Shown in pieces: positions 1-47,422 of a stretch of DNA of 47,422 bases. Location: assembly GCA_024222455.1 (NCBI GenBank), contig JAAEPD010000413.1, positions 1-47,422 of the forward strand, in the 5' to 3' direction. The notes below the pieces were generated by a model, which saw only the letters and a program-made list of their open reading frames with translations, searched no databases and was not told where the DNA came from. How positions within the stretch are numbered: position 1 is the first letter of the stretch; every line of letters begins with the position of its first letter. Made by a program: the position numbers and the translations under genes. The stretch comes from Aureispira sp. GTDB taxonomy: Bacteria; Bacteroidota; Bacteroidia; Chitinophagales; Saprospiraceae.

Positions 1-147
1 GTTGTTAATAAATAATCTGTGTATAAGTCTAATTTATCTTGCATCTCATAAAGTTAAACTTTCTACCTTACTTTTACTAAATCTATGCGTAACTTGAGTT
101 ATTAAATTAATACTTATTAGAAACTAAGAAACCCCCCATTAAATGTT

Positions 148-171
148 TAGACCTTTGAAAATTAAGGTCTA
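148..171. repeat. Inverted repeat upstream of giant adhesin gene
   Basis: TAGACCTT (148-155) and AAGGTCTA (164-171) form a perfect 8-bp inverted repeat with an 8-nt AT-rich spacer. It lies about 70 bp upstream of the preferred start of the giant adhesin gene. It could be an operator or a hairpin in the 5' leader; there is no U-tract, so it is not an intrinsic terminator. The rest of 1-240 is AT-rich and I see no clear TAnnTTTG promoter or coding region there. Confidence 0.35.
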
Positions 172-240
172 GGCAATTTGTGTTTTATAATAACAATGAC
201 CTCAAATATTATTGACCCAAAGATCAATAACCTAGTGACT

Positions 241-3200
241 ATGAGAAGAACATCTACATTATTTATAGCAATATGCTACATTATTTTATTATTCAGTGTG
301 TCATCTATTCAAGCCCAAACCCGTATAGGAGGAGGGGAGTTGAGCTATGAATGTTTAGGAGGAGGAGATTATTTGGTCTCTTTAATTCTCTATTCAACTT
401 GTGATGCTTCAGGCTCAACTACAGGAGCTACTACCGAAACTGTAGACTATGCAACTACTTTTGGATCTTGCGCTTCTGGTAGCTTTAGCCTAACTCAAGT
501 AGCAATAGAAGATATTACTCCTGTTTGTCCTGCTGCCACAACTACGTGTGCCAATGGTGGAGTTCCTGGTATTGCAAAAGTAACCTATGAAGGAATTGTT
601 AATTTACCTGAATTTTGTGGACCAGCAATACTTTCTTGGACATATTGTTGTCGAGATAATAGTGTAGGTTCTTTATTTGATCCAACTACAGAAAATATTT
701 ATCTAGAGGCGACTATAGATGATCCTGCAGCTAGTACATGTAATAGCTCACCAGTGTTTTTGAATGACCCTATTTTAGCTGCTTGTGCTGACCAGACAAT
801 ACACATCAATGATGTAGCTTATGACTTTGATGGAGATTCTTTAGTCTACTCTTTAGTAGATTGTAAGACTAGTTCTGGTACTTCAGTTGCTTATGGGAAT
901 AGTGCTCCTTCGTTTTCTGGAAAAGAGCCACTAGGGAATTTTAGTACAGTCACTATAGATTCTGCTACAGGAGCTATAACGGCTAATGCTCATTCAGCCT
1001 CTTTGGGATTACCATTTCGTACAGTTCTTTGTCTTAAAGTTGATGAATACAGAAATGGCTTTTTTATTGGGACAACCATGCGCGATATGGAGTTTTATAT
1101 ATATGACTGCTCTGCAACAGGAACTCCTAATACTACACCAACAATCACAGGTTTCCAAAAAGGAAATAGTTTTAGCACCAGTTATGATACTACAATATGT
1201 GTAGGACAAACTTCATGTTTGAGAATTGAAGCTGAAGACCTAAATCCTACTGATACAATTGAATTATCCTGGGATAAATCAATTGTGGGAGCATCTACTG
1301 CTGAAAAGCAAGTGGGGGCAAATAAGATTTTTGGTGAACTTTGTTGGGCTCCATCTTTAGCAGATGTTGGAACACATTACCTTAATGTAAAGGTAGCAGA
1401 TAATGCTTGTCCTATTATAGCCCAAAGTACTTATACCTATCAAATTAATGTAGTAGCTCCTATTCATACAGTAGATGCAGGTCCAGATATTACTGTTTGT
1501 CAGGGAGACGATAATGCAATGCTATCTGCTGTTACTACAGCTATTACTGCTGATATAGATTCTGTGTATTGGACACCTAGTGCAGGATTATCTCACCCAG
1601 ATTCGCTGATAACCAATATTGGAATACCAACAACAACAACTTATACTGTACATGTTGTACTCAAAAATGGCTGTGTAATTACGAATTCTAAAACAGTGTA
1701 TGTAGAATCTAGCCCTGATGTAAACGTTCATCCATCTTATATAAGAGCATGTCCTAACTCATCAATTACACTAAATGCAGTAGCCAATAATACAGGATTA
1801 GACTTTGAATGGCTAGACCCCTCAAAGAGCTCATTAGGTACAGGAACTACCTCTGGACTTTTTTCAGAAATAGGAGTAACTACTCCTCCTAGTTCAGGAG
1901 ATTACCCCTTTTATGCAGTTGTAAAAGACCCTACTACTGGTTGTACAGATACAGCTTCGGCATTTGTAAGATTGGGAGGTGCTGTTACTGATGGTGATGT
2001 TTGTCAAAATATATATGCATCTAATCAAGTAAATGTTCCTACAATAGGTACTCGTGATGATCCTACAACTTTAGAGGATGCCTTAGATAGAGCCGCTTGT
2101 ACTGGAACTAGAATTAAATTAGATACAGGATATTATCATTTAGCAGAACCTTTGCAAGTAGGAGGGGGATTGGTCTTAGAAGGTGGTTTTATGAGTGGTG
2201 ATAATTGGAGGAAAACTAGTAAACAAGGAGCCACAACTATAAATAGACGTGCTATAGCTGTAGAAGGTTCTATTGGCTCGAATGCAAGAATCACGGCTTT
2301 AGAAATGAATGGGGCTAAACATTTTCGCTTACAAGATTTATCTGTGTCAACTGATGATGCAGGCACATTGGGCTCAGGTGTTTCCACTTATGGGATTCAT
2401 ATGGTCAATGTAGACTCTTATCTAATTGTAAGGGTTAATGTAGTTGCAGGTGATGCTAGTCCAGGAAAAGACGGTGCAAGAGGATGTAAGGGTATGGAAG
2501 GTAAAAGAGGTTTTGACGGAGTATCAGCCATAAATATAGCAGGACCTCCCAGTCCAGGTGGAGATGGGGGAGAAGGAGCTGCTCCTGGAGATTCTTGTAG
2601 AAATACCCCTGGTGCAAATGTACCTGGAGGTAAAGCTTCTTTGATAAATGGGGCATCAGCTCCTCTACCATCTAATGCTGGTGGCGGTGGTGGAAAAGGT
2701 GCAGACGGGATAGGATCATTTGGTTCAACTATTGCTGGTAATGGTGGCAATGGAGGTGATATAGGAGGCTGTGCTGTATTAGGAAGTGGAGCTACTGCAG
2801 GTGGAGCTAGTGGAAACCTTTTAAGCTCTGGTCAACCAGGAGCACCTGGATTTCTTGGTGCAGATGTTTTGCCTACATGTTTTGTGATGGCAGGAGCTGC
2901 TCCTGATACCAATGTTCTCTGTTATTACACCTTAGGAGCTCCTGGTGGATTTGGAGAACCTGGTGCTGGTGGCGGTGGTGGAAAAGGCGGCGGTGGCGGC
3001 GGTGGCGTAGCAGGATCTGTAGGTGGTAGCGGCGGCGGCGGCGGTGGCGGTGGCCAAGGTGGTTTTGGTGGCCAAGGAGGTAGTTGTGGTGGCGGTTCAT
3101 TTGGTATTTATATTTGTGGAAATAATGCAGAAGGAATAATTATAGACTGTAATGTGAAAGCAGGAGCTTTTGGAGATGGAGGCTTAGGAGGAGATGGAGG

Positions 3201-6200
3201 TAATGGTGGCTCTGGTGGTGATGGAGGAGATCCTGGTGTAGGAATAGCAGGAGTTGTTGGTGGCGGTGGTCCTGGCGGCAAAGGTGGTTCTGGTGGCCAA
3301 GGTGGTAAAGGTGGTGATGGAAGCGATGGAATAGCCAAAGATATTTATGTGTCAGGATTCCCTCTCAAAAGTTCTAATATAACCTTTGACCTAGCTGGAC
3401 AAGAGATTATCTTTGTAGAAGATGTTAGTTGTGCAAAAACAAATGTAACATTTGAAGATGATGGAATAGGTGCTGGCTTTGCTCAATGGATATTTGGACC
3501 TAATGCTACACCTTCTAGCTCAGGAGCAGTAATTGTCCCAGTACAATATGACACTACAGGAGTATTTGATGTACAAAATATAAATCAACCCAACTCTACA
3601 TACAGTCAATTTGTAACAATGTCATCTACAGGAGCTGTACCAGAAATACAAACAACAGCTAATAGACTTAGTCCTAATACAGGATTTCCTGATACGGTCC
3701 AAATATGTTTAGGAGATACTGCAACATTTTTTAGTCATTTACCTGGAGATACTATCAATTGGAACTTTAACGGAGCTTTACCACCTGCATTTAATGATAC
3801 ATCTGTAGTTGGTTCACAGCAAATAACAGGAATGGAATTTAATATTCCAGGATTATTTCCTGTAGAAATGAGAGTATATACTTCTTGTTGTGGATGGTCA
3901 GCTATAGATACTGTTTGGCTTTTTGTAGATCGTATTCCTACTCCTATAGCCTCTATGGATACCGTTGTTTGTGAAGGAGAAGATGCCTTACTAACATTAT
4001 CAGGACTTGTGGCAGGAGATACAGTGTTGTGGTCGCCTATTATTGCAGGGCAGTTCAATCATATCTCAATAGATAGTGTAGAGGTTACACCTCCTGTTAC
4101 AACAACTTATACCGCAGCAGTTTATGCTGTTATTACAGCAGGAAGTCATATGCACTATGCTTGTCCTGAGGTAGTAGATATAGAAGTGGATGTAATGGAA
4201 TCTCCAGATATTACGCTTATTCCTATCGATGAAACCTGCAATGATGATGGACAAATAGATGTTATTATAAATAATTTTGATCCAGGAAGTGGTTATGTTT
4301 TTGAATGGGAAACAGGATCAGCAACTGCGGCTGTATCTTCTTATACCATTACAAATTTAGCAGAAGGAGCTTATTGTGTAACAGTTACAGAGTTTATAAC
4401 ATCTCCTTTAGTTACTTGTGTGGAACAAAGTTGTGAACTAGTGTTAAAGGACCCTACCTTTGCACCTACATTATATGTAGATAGTACTAGTGGTGTTTCT
4501 TGTTATGGAGCAGATGATGGTTATATAAGAGTAGCTGTTGTTGGAGGAGCTAGTGGTGGTGCTCCTGGTGCATATACGTATACTTGGTCGCCTGCATTAG
4601 GAGTTGTTACAGATAGTGCAGCTTTTGATTTGCCTCCTGGAGATTATACTATAGAAGCGAATGATAATGCTAGTAATTGTACAGATGAAATTACTGTCAA
4701 TATTCCAGAACCAGACTCTCTAGATTATTCTATAAATACAACACCAGTTTCTTGTAATAGTGCTAACACTACTGATGGTGTTATAGAAGTACAAGCATCT
4801 GGAGGAGCAGGTCCTTATACCTACGAATTGTCAAATACTGTAGTTAATGCTACAGGGATGTTCACAGGGTTAAGTCCTGGTGATTATGTTGTAACTATTA
4901 CAGATGATAATCTCTGTACAAAAATTGATACTATTAATCTTCAAGCTTTGGTTAATATTGGAAATTCTTTTGCTATAGATAGCATTGACTGTTATGGTGA
5001 TTCTACATTAGTTGTTTCTTCTCCAACAGGAGGTTCTACTTACAACTTTCAATGGCAAGAGTGGAATGGATCTACCTATGTTACAATCCTTTCGGGAGCG
5101 GGAATTAATAGTATTAACTTACCTGCAGGTGAATATCGTGTACGAATAGAAGATAATTCTTCTGGCTGTACTATCCCAAGACTATTTTCCATGTCTGAGC
5201 CAGATACCTTAATTGCCGACTCCTTAAGTTATGTACCAAGTCCTGCACAAGGTTGTGCTTCTTTGATAGGGGCCAACGCCACAGCTATGGGGATAGGAGG
5301 AACAGCACCTTATACTTATGAGTGGAGTAATGGAGATGTTACAGCCACTGCTGTAAATTTAGCCAATGGTATTCAAGTAGTAACAGTTACAGATGCTAAT
5401 GGTTGTACTGCTACATCTGTAATTACAGTAAGTTATCCTAATATTACTTTTGATATAGATGCTGGGCAAGATACTTTAGTTATTTGTGCTGGTGAAACAG
5501 CTATTTTAAACTTGAATAATGTCACTAATATTCCTGTCGCCTGGACACCAAGTGGAACATTATCAGACACTACAGACCTCAATCCAATAGCTTCACCATC
5601 AATTGCAACTACATATTATATGAGTTCTTTGGGGGATGGCAGCAACTTGATCGTAAATGGAGATTTTGAATTAGGCTATGATGGTTCTTATTCTACAGAT
5701 TATAATATGCAATTTAGTTTTACAAGCCTGGGCATAGGAGATTATGCTATTGATGCAGATGCTAGTGCTTATGGATTTTTAAAATATGACCAGTTTGATC
5801 ACACTTCTGGTTTAGGCAATTTTCTTATGGCAAAAGGATTTGCCACCTCTCAAGATGTATGGTGTCAGTCTGTGGTTATCGAACAAAATACTGCTTATGC
5901 CTTATCTTTTTGGGTCAATAACTTACTAGATACTAGTAACGCTGTCTTTTCGGACCTTCCTGACCCTGAGCTAGAAGTATATATCAATGGAACATTAGTA
6001 ATTTCAACACAGAAAATTGCAGAATTTCCTGATGAATGGATACAGCATGGAGCTGTTTGGAATTCTGGAGGTAACAGTACAGCTAATATTTGTATTAGAA
6101 ATGCCTCAACTAATTTAGTTGGAAATTCTTTTGGTATAGATGATATTGAGTTTAGATCCTCTCCTGGCTGTAAACTAGTAGATTCTGTACTAGTAGAAGT

Positions 6201-9200
6201 AAGTGATCCTCAGCTTACAATAATATCAACTAAAGATCCTAGTTGTAATGTAAGTTTTGATGGCGAAATACAAACAGGACTAAGTTTTATCCCAATTTCT
6301 ACAGGATATAGTAGTCCTATTCCTGCTTATTCTTGGGGGAATGGACAAACTACCACTACTGCAACAGCTTTAGCAGCAGGACAACATTGCCTTACAGTAA
6401 CAGATCAATACAATTGTAAGGATTCAATATGCACTACATTATCAGCACCAGCTAGTTTTTCTGTTTCTATTTCAGCTACACCTGATTATATAGGTGCTTG
6501 TATAGGTAATAATGGAATAGCAACAGCTATAGTAACTGGAAATCCTGGCCCATTTTCTTATAATTGGGAAGTCGCAGGTGTTTCTATTGGCTCAGCACAG
6601 TCTATTCATGGTTTAACAGGTAATGTTATTTGTGATGTAGAGGTAACGGATACGAATGGTTGTACTGCCAATACTTCTGTACTAATAGCAGATTCTGCTA
6701 TAGTTTTTGATATAGCACAAGATACTTTTTCCATCTGTATGGATGATACTGTACAGATAGGTGTAGATACCGATTTAGATGTATTTTGGACACCTGGATT
6801 TGGACTTAGTAGTAGCATAATAGATAGTCCATTTGCTGCACCTTCTGCCTCCACTATATACTATGCTAGTGCAGACGTACTAGCTCCATCTAGTGGTGTA
6901 AACCTTGTTGTTAACGGAGATTTTGAACTGGGGAATGTAGGATTTAATTCCGATTATAGTTTTATACCTCCACTCACATTATTGGGAACAGGTAATTATG
7001 CCGTAGACACTAGTGCTTATGAATACAATAATCAACATAGTGGTTATGATCATACTTCTGGCTCTGGCAACTTGATGATAGTAGATGGGAACTCATCGTT
7101 GACTAATATTTGGTGTCAAACAGTGCCTGTTACACCTAATACTGATTATGATTTTTCAGCGTGGTTTAATAGTCTAACTAAGCTCCCTAATAATTATGCA
7201 GATCCAAAAATTGTTTTATTAGTTAATAATATCCCTATTTATACATCTCCTCAGATCCTAGAATCTCCTGATCAATGGATTCAGTATGGAGAAACTTGGA
7301 ATTCTGGAGCATCAGTAAGTGCTGATATTTGTATTCAGATGATTTATGTGAATGGAGGAATAGGAAATGATATTGCAATAGATGATATAGAATTCTATCC
7401 AACATCTATATGTGAACTAGTAGATTCTGTACTAGTAGAAGTAAGTGATCCTATACCAACTTTAACCAGTACAGATATAAGTTGTCCTGCTAATGCAGAT
7501 GCGACTATAGCTATTAATGTTGCAGGAAGTTTAGCTACAACTTATGATTATACCTATAATAATACAACATCAGGAACTAATGGAGCTGGTTATAACCAAC
7601 CCTTCCCAGATACAATAACTGGATTAGATGCAGGTATGTATCTAATTACAATAACAGAAGTTGGTGGTGCAGTTTGTTCAATTATAGACAGTATTGCTAT
7701 TGGTCAAATTACTCCACTAGTGGTTGATACTGTATTTTATACAGACTCCTTAGATTGTAATGGAGATAGTGATGGACAGATTATAGTAGATGGAAGTGGC
7801 GGAACAGGGCCATATACATTCCAATGGGATGCTTTTGCAGGTGGAGGACAAACAACACAAATGATTAATGGGTTATTTGCCAATACTTATTCTGTAACTG
7901 TTACAGATGACAAGGGCTGTGAGGCTACAGCATCTATAGAGATTGGACAGCCTAATTCCTTTTTTGGTGGTGCAATTCCTTTTTCTTCAGTCACTTGTCC
8001 TAGTGGTAGTGATGGTATAATGCAAGCATTCCCTGGAGGAGGAACACCTCCATATAGCTATTTATGGGATAGTAATGCAGGAGGACAGACAACCTTGCAG
8101 GCTACAGGCCTAACAGTTGGAGTTTATAACATAACTGTTACTGATGCTAATGGTTGTACGGCCACTGGAGCTGAGTTAATGACAGGCCCTTTACCTTTTG
8201 TAATAGATATAGATACCATAAGTTCTGGTTGTGTAGGGGCTTCTAATGGAGAACTATTACTCAATTCTATATCTGGAGGGTCTCCCACTTATACTTTTCT
8301 ATGGTCTAATGGTAGTACAGCTGTTAATGCCACAGGATTGGGAGAAGGTTCACATTGTGTGACTATCACAGATGGAACAGGTTGTAAGGATAGTGTTTGT
8401 ACTACACTTACAGCGTTGCCCAACAACATGAGCTTAAGTATGGATGCTGTACCTGAATTTTCGATTGCTTGTGGAGGTTTTAATGGTATAGCAATAGCAG
8501 ATCCAACAGGTGGAACAGAGCCTTATAGCTATACTTGGGCAAATACTAGTCCTGCATTATTCCCTAACAGCCAAGCTATAGATGGACTTCTTGCGGACAA
8601 TTATACTGTCACGGTTACTGACGCTTCTGGTTGTAGTATAGAAGGTACAATTCCTGTCATAGATTCTATGATTGATTTTAGTCTTTTACAAGATAGTATT
8701 ACAATATGTGTAGACGATACTGCTCAGCTTAATATTAATACTCCTTTGGATGTACTTTGGACACCTGGGTTTGATTTGAGTGCAACTAATATAACAAACC
8801 CATTTGCTCTACCTTCTAGTCCAATAACATATACAGTTACGGCAGGAGTAGATTTGCCTCCTAGTGGTATAAACCTTGTAGCTAACGGCGATTTTGAATT
8901 AGGGAATGTGGAGTTTACAAGTAACTTTAATTATGTTGCACCTCCAGGATTCCCTGGAGCATTGGGGGCCAATGACTATGCTATAGATACAAGTGCAGGT
9001 GAGTATAACAATGCTTATGCTCAATATGACCACACAACAGGCGCAGGTAATTTTATGATGTTAGATGGACAATCATCAACAGCAGATTTTTGGTGTCAAA
9101 TAATACCTGTTGCACCTAATACCGATTATGAATTTTCTGCATGGTTCAATAATATTATAGATACAACTCAAAACTTTTTAGATGCAGGAATTAGTTTAGT

Positions 9201-12200
9201 AGTTAATTCTAATGTTATTTATACATCACCTCAAATTCCAGAATTGCCTGATGATTGGATTCAATATGATGGTGTATGGAATTCAGGGCTTGCAACAACT
9301 GCCTCAATCTGTATTCAAATGAATCTTCCTTTTACAGGAATAGGCAACGATATAGGTGTAGATGATATAGAATTTTATCCAATATCTTCTTGTGAATTAG
9401 AAGACTCTGTAGCTGTATTGGTTAGTGATCCTATCCCAACTTTAACTAGTACAGATGTAAGCTGTCCTGCTAATGCAGATGGAACTATAGCTATTAATGT
9501 TGTAGGAGGTTTAACCACAACTTATGATTATGATTATCTTAATACAGCTATAGGTACTAGTACTTCTGTATCTGGTCAAACCTTTCCAGATACCATAACT
9601 GGATTGACGGCTGGGAAATATATAATAACAATAACAGAAGTAGGTGGTGCAAACTGTACAATTGTAGACAGTATTTTTGTTGATCAAGGAACTCCACTAA
9701 AGGTTGATACTGTATTCTATACAGACTCCTTAGATTGTAATGGTGATAGCGATGGACAGATTATAGTGGATGGAGATGGCGGAATAGGACCATATACATT
9801 CCAATGGGATGCTTTTGCAGGTGGAGGCCAGACAACACAAATGATTAATGGGCTATTCGCCAATACTTACTCTGTAACTGTAACCGATGCTAAAGGCTGT
9901 GAAGCAACAGCATCTATAGAGATTGGGCAGCCTAATTTCTTTGCTGGTGGTGCAATCCCTTTTTCTTCAGTCACTTGTCCTAGTGGTAGTGATGGTATAA
10001 TGCAGGCATTCCCTGGAGGTGGAACCCCTCCATATAGTTATTTGTGGGATAGTAATGCAGGTGGACAGACAACCCTGCTGGCTACAGGCTTAACCGTTGG
10101 GATATATAACATAACTGTTACAGATGCTAATGGTTGTACGGCCACAGGAGCTGAGCAAATGACAGGGCCTCTTCCCTTTGTAATAGATATAGATACTATA
10201 GCAGATGTTTCTTGTATAGGTGGTTCTAATGGAGCACTTCAGGTTAGCTCTATAGCAAATGGTACAGGAACCTACACTTACCAATGGTCTAACAGTAGTA
10301 CAGGGCCTATAGCTACTGGTTTAGCAGATGGAGTACATTGTGTTACCATCACAGATGGTGGAACAGGATGTAGTGAAAGTATTTGTGCTACACTCACAGC
10401 ATTACCCAATAGTATGAGTTTGAGTATGGAGGCTACCCCTGAATATACAAATGACTGTGGAGGCTCTAATGCTATTGCAATCGCAGAGCCAATAGGAGGA
10501 ATCGAACCTTATTTTTATTCATGGACAAGTACTCTCAGTACAACATTCCCTAATAGTCAAGCTATAGATGGGCTTATTGCTGACGATTATTCTGTAACTG
10601 TTACGGATGCAGCTGGATGTTCAGTTACAGGGATGATTCCAGTAGTTGATTCCTTCATTGTTTTTGATCTGCTTCAAGATAGTTTTGTTATCTGTGTAGA
10701 TGATACTGCTCAACTTGATATTAATAGTACATTAGATGTACTTTGGTCTCCTGGAATTGGCCTTAGTGCAATCAATATTCCTAATCCTGAAGCGGCTCCA
10801 CTTAGCAATATAATATATGCTGTTACGGCAGGAGTAGACTTGCCTCCAAGCGGTATTAATTTGATCGCTAATGGGGATTTTGAATTAGGAAATACTTTGT
10901 TTAATTCTAATTTTAACTATATAGATCCTTCTACTTTTGTAGGACCTCCTTTAGGCCTTCAGAACTATACAATTGATGTAGATGCATCTATTTACCACAG
11001 TCCAGGTAATTGGGTTGGACTAGATCATACAAACCCAGGTAGTGGTATGTTTATGATAATAGATGCTGATGCAACAACTGCAAATACAGAAATTTGGTGC
11101 CAAACAGTAAATGTAGCAGAGAATACAGACTATGAATTTTCAGCTTGGTTCCAAAATATATTAACCTCAGGAGCTCCATTTGCTCAACCTGATGTGGAAA
11201 TACAGGTTAACGGAGTGCCAATTTTGTCAATTGTTGATCTTCCGTTGCCCCCCGCAGGATGGGCGCAGCACTCAAGTACATGGTATTCTGCTAATGCTAC
11301 AACTGCACAAGTATGTATACATTCTGTTGATATAACAACTGGTTTTGGAGGTAGTGATTTAGGAATAGATGATATAGAGTTCTATCCAATCTCTTCTTGT
11401 GAATTAGAAGATTCTGTAGCGGTTATAATCAATGATCCTACTGTAGTTTTATCAGGTACAAATCTTACTTGTAACACTTCTTCAGATGGTACTATTGCTG
11501 TTAGTGCTTCTGGAGGATATAGCACCTCTTATACTTATGGTATAGTAGATGCTGGAACAGGTAGCCCTGTTTCTAGTGGTTCAGTGCCAGATGTTGCCAC
11601 TATATTTACTTCTGGTACTTATTTGGTAGGAATAATAGCTTCTGATACCACAGGTTGTACAGCAGAAGACTCTATAGTAATTAGTGCACCTGATCCTATA
11701 ACTGTAGATACCATCATATTCAACGACACTGTTTCTTGTAATGGAGTAGCAGATGGAATGATTGTTATCACAGCTCTTGGTGGTACAGGAGCAGGAACCT
11801 ATTCATATCAATGGACAGATGCAACTAATGCTATAATTAGTACAACTGGTAGTGCTACAGGCTTGGCCAGTGGAGCATATAGTGTAACTATAACAGATGC
11901 TAATGGTTGCTCTATGACAGAGTTTTACTTGATCGAAGAACCTATGTTTTATGATGTAGCTATTACATCAAAAACAGATATATCTTGCCCTGGAAATATA
12001 GATGGAACAGCTACTGTTATGCCAATATTGGGAGGTGTTTCACCATTTGATTATATCTGGGATTTAAATGCGGGGAGTCAAACTGCAGCTACCGCAACAG
12101 GTTTAGCAGAAGGAAGCTATGGGGTGACAGTAATTGATGCCAATGGCTGTACAGATACGGCTATTGCTATAATAGGCCCACCTCCTTCTATCTCAATAAA

Positions 12201-15200
12201 AATAGATACAGTTAGTTTAATAACTTGCCCAGGTGGTTCTAATGGAGCATTTCAAGCTAATATTACAGGAACTTACAGTAGTTTACTTTGGAATACGGGC
12301 TCAGGCTCTGCAACTATTTTTAGTTTAGCTCCAGGAAGATACACTGTAACAGTAACTTATGGCTCTGCATCTTGTGTAGATTCTGCTTCAGTTGTATTAG
12401 TGGGACCAGATCCGCTCCAAGGAACATTTCTAAATCAAAAAGATGTGACCTGTAATGGTGGTAGTGATGGTGAAGTCACTGTGCAAGGATCAGGAGGAAC
12501 AGGATTATTAACTTATCAATGGAGTGCTAATGCTGGCTCTGCAACAACTCAAACAGTCACTGGTTTATCAGCAGGTAACTATAATGTAGTAATAAGAGAT
12601 GCTAATAATTGTGCGAGAGGAGCTTTTGTTACTATTACCGAACCCTCTGCTATTACTATGACAACAACTGTCTTAGCTAATATAAACTGTAATGGGGGCA
12701 ATGATGGTGAAGCAGTTGTTGTACCTACAGGAGGAACCCCGAATTATACCTATTTATGGGCTGGAGGACAGACTGCGGCTACCGCTACAGGATTGAGTAG
12801 CGGTACTACAGGAGTGACAGTAACAGATGGTAATGGTTGTACCATGACAAGTTCGGTTACTATTACCGAACCATCTATAGTTACAGCTACTTTGGCGTCT
12901 CAAACAAATGTACTTTGTAAGGGAGATAGCACTGGAGTCGCATCCATTACAGCTTCAGGAGGAGTAGGAGGTTATACCTATTTATGGGATGCCTCTGCCA
13001 ATAACCAAACTACAGTAACCGCTACAGGTCTTAAAGCAGGTAGTTATTTTGTAACTATTAGTGATTTTAATAGTTGCACGGCAGTTAGTTTTGTAACAAT
13101 AGCAGAGCCAGCTACTATAGTGTCAGTATTTATAAATCCTATCACAGTACAACACATAAGTTGTAATGGAGGTACAGATGGGTTAGCTGTAGCTGTGGGC
13201 TCTGGGGGAGCTATAGGAAGTACTTATAGTTATCTATGGAGCAATGGTGAGGCTCAAGATACAGCATTTAGTCTATCTGTAGGATGGAATTATGTCACAG
13301 TAACAACTAATGATGGTTGTACAGTCATTGATTCTGTAGAGATATATGAGCCACCAGTATTAGTCGCAACGCTCTCTGGAAGTTCATCTATATTATGTAA
13401 TGGTGATTCTACAGGGACATTGTCTGTCTCTATAGGAGGAGGAACTTTGCCTTATATCAATACTGCTTGGAGTAACGGACAGTCAGGCCCAGCTTTAAAT
13501 ACAATAAACGCCCTTTCTGCAGGGACTTATACTGTGACGGTGACAGATGATAAAGGCTGTGAAGACACTGCTACAACAGTGATTACAGAACCTAACGCTA
13601 TTCAGATAGTATTAGATAGTTACCAAGATGTATCTTGCAATGGAGCAAATGATGGATTCTTAACAGTAGTAGCATTTGGGGGGACTCCTTTTCTTACATA
13701 CTCTTGGACAGGACCAGGAAGTACATCTTATTCAGGAGCTAATATCACTAATTTAGTTGCTGGCAAGTATATCTTAACAGTAACTGATGGAAATTCTTGT
13801 GAGAAAATAGATTCCTTCTTTATTTTAGAACCTTCAGCAATAGCTCTTTCTTTCTCTGGTGCAACGGATGTGAGTTGTAGTGGCGCAAACGATGGAGGGG
13901 TGACTGTTGTGGCAGTAGGAGGTTCTCCTAATTATACCTATTTATGGGCTGGAGGACAGACTACCGATCAAGTGACAGGTTTGAATGGAGGGTTGAAAAG
14001 TGTAACGGTAACAGATGCCAACAGTTGTACAATGGTAAGTTCAGTCTCCATAACAGAACCATCTGCTGTTACAGCCACTATTGCTCTTCAAACAAATGTA
14101 TTTTGTAAAGGAGATAGTACTGGTACTGCATCTGTCACTGCTTCAGGAGGCGTAGGGGGCTATACTTATTTATGGGATGCTTCTGCCAATAACCAAACTA
14201 CAACTACAGTTACAGGTCTAAAAGTAGGTAATCATGCAGTTACTATAACTGATTTTAATGGTTGTACAGCTACAGCTACAGCTGTAATTGCAGAACCAGC
14301 TACCGCTGTAGGGGGAAGTATAACAGTATTAATTCATGTATCTTGTTTTGGAGGTAGTGATGGTTTGGCAATAGCTTCAGGTTTTGGTGGTGCAGGTACT
14401 CCTTATACTTACGAGTGGAGTAATGGGGATAAGAAAGATAGTTTGATAGACGTAACTGCAGGGAGATACTATGTAACTGTTACAGATGGTGATGGTTGTG
14501 TAGCTATTGATTCGGTAGATATAATGGAACCAACTACTCCTTTAGTTATTGATTCAAGTAATATCTTTATTAGCTTCTTGGATACTACTACATGTAACGG
14601 CTCTATTGATGGAGTATTGAGTATATATGGAACAGGAGGAACACCTATTTCAGGAGCATACAATTATCAATGGGGAGCTAGTGCCGGAGGGCAAACCACA
14701 GAGATAGCAACAGGTTTAGCAGCTGGAATACATCAAGTAACTATAACAGATGCCAATGGCTGTTCTGTAGTGGGAATAGGTGAAATAATAGAACCTAGTC
14801 CTGTAATAGCCTCTGCCGTTGTCACCTCCCTTGTCAATGGATATGGAGTAGCCTGTAATGGACAAACATCTAATGGTGCTGCTCAAGCCTCAGCTACTGG
14901 TGGTAGTCCTACCATAGTTGGAGCGTCTACAATCTATACTTACTTATGGGATGCTAATGCAGGTAATCAAGCTGTAGATTCGGCTCAAAACCTTTCTACA
15001 GGTACTTTTGTAGTTACAGTGAGTGATCAGTATGGTTGTTCTGATACTGCTTCTGTTACACTCACAGAGCCTTCTGCTGTATCCGTGACAATGACAGAGG
15101 TTTTACCAATATCTTGTGTAGGCGATTCTAATGCAATTGCAACTGCTATTGGAGCAGGTGGAGTGCCAGGCTATACTTATTTATGGGATATTAATGCAGG

Positions 15201-18200
15201 TAGTCAAACTACTGCTGTTGCTACAGGTTTAACACCTGGATCTTACCAAGTATTTGTAGTCGATTCTAACAATTGTTCAATTATTGGAAATATAACTATA
15301 GACCCTGCTGACACTTTATTTATAAAAGATACTATATATAGTGATTATAATGGGTTCCCTATAAGTTGTGCAGATTCTGCAGATGGCTCTATAGGAGTAT
15401 CAGTAGTTGGAGGAACTCCTGGGATTAGTGGTTACACCTACAATTGGATAGGGCCTAATGGCTTTACTAGTAATGTAGATTCTATTGGGGGCCTAGAAGC
15501 TGGAGTTTATACCGTAATTGTGACCGATTCATTAGGTTGTAGTATTTCGGAGACTATAACAATAGGTGACCCAACTCCTGTAGTTGGTGTTGTTGATACT
15601 ATTATACATTTAAGCTGTGCAGGAGTGTCCTTGCCTGATGGAGAGGCTACCGTAAGTGGAAGTGGTGGAACGGGAGCATTTACCTACGCTTGGAGTGGTG
15701 CTGGTTTCAATCCAGTTGGATTAGTAGGCGGAACTGCAATAAATCAAGTAGCAGGTACTTATACAGTAAGAGTTATTGATGCCAATAGTTGTGAAGACTC
15801 AGTTATTGTAGTTATCACTGAACCTAGCCCTATAGTTATTACTACAGATAGTATAGAAACATTTTGTAATGGAGATTCAGTAGGTGTGGCTATTGCAATA
15901 GCTTCAGGAGGAACCCCTGACCCATCTTTAGGAACTTATTCTTATGCTTGGGATATTAATACTGGTAGTCAAACTACAGCAAGTGCTACAGGTTTGGCAG
16001 CAGGAACTTATGATGTGACTGTTACTGATTATAATGGTTGTTCAGTCACTACTACGGCTACAGTTACAGAACCTTCAGCTATTACAGTTAGTGTTGTAAA
16101 TGCAGTTCCTTTATCATGTACTAATCCTTTGGAAGCAACAGCTATAGCAAGTGTCTCAGGTGGGACAATTGGAGTGGGGGGATATACTTATTCATGGGAT
16201 TCCAATGCTGCAAGTCAGACAACAGCCACTGCTACAGGTTTGGCAGCAGGAACATACGCTGTTGTCGTTCAAGATGCTAATGGTTGCGGGGAATTAGGGA
16301 TTGTTGTTATAGATGCACCAAACCTAATGACTATACAAGACACTGTTTACAGTGATTACAATGGAGAAAATATTAGTTGTGCAGATTCTACAGATGGAGA
16401 GATTGGTGTGATTGTCACAGGAGGGTATCCTAGTTATACTTATATCTGGACAGGACCTGGTAGTTATACAGCAAGTACAGACTCCATATTTGGTTTAGAA
16501 CCTGGTATTTATACTGTGGAAGTATATGATTCCTTGGGTTGTATGGTAACAGAAACTATAGTAATAGATGAGCCTGATCCTGTAGATGTTTCAATAGATA
16601 CTTTTGCAGATGTATCTTGTGCTGGTGGCACAGATGGTCTAGCTATTGTAGATGTGATAGGAGGAACAGGAGGATATTCTTATCTGTGGACAGTAGCTAC
16701 TACTACTGATTCTTTGGCCAATAACTTAGGTGTAGGTGTTTATACTGTAACTGTGGTAGATGCTAATGGCTGTATAGGAATTGACAGTATAGACATAGAT
16801 GAACCAGATAGTTTGGATATTGACTTAGATGTAATCTCAGATTATGCTGGGGCCGATATAAGCTGTAATGGAGCCAATGATGGAGCTATAGAGGCGATTG
16901 TTTTTGGAGGAACGGCTAATTATACTTATGAATGGAATTTTTCTGGAACAAGTACAACTACAGATACAGTTGGTAGCTTAGGATCGGGTCTACATACAGT
17001 GATAGTTACCGATGCTAATGGTTGTGTAGATACAACAGATATATTCCTTGATGAACCGACTGTAGTAATCGCAAATGCTATTGTTTCTGTACCAATATCT
17101 TGTAATGGCGCTACATTGGCTACTGCTATAGCAAGTGCTACAGGAGGAACTTCTGGAGCTAGCGGTTATACTTATGAATGGGATGCAGCCGCAAATGGTC
17201 AAACTACGGCAGATGCTACAGGACTTATTGCAGGTACTTATGCAGTTACGGTGACAGATGCTAATGGTTGTATGGACACTACAACAGTATTTATTGATGC
17301 ACCAAACTTAATGACGGTGCAAGACACTGTTTACAGCGATTATAATGGAGAGGATATAAGTTGTAATGGAGCAAGTGATGGAGAGATTGGTGTGATTGTG
17401 TCAGGAGGATACCCTAGTTACACTTATGATTGGACAGGCCCTAATGGATTTGTAGCAAGTACGGATTCTATATTTGGATTAGAAGCGGGTACTTATACTG
17501 CAGTTATTACTGATTCATTAGGTTGTATAGCAGTCGAAACCATAACAATAGATGAGCCATCACCTTTAGTTCTAAATATGATTGGTCAAGATGTAGATTG
17601 TGCTGGAGAGACTGATGGGGATGCAACTGTTTATCCTATTAGTTCAGTTGGTATTGCTGGATATTTGTGGAATGATAGTAATGGTCAAACTACCGCTCAA
17701 GCAACAGGTTTGGGAGCAGGTATCTATACGATTACTGTTACAGATATTAATAGTTGTATAGGTGTTGATAGTGTAGAGATAGATGAACCAGATAGTTTGG
17801 ATATTGACTTAGATGTAATATCAGATTACGCTGGAGCAGATATAAGTTGTAATGGAGCCAATGATGGAGCTATAGAGGTGATTGTTTTTGGAGGAACGGC
17901 TAATTATGATTATGAGTGGAATTATTCTGGATCAACTACAAGTACAGATACTGTAGGTGGTTTAGGTGCAGGTATTCATACTGTAGTTGTAACAGATGCT
18001 AATGGCTGTACAGATACAACAGATATATTCCTTGATGAACCAACTGTGGTGGTAGCAAGTGCTATTGTTTCTATACCAATACCATGTAATGGGAATGGAA
18101 CGGCTACTGCTATAGCAAGTGCTATAGGAGGAACTTCTGGAGTTAGTGGTTATAGTTTTGTTTGGGATGCAATAGCAGGAGGGCAGACTACTGCAAGTGC

Positions 18201-20547
18201 TAATGGTTTGGTTCCAAATACATACACAGTTACGGTGACAGATGTTAATGGTTGCATGGACACTACAACAGTAGTGGTAGATCCACCAAATTCGATAGCA
18301 TTACAAGGTTCTATAACTAGTAATTATAATGGTGAACCTATAAGTTGTAATGGAGCTAGTGATGGTGAAATTAGTGTGATTGTAACTGGAGGTGTTCCAT
18401 TTGCTAGTGGATATGACTATAGTTGGACAGGTCCTAATGGATTTACAGGGAATACAGATGCTATATCTGGTTTATCTGCTGGTAGTTATACTGTAGTAGT
18501 TACAGATTCTATAGGTTGTGTGGCTGTGGAGGTTATTACAATAAATGAACCCTCTCCTGTCAATGCTGCAATTGATGCCTTTACAGATCTGTCTTGTGCT
18601 GGAAGTAATGATGGAGAAGCTATTGTTATAGGTACAGGAGGAGTAAGTCCTTACTTTTATGCATGGAGCAATAACACAGCAATAGATACTGCATCAAACC
18701 TAACGTCAGGAATGTATTATGTTACAGTTACTGACTTGAACGGTTGTATGGCTGTAGATTCAGTATTTATTAATCAACCAGATAGTCTAGAGGTTGAGTT
18801 GGTAATAACAGATTCTATTAGTTGTCATGGTGCTCAAGATGGAGTTATTACTGCAGATGTTTCAGATGGTACACCTAATTATACTTATATATGGATGCAG
18901 AATGGTTCAGTTATGAGTGGAGCTACTACTGATGAAGTGACCAATTTACTAGCAGGGACCTATAGTATCGAAGTAATAGATGCGAATGGTTGTGTTGCCA
19001 TTGATTCTATAATATTATCTGCCCCACCTGTAATAGCACTTACAGTGGTGAGTAGTGCAGACCCTAATTGTTTGGGTGTAGATGACGGAACTATTACTGT
19101 AGATGCTAGTGGTGGTGCAGGAAACTTTGATTATGATTGGTCTAATGGGCAAAACGGTCCAATAGCTACAGGTTTAGGAGCAGGAACTTATTCTATAACT
19201 GCAGAGGATGCTAATGGTTGTACAGATACTATTAGTATACAATTGAACCCAGGTATAATATTGCCAATGCCTAACGTTTCAGGAGATTCAGCAGTTTGTG
19301 AAGGGGATTCTATCAGCTTAACCGCAACCTCTTCTAATCCTAATTATATGTATAATTGGGTAGGACCAAATAACTTTAGTTCATCTATACAAAGTCCTTT
19401 AGTGACACCTTCTGCAAATGCTCTTAATACTGGATTGTATACTGTGTATTTAGTAGATACGGCTACAGGTTGTCAGTCTGCAGATACCTCTATTTATGTT
19501 ACTGTGAATGTAGGGCAGTCTATTACCGCAAGTAATTCTAGTCCAACATGTTTGGGTGATGGTGTTACCTTATCTGTTCCAACTGTGCCAGGAGCAACAT
19601 CTTATGAGTGGTTCCGTGCTGGTACAGGAGCTTATGTAGGAGCAGGAGAGACTTTGATTATTAACAACACAACTTATGCAGATTCTGGTGATTATTATGT
19701 ACGTGTCCAGATAGGAAATTGTGAGATAATCTCAAGCATGACAAGAGTGACTATACAAAGCATTACATTAGTTGTGGATGCTGGCCAAGATCAAAGCTTG
19801 TGTGGAGAAGATTCTACTCGTTTATCTGCTAATTCAGGTGGATTGAGCGGACAATGGACTACAACTTCATCGGCTACGATTATAAATATGAATAGTGCAA
19901 ATACATCTGTGACTAATTTAGCTATTGGCGACAATATATTTGTATGGTCTGTAAGTGCTGCATGTGGAGGTTTTGATACTGATACAATAATTGTGACGGT
20001 AGAAGATGTACCTCAGGCCAATGCTGATGCATATACCTTGTATTATACAAATCTAGATACAAGTATTAATGTGGTTGGTAATGACACATGGAATGCAAAC
20101 TGGACATTGAATGTTACCACAGGATTAGGATCTGGAGTGTTGACCGATATGGGTAGTGGTGATTTTGATGTTAATTTGACTGGGGTCACAAGCGACCAAA
20201 GTTTTGTATATCAATTATGCAATCCTAACTGTCCTGTGAATACTTGTGATACAGCATTAGTAACCTTAAATATACAAGGTGAGAACACTTGTACAGTACC
20301 TAATATTTTTACACCAAATCAAGATGGGAGCAATGATCGTTTAGAGATTCCTTGTTTGATTGGTTATGAAGGTGCCAAGTTGTATATTTATAACAGATGG
20401 GGTGACTTATTGTACGAGACTGATAATTACCGAAACAACTGGGAAGGAACTCATAAAGGGAGACCACTCCCTGATGCTACATATTTCTATATCTTAGTAT
20501 TACAAGATAATACCACTAAGCAAGGATATATTGAGTTGAGACGATAA
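241..20547 (+). CDS. Giant SprB-repeat surface adhesin, T9SS type B cargo
   Basis: Predicted secreted cell-surface protein of 6,768 residues, probably an adhesin acting in gliding or surface attachment like SprB of Flavobacterium johnsoniae (family knowledge; function inferred). The ATG at 241 gives a classic signal peptide starting MRRTSTLFIAICYIILL and ending near SSIQAQ; an in-frame TTG at 178 and ATG at 196 would put an unlikely polar extension before it. Domain order seen: Bacteroidota N-terminal domain (about residues 30-290, YECLGGGDYLV); PKD/Ig-like domains to about 580; beta-helix-like stretch with 'GGGLVLEGGF' (about 600-735); glycine-rich segment (about 739-1034); PKD-like domains; about 49 SprB-type repeats (about 1321-6338) interrupted by four NGDFE modules; Ig/PKD-like domains; and a C-terminal CHU_C/type B sorting domain (about 6684-6768) with CTVPNIFTPNQDGSND, YNRWGDLLYE and PDATYFYIL. 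Followed by sprF-like and porE-like genes, matching the usual partner arrangement. Confidence 0.93.
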   Translation: MRRTSTLFIAICYIILLFSVSSIQAQTRIGGGELSYECLGGGDYLVSLILYSTCDASGSTTGATTETVDYATTFGSCASGSFSLTQVAIEDITPVCPAATTTCANGGVPGIAKVTYEGIVNLPEFCGPAILSWTYCCRDNSVGSLFDPTTENIYLEATIDDPAASTCNSSPVFLNDPILAACADQTIHINDVAYDFDGDSLVYSLVDCKTSSGTSVAYGNSAPSFSGKEPLGNFSTVTIDSATGAITANAHSASLGLPFRTVLCLKVDEYRNGFFIGTTMRDMEFYIYDCSATGTPNTTPTITGFQKGNSFSTSYDTTICVGQTSCLRIEAEDLNPTDTIELSWDKSIVGASTAEKQVGANKIFGELCWAPSLADVGTHYLNVKVADNACPIIAQSTYTYQINVVAPIHTVDAGPDITVCQGDDNAMLSAVTTAITADIDSVYWTPSAGLSHPDSLITNIGIPTTTTYTVHVVLKNGCVITNSKTVYVESSPDVNVHPSYIRACPNSSITLNAVANNTGLDFEWLDPSKSSLGTGTTSGLFSEIGVTTPPSSGDYPFYAVVKDPTTGCTDTASAFVRLGGAVTDGDVCQNIYASNQVNVPTIGTRDDPTTLEDALDRAACTGTRIKLDTGYYHLAEPLQVGGGLVLEGGFMSGDNWRKTSKQGATTINRRAIAVEGSIGSNARITALEMNGAKHFRLQDLSVSTDDAGTLGSGVSTYGIHMVNVDSYLIVRVNVVAGDASPGKDGARGCKGMEGKRGFDGVSAINIAGPPSPGGDGGEGAAPGDSCRNTPGANVPGGKASLINGASAPLPSNAGGGGGKGADGIGSFGSTIAGNGGNGGDIGGCAVLGSGATAGGASGNLLSSGQPGAPGFLGADVLPTCFVMAGAAPDTNVLCYYTLGAPGGFGEPGAGGGGGKGGGGGGGVAGSVGGSGGGGGGGGQGGFGGQGGSCGGGSFGIYICGNNAEGIIIDCNVKAGAFGDGGLGGDGGNGGSGGDGGDPGVGIAGVVGGGGPGGKGGSGGQGGKGGDGSDGIAKDIYVSGFPLKSSNITFDLAGQEIIFVEDVSCAKTNVTFEDDGIGAGFAQWIFGPNATPSSSGAVIVPVQYDTTGVFDVQNINQPNSTYSQFVTMSSTGAVPEIQTTANRLSPNTGFPDTVQICLGDTATFFSHLPGDTINWNFNGALPPAFNDTSVVGSQQITGMEFNIPGLFPVEMRVYTSCCGWSAIDTVWLFVDRIPTPIASMDTVVCEGEDALLTLSGLVAGDTVLWSPIIAGQFNHISIDSVEVTPPVTTTYTAAVYAVITAGSHMHYACPEVVDIEVDVMESPDITLIPIDETCNDDGQIDVIINNFDPGSGYVFEWETGSATAAVSSYTITNLAEGAYCVTVTEFITSPLVTCVEQSCELVLKDPTFAPTLYVDSTSGVSCYGADDGYIRVAVVGGASGGAPGAYTYTWSPALGVVTDSAAFDLPPGDYTIEANDNASNCTDEITVNIPEPDSLDYSINTTPVSCNSANTTDGVIEVQASGGAGPYTYELSNTVVNATGMFTGLSPGDYVVTITDDNLCTKIDTINLQALVNIGNSFAIDSIDCYGDSTLVVSSPTGGSTYNFQWQEWNGSTYVTILSGAGINSINLPAGEYRVRIEDNSSGCTIPRLFSMSEPDTLIADSLSYVPSPAQGCASLIGANATAMGIGGTAPYTYEWSNGDVTATAVNLANGIQVVTVTDANGCTATSVITVSYPNITFDIDAGQDTLVICAGETAILNLNNVTNIPVAWTPSGTLSDTTDLNPIASPSIATTYYMSSLGDGSNLIVNGDFELGYDGSYSTDYNMQFSFTSLGIGDYAIDADASAYGFLKYDQFDHTSGLGNFLMAKGFATSQDVWCQSVVIEQNTAYALSFWVNNLLDTSNAVFSDLPDPELEVYINGTLVISTQKIAEFPDEWIQHGAVWNSGGNSTANICIRNASTNLVGNSFGIDDIEFRSSPGCKLVDSVLVEVSDPQLTIISTKDPSCNVSFDGEIQTGLSFIPISTGYSSPIPAYSWGNGQTTTTATALAAGQHCLTVTDQYNCKDSICTTLSAPASFSVSISATPDYIGACIGNNGIATAIVTGNPGPFSYNWEVAGVSIGSAQSIHGLTGNVICDVEVTDTNGCTANTSVLIADSAIVFDIAQDTFSICMDDTVQIGVDTDLDVFWTPGFGLSSSIIDSPFAAPSASTIYYASADVLAPSSGVNLVVNGDFELGNVGFNSDYSFIPPLTLLGTGNYAVDTSAYEYNNQHSGYDHTSGSGNLMIVDGNSSLTNIWCQTVPVTPNTDYDFSAWFNSLTKLPNNYADPKIVLLVNNIPIYTSPQILESPDQWIQYGETWNSGASVSADICIQMIYVNGGIGNDIAIDDIEFYPTSICELVDSVLVEVSDPIPTLTSTDISCPANADATIAINVAGSLATTYDYTYNNTTSGTNGAGYNQPFPDTITGLDAGMYLITITEVGGAVCSIIDSIAIGQITPLVVDTVFYTDSLDCNGDSDGQIIVDGSGGTGPYTFQWDAFAGGGQTTQMINGLFANTYSVTVTDDKGCEATASIEIGQPNSFFGGAIPFSSVTCPSGSDGIMQAFPGGGTPPYSYLWDSNAGGQTTLQATGLTVGVYNITVTDANGCTATGAELMTGPLPFVIDIDTISSGCVGASNGELLLNSISGGSPTYTFLWSNGSTAVNATGLGEGSHCVTITDGTGCKDSVCTTLTALPNNMSLSMDAVPEFSIACGGFNGIAIADPTGGTEPYSYTWANTSPALFPNSQAIDGLLADNYTVTVTDASGCSIEGTIPVIDSMIDFSLLQDSITICVDDTAQLNINTPLDVLWTPGFDLSATNITNPFALPSSPITYTVTAGVDLPPSGINLVANGDFELGNVEFTSNFNYVAPPGFPGALGANDYAIDTSAGEYNNAYAQYDHTTGAGNFMMLDGQSSTADFWCQIIPVAPNTDYEFSAWFNNIIDTTQNFLDAGISLVVNSNVIYTSPQIPELPDDWIQYDGVWNSGLATTASICIQMNLPFTGIGNDIGVDDIEFYPISSCELEDSVAVLVSDPIPTLTSTDVSCPANADGTIAINVVGGLTTTYDYDYLNTAIGTSTSVSGQTFPDTITGLTAGKYIITITEVGGANCTIVDSIFVDQGTPLKVDTVFYTDSLDCNGDSDGQIIVDGDGGIGPYTFQWDAFAGGGQTTQMINGLFANTYSVTVTDAKGCEATASIEIGQPNFFAGGAIPFSSVTCPSGSDGIMQAFPGGGTPPYSYLWDSNAGGQTTLLATGLTVGIYNITVTDANGCTATGAEQMTGPLPFVIDIDTIADVSCIGGSNGALQVSSIANGTGTYTYQWSNSSTGPIATGLADGVHCVTITDGGTGCSESICATLTALPNSMSLSMEATPEYTNDCGGSNAIAIAEPIGGIEPYFYSWTSTLSTTFPNSQAIDGLIADDYSVTVTDAAGCSVTGMIPVVDSFIVFDLLQDSFVICVDDTAQLDINSTLDVLWSPGIGLSAINIPNPEAAPLSNIIYAVTAGVDLPPSGINLIANGDFELGNTLFNSNFNYIDPSTFVGPPLGLQNYTIDVDASIYHSPGNWVGLDHTNPGSGMFMIIDADATTANTEIWCQTVNVAENTDYEFSAWFQNILTSGAPFAQPDVEIQVNGVPILSIVDLPLPPAGWAQHSSTWYSANATTAQVCIHSVDITTGFGGSDLGIDDIEFYPISSCELEDSVAVIINDPTVVLSGTNLTCNTSSDGTIAVSASGGYSTSYTYGIVDAGTGSPVSSGSVPDVATIFTSGTYLVGIIASDTTGCTAEDSIVISAPDPITVDTIIFNDTVSCNGVADGMIVITALGGTGAGTYSYQWTDATNAIISTTGSATGLASGAYSVTITDANGCSMTEFYLIEEPMFYDVAITSKTDISCPGNIDGTATVMPILGGVSPFDYIWDLNAGSQTAATATGLAEGSYGVTVIDANGCTDTAIAIIGPPPSISIKIDTVSLITCPGGSNGAFQANITGTYSSLLWNTGSGSATIFSLAPGRYTVTVTYGSASCVDSASVVLVGPDPLQGTFLNQKDVTCNGGSDGEVTVQGSGGTGLLTYQWSANAGSATTQTVTGLSAGNYNVVIRDANNCARGAFVTITEPSAITMTTTVLANINCNGGNDGEAVVVPTGGTPNYTYLWAGGQTAATATGLSSGTTGVTVTDGNGCTMTSSVTITEPSIVTATLASQTNVLCKGDSTGVASITASGGVGGYTYLWDASANNQTTVTATGLKAGSYFVTISDFNSCTAVSFVTIAEPATIVSVFINPITVQHISCNGGTDGLAVAVGSGGAIGSTYSYLWSNGEAQDTAFSLSVGWNYVTVTTNDGCTVIDSVEIYEPPVLVATLSGSSSILCNGDSTGTLSVSIGGGTLPYINTAWSNGQSGPALNTINALSAGTYTVTVTDDKGCEDTATTVITEPNAIQIVLDSYQDVSCNGANDGFLTVVAFGGTPFLTYSWTGPGSTSYSGANITNLVAGKYILTVTDGNSCEKIDSFFILEPSAIALSFSGATDVSCSGANDGGVTVVAVGGSPNYTYLWAGGQTTDQVTGLNGGLKSVTVTDANSCTMVSSVSITEPSAVTATIALQTNVFCKGDSTGTASVTASGGVGGYTYLWDASANNQTTTTVTGLKVGNHAVTITDFNGCTATATAVIAEPATAVGGSITVLIHVSCFGGSDGLAIASGFGGAGTPYTYEWSNGDKKDSLIDVTAGRYYVTVTDGDGCVAIDSVDIMEPTTPLVIDSSNIFISFLDTTTCNGSIDGVLSIYGTGGTPISGAYNYQWGASAGGQTTEIATGLAAGIHQVTITDANGCSVVGIGEIIEPSPVIASAVVTSLVNGYGVACNGQTSNGAAQASATGGSPTIVGASTIYTYLWDANAGNQAVDSAQNLSTGTFVVTVSDQYGCSDTASVTLTEPSAVSVTMTEVLPISCVGDSNAIATAIGAGGVPGYTYLWDINAGSQTTAVATGLTPGSYQVFVVDSNNCSIIGNITIDPADTLFIKDTIYSDYNGFPISCADSADGSIGVSVVGGTPGISGYTYNWIGPNGFTSNVDSIGGLEAGVYTVIVTDSLGCSISETITIGDPTPVVGVVDTIIHLSCAGVSLPDGEATVSGSGGTGAFTYAWSGAGFNPVGLVGGTAINQVAGTYTVRVIDANSCEDSVIVVITEPSPIVITTDSIETFCNGDSVGVAIAIASGGTPDPSLGTYSYAWDINTGSQTTASATGLAAGTYDVTVTDYNGCSVTTTATVTEPSAITVSVVNAVPLSCTNPLEATAIASVSGGTIGVGGYTYSWDSNAASQTTATATGLAAGTYAVVVQDANGCGELGIVVIDAPNLMTIQDTVYSDYNGENISCADSTDGEIGVIVTGGYPSYTYIWTGPGSYTASTDSIFGLEPGIYTVEVYDSLGCMVTETIVIDEPDPVDVSIDTFADVSCAGGTDGLAIVDVIGGTGGYSYLWTVATTTDSLANNLGVGVYTVTVVDANGCIGIDSIDIDEPDSLDIDLDVISDYAGADISCNGANDGAIEAIVFGGTANYTYEWNFSGTSTTTDTVGSLGSGLHTVIVTDANGCVDTTDIFLDEPTVVIANAIVSVPISCNGATLATAIASATGGTSGASGYTYEWDAAANGQTTADATGLIAGTYAVTVTDANGCMDTTTVFIDAPNLMTVQDTVYSDYNGEDISCNGASDGEIGVIVSGGYPSYTYDWTGPNGFVASTDSIFGLEAGTYTAVITDSLGCIAVETITIDEPSPLVLNMIGQDVDCAGETDGDATVYPISSVGIAGYLWNDSNGQTTAQATGLGAGIYTITVTDINSCIGVDSVEIDEPDSLDIDLDVISDYAGADISCNGANDGAIEVIVFGGTANYDYEWNYSGSTTSTDTVGGLGAGIHTVVVTDANGCTDTTDIFLDEPTVVVASAIVSIPIPCNGNGTATAIASAIGGTSGVSGYSFVWDAIAGGQTTASANGLVPNTYTVTVTDVNGCMDTTTVVVDPPNSIALQGSITSNYNGEPISCNGASDGEISVIVTGGVPFASGYDYSWTGPNGFTGNTDAISGLSAGSYTVVVTDSIGCVAVEVITINEPSPVNAAIDAFTDLSCAGSNDGEAIVIGTGGVSPYFYAWSNNTAIDTASNLTSGMYYVTVTDLNGCMAVDSVFINQPDSLEVELVITDSISCHGAQDGVITADVSDGTPNYTYIWMQNGSVMSGATTDEVTNLLAGTYSIEVIDANGCVAIDSIILSAPPVIALTVVSSADPNCLGVDDGTITVDASGGAGNFDYDWSNGQNGPIATGLGAGTYSITAEDANGCTDTISIQLNPGIILPMPNVSGDSAVCEGDSISLTATSSNPNYMYNWVGPNNFSSSIQSPLVTPSANALNTGLYTVYLVDTATGCQSADTSIYVTVNVGQSITASNSSPTCLGDGVTLSVPTVPGATSYEWFRAGTGAYVGAGETLIINNTTYADSGDYYVRVQIGNCEIISSMTRVTIQSITLVVDAGQDQSLCGEDSTRLSANSGGLSGQWTTTSSATIINMNSANTSVTNLAIGDNIFVWSVSAACGGFDTDTIIVTVEDVPQANADAYTLYYTNLDTSINVVGNDTWNANWTLNVTTGLGSGVLTDMGSGDFDVNLTGVTSDQSFVYQLCNPNCPVNTCDTALVTLNIQGENTCTVPNIFTPNQDGSNDRLEIPCLIGYEGAKLYIYNRWGDLLYETDNYRNNWEGTHKGRPLPDATYFYILVLQDNTTKQGYIELRR
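2455..3340 (+). repeat. Glycine-rich low-complexity segment of the adhesin
   Basis: About 295 codons rich in GG, GGG and G-X-G triplets, beginning with a collagen-like run (GKDGARGCKGMEGKRGFDG) and passing into nearly pure glycine (around 2970-3060, built from GGTGGC/GGCGGT units) and GG-D/K/Q repeats. Local GC content is far above the surrounding gene. The segment interrupts a beta-helix-like region and is followed by a PKD-like domain. It resembles polyglycine-rich modules of other long surface proteins; the fold here is not determinable from sequence alone. Confidence 0.85.
5641..6171 (+). repeat. NGDFE lectin-like module, copy 1
   Basis: First of four intragenic modules of about 175 residues beginning NLIVNGDFELG and closing with FGIDDIEF. 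Internal landmarks are DHTSGLGNFLM, WCQSVVIEQNTAYALSFWVNN and EWIQHG. Such NGDFE/NPSFE domains are jelly-roll-like and are often carbohydrate-binding in secreted bacterial proteins (family knowledge); the ligand is unknown. It is preceded by a short PKD-like element with ICAGETAILNL. Confidence 0.75.
6898..7413 (+). repeat. NGDFE lectin-like module, copy 2
   Basis: Second module, beginning VNLVVNGDFELGNVGF, with DHTSGSGNLMI, WCQTVPVTPNTDYDFSAWFN and QWIQYGETWNSG, ending AIDDIEFYP. It is closer to copies 3 and 4 than to copy 1, and is followed by the five-module SprB block that is duplicated downstream. Confidence 0.75.
8869..9393 (+). repeat. NGDFE lectin-like module, copy 3
   Basis: Third module, beginning INLVANGDFELGNVEF, with DHTTGAGNFMM, WCQIIPVAPNTDYEFSAWFN and DWIQYDGVWNSG, ending GVDDIEFYP. 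It lies about 1.97 kb after copy 2, as expected if a whole NGDFE-plus-SprB block was duplicated in tandem. Confidence 0.75.
10855..11400 (+). repeat. NGDFE lectin-like module, copy 4
   Basis: Fourth module, beginning INLIANGDFELGNTLF, with WCQTVNVAENTDYEFSAWFQ and GWAQHSSTWYSA, ending GIDDIEFYP. It is slightly longer than the others and is followed by a different run of SprB repeats, marking the end of the 1.98-kb tandem unit. Confidence 0.75.
15310..19254 (+). repeat. Four-copy higher-order repeat of four SprB modules
   Basis: Blocks of four SprB modules start at 15310, 16321, 17305 and 18289, each opening with a variant of 'DTVYSDYNG' (DTIYSDYNGFPISC, DTVYSDYNGENISC, DTVYSDYNGEDISC, GSITSNYNGEPISC). 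The last two offsets are both exactly 984 bp (328 codons) and the first is 1,011 bp. The module DSLDIDLDVISDYAGADISC at 16807 recurs 984 bp later almost unchanged. The pattern shows growth of the array by unequal recombination of four-module blocks. Confidence 0.85.
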
Positions 20548-20560
20548 AAATTATAGATTT

Positions 20561-20600
20561 ACCTACAACTAATTCGAATATTGGATTAGTTGTAGGTTTT
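20561..20600 (+). terminator. Intrinsic terminator-like hairpin between adhesin and sprF-like genes
   Basis: ACCTACAACTAAT (20561-20573) pairs perfectly with ATTAGTTGTAGGT (20585-20597) around an 11-nt loop; the stem is followed by only four T and then nine A. It starts 14 bp after the adhesin stop and ends 12 bp before the next ATG. The short U-tract suggests incomplete termination, which could lower expression of the downstream genes relative to the adhesin. Confidence 0.65.
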
Positions 20601-20611
20601 AAAAAAAAAGC

Positions 20612-21553
20612 ATGTGTATGCGATATTTTATACTTATTATACTGTTATCAATAACCTATAGTAGTTGGGCACAGCAAGATGCTCATTACACTCAGTTTAT
20701 GTTCAATCGCTTGTATTACAACCCTGCTTATGCGGGTAGCACTGGCGATTTTTGTATTTCGGCCATTTATCGTAGACAATGGATAGGAATAGAAGGGGCC
20801 CCTCAAACGGCAACACTTAATGTGCATGCACCTGTTTGGAATCGTAGGATAGGACTGGGACTTACTATTACCAATGATCGAATTGGTTTGACAGATAGAT
20901 GGGATTTTGAAACGAGTTATAATTATAAAATTCTTTTCAAAAACAAATCTACCTTGAGCATTGGTATTAGAGGGTCTGCTTATTTGATGCAAATGCGTTG
21001 GGGCGATGCCAAGCCTACAGATATGGTAGATTCTAGAATACCTGATGTAGCTGCTAGCAAGCTTGTCCCAAATTTTGGAGCTGGACTATATTATCAAGCT
21101 AAAAATGGCTATGTAGGTATTTCTACACCACATATCTTTAGGAATAAATTGGATTTGAATCCAACCACAAATGCTGGGACTTTTGGCACTATAGAACCTA
21201 AATTTGAGCCACATTTTTATGCTATGGGAGGTATCTCTTTTGCTATATCTAAGAAAGTTAGAATCCAACCAAACTTATTGCTTAAGTATGTAGTGAATGC
21301 TCCATTTGATATGGATATTAATGTGAGTTTTGTGTTCTTTGATAAATTCTTATTTGGGGTAACCTATCGTTTAGGTGATTCTGTAGATGGAATGCTTATG
21401 TGGAAAGTGGCACCTCAATTTAAGATTGCTTTTGCTTATGATTTTTCAATTAGTCGATTACAAAAATATAATGCAGGCAGTTTAGAGGTGATGTTAGAAT
21501 TCTGTATGATGAAGAAGGCAGAAAAAATGCATAATCCAAGATTTTTCTTTTAA
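20612..21553 (+). CDS. PorP/SprF family type IX secretion outer-membrane protein
   Basis: Protein of 313 residues with a signal peptide (RYFILIILLSITYSSWAQ) followed by QDAHYTQFMFNRLYYNPAYAG, the hallmark opening of the PorP/SprF family. The remainder alternates short amphipathic strands (for example IGLGLTITNDRIG and LFGVTYRLGDS) as expected for an outer-membrane beta-barrel. Members of this family are encoded next to type B sorting-domain cargo, and SprF is needed for surface delivery of SprB (established for F. johnsoniae). Here it directly follows the giant type B protein, so it is probably its dedicated partner. The ATG at 20618 is an equally good start and would remove only two residues. 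Confidence 0.92.
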   Translation: MCMRYFILIILLSITYSSWAQQDAHYTQFMFNRLYYNPAYAGSTGDFCISAIYRRQWIGIEGAPQTATLNVHAPVWNRRIGLGLTITNDRIGLTDRWDFETSYNYKILFKNKSTLSIGIRGSAYLMQMRWGDAKPTDMVDSRIPDVAASKLVPNFGAGLYYQAKNGYVGISTPHIFRNKLDLNPTTNAGTFGTIEPKFEPHFYAMGGISFAISKKVRIQPNLLLKYVVNAPFDMDINVSFVFFDKFLFGVTYRLGDSVDGMLMWKVAPQFKIAFAYDFSISRLQKYNAGSLEVMLEFCMMKKAEKMHNPRFFF

Positions 21554-21636
21554 GGGTTTTTAACTGTTTTTGGCTTGTTTTTCGTATAATGGACAGTAGA
21601 GGAATGTAAGACCAATGGTTAAATCAAATGTGATAA

Positions 21637-24189
21637 ATGAAGATTTTAATATATATAGTACTCTTAGTATTTTTGACTCCATTATTGTATGCTCAAGAAG
21701 GAGGCAAGGCAGCTGATAAAGCCTACAAAAATAAAGCTTATGCAAAGTATGTTGAGTATTTTAAAAATAAGAACCTAACTAAGCTAAAGACGGGTACTTT
21801 AGAGCAATTGGGAGAGAGTTATCGAAAAATTGGAGATGAAAAAAATACGGAAAAAACATATGGGGTACTATCTGCTCGTGAAAATGTAGATCCACTCAAT
21901 TATTATTACTATGCTCAAGCCTTACAAAGAAACGGAGATTTTAGAGGAGCAAGGCAGTACTATAAAATGTGTGATGATAAGCTAAAAGAAGCTGCCAATG
22001 GCAAGTCTTATGATGATAGAGCAGAAAAAGGTTGGCGTGCAACTTTTCTTATAGAAGAAATCAAAGCTATTGGAGCTGTTGAAGTGACTCCTTCAGAGCC
22101 TATCAATAGTGAGAAATATGACTTCAGTCCTATGTACTACAAGGATGGGTTAGTCTTTGTATCTAATAATGAAAAATCAAACCTAAAAGATAGATGGTTG
22201 GGAGATGGGTATATGAACCTTTTCTATGCAAAAGAGTCTGATGATGGTACTTTATCTGATTTAGTGCCATTCTCAGATCAGTTAAACTCTAAGTATCATG
22301 AAGGGCCTGTCACTTTTACAAAGGATCAAGATATGATCTTTTTCACGAGAAGTAACTACAACAAAGGTCAACGTGGAAAAAGTAAAGATGGAACTACCAA
22401 ACTAAAAATATATAGTGCAGACAAGGATCAGGAAAGCGAAGATTGGATTAATGTAGAGGAACTCCCGTTTAATACTAGCGAATTTGATTATTGTCATCCA
22501 GCATTATCTCCAGACGAACGCATTTTGGTGTTTGCTAGTAACAAAAAAGGAGGATATGGCCGTATGGATTTATATGGTTGCTATTGGAATGGTGGACAAT
22601 GGGGGAAACCTTTCAATTTAGGACCTTATATTAATACTCCAGGTGACGAAGTTTTTCCTTTTATACATGCTGATGGTACCTTGTACTATTCTTCTGATGG
22701 AGGATTAGGTTTGGGAGGCTTAGATATGTTTATGGCTGTCAAATCTACCAATCATCCAGATACTACTTGGTCTTATGCCTATAATGTAGGTGCACCACTT
22801 AATTCTAAAAACGACGATTTTGGTTTTATTCTGCATGCAGATGAAAAATCTGGATATCTCTCTTCAGATAGAGATGGTGGTAAGGGAGAGGACGATATCT
22901 TTAGGTTTGACATTCCAGAAGGCTTTGATGATGTAAAACCATTACCTGTATTACCTATTGATCTTTGTATTTTTGATAAGCACACTAGTCAGCGTATAGA
23001 AGGTGCCCATTTGACGATTCGTAGAGTAAGTGCTTATGCACACAATATATCTGTCAAACAAAAAAATGAATTGGGAGAGATTGAGGGTAAAACTATGATT
23101 TTGACTCTTACACCTGCAGATGAGCTTAGTACTGCAAGCAAAGATAAATATGCTGTACAAGCATTGGATAGTACAGAAACCAATAAAGAAGGTTTAATAA
23201 AGTATAAACTTCGTGCTGGAGATAATTATGTAATAGAAGTTAGGAAAGAAGGATATAGAACGACTTTAGAGTATTTCACAATGCTTAGGGAGCGTGATCA
23301 TCTTGATGAGTATTGTATAGGGTTAAATAACTCAGGATTGCCTGAGTGGATTGTAAGTCGAGATGAAGAAGGTATGCCTCAAGTACAGGTGAATTCGGAT
23401 TTACCACCTATTCCTATTGCTCAAATTAATCCAAATGTAGAGTTTTCTAAAGAAAATCCATTTTTAGTTGGGGTTGTATTGAATAAAGAGTACCAAAAGC
23501 CATTACCTAATGCTAAAGTCTTTGTACTGAACCGTTGTACTGGAGAAGAAGAAATTCAAACAGTTGGTAAAGATGGGCGATTTGGCTTTCCTTTGGAGTG
23601 TGGTTGTGAATATATTGTCAAATCTAGAAAACAGCGATTTATAGCGGATAGTAAGGTGATTTCTTTGTTAGATGGCAATTGTACTTCTGTGCAAATGGAG
23701 TTATTGATGACTCCTGGGTTTGACCGTGTAGGAGAACCCTTATATGTAGGAGGAAATGAGTTGACAGAAAGTATTAAGGAAGGAGATCTTATTGAGCTGA
23801 AGAATATATTCTATGACTATGATAAAGCTAATATTCGTTCAGATGCATCTAAAGATTTAGATGATTTAGTGAAGGTGATGAACATGTTTAAGAGCATGAA
23901 GATAGAACTATCTTCACATACAGATAAGCGTGGCTCTGATAGTTATAATGAAGAGTTGTCTGATAATAGAGCTAAAAATGCTAAGGCCTATTTAGTATCA
24001 AAAGGAATAGCAGAAAATAGAATAAAAGCTGTAGGATATGGTGAGTATCGTCCTAAAATAAAATGTGACAAATGTACAACTTATGAGCATCAACTTAATC
24101 GACGTACAGAAGTATTTGTTACTAAATTTGATCAAGCTGATTACTACCAAGTTATTTATTCTGACAATAAACCTACGATTGTAGATTAG
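21637..24189 (+). CDS. PorE-like envelope protein: TPR, PD40 propeller, CRD and OmpA domains
   Basis: Protein of 850 residues with signal peptide MKILIYIVLLVFLTPLLYAQ. Order of domains seen: helical TPR-like region (about 25-125, YYYAQALQRNGDFRGARQYY); PD40/WD-like propeller blades (about 160-420: FSPMYYKDGLVFVSN, HPALSPDERILVFASN, LYYSSDGGLGLGGLDMF, GYLSSDRDGGKGEDDIF); carboxypeptidase-regulatory-like domain (about 607-690); OmpA C-terminal peptidoglycan-binding domain (about 718-840) with SSHTDKRGS and LSDNRAKNAKAYL, including the Asp and Arg that bind diaminopimelate. The architecture matches PorE and SprD-type proteins, which link outer-membrane T9SS parts to peptidoglycan. The usual lipobox Cys is absent; a standard signal peptidase I site is seen. 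It lies 83 bp after the sprF-like gene and overlaps the convergent gene by 17 bp. Confidence 0.9.
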   Translation: MKILIYIVLLVFLTPLLYAQEGGKAADKAYKNKAYAKYVEYFKNKNLTKLKTGTLEQLGESYRKIGDEKNTEKTYGVLSARENVDPLNYYYYAQALQRNGDFRGARQYYKMCDDKLKEAANGKSYDDRAEKGWRATFLIEEIKAIGAVEVTPSEPINSEKYDFSPMYYKDGLVFVSNNEKSNLKDRWLGDGYMNLFYAKESDDGTLSDLVPFSDQLNSKYHEGPVTFTKDQDMIFFTRSNYNKGQRGKSKDGTTKLKIYSADKDQESEDWINVEELPFNTSEFDYCHPALSPDERILVFASNKKGGYGRMDLYGCYWNGGQWGKPFNLGPYINTPGDEVFPFIHADGTLYYSSDGGLGLGGLDMFMAVKSTNHPDTTWSYAYNVGAPLNSKNDDFGFILHADEKSGYLSSDRDGGKGEDDIFRFDIPEGFDDVKPLPVLPIDLCIFDKHTSQRIEGAHLTIRRVSAYAHNISVKQKNELGEIEGKTMILTLTPADELSTASKDKYAVQALDSTETNKEGLIKYKLRAGDNYVIEVRKEGYRTTLEYFTMLRERDHLDEYCIGLNNSGLPEWIVSRDEEGMPQVQVNSDLPPIPIAQINPNVEFSKENPFLVGVVLNKEYQKPLPNAKVFVLNRCTGEEEIQTVGKDGRFGFPLECGCEYIVKSRKQRFIADSKVISLLDGNCTSVQMELLMTPGFDRVGEPLYVGGNELTESIKEGDLIELKNIFYDYDKANIRSDASKDLDDLVKVMNMFKSMKIELSSHTDKRGSDSYNEELSDNRAKNAKAYLVSKGIAENRIKAVGYGEYRPKIKCDKCTTYEHQLNRRTEVFVTKFDQADYYQVIYSDNKPTIVD

Positions 24190-24676
24190 GGTCTATAGGC
24201 TCATCTGTAGTAGATTGATCATTGTCATTTTCGGCTGTTTGGGGCTCATCCATTTTGATGAGTTCCTTATCTGTAGCTTCTTTTACTTCATTTTTATCTT
24301 CCAATCCCCAAAATTCAGGACTACGAAGTGTTTTACTCATGATCTTAAACACAGGGTCTTCTATGTATTTTTCCTTGTGTTGAATGATGAAGTATGCAAT
24401 CCCTAAAAAAACGATAGCAATGGTGAAAAAGCTTACGATGTAAGCAAATTGACCAATCCAAAAACTCAGACCCCAAGCCAAAAACAAGGCTAAAGCAATT
24501 CCTACAAAGACAGAACAAATGATTCCGATCGTCCAGATAGCAACTAAGCCAGCAAGACCAGCTAAACCTCTAGAAAGATCTAAGGCTATTTGCCCTCTGT
24601 AGTCTTCAAACCGTTTGTCTACATATTCTGTAAGTCTTTCTCTTAGGCGTTCTGTCCAGTTTTTTTTTACTTCCAA
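24173..24676 (-). CDS. Phage holin superfamily III-like inner-membrane protein
   Basis: About 167 residues: a charged N-terminus (WTERLRERLTEYVDKRFEDY), a long hydrophobic region with two or more membrane segments (LAGLVAIWTIGIICSVFVGI, AYIVSFFTIAIVFLGIAYFI), then a highly acidic tail. This matches the Phage_holin_3_6 / DUF1469 group, a chromosomal family common in Bacteroidota and not evidence of a prophage; function unknown. Only a TTG at 24676 opens this frame. An ATG at 24680 in another frame runs into a run of nine A (24660-24668); removing one A would give MFGSKKNWTERL, a more natural start. So either a TTG start or a homopolymer indel is involved. It converges with and overlaps the PorE-like gene by 17 bp. 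Confidence 0.78.
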   Translation of the reverse strand: MEVKKNWTERLRERLTEYVDKRFEDYRGQIALDLSRGLAGLAGLVAIWTIGIICSVFVGIALALFLAWGLSFWIGQFAYIVSFFTIAIVFLGIAYFIIQHKEKYIEDPVFKIMSKTLRSPEFWGLEDKNEVKEATDKELIKMDEPQTAENDNDQSTTDEPIDPNLQS

Positions 24677-24810
24677 ACATAATGAAATTAGTATGCTAGT
24701 TCTTTAAAAATAACTTAAGTATTGTATACAATAATACTCATTTTTTTGGGATTCAAATAGGAATTTTTATTTTTATTCAAAACTTTCAGTAAAAATTGAA
24801 AACTATTTAT

Positions 24811-24840
24811 TTGAAAACTTGTTACTTTTGTATACTTTCG
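24811..24840 (+). promoter_or_regulatory. Putative promoter of DAHP synthase gene
   Basis: TTG (24811-24813), 19-nt spacer and TACTTTCG (24833-24840) approximate the Bacteroidota -33/-7 pattern. A perfect TAnnTTTG match, TACTTTTG, lies just before it at 24823-24830 but its spacing to a TTG (24796-24798) is long. The 234-bp gap 24677-24910 is otherwise AT-rich with nothing else recognised. Confidence 0.42.
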
Positions 24841-24910
24841 CATTCTTCTTTTTAGAAAGAAAAAGCTACCAAATAGATAAAGACTTTAGAGAATTAGAGC
24901 ATATTTAGCT

Positions 24911-26023
24911 ATGGATATTATTAATATAAAAAATTGGGGGTGGGAACACTTGAAAGATGCTCACCCTATTGTGATAGCAGGACCTTGTAGTGCTGAGACA
25001 AAAGAGCAGGTGTTGCAGACCGCTACAGCAGTCGCAAATGCAGGAGCCCATATCTTGAGGGCTGGAATTTGGAAACCTCGCACACGCCCAAATTCCTTTG
25101 AAGGCTTGGGAGAGGAGGCATTGCCTTGGTTGATTATGGCAGGCAAACTAACTGGCCTACCCGTTTGTGCAGAAGTTGCAAATGCAGCTCATGTAGAATT
25201 AGCCCTAAAAGCGGGGGTAGATATTTTGTGGATTGGAGCTAGAACATCTGTTAATCCGTTTGCTGTACAAGATATTGCAGATGCTCTGAAAGGGATAGAT
25301 ATTCCTATCATGGTCAAAAATCCTGTCAATCCTGATTTAGAACTTTGGATAGGGGCTATAGAGCGCATTTACCAAGCTGGAATTAAGAAACTAGCGGCTG
25401 TTCATAGAGGTTTTTCGGTATACAATTCTGATAAATATAGAAATAAGCCAGAGTGGGAGATTCCAATAGAGTTGCGTCGTAGAGTGCCTGGTTTGGAGGT
25501 TATTTGTGATCCTAGTCATATAGCAGGAAAGAGGGACTTGATTTATGAAGTGAGTCAGGAAGCAATGGATTTGAATTTTGATGGTTTGATGATTGAAGCA
25601 CATATAGATCCTACTTGTGCTTGGAGCGATGCTCAGCAGCAATTGAATCCTGTTGAGTTGAATGAGACTTTGATGAAACTTGTTTATAGAAAAGAGTATA
25701 GCAGTGATCCTATTTTCAATAGCCAATTAGAGACATTACGCAAGCAGATAGATGGTATTGATCTCCAGATTTTAAAGCTGTTGGCTCAACGTATGGAGGT
25801 CGTCAGAAATATAGGTGAATACAAAAAGGACAACAATATTAGTATTTTGCAAATGGAACGATGGGCCGAAATGTATAAAATGCGTACAGGAAAGGCTGAT
25901 GATTTGGGCGTATCAAAGGAGTTTATAGAACATATTATCAATGCTATTCATCAAGAATCTATTCAGCAACAAAAACAGATAATGGAAGAGCATTTAATAA
26001 AAGTAACAGAGAAAAGAAGCTAA
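24911..26023 (+). CDS. Bifunctional 3-deoxy-7-phosphoheptulonate synthase / chorismate mutase type II
   Basis: Fusion enzyme of 370 residues. The N-terminal part (about 1-260) is a class I-beta DAHP synthase (KDO8P synthase-like), condensing phosphoenolpyruvate and erythrose 4-phosphate in the first step of aromatic amino acid synthesis; motifs IAGPCSAET (about 22-30), KPRTRPNSFEGLG and DPSHIAGKRD are present. The C-terminal part (about 272-360) is an AroQ-type chorismate mutase (LETLRKQIDGIDLQILKLLAQRMEVV), which converts chorismate to prephenate. The mutase domain in such fusions commonly mediates feedback control by prephenate or chorismate (family knowledge from Bacillus AroA(G), where the mutase is N-terminal). 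The C-terminal placement is the usual Bacteroidota arrangement. The length is normal. It is a stand-alone gene whose stop overlaps the stop of the convergent SH3-protein gene. Confidence 0.95.
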   Translation: MDIINIKNWGWEHLKDAHPIVIAGPCSAETKEQVLQTATAVANAGAHILRAGIWKPRTRPNSFEGLGEEALPWLIMAGKLTGLPVCAEVANAAHVELALKAGVDILWIGARTSVNPFAVQDIADALKGIDIPIMVKNPVNPDLELWIGAIERIYQAGIKKLAAVHRGFSVYNSDKYRNKPEWEIPIELRRRVPGLEVICDPSHIAGKRDLIYEVSQEAMDLNFDGLMIEAHIDPTCAWSDAQQQLNPVELNETLMKLVYRKEYSSDPIFNSQLETLRKQIDGIDLQILKLLAQRMEVVRNIGEYKKDNNISILQMERWAEMYKMRTGKADDLGVSKEFIEHIINAIHQESIQQQKQIMEEHLIKVTEKRS

Positions 26024-26876
26024 TCCCAACTATTGATTGTGTATAAAACAGGATATTGAGTAGAATAGGAACTCAAATATAGACTGCTTATAGTATAATC
26101 AACACTAGAGGTGCACTCTGCAAAATGTAGCTGATCTGAAATCCCATCCCCATCCAAATCTGCACTAAAAAGAGTGTAGTCTACAGGTCCATTGGTCAAA
26201 TGTTTATACTGCCCTTTAATTGTTCTATTTCTTAGAAATGGAGCACTAAGCAACATAACTGACGAATGTTGTGCTGTTTGATGCTGTGGTTGATAGTTCC
26301 ATCTTCTAAATCCTTGAGTAACATTTAATTCCAAATAACTCTTGTATATAGATGATGCAGAACTAGGAAGCATAAAATATTTTTGAGTATTTACAGCTTG
26401 GATGTTAAAATTGTCAGTAGAAGTAGCCTTTTTCTTTTGAGCAAGAGAATCTTGCCTAAAAATTTCATAATAAGGTTGCTCAATAAGAATAGTAGATTCA
26501 AAATCATGTTCAGTCCATAATCCAATAGAATACAACTTATCTAAGTAGGGATCAAAAACATAACCACTATTGCCTTTATAATATACATATACCCATAATC
26601 CAATCTTATTAGCTATGGTGTCTTCTTTTGAGATCGAAAGACTGGAGGACTGAACAGTTACCTTTTTTTGAAAGGAATTGCTGTTATTTTTTTTGCAGAA
26701 ATGGAAGGTTTAGCTCTTATATTTAAGCCTGAAACTGCATTAACTTGACAAATAGTAGCAATATTGGAAGGAGCTAGATGATATAAGTTTAGGCAAGAAT
26801 CATTGGTCTGTGCTTCAAGTATGAAATTCCACGAAGATATTAAAACAATAAGACTAAAAACGATTGTTGATTTCAT
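26020..26876 (-). pseudogene. Secreted SH3-domain protein gene split by a frameshift
   Basis: Two adjacent reading frames make one protein. The 5' part (26876 to 26658) encodes a signal peptide (MKSTIVFSLIVLISSWNFILEAQ) and the start of a bacterial SH3 domain (VSGLNIRAKPSISAKKITAIPF), then stops. After the run of seven A on the coding strand (26663-26669), adding one A continues into KKKVTVQSSSLSI, then GLWVYVYYKGNSGYVFDPYL, a typical SH3_3 ending, and onward without stop to 26020. The repaired protein would have 285 residues; the C-terminal part contains DLDGDGISDQLHFAEC, like a calcium-loop or FG-GAP-like motif. Function unknown; bacterial SH3 domains often bind cell-wall peptides. The start overlaps the upstream gene by 23 bp. 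The break is a real mutation, a slippage site or a homopolymer sequencing error. Confidence 0.85.
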
Positions 26877-27309
26877 CTATTTGAGCATTAATACTTCTGT
26901 CTTTCAATAAGTTTAGGCTGTCTAGAGAAAGGTTGCTTAAGTTAGGGCTATCACCCAATCTTATGCTAAATGCACGGATATCATGCATACAAGTTTCGCA
27001 AAGTATATTTAGGACAGCCTCTTCATCATTTTTCCATTGAATCTCATAACCTAATTCTACTCGATCATCTTCTGTAAGCCTTATTTGCTGTACATATTGC
27101 TTAGCGTTACTACCTTTTTTTTGCTGATAAACCACAATGTCAGGAGCATGATGCAACGATCTAGGTTGTTTGTATAACATTACTGCCCACTCTTTGTTAT
27201 GTGACATTTGAGCTGCCCAAAAGCTTTCACTTGTTCCAATACATAGATAATTTATTAGCAATATCAGCCCTAAGACTAGTCCTATTTGTAGTAATGTATT
27301 TTTTTTCAT
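26854..27309 (-). CDS. Hypothetical membrane-anchored protein, 151 residues
   Basis: Short protein with one N-terminal hydrophobic segment (LLQIGLVLGLILLINYLCIG), followed by a soluble domain with strand-like segments (WAVMLYKQ, PDIVVYQQ, VELGYEIQWKNDEEAVLNILC) and two Cys in a CETC motif. I do not recognise the family. The Cys in NYLCIG is not in a clear lipobox, so it is more likely a signal anchor or signal peptide. It is the first gene of a minus-strand pair: its 3' end overlaps the start of the SH3-domain gene by 23 bp, implying translational coupling. A promoter match lies 23 bp upstream. Confidence 0.72.
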   Translation of the reverse strand: MKKNTLLQIGLVLGLILLINYLCIGTSESFWAAQMSHNKEWAVMLYKQPRSLHHAPDIVVYQQKKGSNAKQYVQQIRLTEDDRVELGYEIQWKNDEEAVLNILCETCMHDIRAFSIRLGDSPNLSNLSLDSLNLLKDRSINAQIDEINNRF

Positions 27310-27331
27310 AAATGGTAGTTTTGTGACAACA

Positions 27332-27362
27332 CAAAAATAATGTAAAAAAATGAATTAAGCAA
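27332..27362 (-). promoter_or_regulatory. Putative Bacteroidota promoter for the 27309-26020 gene pair
   Basis: Read on the minus strand: TTG (27362-27360), 20-nt spacer, TATTTTTG (27339-27332), a perfect TAnnTTTG -7 element. It would give a leader of only about 15-20 nt before the ATG at 27309. Confidence 0.5.
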
Positions 27363-27530
27363 GTGAATTCATCCCCTTTGAGTATTTGGTATATAAGCTG
27401 AGTGAGTGGTATATAAATAGAGCTTTCGAAGTTAATAGTATAAGTATAGAAGGGGGGACTGCTCCAGAATTTATGAAGACAAATAAGAAATGAAAATTTA
27501 TTCTATAAATAAATCAACCAGAAATGAGAT

Positions 27531-27568
27531 AAAGCTGTTAACCTATTGAAAGGTTAGCAGCTTTTTTT
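27531..27568 (+). terminator. Orphan intrinsic terminator in a gene-free interval
   Basis: AAAGCTGTTAACCT (27531-27544) pairs with AGGTTAGCAGCTTT (27551-27564), with one G-T wobble and a 6-nt loop, followed by a run of T to 27568. It is a strong plus-strand terminator, but no plus-strand gene ends upstream (the DAHP synthase gene stops at 26023 with minus genes between). The interval 27310-27685 otherwise holds the minus promoter, a near-direct repeat of GGTATATAA (about 27389 and 27410), and nothing coding. It may end a small RNA or be a leader attenuator for the gene at 27686. Confidence 0.72.
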
Positions 27569-27685
27569 GTAGCTTTCAGCTAAAGCTGCTTGTGAGCTTC
27601 GCTAATTGGGGAACTTAGAAGATTAGTTTTGCTGTTAATACTAGTAATTAGCAAATATTAAAAATAATTAGAATCATATAAATAT

Positions 27686-28150
27686 ATGTTTGGAAGAGTA
27701 AAAAAATGGTTTGGGATAGAAGGAGCAAAATTGAGGTTGCACGTGTTAGAGAGTTATCCTAAAGATGTAAAAACGCTTAATGGAGAAATAGAAGTTACTT
27801 CTATGCGCCCACAACAAGTAATTGGTTTGAAAATGCGCTTAATAGAAGTTTATACTAGAGGTAGAGGCGAAAATAAACGGATAGATGAGTACCATATGGG
27901 AACATGGGAGTATGTAGAGCCATTTGCAGTTGATAAAGATCAAGGTCAGAAGATCCTATTCAAAATGGATTTTGATTTTGTAAAATCAGCAATGGATACA
28001 CGTTCTTCTAAGAGCTTTTTGCATAGAGGGGTAGTTGGATTAGCTAAATCTTTCAAGGGGGTAAGCTCGGAGTATATATTAGAAGCAGAAGCTCAACTAG
28101 ATGATACTAAATGGACAGCCTATACCAAAACAAAAATACATTTTGCTTAA
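27686..28150 (+). CDS. Spo0M / arrestin-like protein
   Basis: Cytoplasmic protein of 154 residues that opens MFGRVKKWFGIEGAKLRL, very like the start of the SpoOM (Spo0M, arrestin-fold) family, followed by the family's beta-sandwich pattern: LNGEIEVTSMRPQQVIGLKMRLIEVY, then RGRGENKRIDEY. Only the N-terminal arrestin-like lobe appears to be present: Spo0M proteins are usually about 250 residues, so this is a short version. No signal peptide or membrane segment. In Bacillus, Spo0M affects sporulation control; in Bacteroidota the role is unknown. It is a single gene with terminators on both sides. Confidence 0.8.
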   Translation: MFGRVKKWFGIEGAKLRLHVLESYPKDVKTLNGEIEVTSMRPQQVIGLKMRLIEVYTRGRGENKRIDEYHMGTWEYVEPFAVDKDQGQKILFKMDFDFVKSAMDTRSSKSFLHRGVVGLAKSFKGVSSEYILEAEAQLDDTKWTAYTKTKIHFA

Positions 28151-28206
28151 TAGTTTAAAGAACAGGCATTTAAAAATAAGTTTAGCTTTAGTTGCTAAAT
28201 AACTTA

Positions 28207-28244
28207 AAAACCTTTCGGATTTGTTCCGAAAGGTTTTATTTTTG
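28207..28244 (+). terminator. Intrinsic terminator after the Spo0M-like gene
   Basis: AAAACCTTTCGGA (28207-28219) pairs perfectly with TCCGAAAGGTTTT (28225-28237) around a 5-nt loop, followed by ATTTTTG. It lies 56 bp after the stop at 28150, and its tail overlaps a -7-like element of the next transcription unit. Confidence 0.85.
28213..28244 (+). promoter_or_regulatory. Putative promoter of the B12-riboswitch transcript, inside the terminator
   Basis: TATTTTTG (28237-28244) is a perfect TAnnTTTG -7 element whose first base is the last base of the terminator stem. At the -33 position lies TTTCG (28213-28217), a weak match, inside the terminator's left arm. The riboswitch aptamer begins about 20 nt downstream, so a start near 28250 would transcribe it whole. 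Confidence 0.45.
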
Positions 28245-28263
28245 CCCCTGCGTAAGAAAGCGC

Positions 28264-28457
28264 CAACAAATAGGTGTTGAGATAGATGCTTGTCTATCTA
28301 ACTTAAAAGGGAATCAGGTGCAAATCCTGAGCTGGCCCGCAACTGTAAATAGCGGCAAAGTTTGCTTTGCAAGTTTTATGTTCTAGCAGTCCACTGTATA
28401 AAATGGGAAGGACAACATAAAATGCTATAAGTCAGGAGACCTACCTAAATATTGTTG
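28264..28457 (+). promoter_or_regulatory. Cobalamin (B12) riboswitch
   Basis: The conserved core is clear: AAAAGGGAATCAGGTG (28305-28320), CAAATCCTGAG, then GGCCCGCAACTGTAAA (28334-28349), and the B12 box AAGTCAGGAGACCTACC (28429-28445). The closing P1 stem can be drawn between CAACAA (28264-28269) and TTGTTG (28452-28457). The peripheral arm 28350-28425 is AT-rich with pairing TTTATG...CATAAA. Downstream, 28458-28589 contains an imperfect hairpin from AATGC (about 28494) to GCATT (about 28541) that may serve as expression platform. Cobalamin binding is expected to repress the two downstream secreted-protein genes. Confidence 0.95.
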
Positions 28458-28589
28458 TTAGCAACCTTCGAGGATAGAGGTTTAGCTAAAGAGAATGCAT
28501 ATGGAGAGCACTCAAAGAATTGCTCCTATGTAAAGCATTTGATTTAGTTGGACCAACCAGACATTTTTTAACTAAAAAAACAGATTCTT

Positions 28590-29882
28590 ATGAAATCTTG
28601 GTTGAGTTTAAGCATTTTTTGCCTTGTTTTTTCCAGTTCTATTTTAGCCCAAAAGCTAGTCGTTGTTAATGGTGGCCTTTATGGTTCATCCGTTGATTTT
28701 GCCAATGTAGGTATTTATGATCCTGCCACAGAGGTTTACACTTCTCTAGATACCATAAAGACCAACTCTGTACAAGATATATTGATTGAGGATGGTCGCT
28801 ATGTTTATGTAGCTGCTCAAGACAGTATTGTCAAAATTGATTTGCAGACCAATCAGCGCATAGCTGCTGCACAGTTTGGGGCTCCAAGTACTATTCATTT
28901 GACGTTGGCAGATAGTAAATTATTGGTAGGTAATTGGTATGGTTCTTCTAACAATAATTTAAGAGTATTTGATAAAAATACATTAACTTATTTAGATAGT
29001 ATTCCAGAGATAACAAAGCCAGCAAAGGATATGTTAGTGATTGGGGATGATCTTTATATTGTTCAAAATAGTGCTAATGCGTCTTATCAGGACACTCTAG
29101 GCTATTTAGCGGTAGTTGATTTAACTACAATGTCTTGGTTGCGTAATGAGACTTTATCTACAAATGGAGATGAAATAGGACGTTTGATAAATGTTGGAGA
29201 TACTGCTATTTATACCTTAAATAAGACTAGTAATACGATCTCTTCTTATAATGTCAATACACAAGCTAAAAGCACCGTTAGCAGCTCTGTTACTTTAGAG
29301 TATAACTTTTATGGACCAACAATCTTCAGAGAGGGAGATTATTGGATGTTGCCTTTTAATGGTGGAATTGGAGTTTTTGATATAGTTAATAATACTGCTA
29401 TTCAGACAAATATTGTATCTATCCCAATTGGAAATGGGTTTGGATTTGCTGTAGATAGCGTTCAAAATCGTATATTTGTAAGTCTAATTGAGTTTGGAAA
29501 CCAAAACTTGAACAAGGGTATTGTTTATAATTTTGCAGGAACCCCCGTAGATTCCTTTCAAGTTGGTTATTCACCAGAAGTGCTTGATATAGTTTATGAT
29601 AATATAACAACAGGATTAACAACAATGGTCGCACAAGATGTACAAAACGTCATCACCTCTATTTATCCCAACCCAACCACAGATTTTATAACTGTAAACA
29701 CAACAACGCAGCCTTCAGCACTGACTTTGCATGATATACAAGGTAAATTGGTAGCTGCACAAAGCCTTGATGCTTTAAGCTCTACAGTTGATGTACGTCG
29801 TTTAGTGAATGGTAGTTACATTTTGACTGTATGGAAAGCAGATGGTAAAGCTATTGGCTCACAAATGTTTGTAAAGCAATAA
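28590..29882 (+). CDS. BtuG-like secreted beta-propeller with T9SS type A sorting domain
   Basis: Protein of 430 residues: signal peptide (SWLSLSIFCLVFSSSILAQ), about 320 residues of repeating four-strand blades (VGIYDPATEVY, SIVKIDLQTNQRIAA, NLRVFDKNTLTYLDSI, LAVVDLTTMSWL, GIGVFDIVNN), typical of YncE/DUF5074-type seven-bladed propellers, then a type A sorting domain (about 353-430: SIYPNPTTDFITV, LHDIQGKLV, LVNGSYILTVW). It is the first gene after a cobalamin riboswitch. BtuG of Bacteroides is a surface propeller that captures B12 and docks on BtuB; I infer the same role here with T9SS anchoring replacing a lipid anchor. No lipobox is present. It is in an operon with the next gene (6-bp gap). 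Confidence 0.85.
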   Translation: MKSWLSLSIFCLVFSSSILAQKLVVVNGGLYGSSVDFANVGIYDPATEVYTSLDTIKTNSVQDILIEDGRYVYVAAQDSIVKIDLQTNQRIAAAQFGAPSTIHLTLADSKLLVGNWYGSSNNNLRVFDKNTLTYLDSIPEITKPAKDMLVIGDDLYIVQNSANASYQDTLGYLAVVDLTTMSWLRNETLSTNGDEIGRLINVGDTAIYTLNKTSNTISSYNVNTQAKSTVSSSVTLEYNFYGPTIFREGDYWMLPFNGGIGVFDIVNNTAIQTNIVSIPIGNGFGFAVDSVQNRIFVSLIEFGNQNLNKGIVYNFAGTPVDSFQVGYSPEVLDIVYDNITTGLTTMVAQDVQNVITSIYPNPTTDFITVNTTTQPSALTLHDIQGKLVAAQSLDALSSTVDVRRLVNGSYILTVWKADGKAIGSQMFVKQ

Positions 29883-29888
29883 TTAATT

Positions 29889-30881
29889 ATGCGAATAGTA
29901 ATTTGGATAGCTTTATTGAGTTTGTATTCTAATTGGATGCAAGCTCAATTTGCCCCACCTGCCGGCCAAGCAGGGACTACAGCTATACACAAAGACTCCT
30001 CTATATTTGTGGCTTGGGCCACAAAAGCTATAGTAGATAGTGGATATGTAGATATATCAGATACAACTCAAGGAAAAGTTAAGGCGTCTATGACTCTAAA
30101 TAATGCAACTGCTAAATCTGATGGTTGGGCAGTTAGTTTGGGAGATGGAGGGAGTGCTACATTGACTTTTGAGAACCCTATCCAAAATGGTGTAGGGCCT
30201 GATTTTGCTGTGTTTGAGAATGCTTTTAATAACACTTTTTTGGAGCTAGGTTTGGTAGAAGTTAGTTCTGATGGGCATCGATTTGTGCGTTTTGCAGCAA
30301 TCTCTAATACCGATACTTCTACACAGGTAAATGGTTTTGGAAGTGTAGATGCTACTAAGGTTTATAACTTGGCAGGAAAGTACAGTGCAGGTTATGGAAC
30401 TCCTTTTGATCTAGAAGAACTTAAAGATTCTGTTGGATTAGATGTAGATGCTGTAACACATGTTCGTGTGATAGATGTAGTAGGTTGTATAGAAGATCGT
30501 TTTGCTACTAGAGATAGCCGAGGCGTTATAATTAATGATCCTTGGAAAACAGCCTTTCAGACAGGAGGGTTTGATTTAGATGCAGTAGGTGTTATCCACC
30601 AAGATACTTCAACTTCATTGATTGGAGTAAAAGCAATTGCTAGTCAGCAAAGCCTAAAAGTTTATCCAAATCCTATTCAAGTAAATAATTTTTTGGAATT
30701 AGAAATAAATACTGCCGTCCAAAATTGGACTGCTCAATTGTTAACAATTGCAGGTAAACCGATTCAGATCTGGCATGACGAAAAGTCTTTATACATCAGA
30801 GATTTGCCTCAAGGATATTACTTGATGAAAGTGCAAACGAAAGATCAAAATTACATACAAAAAATACTAATATTGGAGTAA
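29889..30881 (+). CDS. Secreted cell-surface protein with T9SS type A sorting domain, B12-regulated
   Basis: Protein of 330 residues with a signal peptide (MRIVIWIALLSLYSNWMQAQ), a beta-rich domain of about 230 residues with GWAVSLGDGGSATLTFENP, GPDFAVFENAF, ELGLVEVSSDGHRFVRF and DAVTHVRVIDVVG, and a type A sorting domain (about 255-330: LKVYPNPIQ, LPQGYYLMKVQ, YIQKILILE). The 'DFAVFENAF...VEVSSDG' family is often found beside B12-regulated propellers in Bacteroidota, which fits its place 6 bp after the BtuG-like gene and behind the riboswitch. Its biochemical role is not known to me; a second B12-binding or accessory surface protein is the natural hypothesis. Confidence 0.82.
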   Translation: MRIVIWIALLSLYSNWMQAQFAPPAGQAGTTAIHKDSSIFVAWATKAIVDSGYVDISDTTQGKVKASMTLNNATAKSDGWAVSLGDGGSATLTFENPIQNGVGPDFAVFENAFNNTFLELGLVEVSSDGHRFVRFAAISNTDTSTQVNGFGSVDATKVYNLAGKYSAGYGTPFDLEELKDSVGLDVDAVTHVRVIDVVGCIEDRFATRDSRGVIINDPWKTAFQTGGFDLDAVGVIHQDTSTSLIGVKAIASQQSLKVYPNPIQVNNFLELEINTAVQNWTAQLLTIAGKPIQIWHDEKSLYIRDLPQGYYLMKVQTKDQNYIQKILILE

Positions 30882-30893
30882 TTTTTGTGCAAG

Positions 30894-30942
30894 TTGGGAT
30901 GTGATTAATTCACGTAGTATTCAATTAATTTATTCATCCCAA
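30894..30942 (+). terminator. Weak hairpin after the B12-regulated operon
   Basis: TTGGGATG (30894-30901) pairs with CATCCCAA (30935-30942), with a further ATTAATT pair possible in the loop. The following TTTATTC is a poor U-tract. It may be a weak terminator ending the riboswitch transcript before the hydroxylase gene, whose ATG is 15 bp further on. Confidence 0.38.
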
Positions 30943-30956
30943 TTTATTCAAAAATC

Positions 30957-31493
30957 ATGTTACAAGTAGCTATTTTTTTAGGAGGCGTATTTTTTTGGAC
31001 GTTTTTAGAGTATACAATTCATAGATTCTTAGGGCATAAACCTAAAGGAAGAATGGAGTTTACTAAAGAACATTTAAGGCACCATCGAGAAGGACATTAT
31101 TTTGCACCTTTTTACAAGAAAGTAATTGGAGCATTTATAATCCTAGGTCTAACGACTTTATTGTTTGCTTTACCATTTGGAATTCTTAATGGGTTTGTGT
31201 TTTCTTTTGGTGTCATATCTATGTACTTAGTATATGAGGTAGTCCACAAACGTGCACATACACACGCCCCTCCACATGGATATGCTGCTTATTTGCGTAA
31301 GCATCATTTTTATCACCATTTTAGAAACCCAGAAATGAACCATGGAGTAACTTCTCCAGTTTGGGATATGGTATTTAGAACTTATGCAAAAGTAGATACA
31401 GTTCCTGTGCCTAAACGTATGGCTTTAAAATGGTTATTGGATGAAGAAGGTGCATTGAAAAACGATTTTGTTGGTGATTATCAACTAATATAG
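30957..31493 (+). CDS. Sterol desaturase / fatty acid hydroxylase family membrane protein
   Basis: Integral membrane di-iron enzyme of 178 residues. Histidine clusters of the FA_hydroxylase family are all present in order: EYTIHRFLGH (about 18-27), HLRHHREGH (about 41-49), HKRAHTHAP (about 97-105) and HHFYHHF (about 115-121), alternating with hydrophobic segments (VAIFLGGVFFWTFL, VIGAFIILGLTTLLFALPFG, FVFSFGVISMYLVYEVV). The close resemblance to fatty acid 2-hydroxylases suggests hydroxylation of the acyl chain of sphingolipids or other membrane lipids, but carotenoid or sterol substrates are possible. Single gene; its terminator lies in the 3' end of the convergent lpxB. Confidence 0.88.
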   Translation: MLQVAIFLGGVFFWTFLEYTIHRFLGHKPKGRMEFTKEHLRHHREGHYFAPFYKKVIGAFIILGLTTLLFALPFGILNGFVFSFGVISMYLVYEVVHKRAHTHAPPHGYAAYLRKHHFYHHFRNPEMNHGVTSPVWDMVFRTYAKVDTVPVPKRMALKWLLDEEGALKNDFVGDYQLI

Positions 31494-31523
31494 AAGAGTA
31501 TACACTACACTACTTTTTATACT

Positions 31524-32660
31524 TTAAGAGTTGCCTTCGGGTAGCTCTTTTTTATTTTCTAGGAAGTCCAAAATCCCTTTAGCTGCTCGGTCAGATGCTC
31601 CTGAAGAACCCAATAGTTTGTGCAAGTGGTCATATTCTGTGAGCAGCTCTATTCTAGCAGTTCCTTCCAAAAGTTTAGAAAGCTCTGTTTGGAGTTGCTC
31701 TGTATTGAGTTCATGTTGGATCAACTCTTTGACAATCTCTTTTCCTACAATAAGATTAACAATAGCAATATAAGGTATTTTTATAATACGTTTCACAACA
31801 TGGTAGAGCAGAGCACTTGCCTTATAGCAAACCACTTGAGGTACTTTGAATAAAGCTGTTTCAAGTGTGGCTGTTCCTGACGTAACTAAAGCTGCATGAC
31901 TATTGGACAAAAGATCATAAGTCTGATTTTCGACTAAGGTCACTTGTGAGTATTGTTGTGTAAACTGCTGATAGAAGCTAGGAGGCATAGATGGTGCTCC
32001 TGCTATAACAAATTGGTAATCTGGGAATAATGGAACTAGACTCAGCATGACATTGAGCATAGCTAAAATTTCTTGTTTTCGGCTGCCTGGCAACAAGGCT
32101 ATGATTGGTTGATTACCTAGTTTTTGTGATGTTCTGAAATCAGGATTAGGTTGAAATTGCTGAACTACGTCTAACAAAGGATGACCTACATACTCAACAG
32201 GATATTCATGTTTAGCATAAAACTCTTTTTCAAAGGGTAGGATGACAAACATTTTGTCGACATACTGCTTTATTTTTCGAACACGTTTCTCTCTAGTTGC
32301 CCAAACTTGAGGTGAGATATAATAAATAACCTTATACTCTTGCTCCTTAGCCCATCGAGCTATCCTCAAATTAAAGCCAGAATAGTCGATTAAGATAAGC
32401 GTGTCTGGTGCAAATTCTTGGATGTCAGCCTCACAGAAACGGAAGTTTTTACGGATAGTCCCTAAATTCTTGAGTACTTGCCAAATTCCCATGAAAGCTA
32501 GATCTCTGTAGTGTTTGGCTAAGTCTGCTCCAGCTGTTTGCATCAAATCACCTCCCCAAGCTCTTATGGTAGCTTGAGAATCTAATTTTTTGATTGATTT
32601 GATGAGGTTAGATCCATGCAAATCACCAGATGGTTCACCAGAGATAATATAATAACGCAT
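31524..32660 (-). CDS. lpxB: Lipid-A-disaccharide synthase
   Basis: Glycosyltransferase (family GT19) of 378 residues joining lipid X and UDP-2,3-diacylglucosamine into the tetraacyl disaccharide of lipid A at the inner face of the cytoplasmic membrane. Family motifs present: MRYYIISGEPSGDLHGSNL at the start, WGGDLMQTAGADL, DLAFMGIWQVL, YYISPQVWATREKRV, VEYVGHPLLD, IALLPGSRKQEI and VTSGTATLETALF. The length is normal. The ATG at 32660 directly follows a run of nine T on the coding strand, which is also the tail of the terminator of the upstream operon, so its own promoter is not evident. Presence of lpxB confirms a Gram-negative outer membrane with lipid A. Confidence 0.97.
   Translation of the reverse strand: MRYYIISGEPSGDLHGSNLIKSIKKLDSQATIRAWGGDLMQTAGADLAKHYRDLAFMGIWQVLKNLGTIRKNFRFCEADIQEFAPDTLILIDYSGFNLRIARWAKEQEYKVIYYISPQVWATREKRVRKIKQYVDKMFVILPFEKEFYAKHEYPVEYVGHPLLDVVQQFQPNPDFRTSQKLGNQPIIALLPGSRKQEILAMLNVMLSLVPLFPDYQFVIAGAPSMPPSFYQQFTQQYSQVTLVENQTYDLLSNSHAALVTSGTATLETALFKVPQVVCYKASALLYHVVKRIIKIPYIAIVNLIVGKEIVKELIQHELNTEQLQTELSKLLEGTARIELLTEYDHLHKLLGSSGASDRAAKGILDFLENKKELPEGNS
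31526..31553 (+). terminator. UUCG-loop terminator embedded in the 3' end of lpxB
   Basis: AAGAGTTGCC (31526-31535), loop TTCG and GGTAGCTCTT (31540-31549) form a 10-bp stem with two G-T wobbles, closed by a cUUCGg tetraloop and followed by T to 31553. It is oriented to stop plus-strand transcription from the hydroxylase gene (stop at 31493), and the same bases encode the last residues of LpxB (ELPEGNS) on the other strand. Confidence 0.8.
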
Positions 32661-32715
32661 AAAAAAAAAGTTTGAGCAGCAAGTTATATAAAATGACTAG
32701 CTACTCAAACTTTTT
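32661..32715 (-). terminator. Intrinsic terminator ending the 35.9-32.7 kb operon, touching the lpxB start
   Basis: On the minus strand, AAAAAGTTTGAG (32715-32704) pairs perfectly over 12 bp with CTCAAACTTTTT (32676-32665), with a 27-nt loop and a nine-T tail (to 32661). The last T is immediately followed by the lpxB ATG (32660-32658). It starts 26 bp after the stop of the TlpA-like gene. Read-through past this hairpin may be the way lpxB is expressed. Confidence 0.75.
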
Positions 32716-32741
32716 AGAAAGGGGATTGTTTTTTCTTCCTC

Positions 32742-33350
32742 TTAATCTTTGCTTATATATTTATCAATAGTAGCCATTAATTCTTCTTTAGTCTTTATAT
32801 CAGGACTAGCCATTAGTACAGTTTGTATAATCCCTTGTGCATCAATTACAATATGTGTAGGAAATGCAAATACTCTAAAATCACTCATTAGTTTATTCTG
32901 ATTGGCTCCTACTTTGTAAGAAAACTCATGTTTTTCTAAAAACTTTGTGAGATCAGCTTCATCATCTAGAGATGGAGCTAAAAATAGAACATTGTTATCT
33001 TTGTATTTTTCAGATAATTCGTTGAGTTCCGGAATTTCTGCGACACAAGGTTTGCAAGCTATAAACCAAAATTTAAGTACAACTACTTGACCGTTTGTGC
33101 TTTCGTTAGTATGTGTCTGGCCATCCAAATCTGTAAAGGAAAAGGAAGGTGCAGGTTGATCCTCTAAGCTTTTTCGATAGTTTTCGACAATATCTTTAGG
33201 CAGCTCACCTAAATCTTCTGTCAATACAATAGGTTCTTTATCACCTCTATTTTGTGTATTAACTATATTACTGTCTTTTGTCGGAGTCTTTTTTGTTTGG
33301 TTACAAGCCGCACTAAAACAGAAGATAGCTAGTATGATTATTAGTTTCAT
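32742..33350 (-). CDS. TlpA-like thioredoxin-fold lipoprotein
   Basis: The ATG at 33350 gives 202 residues with a lipoprotein signal (MKLIIILAIFCFSAACNQ); an upstream in-frame ATG at 33392 would add a non-signal leader and is less likely. A linker is followed by an AhpC/TSA-Redoxin domain: APSFSFTDLDGQTHTNE, VVVLKFWFIACKPCVAEIPE with the CKPC redox pair, FLAPSLDDEADLTKFLEK and VFAFPTHIVID with the cis-Pro loop. Probably a periplasmic thiol-disulfide oxidoreductase like TlpA/ResA. It is the last gene of a minus operon, followed by a terminator, and lies 57 bp after the hydrolase lipoprotein gene. Confidence 0.87.
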   Translation of the reverse strand: MKLIIILAIFCFSAACNQTKKTPTKDSNIVNTQNRGDKEPIVLTEDLGELPKDIVENYRKSLEDQPAPSFSFTDLDGQTHTNESTNGQVVVLKFWFIACKPCVAEIPELNELSEKYKDNNVLFLAPSLDDEADLTKFLEKHEFSYKVGANQNKLMSDFRVFAFPTHIVIDAQGIIQTVLMASPDIKTKEELMATIDKYISKD

Positions 33351-33407
33351 AATAACAAGAATTTGATTAAATCTGTAAAAGGGGGCTTCCAACAGAACGG
33401 TAATTGA

Positions 33408-34229
33408 CTAAAGATTGTTTAAAAAGCTATTAATTGCTGTCCAATATTCCTCATTTCCAGCATTTTTCTTCCACAAAGCCCTAGAACCATGATAGCCGTC
33501 ACCAGTAGGGATAAAGTGGACTTGTTTATCGGTTAGCTTTCTTTTTGCTACCAATTCAGTCAATTCAGCAGCCTCTTCTTTAGAAGATGTGACAAACATA
33601 GGTTTTTCAAAATTGACTAAAAGCTCTACTAAATCGCCTTTTTCCTCAGAAAAATAGTTTCCAGGACTAAAAGAAATAACAGCCGCTACATTGTCTAATG
33701 CAATTGCTGTATACAATGCAAGAGTAGAAGAGTATGAACTTCCCCAAAGTATAACTGGCTTTTGATATTTTTGCGAAGCATAGGCAACGGCAGCATCTAT
33801 ATCTTGATGAGCATCTAAATAATCTGTAGGTTTTTCTGCTTTTTGAGCTCTCAAAAAAGTCTCATTAACATACTCAGAACTATCACCCATAGGGCCACCA
33901 GAGCGTTGGTCAGTAGCTATACAATTGAATCCTTTTTCGTGTAGTACTAAGGCAATAGAATCATATTCGTATTTATTCCAGCGAGCTTGATGACAAAGCA
34001 CTATAGTTTTGGCTGTATCGTGTTTGTGGTACAAATGTGCTGTGATTTCCAAGCTATCCAATGACAAAAAGCTAATTTTCTCAGGAAAGTCTTTTTGAGG
34101 AGTTGGTTCTACCACAGTAGTGCTGTCTTTGGTATTTATAGCAGTGTTTGTATTGTTGTTATCTGTTTGACAAGAACTAAAAAAATAGAGTGTAAGAATA
34201 ACTAAACTAGTTGGTATAAGTGTTTTCAT
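33408..34229 (-). CDS. Alpha/beta-hydrolase family lipoprotein
   Basis: Protein of 273 residues with lipoprotein signal MKTLIPTSLVILTLYFFSSCQ (Cys at about 20). The hydrolase core includes KTIVLCHQARWNKYEYDSIA, GFNCIATDQRSGG, the nucleophile elbow ILWGSSYSSTLAL (Ser in G-S-S-Y-S), and a C-terminal His in GDGYHGSRALW. It resembles dienelactone-hydrolase-type carboxylesterases; the substrate is unknown. Probably anchored in the envelope facing the periplasm. It starts 2 bp from the glycosyltransferase stop, so the genes are co-transcribed and likely co-translated. Confidence 0.82.
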   Translation of the reverse strand: MKTLIPTSLVILTLYFFSSCQTDNNNTNTAINTKDSTTVVEPTPQKDFPEKISFLSLDSLEITAHLYHKHDTAKTIVLCHQARWNKYEYDSIALVLHEKGFNCIATDQRSGGPMGDSSEYVNETFLRAQKAEKPTDYLDAHQDIDAAVAYASQKYQKPVILWGSSYSSTLALYTAIALDNVAAVISFSPGNYFSEEKGDLVELLVNFEKPMFVTSSKEEAAELTELVAKRKLTDKQVHFIPTGDGYHGSRALWKKNAGNEEYWTAINSFLNNL

Positions 34230-34231
34230 TA

Positions 34232-35362
34232 TTATTTGTTATTTTTTAATGAGTTCATATTTAAAGATTTGAATGTTTGTTTCTTGCCAAGAAAATAAGC
34301 CGAAATAATACTTTTAGGGTAACGGCCTATCATATTCATTTTAGGGTTTTGTTGGTAGGCATATTTTTGAACAAGCACCTTCATTCTCTTTCGTTTTTTG
34401 ATATGTTTAGGAATACCAAAAAAGAATTGCCAATGTGCCTTTATGATAGAGCCAATATTAGCGAACTCACCTTTCATTAGAAAACGAACACCTGCAACTC
34501 CATCTAATATTAATCGTACCCAAATAACCCAAAGCATACGCCATTTCGACTCGTTCTTAAACACCATTGTAAGGCTGTTACGAAAGTTTAGGAAAGCTTT
34601 TCGTGGGCTAGTGACGGGTAATGTGCCACCTCCTACATGCCAAACTTGAGATGCTGGCTGAACCATTATTTTATAATTGGCTCGTTTTAGTCGCCAGCAG
34701 AGATCAATTTCTTCCATATGGGCAAAGAAATCGCCATCAAAACCACCAATCTGATGAAACAGAGAGCCTCTAATGAACAATGCAGCTCCTGAAGCCCAAA
34801 AGACCTCCTGAGCATCATCATATTGGCCATTATCTTTTTCCACATCAAAAAATATTCGACCCCTACAAAAAGGGTAGCCAAATTTGTCGATCCAACCACC
34901 ACTAGCACCTGCGTGCTCAAATAGTTTTTTGTCTGCTTGCATCTTTATTTTAGGTTGACAAGCAGCTACCTGAGGGTCTTTTTCCATTAGGTCTATCACA
35001 GGCTGTATCCAATTGGGGGAGACCTCTACATCTGAGTTAAGTAAAATATAGTAGTCTGCTTCAACCTGCTTTAGGGCAAGATTGTAGCCTTGCGCAAAAC
35101 CATAGTTTTCAGGAAGTTTAATGATATATCTTGGATAATCTCTTTGACTGCTAGATGCGTCTTGACTATTCTGGTATTGAAAGCCTTCTTTTTCCAAAAA
35201 GGCTAATGACTCATCTGAAGAACCATTATCTGCCACATAAAGGCTTAGGTTAGGATATTTAGATTGATATACAGAAGGCAAAAACTTACGTAAGAAGCCC
35301 TCACCGTTCCAATTAAGAATAACTATAGCTACAGAAGGATAGTCCTTTTGTGTTGTTGACAT
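34232..35362 (-). CDS. Glycosyltransferase family 2 (rhamnosyltransferase-like)
   Basis: Protein of 376 residues with a GT-A fold: SVAIVILNWNGEGFLRKFL at the start, LYVADNGSSDESLAFL, ENYGFAQGYNLAL, YILLNSDVEVSPNWI with the D-x-D-like metal site, VFWASGAALFIRGSLF, GGFDGDFFAHMEEIDLCWRL, and WHVGGGTLP. A C-terminal amphipathic/hydrophobic stretch (RMLWVIWVRLILDGVAGVRFL) suggests association with the inner membrane. Likely adds a sugar to a surface polysaccharide or lipopolysaccharide; acceptor unknown. No other polysaccharide genes are adjacent, apart from lpxB nearby on the same strand. Confidence 0.92.
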   Translation of the reverse strand: MSTTQKDYPSVAIVILNWNGEGFLRKFLPSVYQSKYPNLSLYVADNGSSDESLAFLEKEGFQYQNSQDASSSQRDYPRYIIKLPENYGFAQGYNLALKQVEADYYILLNSDVEVSPNWIQPVIDLMEKDPQVAACQPKIKMQADKKLFEHAGASGGWIDKFGYPFCRGRIFFDVEKDNGQYDDAQEVFWASGAALFIRGSLFHQIGGFDGDFFAHMEEIDLCWRLKRANYKIMVQPASQVWHVGGGTLPVTSPRKAFLNFRNSLTMVFKNESKWRMLWVIWVRLILDGVAGVRFLMKGEFANIGSIIKAHWQFFFGIPKHIKKRKRMKVLVQKYAYQQNPKMNMIGRYPKSIISAYFLGKKQTFKSLNMNSLKNNK

Positions 35363-35415
35363 ATAAATTAATCTGCGAATTTGAAAATGTATTGATTTAC
35401 TAACTTAAAAATACT

Positions 35416-35922
35416 CTAACTGGTCAAGCGTGAAAAACGCTCCCAACCAACCTTGAGTAGTCCAAACAAGAAAATAAAAATTAAAGCAACCTGCCAAATA
35501 GCTTTTAGCTCTAAAATTTCTAGTTCCATAATTAACAAAATAGACATAAATGTAACAAAGATAAGAATCATCAGCTCATAAAACTCACCAAACCAAGGTA
35601 AATCGCTTATGCGAACATTTTTATTGATAAGAAATAGACATACAAACATAGATACTACAGGAAGATAATATACAAAAGGGTTTAAGGCCCAAAGTGTTTT
35701 ATGTTCGAAAACCATGGTATACAGCCAAATAGTAATAGAAAAAATGCCAGGAATGGAGATACCATACACAATAACAGAGTACATCTTATTGTAGGGAGGG
35801 GTGTTCCCTCTGCCTGCACTTGTATTGTTAAGTATGAGGGCAAAGATTGGCAATACCATAAAAAATAGTAATATTGCCATGTTGTCTTTGACAAAGTATT
35901 CAATTAGATGTTCTAAAGTCAT
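35416..35922 (-). CDS. Hypothetical polytopic membrane protein
   Basis: 168 residues with about five predicted membrane segments (AILLFFMVLPIFALIL, IVYGISIPGIFSITIWLYTM, FVYYLPVVSMFVCLFLI, ELMILIFVTFMSILLIME, WQVALIFIFLFGLLKVGWE) and the loop motifs GRGNTPPYNKMYS and ISDLPWFGEFYEL. I do not recognise a named family, although small proteins of this layout recur in Bacteroidota. It is the first gene of the minus run leading to the glycosyltransferase (53-bp gap), and probably shares its promoter. Confidence 0.75.
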   Translation of the reverse strand: MTLEHLIEYFVKDNMAILLFFMVLPIFALILNNTSAGRGNTPPYNKMYSVIVYGISIPGIFSITIWLYTMVFEHKTLWALNPFVYYLPVVSMFVCLFLINKNVRISDLPWFGEFYELMILIFVTFMSILLIMELEILELKAIWQVALIFIFLFGLLKVGWERFSRLTS

Positions 35923-36131
35923 ACGAATATCGTTTAAAAAGGCGTTAGTATAGGAAGTTGTTTTTTTGTTTTTTATTAAATAAACCTATTCCCGACACTA
36001 AAACCTACTATAAAAGAAGGTTTGGGAGCCAAAAATACTAAGGAAAATTACTGTTTTAGGCTTAAATATCATAAAAAAACTAAAAATATAGGTATGAAGG
36101 GGATTTTAGACGACTTTCTTAGAACCCCAAA

Positions 36132-36162
36132 TTTGTTGAATTGCTTAATTTACCTATTTTTG
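36132..36162 (+). promoter_or_regulatory. Bacteroidota-type promoter for the TPR/beta-barrel pair
   Basis: TTTG (36132-36135), 19-nt spacer and TATTTTTG (36155-36162) match the -33 TTTG / -7 TAnnTTTG pattern exactly. It leaves a leader of about 100 nt before the ATG at 36271. The rest of the 348-bp gap 35923-36270 is AT-rich; I see no coding region, RNA gene or terminator in it. Confidence 0.62.
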
Positions 36163-36270
36163 TCACTAATACAAATAGACTTGTTGTAAGCAAGTTTGAT
36201 ACATGAAAGTAAGGAGCTTATTAGCTTCCCCACTTTTTAATAAAAGGAATCAACATTCATTAAATAATAA

Positions 36271-39200
36271 ATGAGTATGAATTGTAAAAATTATTGTTTG
36301 TTGCTGTTGCTGAGTTGTCTTAGTTTTTCGGGCTTATGGGCTCAAGAAACAGCAGTTTATCGAGATGCTCAGCAAACCTATAAACGAGGAATGCTCTTTT
36401 TTGAGCAACGACTTTATGGCAAGGCTCAAGGAGAGTTTGATAAGATTTTGAATGAGGTGTCTACCTTTGGTTCAAAAAAAGTACCATTGTATGTAGACAA
36501 AGCTAGGCTGTATTCTGGTCTAACTGCACTTTATTTGGGACAGCCAGACTCCGAAAAACGATTGTTATATTTTATTAATGAATATGACCCTAGTCCATTA
36601 GCAACTAAAGCTAAACTAGCCATTGGTAACTATTATTACAATAGTAAAGAGTATGATTTAGCCATCAAATACTTGATGAAGATTTCATCTCTAGAGTTGA
36701 CCAATGAAGAGATTGTAACCATGAAGTTTCAATTGGGGTATTGCTATTTCGTTAAAAAGAAATTTAAAAAAGCTAAAGCTTTATTCCAACAAATAAAAGG
36801 CAACAAAAAATCGAAGTATTATCAGCAGTCTAATTACTACTATGGGATTACCGCATTTTTTGGTAATGATTACAAGGGAGCTTTAGAATCTTTTAAGTTG
36901 ATTGCTAAGTCTTCTAAATATAGTAAGATAGTACCTTCTTATATCTGCCAAATTTATTTTGCTCAAAAGAAGTATGATGAGCTTATTTCTTATGGAGAGC
37001 CTTTGTTGAAAGATAATACGGTGCGTGAAGTAAATCAGATCGCACAATTAGTTGGGCAAGCTTACTATGAAAAAGGTGATTATGCTCGTGCATTGCCTCA
37101 CATGGAAAGATACGTAAGTAAATCAAACAAAGTGCCTAAAGAGGCTTTGTATCAGTTGGGATACACACAGTACAAACAAAAGAAATATGGTAAGGCTATC
37201 AAGAATTTTGAGCAGTTGAATTCTTTGAATTCTAAGCTAGGCCAAAATGCTTTGTACAATATGGCTGATTGTCACTTGAAAACAGGAGACAAGGCTGCTG
37301 CTCGTTCTGCTTTTGATAGAGCTCGAAAAATGTCTTTTGACAAGTCTATACAAGAAGATGCATTAATCAATTATGCAAAACTTTCTTATGAGTTAGATTA
37401 TAATGAGATTGCTATTGAAGCACTACAAGAGATTACAGCAGGTTCAAGTTATTATGGGGAGGCTCAAAACTTGATGAGTAAAATCTTTTTGAACCCTAGG
37501 AACTATGATAAAAACCTAGAGATTCTACGCAAAATGCCTAAGTCTAAAAAGACAAATAAGGTAAAAGAAGCACATCAAAAAGTAGCTTACTTTAGAGCAA
37601 TTCAACTATATAAAGATAAAAAATACGATAAGACTTTACCTCTTTTTAATGAGTCACTAAAAGTAGGTGGTGGCAATACAGAAACAGAAGCTTTAGCACA
37701 TTTCTGGAAGGCAGAAACTTTATTCAGACAGAAGGAGTATAGTAAGAGTATCAATGAATACAATAAGAGTATTGATTTGGGTAGACTAACAGCTAAAATA
37801 CCAGCGAATTCTTCGAGTGGTGTAGCGCATTATGGTATAGGTTATAACTATATCAAGATGGATAACTATCTTAGTGCAAGTGGTGAGTTTGCTGATGCTG
37901 TTGCTGATATTCAAAAGAATTTGAGAAAGATCAATGACAAGTATGTAACTAATTATGTTTATCCTGATGCTTTATTGCGTGCAGGAGATTGCTACCTGTT
38001 TCAGCGTAAATATGGTGATGCAGCTAGGTACTACAAACGAGTGATTGATAAGGATTATCCCAATGCAGATTATGCAATGTATCAACAGAGTTTGATCAAA
38101 AGTATGCAACAGAAACCTTATCAGCAAATAGCTTTATTGGATGATCTACCTAAGAAATTTCCAGCTTCTAGATATGCAGATGATGCATTGTATGCAAAAG
38201 GTTTGGCTTATTTGAACCTAAATAAACTTGATTTATCTAAAGAGTCATTCCAAGTGTTGTTAAACACTTACAAAAATAGTGAGTTTGCCGACAATGCAAT
38301 GCTCAAAATGGGGTTGATTGCTTATTCTGAAGATAGAAATGGTGAAGCTTTAGATTTTTATAAAGCAGCATTCAGAAGTAATCCTCAAAGTGAAGAGGCT
38401 AAGGATGCCTTGGCAGCTATTCAAGAGATTTATGTAGATATGGGGCGCCCAAATGCCTATTTCGATTACTTAAGTACAGTACAAGGGTATAAAGTTGATG
38501 ATTTGGAGCGGGATTCTATTACTTACAAATCTGCATGGAGACAATATGAATCTGGGCAGCAGGATTTGGCCGTAGCAGGATTTTCTAACTACCTACAACA
38601 GTTTCCTAGTGGTATAAATAATTTAAGTGCACACTACTATAGAGGTAAGGTATATTTTGCTCAGAAGAAATTTGATGAGGCTTTAGCAGATTTTGCTTAT
38701 ATCTCTCAAACGGATAATCCTGCTTATGCAGAACAAGCAAATTATAATGCAGCACTTATTGAGTATCATAATAAGGAGAACTATGAGCAAGCATTCTATT
38801 ATTATTCAAAATTAGAGAAGATTGCTTCTACAGAAGAGATTTTATTTGAGGCTCAGCAGTATGGTATGCGTAGTGCCTTTTTGGGGGGCAAAATAGCTGA
38901 GTTGCCTGGCATTGCAGATCGATTCATGAAAAATGTGCGATCTACAGAAGCAGATAAAGCAGAAGCACACTATTATATAGGGAAAGCTTATCTAGCATCG
39001 GAGCGTTATGAAGAGGCTAAAAAAGCCTTCAAAAATAATATAGCACTTTCTGGTGAGGATGCAATGTCGGCAGAAGCACATTATCAGGTGGCTTATATTG
39101 TATATCTGCAACGTGATTTAGATAAAGCTATGGAGTTGTGTTTTGAAAATAATAAGGAGATACCTAATTATGTATATTGGTTAGTGAAAAGTTTTGTCTT

Positions 39201-39402
39201 GCTAGGTGATATCTATTTTGAGAAAGATGATTTGTTCCAAGCTAAAGCAACCTTACAAAGTGTTGTGGACAATTATGATGGCGATCAGGCCTTGCTGAAT
39301 GAAGCTAAGACAAAGTTAGCTAAGGTAGAAAAAGCCGAAAAAGATGGAAGCAAGATAAAGGAAGAGACTGACGAAATGGAGATGATCGACGGAAATGACT
39401 AA
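36271..39402 (+). CDS. Large TPR-repeat envelope protein
   Basis: 1,043 residues with a signal peptide (YCLLLLLSCLSFSGLWAQ) and continuous tetratricopeptide-like helix pairs throughout, for example YYNSKEYDLAIKYLMKI, YYEKGDYARALPHMERYV, YRGKVYFAQKKFDEALADF and YLASERYEEAKKAF, ending in a charged Lys/Glu tail. The even spacing indicates 20 or more TPR motifs. Probably a periplasmic scaffold. Similar thousand-residue TPR proteins are found in Bacteroidota upstream of an outer-membrane beta-barrel gene, as here. It shares TPR content with T9SS factor SprE/PorW but has no lipobox, so I do not assign that name. The ATG at 36277 is an alternative start. Confidence 0.88.
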   Translation: MSMNCKNYCLLLLLSCLSFSGLWAQETAVYRDAQQTYKRGMLFFEQRLYGKAQGEFDKILNEVSTFGSKKVPLYVDKARLYSGLTALYLGQPDSEKRLLYFINEYDPSPLATKAKLAIGNYYYNSKEYDLAIKYLMKISSLELTNEEIVTMKFQLGYCYFVKKKFKKAKALFQQIKGNKKSKYYQQSNYYYGITAFFGNDYKGALESFKLIAKSSKYSKIVPSYICQIYFAQKKYDELISYGEPLLKDNTVREVNQIAQLVGQAYYEKGDYARALPHMERYVSKSNKVPKEALYQLGYTQYKQKKYGKAIKNFEQLNSLNSKLGQNALYNMADCHLKTGDKAAARSAFDRARKMSFDKSIQEDALINYAKLSYELDYNEIAIEALQEITAGSSYYGEAQNLMSKIFLNPRNYDKNLEILRKMPKSKKTNKVKEAHQKVAYFRAIQLYKDKKYDKTLPLFNESLKVGGGNTETEALAHFWKAETLFRQKEYSKSINEYNKSIDLGRLTAKIPANSSSGVAHYGIGYNYIKMDNYLSASGEFADAVADIQKNLRKINDKYVTNYVYPDALLRAGDCYLFQRKYGDAARYYKRVIDKDYPNADYAMYQQSLIKSMQQKPYQQIALLDDLPKKFPASRYADDALYAKGLAYLNLNKLDLSKESFQVLLNTYKNSEFADNAMLKMGLIAYSEDRNGEALDFYKAAFRSNPQSEEAKDALAAIQEIYVDMGRPNAYFDYLSTVQGYKVDDLERDSITYKSAWRQYESGQQDLAVAGFSNYLQQFPSGINNLSAHYYRGKVYFAQKKFDEALADFAYISQTDNPAYAEQANYNAALIEYHNKENYEQAFYYYSKLEKIASTEEILFEAQQYGMRSAFLGGKIAELPGIADRFMKNVRSTEADKAEAHYYIGKAYLASERYEEAKKAFKNNIALSGEDAMSAEAHYQVAYIVYLQRDLDKAMELCFENNKEIPNYVYWLVKSFVLLGDIYFEKDDLFQAKATLQSVVDNYDGDQALLNEAKTKLAKVEKAEKDGSKIKEETDEMEMIDGND

Positions 39403-39438
39403 TCTATAGTTGATAGTTTATTAATTGGCAGTTGACAG

Positions 39439-39473
39439 TAATTTGTAATTGTCACATTCATAATTTGTAATTG
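39439..39473 (+). repeat. 13-bp direct repeat before the beta-barrel gene
   Basis: TAATTTGTAATTG occurs at 39439-39451 and 39461-39473, a 22-bp period. It is preceded by AGTTGATAG and AGTTGACAG variants. The second copy ends in the TTG that could be read as a start codon. This looks like a short intergenic repeat element and not a gene part. Confidence 0.6.
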
Positions 39474-39482
39474 AAAAAAGGT

Positions 39483-41186
39483 ATGATTCATAAACATATA
39501 GGGGCATTGTTGATTTGCATGTTTGCCATGAATACAATGTATGCCCAAATCGAAGATGCAGGAACAGAATTGTTTGCGCCATTTAAAGCAAAGCTAGCAG
39601 AAAGTAAAAAGTTTTTGGCCGATCCTATTTTACCTAAAGTAGAGAACAACACTACCAAAGATGTAAAATATACGGTACCTACACATTTGGTTCCTGTGGA
39701 TTATCCGCCACCAGTAATCAGACCTCTAGCAATGAAGGCAGATAAACTACCTCAAAGCTATAGTTTTTATGCTAAAGCTGGGATAGGTTATCCATTGTCG
39801 CCATTATTGGAGGCTTCTTACCATAGTAAGAACTGGAAAAACCTAAAGTTTGGGGTGACAGCCAAACACCATTCTATAAGAGGTTTGCGTGAAAATCAAA
39901 ACTTTGGCCAAACGCATCTGGATGTAGGTGCTACTTATTATACCAAAAAAGCTTTGGCCATAGGTGGAAGTGTAGGTTTTGATCTAAATGCTAATAAGTT
40001 TTATGGGTATCTCTCAGATAGCCTTCAAGAGACTACGGCTGCTGAATTAGGATTGAGTGAAGATAGCCTTAAACAGCAGTTTATCCATATTGAGGCTAAT
40101 GTAGGTTTGTTTAACCATACTATTAATAGAGGTGATTTTAATTATGCAGGTAATGTAGGCTTGTATTCTTATAATGATCGTTATGGAGCGAGTGAATTTA
40201 GTCTGACACCTGAGTTTGGTATCGAAAAATGGTTTGGTAATCGCCAAAAGCATCCATTAAGAGTAAAAGTGGGGATGAACCTAACTACTTTTAATCAGGA
40301 TACGGTAAATAAATCACGTGTTTTAGTTTATTTCAAGCCTAATTTTAGTTTTACTGCGGGTAGCTTCAAGGCACGTTTAGGAGTAGATTTAGGATTGAGT
40401 GATAATAAGTTTTATTTCTTCCCAGATGCAGAATTGTCATTTGGTATAGCCAAAGGAGCATTTACTATTTATGCTGGGGGAGTAGGTCAGATTCAACAAA
40501 ATAACTTCCGTTCCTTTACACGTTCTAATCGATTCTTAATCTCAAATCCTTCTGGTATTTTGCATACACGAAATTTGGATTTATTTGGTGGGTTGAGAGG
40601 AACTATCAAGAATATCAATTATGACTTTAGAGCAGGTTATTCAATTATACAAAACTTGCCTATTTTCATGAACGATTCTACCTATAACTTTACTCGATTC
40701 GATGTAGACTATGATACTGCTGGAGTTGTGTTTGTGAAAGGAGCTTTAGACTTCCGTTTAGTTAAGAATTTGGTATTAGGTGCAGATCTTACTTTTAATT
40801 TATATTCAGGTTTGAGAAAGTATGAAAAGGCCTTTCATCTACCTGCTTTAGAGAGTAATATCTATCTGACTTATGATTTTTATTTTGATGCTAAAAAGAA
40901 GAAAAGAGGTCGCAAAAAATCAAAAGGTGGTCTTAAAGAGAGCAATCACTTATCTTTGAAAGCAGAGTTCTTTATCAATACAGGTGTTCCTTATTTAGAT
41001 GAAAACAATCAAACTCAAGTATTGAAAGGTTTATTTGATTTTAGTTTTGGGGCAACTTACCACTTCACTAAAAACATAGGACTTTTTGTAGATGTTAATA
41101 ATATCATCAATAACAAAAATCAACGTTGGTATCGTTACCCACAAGTTGGATTCAATGTAATGGGTGGTGCAGTCGTTAAGTTTTAG
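39483..41186 (+). CDS. Outer-membrane beta-barrel protein paired with the TPR protein
   Basis: 567 residues from the ATG at 39483, with signal peptide ending NTMYAQ; a TTG at 39471 would add MKKG but lies in an intergenic direct repeat. After a periplasmic N-terminal stretch with a proline-rich YPPPVIRPLAMKAD, the protein consists of alternating amphipathic strands (SFYAKAGIGYPLSPLLEASY, LAIGGSVGFDLNANKF, VGLFNHTINRGDFNYAGNVG) and ends VGFNVMGGAVVKF with a terminal Phe, as in outer-membrane barrels. It resembles the barrel part of TonB-dependent receptors without plug or TonB box. It follows the TPR gene by about 80 bp, probably one operon, suggesting that the TPR protein binds its periplasmic side (inference). 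Confidence 0.82.
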   Translation: MIHKHIGALLICMFAMNTMYAQIEDAGTELFAPFKAKLAESKKFLADPILPKVENNTTKDVKYTVPTHLVPVDYPPPVIRPLAMKADKLPQSYSFYAKAGIGYPLSPLLEASYHSKNWKNLKFGVTAKHHSIRGLRENQNFGQTHLDVGATYYTKKALAIGGSVGFDLNANKFYGYLSDSLQETTAAELGLSEDSLKQQFIHIEANVGLFNHTINRGDFNYAGNVGLYSYNDRYGASEFSLTPEFGIEKWFGNRQKHPLRVKVGMNLTTFNQDTVNKSRVLVYFKPNFSFTAGSFKARLGVDLGLSDNKFYFFPDAELSFGIAKGAFTIYAGGVGQIQQNNFRSFTRSNRFLISNPSGILHTRNLDLFGGLRGTIKNINYDFRAGYSIIQNLPIFMNDSTYNFTRFDVDYDTAGVVFVKGALDFRLVKNLVLGADLTFNLYSGLRKYEKAFHLPALESNIYLTYDFYFDAKKKKRGRKKSKGGLKESNHLSLKAEFFINTGVPYLDENNQTQVLKGLFDFSFGATYHFTKNIGLFVDVNNIINNKNQRWYRYPQVGFNVMGGAVVKF

Positions 41187-41226
41187 AATGATAAAGACTT
41201 AAACTATTCTTAATAGAATATTAATA

Positions 41227-41266
41227 TAAAAAGGCTTTTGCTCCAACTGGAGTGAAAGCCTTTTTT
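41227..41266 (+). terminator. Intrinsic terminator after the beta-barrel gene
   Basis: AAAAAGGCTTTTGCTCC pairs with GGAGTGAAAGCCTTTTTT over about 16 bp with two G-T wobbles and a 4-nt loop; the right arm runs into the T-tract at 41261-41266. It lies 40 bp after the beta-barrel stop. Confidence 0.85.
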
Positions 41267-41267
41267 G

Positions 41268-41275
41268 TATCTTTG
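41268..41275 (+). promoter_or_regulatory. Putative -7 element of rpe adjoining the terminator
   Basis: TATCTTTG is a perfect TAnnTTTG match placed two bases after the terminator T-tract and 55 bp before the rpe ATG. A clear -33 TTTG is missing; the best candidate is CTGG at 41247-41250 within the terminator loop. Confidence 0.42.
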
Positions 41276-41329
41276 TGCCAGAATTAGGATTTTAAGCATT
41301 AAACCATTAATAATCAAATAGTATAAAAA

Positions 41330-41998
41330 ATGAAACACTTAATAGCACCTTCTATTTTAGCTGCCGATTTTGCCAATTTGGCTAAGGATGTTCAAATGCT
41401 TGAAGAAAGCCAAGCAGATTGGGTACATATTGATGTAATGGATGGACGTTTTGTCCCAAATATTTCTTTTGGATTTCCTGTCATCAAGGCAATTAAACCT
41501 TATAGTAAAAAGGTGTTTGATGTACATTTAATGATTGCAGAGCCAGAGAAATATATAGAGCAGTTTAGAGATGCTGGAGCCGATATTATTACAGTACATT
41601 ATGAGGCTTGTGATCACTTGCATAGAACCTTGCAGCAGATAAAAGCAACTGGTGCTCAAGCTGGTGTTGCACTTAATCCGCATACACCAGTCAGTTTGTT
41701 GAGTGATGTATTGGAAGATGTTGATTTAGTATGCCTAATGTCTGTTAATCCAGGTTTTGGCGGTCAAAAATTTATTTATCGTACGCTCCAAAAAGTACGT
41801 GATCTAAAGGAAGAGATTATCACTCGTAATCTAAAAACAAAAATAGAAATAGATGGGGGAGTTGGTTTGCAAAATGCAGAGGTATTGCTGCAAGCTGGTG
41901 CTGATGTATTAGTGGCAGGAAGTGCGGTGTTCAAGGCACCTAACCCTATGGATATGATTGTGCAGTTGAAGAGTGTTGGTAAGGAGAAAATGGTATAG
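41330..41998 (+). CDS. rpe: Ribulose-phosphate 3-epimerase
   Basis: TIM-barrel enzyme of 222 residues interconverting D-ribulose 5-phosphate and D-xylulose 5-phosphate in the pentose phosphate pathway. Family motifs: IAPSILAADFANL at the start (catalytic Ser), WVHIDVMDGRFVPNISFG with metal-binding His and catalytic Asp, VFDVHLMIAEPEKYI with the second His, LMSVNPGFGGQKFI, and IEIDGGVGLQNAE carrying the catalytic Asp and phosphate-binding loop. Normal length. Monocistronic, with a terminator and -7 element directly upstream. Confidence 0.97.
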   Translation: MKHLIAPSILAADFANLAKDVQMLEESQADWVHIDVMDGRFVPNISFGFPVIKAIKPYSKKVFDVHLMIAEPEKYIEQFRDAGADIITVHYEACDHLHRTLQQIKATGAQAGVALNPHTPVSLLSDVLEDVDLVCLMSVNPGFGGQKFIYRTLQKVRDLKEEIITRNLKTKIEIDGGVGLQNAEVLLQAGADVLVAGSAVFKAPNPMDMIVQLKSVGKEKMV

Positions 41999-42093
41999 AG
42001 TATGTTTAGGTTATGCTAACTCACAACAGTCTAGTGTTTTGGCATAAGAATTGAATTTCTTGCTTAAATCTATCACGTCCAAAACAAAAGAGT

Positions 42094-42837
42094 ATGCAAC
42101 AATTTTCAGTGTTTTCAATCTTTCTGTTTTTTATTTCTACTACATTTATCAATGCTCAATCTTTTGAAGAAAACCAAGCAAGAGTTTATCAGTTAGATAC
42201 TTTCACTACAGCACAGTGGAAGGCCCATATAGATGCGGGGAATGATATGAATGAAGTACTTTATATGGAGGGGAAAACTGAGTATACTGTATTTAATCTT
42301 TTTGCACATGGTTATGGGTTTTATTGCCAAGATGATCGCAAAGATTTGGTTTATCAGGTTGTGAAAACAACAAAAAAGCCATTAATAACTCCTTTTTTCT
42401 TTTTGGATGATGCTTGTTGGGAAAGAGCAAAAGATGTAATGGAGTATTATTCTTTATTAATTGAACATGAACATAAGCTAAAAGAAGCAGATTTTAAGTC
42501 TGTCTATGATACCTATTTTAGTCATGAGGATACTAGAGATTATGTAGATCTTGAAAAGAAGACAATGCTCATTTATGCCTGCCAGTTTGATTATACCAAG
42601 ACAGCTCAACAAATAATAAAAACGGCTAAGAAGAGCTTAAACCATGTAGATAAAACGGGCAAAAATGCTTTGTTTTATGCTTGTGAAAACGGGAATCTTA
42701 CGCTTATTAAGAGTTTAATAGATAAAGGTATAAAAGTAGATAGAAAAGATAAAACAGGTAAAAAAGCAATTGATTATTGTAAGTCTAAAGACGCTCAAAA
42801 AGTACTAAAAAAGGTAATGCGCAAAAAGAAAAAATAA
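42094..42837 (+). CDS. Secreted ankyrin-repeat protein
   Basis: 247 residues with a signal peptide (FSVFSIFLFFISTTFINAQ). The C-terminal 90 residues contain ankyrin motifs: KKTMLIYACQFDYTKTAQQII, GKNALFYACENGNLTLIKSL and IDKGIKVDRKDKTGKKAIDY, followed by a very basic tail (VLKKVMRKKKK). The middle part is rich in aromatic and charged residues and unassigned. Probably periplasmic and protein-binding; partner unknown. It stands alone between rpe and a hairpin. Confidence 0.8.
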   Translation: MQQFSVFSIFLFFISTTFINAQSFEENQARVYQLDTFTTAQWKAHIDAGNDMNEVLYMEGKTEYTVFNLFAHGYGFYCQDDRKDLVYQVVKTTKKPLITPFFFLDDACWERAKDVMEYYSLLIEHEHKLKEADFKSVYDTYFSHEDTRDYVDLEKKTMLIYACQFDYTKTAQQIIKTAKKSLNHVDKTGKNALFYACENGNLTLIKSLIDKGIKVDRKDKTGKKAIDYCKSKDAQKVLKKVMRKKKK

Positions 42838-42860
42838 GCCCACTAAAGAAATATAAAATG

Positions 42861-42890
42861 AGCCATCTCTTTAATATAAAGGAGATGGCT
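42861..42890 (+). terminator. Hairpin after the ankyrin gene
   Basis: AGCCATCTC (42861-42869) pairs perfectly with GAGATGGCT (42882-42890) around a 12-nt AT loop. The following TATTCTATAT is only moderately U-rich, so this is a likely but not ideal terminator, 24 bp after the stop. Confidence 0.58.
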
Positions 42891-43000
42891 TATTCTATAT
42901 ATAGAACAGGACTAAACTTAATGCACTGATTTTCCCAGTTCAATGAAATTTTCTTATTTTCATTCATTGCAAAAACTTAGTAGCTCTAAAAACTTAAACA

Positions 43001-43777
43001 ATGGCATTATTCAAAACAACTCAACAGCATATCAAAGACCTTGCACATCTGGCAAAATGGGTCTACATGGATGCAACCGATCAAAATTACAACTCTGAAG
43101 AAAAGAGCCAAGAATATGATGAGCTAGCACACAAGATGTTTCATCGACATCGTTTAGGTAGATTTATAGTAGAGCTATTGCAAAAGTATCATCCACACGA
43201 TCCTGCAGATAAGCTTCATATTTGTGAAAGGGCAGCAGGTGGAGGAATCATTACACACCTTTTGTATGAGAGTGGCTATACTAATATTAGAGCAACAGAC
43301 CTAAATGCTACGCAACTTGATTTGTTGAAACAAAAGTTGCCTAATATTTATACTGCTGTAGAAAATATTAATGACCCAATAGATGGTGTAGAAAATGATA
43401 CTTTTGATGTAATGCTCCAAGTTGGCGCAACTCGATTTATAACCCCAGAAGGTCAAAAAATATATGTAAAAGAGGCTTATAGAACACTAAAAGAAGGTGC
43501 TTTACTCATTTGGCCAGTATTTGTAGCTGAGGAATTTTTGTCGAAAGTTAGGCATGGTTTAGGGCAACACAAGTCAAGTTCTTATGGAATAGCTTGGTTA
43601 CTAGAACAAACAGGGTTTGAGATCATTGAAGCGCCATTGGTAGTCCATGGACGCTACGGTTCTTTGAGTGGAATAGTACTGGTTGCTAAAAAATTAGCGG
43701 AACCTCAAACTACAACTAAGGTGAAAAGTGCAATTGCATTGACCAAAATGCGTAAAAATATAGTGGTTTTGAAATAA
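43001..43777 (+). CDS. Class I SAM-dependent methyltransferase
   Basis: 258 residues, cytoplasmic. The SAM-binding fold is seen from about residue 70: LHICERAAGGGIITHLL (motif I, with the unusual E-R-A-A-G-G-G in place of D-x-G-x-G-x-G), NIRATDLNATQLDLL (motif II, acidic residue), DTFDVMLQVGATRFI (motif IV), then EAYRTLKEGALLIWPVF (motif VI-like). A helical N-terminal region with WVYMDATDQNYNSEEKSQEYDELAHKMFHRHRLGRFI precedes it. The substrate cannot be told from sequence. Single gene flanked by a hairpin upstream and minus-strand genes downstream. Confidence 0.83.
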   Translation: MALFKTTQQHIKDLAHLAKWVYMDATDQNYNSEEKSQEYDELAHKMFHRHRLGRFIVELLQKYHPHDPADKLHICERAAGGGIITHLLYESGYTNIRATDLNATQLDLLKQKLPNIYTAVENINDPIDGVENDTFDVMLQVGATRFITPEGQKIYVKEAYRTLKEGALLIWPVFVAEEFLSKVRHGLGQHKSSSYGIAWLLEQTGFEIIEAPLVVHGRYGSLSGIVLVAKKLAEPQTTTKVKSAIALTKMRKNIVVLK

Positions 43778-43829
43778 AGAAATGGAGATACTTACTTATA
43801 ATCAGACATGGCCTACAGTATGCTGTTAT

Positions 43830-44144
43830 CTAATCTTTTTCTTTTAGGAGTTTAATTATTTTTTCTAGATTTAGCATTTGTTCATCTTTAATAGAATCTC
43901 TGAATTGATAATGTTTTTTTAATTCAGAAATCTCTTCAAGTTTTGAGTCAAGTAATCCTTGAATCTTTATAAGATCAATAGATTGATCCATAATTGTATC
44001 TTTTAAAACCCTATAGTCTGATTTTAGGGTTTTTAACTCTACTCTAACCTCTTCACAGTCACAATTCTGCAAAGAACAACTTTGTACTAAAAATAGTGAT
44101 ATTATTGTGATTAGAACAGTTAGCTTAGGTAAGGAAAACAACAT
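43830..44144 (-). CDS. Small coiled-coil lipoprotein
   Basis: 104 residues: lipoprotein signal (LPKLTVLITIISLFLVQSC, Cys at about 23), a second pair of Cys in NCDCEE, then a continuous heptad-type coiled coil (about 33-104) rich in Leu, Ile, Lys and Glu. The size and layout recall small periplasmic spacer lipoproteins, but no family is recognised. It follows the NPSFE-OmpA gene on the same strand with a 7-bp gap, so the two are co-transcribed; both could work together at the outer membrane-peptidoglycan interface. Confidence 0.7.
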   Translation of the reverse strand: MLFSLPKLTVLITIISLFLVQSCSLQNCDCEEVRVELKTLKSDYRVLKDTIMDQSIDLIKIQGLLDSKLEEISELKKHYQFRDSIKDEQMLNLEKIIKLLKEKD

Positions 44145-44151
44145 TTAGAGC

Positions 44152-45324
44152 TTATTTTTTCAAGAGTTTAAACTGAACACGCTCATTACGAGCCCTACCT
44201 TCGGCTGTATCATTGAGTGCCACAGGGCGAGATTGGCCAAAACCTCTATGAGATAGACGAGTTTGTGCAATACCACTAGCAATCAAATAATTTTGAACAG
44301 CTTCAGCGCGTCGTTTAGAAAGCTCTTGATTTTTTTGAGGAGAACCACCTCTATCATGAGTATGGCCTGATATTTCGATCACATAGCTAGGATGCATTTT
44401 TAGAGTACCGACCAAATCATCAAGCCCCTTATTAGAACCAGTTAAAAAAGTAGCCTTATTTTTTTCAAATTCTACACCTTTCATGATCACGGTCTGCCCA
44501 ACACTATAAGATTTTTTAGAAACCTTCATATCCACTACAATACGTTCTTGACGCATTGTTGCTATGTAGTCAAAAGTGCCACAATCACAAGCAAAATTAC
44601 TTTTTAGGCTAGTTGCACAGATGTCATCTACATAGTAATAAGCAAAATCTACATGAGGGTTTTTGAATTTTTCGATAGCTACTGCACCAGTTACTTTAGT
44701 ACTTCTGTCATCATTGAAATTGCCAACGATGAGGTATTGCTCCCCACCCGTAGCCTTATAAGTACAAGAAACTTCCACCCAATTTCGATCTGTGAGAGGA
44801 CCTTTATCCTCTTTTAGTAGATAGGTGAATGTCTTGTCTATAGGTTGTTCATGATCTTCTCGCAAAGGAATTCTTGATCCTGTAATTCCCAAAGCACCAA
44901 CAGCTCTGTTAGAGGAGTGGGCTAGTAAGATATGTGCTTTGATGCAGTATTTTTCGCCAGCTCGCATAGGTTGCTTGAGTTGTACCTGCACATACTCTCT
45001 GAAATTTCGTTTATTGTATCGACTCGCATAGGCATAGATACCAGCATAGCCATAACCACTTCGAGCCTTTGTTTCTCCCATTTTGTTGGTAGGAATATCT
45101 ACATTAGGGCCAGCAGCTCTACGATGAAAATAGTCTGGACTAGCCTTAGTAGGTGAAGTCCAATAAGTAGAGTTGGCTACTTCACCTAGATCACCAGGAA
45201 CTTTTTTGTATTGTTCAAAACTAGGATTTTTGACCAAGTTTTGTAATACTTGAGCATTACTTTGAGCCCTTATTAAGAATAAGGTAATTGTAGATAAAAA
45301 TAAATAAGGTAGTCTTTTTAGCAT
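44152..45324 (-). CDS. OmpA-family protein with N-terminal NPSFE lectin-like domain
   Basis: 390 residues with signal peptide ending QSNAQ (about 24). Domain 1 (about 30-237) begins LVKNPSFEQY and ends YYYVDDICA, the same kind of jelly-roll-like module as the NGDFE units of the giant adhesin. A CDCG linker leads to the OmpA C-terminal domain (about 290-388): GVEFEKNKATFL, IEISGHTHDRGGSPQKNQEL, LSKRRAEAVQNYLIASGIA, LSHRGFGQSRP and RNERVQF. The peptidoglycan-contacting Asp (in HTHDRGG) and Arg (in SKRRAEAV) are present. Thus it can anchor a possible glycan-binding module to peptidoglycan. It is first in a two-gene unit with the coiled-coil lipoprotein. Confidence 0.9.
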   Translation of the reverse strand: MLKRLPYLFLSTITLFLIRAQSNAQVLQNLVKNPSFEQYKKVPGDLGEVANSTYWTSPTKASPDYFHRRAAGPNVDIPTNKMGETKARSGYGYAGIYAYASRYNKRNFREYVQVQLKQPMRAGEKYCIKAHILLAHSSNRAVGALGITGSRIPLREDHEQPIDKTFTYLLKEDKGPLTDRNWVEVSCTYKATGGEQYLIVGNFNDDRSTKVTGAVAIEKFKNPHVDFAYYYVDDICATSLKSNFACDCGTFDYIATMRQERIVVDMKVSKKSYSVGQTVIMKGVEFEKNKATFLTGSNKGLDDLVGTLKMHPSYVIEISGHTHDRGGSPQKNQELSKRRAEAVQNYLIASGIAQTRLSHRGFGQSRPVALNDTAEGRARNERVQFKLLKK

Positions 45325-45421
45325 ATTTGTTCATTTTAACTGAGCTATAGCCTGCTAGTTTTTGTTTTTAAAGTTATAGTAGGAAAATTAAAAAATAGCA
45401 GACTATTAACTAAACATAAAA

Positions 45422-45442
45422 CAAAATTAATCATTAATTTTG
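45422..45442. promoter_or_regulatory. Palindrome carrying two divergent -7 elements
   Basis: CAAAATTAA (45422-45430), TCA, TTAATTTTG (45434-45442): a perfect 9-bp inverted repeat. Each arm holds a TAnnTTTG -7 element (TAATTTTG), one facing each of the divergent genes starting at 45324 and 45489. No clear -33 TTTG is seen in either direction, so it may instead be an operator. Confidence 0.4.
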
Positions 45443-45488
45443 AAATGTTGCATAGTATTCACATCATCCTATCAGAAACCATAACGTT

Positions 45489-46655
45489 ATGAAGATTGTA
45501 AAAAAGATAATAAAGTGGGCATTTATTTTTGTGCTCCTATTTTTGCTGTATGTAGTTATTGCCATTGGTCATGGGACAATTACCGATTTTCAGCCAGAAG
45601 AGCGGATTGTTTTAGAAGCAATTAAACCTAACCAAAACGCAACTATAGATAAGGATGAGTTGAGTTTCTTGAATTGGAATGTAGGCTATGGCGGTCTCGG
45701 AAAAGAATCTAATTTCTTTTATGATGAGGGCCGATTTTTTACTTCTGGAGGTAAAATGGTAAGAGCCTCTAAAGAGAATGTTGAGAAAAATATAAATGGA
45801 GTTGGACAGTTTTTGGATAAGCACAAAACAGATTTTGTATTACTGCAAGAGGTTGACCAAGATTCTAGAAGAAGTTATTATATAGACCAATCCAAACGTT
45901 ATCAGTCTAAACTAAATGGCTATACACAGTCTTTTGCAGTTAATTTTAACGTGAGTAGAGTGCCTTTACCTGTTTGTGAACCTTGGAGTGTGATAGGGAA
46001 AGTATATAGTGGATTAAGTTCTTTTTCTAAGTACAACTCATCAGAAAGTGTGCGTTTGCAATTTCCTGGAGAGTACAGTTGGCCTAATAGAGTATTCCAT
46101 CTAGATCGTTGTATGTCTGTACAACGCTATCCAACTATTCACCCTGATGGTAAGGAATTAGTAGTTGTTAATACACACAACTCTGCCTATGATGGAGGGG
46201 AACTGAAGCAACAAGAAATGGGCTATTTTAAAGATTTTGTCTTAGAAGAATATGAAAAAGGGAATTATGTAATTGTTGGAGGAGACTGGAATCAATGTCC
46301 ACCTAATATTCCTTTTGATAAAAATGCTGCAGAGTGGGGAATAGCTCCTGATTCTAGCTATTATACAGGCAATATTGCACCTGGTTTTATGCCAGCAGAT
46401 TGGACTTGGGCTTTTGATGATAAAGTGCCTACCAATCGTAAGTTGGTGGATACCTATGAGCACAAAAAGACTTTTGTAACCTTGATCGATTTTTATTTAG
46501 TATCTCCTAATGTAGAAGTCTTGGAAGTAAGAGGCGAGGATATGAAATTTGAATTTTCGGATCATCAGCCTGTATTTTTGAATGCTAAGCTAAAAGGTTT
46601 GATACCTGAGGCAGATACAACTGCAGTGGCTATAGATTCAACATTGATGCAATAA
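45489..46655 (+). CDS. Endonuclease/exonuclease/phosphatase-fold protein, membrane-anchored
   Basis: 388 residues with an N-terminal membrane anchor (WAFIFVLLFLLYVVIAIGHG). The EEP fold has its standard motifs: LSFLNWNVGYGG (Asn), DFVLLQEVDQDS (catalytic Glu), LVVVNTHNSAYDGG, NYVIVGGDWNQCPP (Asp and Asn) and VTLIDFYLVSP followed by FSDHQPVFLNAKL (catalytic Asp-His). The family includes DNase I-like nucleases, inositol phosphatases and sphingomyelinases; the membrane-tethered, outward-facing position makes a lipid phosphodiesterase or extracytoplasmic nuclease plausible, but the substrate is not resolved. It is followed by a lipoprotein gene 27 bp downstream, probably an operon. Confidence 0.87.
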   Translation: MKIVKKIIKWAFIFVLLFLLYVVIAIGHGTITDFQPEERIVLEAIKPNQNATIDKDELSFLNWNVGYGGLGKESNFFYDEGRFFTSGGKMVRASKENVEKNINGVGQFLDKHKTDFVLLQEVDQDSRRSYYIDQSKRYQSKLNGYTQSFAVNFNVSRVPLPVCEPWSVIGKVYSGLSSFSKYNSSESVRLQFPGEYSWPNRVFHLDRCMSVQRYPTIHPDGKELVVVNTHNSAYDGGELKQQEMGYFKDFVLEEYEKGNYVIVGGDWNQCPPNIPFDKNAAEWGIAPDSSYYTGNIAPGFMPADWTWAFDDKVPTNRKLVDTYEHKKTFVTLIDFYLVSPNVEVLEVRGEDMKFEFSDHQPVFLNAKLKGLIPEADTTAVAIDSTLMQ

Positions 46656-46682
46656 TCATTTTAGAACTATAAAAATAACCTA

Positions 46683-47237
46683 ATGAAAATGAAGTATTTA
46701 TTCTTATTATTTTTAGCTTTTGCACTGTTTTCTTGTGGAGAGACTGCTCCTGCTCCTGAAGAGAATAATGAAAACACAGAAATTACGGATGAGAACAATC
46801 CTGAAAATACAGTAACAGATGCTAATACAACTATAGAAGATCATGGAGAAAAGATAGATGTAATTGCATTGGACGATGCTATAGAGGAGTTGGATAGACA
46901 GATAGACGCAAGTGAGTTGCCTTACTATGTAGCAGAAAGTCCAGACCCAATGGTCTTAGAGTTTACAGGTCATTACATCAAAGAGAGCAAAGAATTCAAG
47001 AAACTAATGATTGTATATGCAACAGGATCTGGCAAAAGATTTTATTGGCTGGATAATGATGTAACAGTTTTAGAAGATGGAGATTTGCGCTATATTTTCA
47101 AAAAAGGAGAGTTTAAGGCGCTAGATGATGGTGTTTCGGATGTAAAAACAGATATAGCTGAGGGAATGAAAACAGAAGTAACTAAGTTGATGGCACAAGC
47201 ACAGAAGATCCTAGATGAAGAGATTGTAATGGACTAA
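46683..47237 (+). CDS. Acidic lipoprotein, unknown function
   Basis: 184 residues: lipoprotein signal MKMKYLFLLFLAFALFSCG (Cys at 18), then an Asn/Glu/Thr-rich disordered linker (about 20-60), then a small domain of about 120 residues with LEFTGHYIKESKEFKKLMIVY, GKRFYWLDNDVTVL and LRYIFKKGEFKAL. The family is not recognised. Lies 27 bp after the EEP-fold gene and ends before a terminator, so the two form a transcription unit. The alternative start at the third codon changes nothing of substance. Confidence 0.8.
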   Translation: MKMKYLFLLFLAFALFSCGETAPAPEENNENTEITDENNPENTVTDANTTIEDHGEKIDVIALDDAIEELDRQIDASELPYYVAESPDPMVLEFTGHYIKESKEFKKLMIVYATGSGKRFYWLDNDVTVLEDGDLRYIFKKGEFKALDDGVSDVKTDIAEGMKTEVTKLMAQAQKILDEEIVMD

Positions 47238-47263
47238 TTAACCATTTATCCAAAATAAAACAT

Positions 47264-47299
47264 AAGTCATCCCGAATTTTTCGAGGGTGACTTTTTTTT
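47264..47299 (+). terminator. Intrinsic terminator after the acidic lipoprotein gene
   Basis: AAGTCATCCC (from 47264) pairs with GGGTGACTT (47285-47293) with one bulged T, followed by eight T (to 47299). It lies 26 bp after the stop at 47237. Confidence 0.82.
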
Positions 47300-47307
47300 G
47301 AAAAGCA

Positions 47308-47355
47308 ATAGGAATCTCATAGATTTAATAAGCACAAAAAATCAGAGATTCCTAT
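47308..47355. repeat. 11-bp inverted repeat overlapping a possible start codon
   Basis: ATAGGAATCTC (47308-47318) and GAGATTCCTAT (47345-47355) are perfect inverted repeats separated by 26 nt of AT-rich sequence. The right arm overlaps the ATG at 47354, so in RNA the hairpin would hide the start region. It could also be the end of a mobile element lying beyond the window. Confidence 0.55.
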
Positions 47356-47422
47356 GTATTATAAGAAATTGCAAGATACAGAAAATATAAAGAAGGAGCT
47401 AGGGGCTGGCTGGACAATTTTA
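47354..47422 (+). CDS. Possible 5' end of a gene cut by the window edge
   Basis: An ATG at 47354 opens 23 codons to the window end without stop (begins MYYKKLQDTENIKKELG, ends GWTIL). The composition is that of a normal soluble protein, but the fragment is too short to identify. It follows a terminator by 54 bp and its start lies in an inverted repeat. Confidence 0.35.
   Translation, partial: MYYKKLQDTENIKKELGAGWTIL

Follow-up and report, generated by a model that had tools for sequence, protein, structure and literature searches.

A single gene in the window (the entire 47,422-nucleotide stretch of DNA analysed here) encodes what we read, with a probability of roughly 0.6, as a giant T9SS type B adhesin that is statically anchored to the cell wall and that combines a widespread N-terminal head, an SprB stalk carrying CBM-like modules and an export anchor of the grappling-hook type. 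Judged from its sequence, the product is a giant T9SS type B surface protein with an SprB stalk. The relatedness of its end piece to that of the grappling-hook protein GhpA points to a fixed fibre, used for capture or adhesion, and away from a gliding adhesin. The features of the gene and of its two downstream neighbours are collected in Table 1.

Table 1. Features of the adhesin gene and its downstream neighbours, in window coordinates
Feature	Position	Strand	Basis
Giant T9SS type B adhesin gene, 6,768 aa	241..20547	+	Frame, Pfam/NCBIfam
Signal peptide, residues 1-26	241..318	+	By eye
N-terminal Cys-rich domain (NTD), conserved in relatives	319..1431	+	
Two Ig/PKD-like domains	1432..1995	+	Ig_7 3.8e-05 over part, below cut-off
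Beta-helix-like segment ahead of glycine tract	2002..2475	+	Sequence pattern and strands of the model point to this fold
Glycine-rich segment 1	2476..3093	+	
Conserved strands within glycine region	3094..3165	+	
Glycine-rich segment 2	3166..3339	+	
PKD/Ig-like stretch linking head to stalk	3421..4200	+	Homologous stretch in relatives
SprB repeats 1-5	4234..5442	+	Iterated local profile
NGDFE (CBM-like) module 1	5641..6195	+	
SprB repeats 6-7	6241..6693	+	Iterated local profile
NGDFE (CBM-like) module 2	6898..7437	+	
SprB repeats 8-12	7477..8661	+	Iterated local profile
NGDFE (CBM-like) module 3	8869..9417	+	8869-9405 modelled
SprB repeats 13-17	9457..10647	+	Iterated local profile
NGDFE (CBM-like) module 4	10855..11424	+	
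SprB repeats 18-49	11467..19248	+	Iterated local profile
Ig-like domains	19249..19776	+	Ig_2, Ig_7 (Pfam, over cut-offs)
C-terminal 256 residues: Ig-like, cadherin-like, type B sorting domain; GhpA class	19777..20544	+	266.5 bits to GhpA
Perfect hairpin then TTTT, between cargo and PorP genes	20561..20597	+	
PorP/SprF-family shuttle	20612..21553	+	PF11751 240.6 bits, TIGR03519 254.5 bits; clade
PorE-like protein (PD40 propeller, OmpA; CarboxypepD_reg below its cut-off)	21637..24189	+	

The first-pass annotation had described one unbroken frame of 20.3 kb opening with a signal peptide, and both statements held. The frame runs through 6,768 codons (241-20544) to a stop at 20545-20547 without a single N, and the other five frames of the same interval contain 287 to 641 stops each. 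An in-frame TTG exists upstream at position 178, and the ATG at 241 opens a classical-looking signal peptide, as judged by eye only. Since the longest exact DNA repeat within the gene measures 47 bp, collapse of repeats during its assembly is unlikely.

The type B sorting domain that had been proposed is recovered by both TIGR04131 (72.1 bits, cut-off 35) and CHU_C (92.8 bits, cut-off 27). The last 256 residues of the protein align with residues 5641-5898 of GhpA (Aureispira sp. CCB-QB1, PDB 9flp, 5,898 aa), to the very end of that protein, with an identity of 48% over residues 2-256 and 47% over 272 aligned columns. GhpA and the window protein further share Ig-like domains near the C-terminus, the clade of the adjacent PorP and a PorE-like neighbour. 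In contrast, GhpA has an Ig stalk and 11 copies of the pre-CTD Ig domain where the window protein has an SprB stalk and one copy, and we found no match in GhpA to the NTD or the glycine head: neither residues 1-1120 nor the NTD profile matched it, and the NTD profile found no PDB chain. A profile of the NTD together with the Ig domains does match GhpA, but its best stretch lies in the Ig part and the match was not accepted as evidence for orthology of the whole head. Aureispira contig C26, with which the comparisons were made, encodes the C-half of GhpA, its 2,524 aa matching chain residues 3374-5897 at the same length (5,552.9 bits), and the window's own genome contains a GhpA-like C-half (G000:C578, L170; 61% identity over 1,337 aligned columns) with 11 pre-CTD Ig copies and with PorP and PorE-like genes.

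Of 248 genomes from the order, at least 51 have a C-terminus of the GhpA class (10 candidates per genome were scored, at E 1e-40), and the proteins that carry it are for the most part smaller cargos; 44 of these at least 51 genomes belong to the family of the window. The class profile gives 361 to 411 bits for the members in the window's genome and in the uncultured Aureispira sp. HLG_WM_MAG_10 (G645), and 379 bits for the window protein itself. Among 29 loci with such a C-terminus, flanks of about 1.5 kb hold a PorP gene in 20 and the start of a PorE-like gene in 11. On these profile matches the GhpA-type C-terminal class is wider than the hooks, which counts against the reading as an anchored fibre. 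Another member (G215:C142; L206, L235, L236) is a cargo frame of 9,991 aa that looks Ig-like and runs off the edge of its contig; a PorP gene lies behind its GhpA-class C-terminus.

A PorP/SprF gene lies directly downstream of the cargo gene, as in T9SS type B cargos, and is followed by the PorE-like gene, whose product scores 325 bits with the PorE model and 397 bits with the CHU_0125 model, both below the equivalog cut-offs. The same order of cargo, PorP and PorE was found at GhpA, on Aureispira contig C34, in the GhpA-like locus of the window's genome (G000:C578), in G021:C34 and G003:C95 and in two loci of G645. On the other side, a GhpA-class end with a PorP, but with no PorE directly behind, is seen in Aureispira C23 and in the third cargo of G645. 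In a tree of 32 PorP sequences, taken from 63 matches in five genomes, the seven PorPs that adjoin GhpA-class C-termini constitute one side of a branch supported at 98/98. The window PorP is 60% identical to that of GhpA, and a phmmer search with it returned the six others at 248 to 454 bits (self 728, next best 159). The hairpin between the cargo and PorP genes has a perfect 13-bp stem (17 pairs in the fold; −21.3 kcal/mol, z −7.0); it may lower expression of the PorP gene by attenuation or shield the 20-kb message. Elsewhere in the window, two adjacent T9SS type A proteins (28590-29882 and 29889-30881) match Por_Secre_tail over its cut-off.

According to PMC9143113, a type B cargo assembles with PorP and PorE into a complex in which PorE is proposed as the tie to the cell wall, and the F. 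johnsoniae sprB and sprF genes do not adjoin porE. In the same species the PorE-operon cargo Fjoh_3952 appears static and SprB mobile (PMC12618676). By analogy with these proteins the window protein should be static and wall-anchored; the contrast between static and mobile cargos comes from F. johnsoniae, with one PorE-linked cargo imaged. Such a protein would leave the cell by the Sec and then the T9SS pathway, the adjacent PorP/SprF-type barrel would pick it up as its presumed cognate cargo, and the PorE-like protein would link the barrel to the cell wall and hold the cargo as a fixed fibre off the gliding track. The C-terminus would be the cell-proximal base, as in GhpA, whose entry titles place the neck at residues 1403-2314 and the base at 4151-5009, towards the C-terminus; by that comparison the head is taken as distal. 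In the stalk, where almost every one of the 49 SprB repeats has two Cys, the four CBM-like modules would lie near the outer end, and the N-terminal head (NTD, Ig-like domains, beta-helix-like part and glycine tract) would contact the target, with a putative role in adhesion or prey capture.

Relatives with the same head fall into two types of locus. In addition to the window protein, head cargos with a GhpA-class end in loci with PorP and PorE are found in G645:C47, in G021:C34b and probably in Aureispira C34/C50, where the contigs break. The closest in architecture is a 5,006-aa ORF of G645:C47 (L056), which shares the NTD, the beta-helix-like part, the glycine tract, SprB, an NGDFE module in nearly the same place (residues 1804-1982 versus 1801-1985 in the window) and the GhpA-class C-terminus, and which like the window has a PorP–PorE pair within its locus. 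It differs in having five detected SprB repeats rather than 49, one NGDFE module and an Ig-looking remainder of the stalk, and its PorP–PorE pair precedes the head cargo, behind another cargo, whereas in the window the pair stands behind the head cargo. The order in G645 is cargo A, PorP, PorE, the head cargo with NGDFE, a divergent PorE-like gene, cargo C and PorP. Likewise in G021 and probably in Aureispira C34/C50 the head cargo stands behind the PorP–PorE pair of another cargo, with no PorP of its own directly behind; this arrangement in the nearest relatives counts against the anchored-fibre reading. In all, G645:C47 (L249-L251) carries three GhpA-class cargos, two PorP and two PorE-like genes, an order that in Aureispira CCB-QB1 seems to be split over contigs C34, C50 and C23.

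The other type of locus is represented by three SprB giants. G021:C10 (5,364 aa) and a 6,020-aa frame of Saprospira grandis have the whole head as in the window followed by an SprB array. The third, Aureispira C51, measures at least 5,984 aa; its contig begins within the glycine tract and shows only the glycine end of the head. The three have 45, 46 + 3 and 65 SprB matches, respectively. Unlike the window protein, all three have a generic CHU_C end, which scores 55 to 75 bits with the GhpA-class profile, and another kind of PorP; among themselves these PorPs share 52-75% identity, against 21-31% with the window PorP and the GhpA PorP. The 6-8 kb inspected downstream of the three genes contained no PorE-like gene.

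These PorE-less giants, which carry the same head, lend some weight to the view that the window protein is itself a mobile gliding adhesin of the SprB type, its stalk moving on the gliding track and its head gripping the substratum. The protein does resemble SprB of Flavobacterium johnsoniae in its giant size, its SprB repeats (49 of them), its type B domain and the PorP/SprF gene directly downstream, and its genome encodes a GldJ-like protein (357.7 bits against a family cut-off of 458.2, which the Aureispira and Saprospira proteins also fail to reach). The F. johnsoniae protein is not known to have NGDFE modules or a glycine head. A PorP/SprF partner without a PorE-like neighbour is a trait of the SprB type, but here the PorE-like gene is present, and in this gene and in its GhpA-class C-terminus the window protein departs from SprB (6,497 aa; PMC9870892). 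The PorP clade points the same way, as does the finding that in F. johnsoniae mobile cargos lie outside PorE operons and the imaged PorE-linked cargo is static. The window protein is thus probably not a mobile SprB-type adhesin, and we consider that reading unlikely.

Another reading is that the window's genome encodes two types of grappling hook, the GhpA-like protein and the window protein, the latter likewise a multimer that captures prey. The C-terminal class and the PorP–PorE cassette shared with GhpA, which is a heptamer according to PMC13319060, would suit this reading. The genome holds, besides the GhpA-like C-half, a contractile sheath protein that shares 80% identity with its Aureispira counterpart. 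Yet the NTD profile matches no PDB chain, GhpA included, the pre-CTD Ig domain is present in one copy against 11, and the stalk is made of SprB rather than Ig domains; a second hook strikes us as improbable. Still less credible is an assembly chimera that joined an SprB giant to a cargo of the GhpA class. The assembly is of the metagenome type, with 683 contigs and 4.21% contamination, the contig edge lies only 240 bp ahead of the gene, and Ig domains make up most of the stalk in the four other GhpA-class cargos on which Pfam was run, but the uninterrupted frame, the 47-bp maximum of exact repeats and the identical order of head, SprB, NGDFE and C-terminal class in G645 make a chimera very improbable.

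Under the reading as a static, wall-anchored fibre, the anchor of the grappling hook is shared with giant fibres of other kinds. This reading could be extended to one head on two chassis in the same lineages, mobile where the locus is SprB-like and PorE-less and fixed where it is PorE-linked and hook-type. The window protein, possibly as a multimer, would then exemplify a second class of capture fibre in a predatory (ixotrophic) bacterium, built from a polyglycine head, a lectin collar, an SprB stalk and a hook-type base; we offer this extension as a tentative and rather doubtful one. The two types of locus provide a direct test of whether the C-terminal class and the PorE partner, not the stalk, decide between gliding and standing still. 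The natural experiment is at hand in G021, with C10 (PorE-less) and C34b (PorE-linked), and in Aureispira CCB-QB1, a cultured strain, with C51 versus C34/C50.

As regards predation, Phage_sheath_1 gave weak matches in four of five genomes, one of them over its cut-off, and because the four frames are 76-88% identical to one another a contractile sheath is likely. In the window's genome the sheath gene (G000:C513, L239) encodes 499 aa, and the small genes beside it may specify tube-like proteins. The VipB family (PF05943) was found in none of the five genomes, Aureispira included, a result that says nothing about T6SS. A GhpA-like C-half together with a contractile sheath gene would be compatible with a predatory life style.

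The head itself, which spans residues 27-1060, is widespread. Residues 21-745 and 13 relatives were combined into a head profile; at least 584 stretches matched the search pattern and at least 512 of them encode a relative. The best 80 of the at least 512 relative loci, all from named genomes, were kept, and they include Aureispira, Saprospira grandis and uncultured Saprospiraceae. The beta-helix-like part occurs in 28 ORFs of these best 80 loci, with a glycine tract within about 60 residues in 27 of the 28; the remaining ORF is truncated where its locus stops. The glycine segment is thus a part of a conserved head that precedes the SprB array. Accordingly, the glycine-rich segment reported by the first-pass annotation is present (roughly residues 746-1033) but does not lie inside the array, whose first repeat begins at residue 1332. 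At least four further proteins with such a head are encoded in the window's genome (C418, C415, C38 and C287). A phylum-wide search with two candidates scored per genome detected the head in two of 395 genomes, a figure not usable as a distribution. For the NTD neither Pfam (at 0.01) nor the PDB sequences (at 0.1) gave a match.

Within the glycine tract of the window protein every third residue tends to be glycine, the probability of a glycine at +3 being 0.68 versus 0.40 in shuffled sequence (z 7.6), and over all 22 aligned glycine-tract rows, the window included, z ranges from 6.0 to 8.8. This period would fit polyglycine II helices, which the tract perhaps forms. An AlphaFold model of the head (pLDDT 73.8 overall, pTM 0.48; confidence is low through much of glycine-rich segment 1) has beta strands before and between the glycine tracts, at about residues 589-735 and 953-973, and Foldseek with this model returned cadherin and Ig chains only at low TM. 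One relative, G021:C34b, matches the ALK glycine-rich domain (PF12810, ALK_LTK_GRD) at 2.1e-18. The match did not carry over to the 22 rows, none of which, that of the window included, matches PF12810 at 0.001.

The earlier count of about 49 SprB repeats proved sound. PF13573 exceeds its cut-off in four of the eight scanned pieces of the protein, with 3 + 7 + 12 + 12 = 34 stretches (E 0.01), and an iterated local profile gave 51 matches at E < 0.01, 49 of which were kept. The two that were dropped are a match at residues 285-325 with 2.6 bits and one at 6353-6416 that falls in the Ig-like stretch. The 49 repeats have a median spacing of 82.5 residues and 44 of them contain exactly two Cys. A diagonal scan of the array detected a block duplication of 377 residues at an offset of 660 residues, the copies being 74% identical (dN 0.21, dS 0.50). 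Since the four other GhpA-class cargos scanned with Pfam contain 0, 4, 0 and 4 SprB stretches, the 49-repeat SprB stalk on a GhpA-class anchor is the least usual trait in this sample.

All four of the predicted NGDFE modules were found, at residues 1806, 2225, 2882 and 3544, and as had been stated they sit inside the SprB array, interrupting its outer part. Pfam assigns no family at 0.01 to the piece containing modules 1 and 2. The lectin-like character that had been attributed to these modules agrees with the predicted fold of a single one: AlphaFold predicts a jelly roll for module 3 (pLDDT 72.3), and this model superimposes on CBM61 with Z 14.0 and an rmsd of 2.7 over 137 residues. CBM4, CBM16, CBM22 and CBM61 have this predicted fold in common with it (Z 12 to 14) but share just 10 to 21% identity with the module. 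The jelly rolls of MAM, cyclase and Cry toxin proteins match the model almost equally (Z about 12), and with these non-CBM folds following so closely sugar binding, suggested by the fold alone, can be put forward only as a prediction.

The first-pass annotation knew of no described architecture that combines a glycine-rich segment and lectin-like modules with SprB repeats, and we too found no description in the open-access literature. The combination is nevertheless not a one-off, since head, SprB, NGDFE and C-terminal class recur in the uncultured Aureispira protein of G645. Of 149 genomes from the order, 80 encode modules of the NGDFE type, and in three of the 11 loci inspected these modules share a frame with SprB-profile matches of more than 40 bits; lectin-like modules on SprB-type proteins are therefore recurrent.
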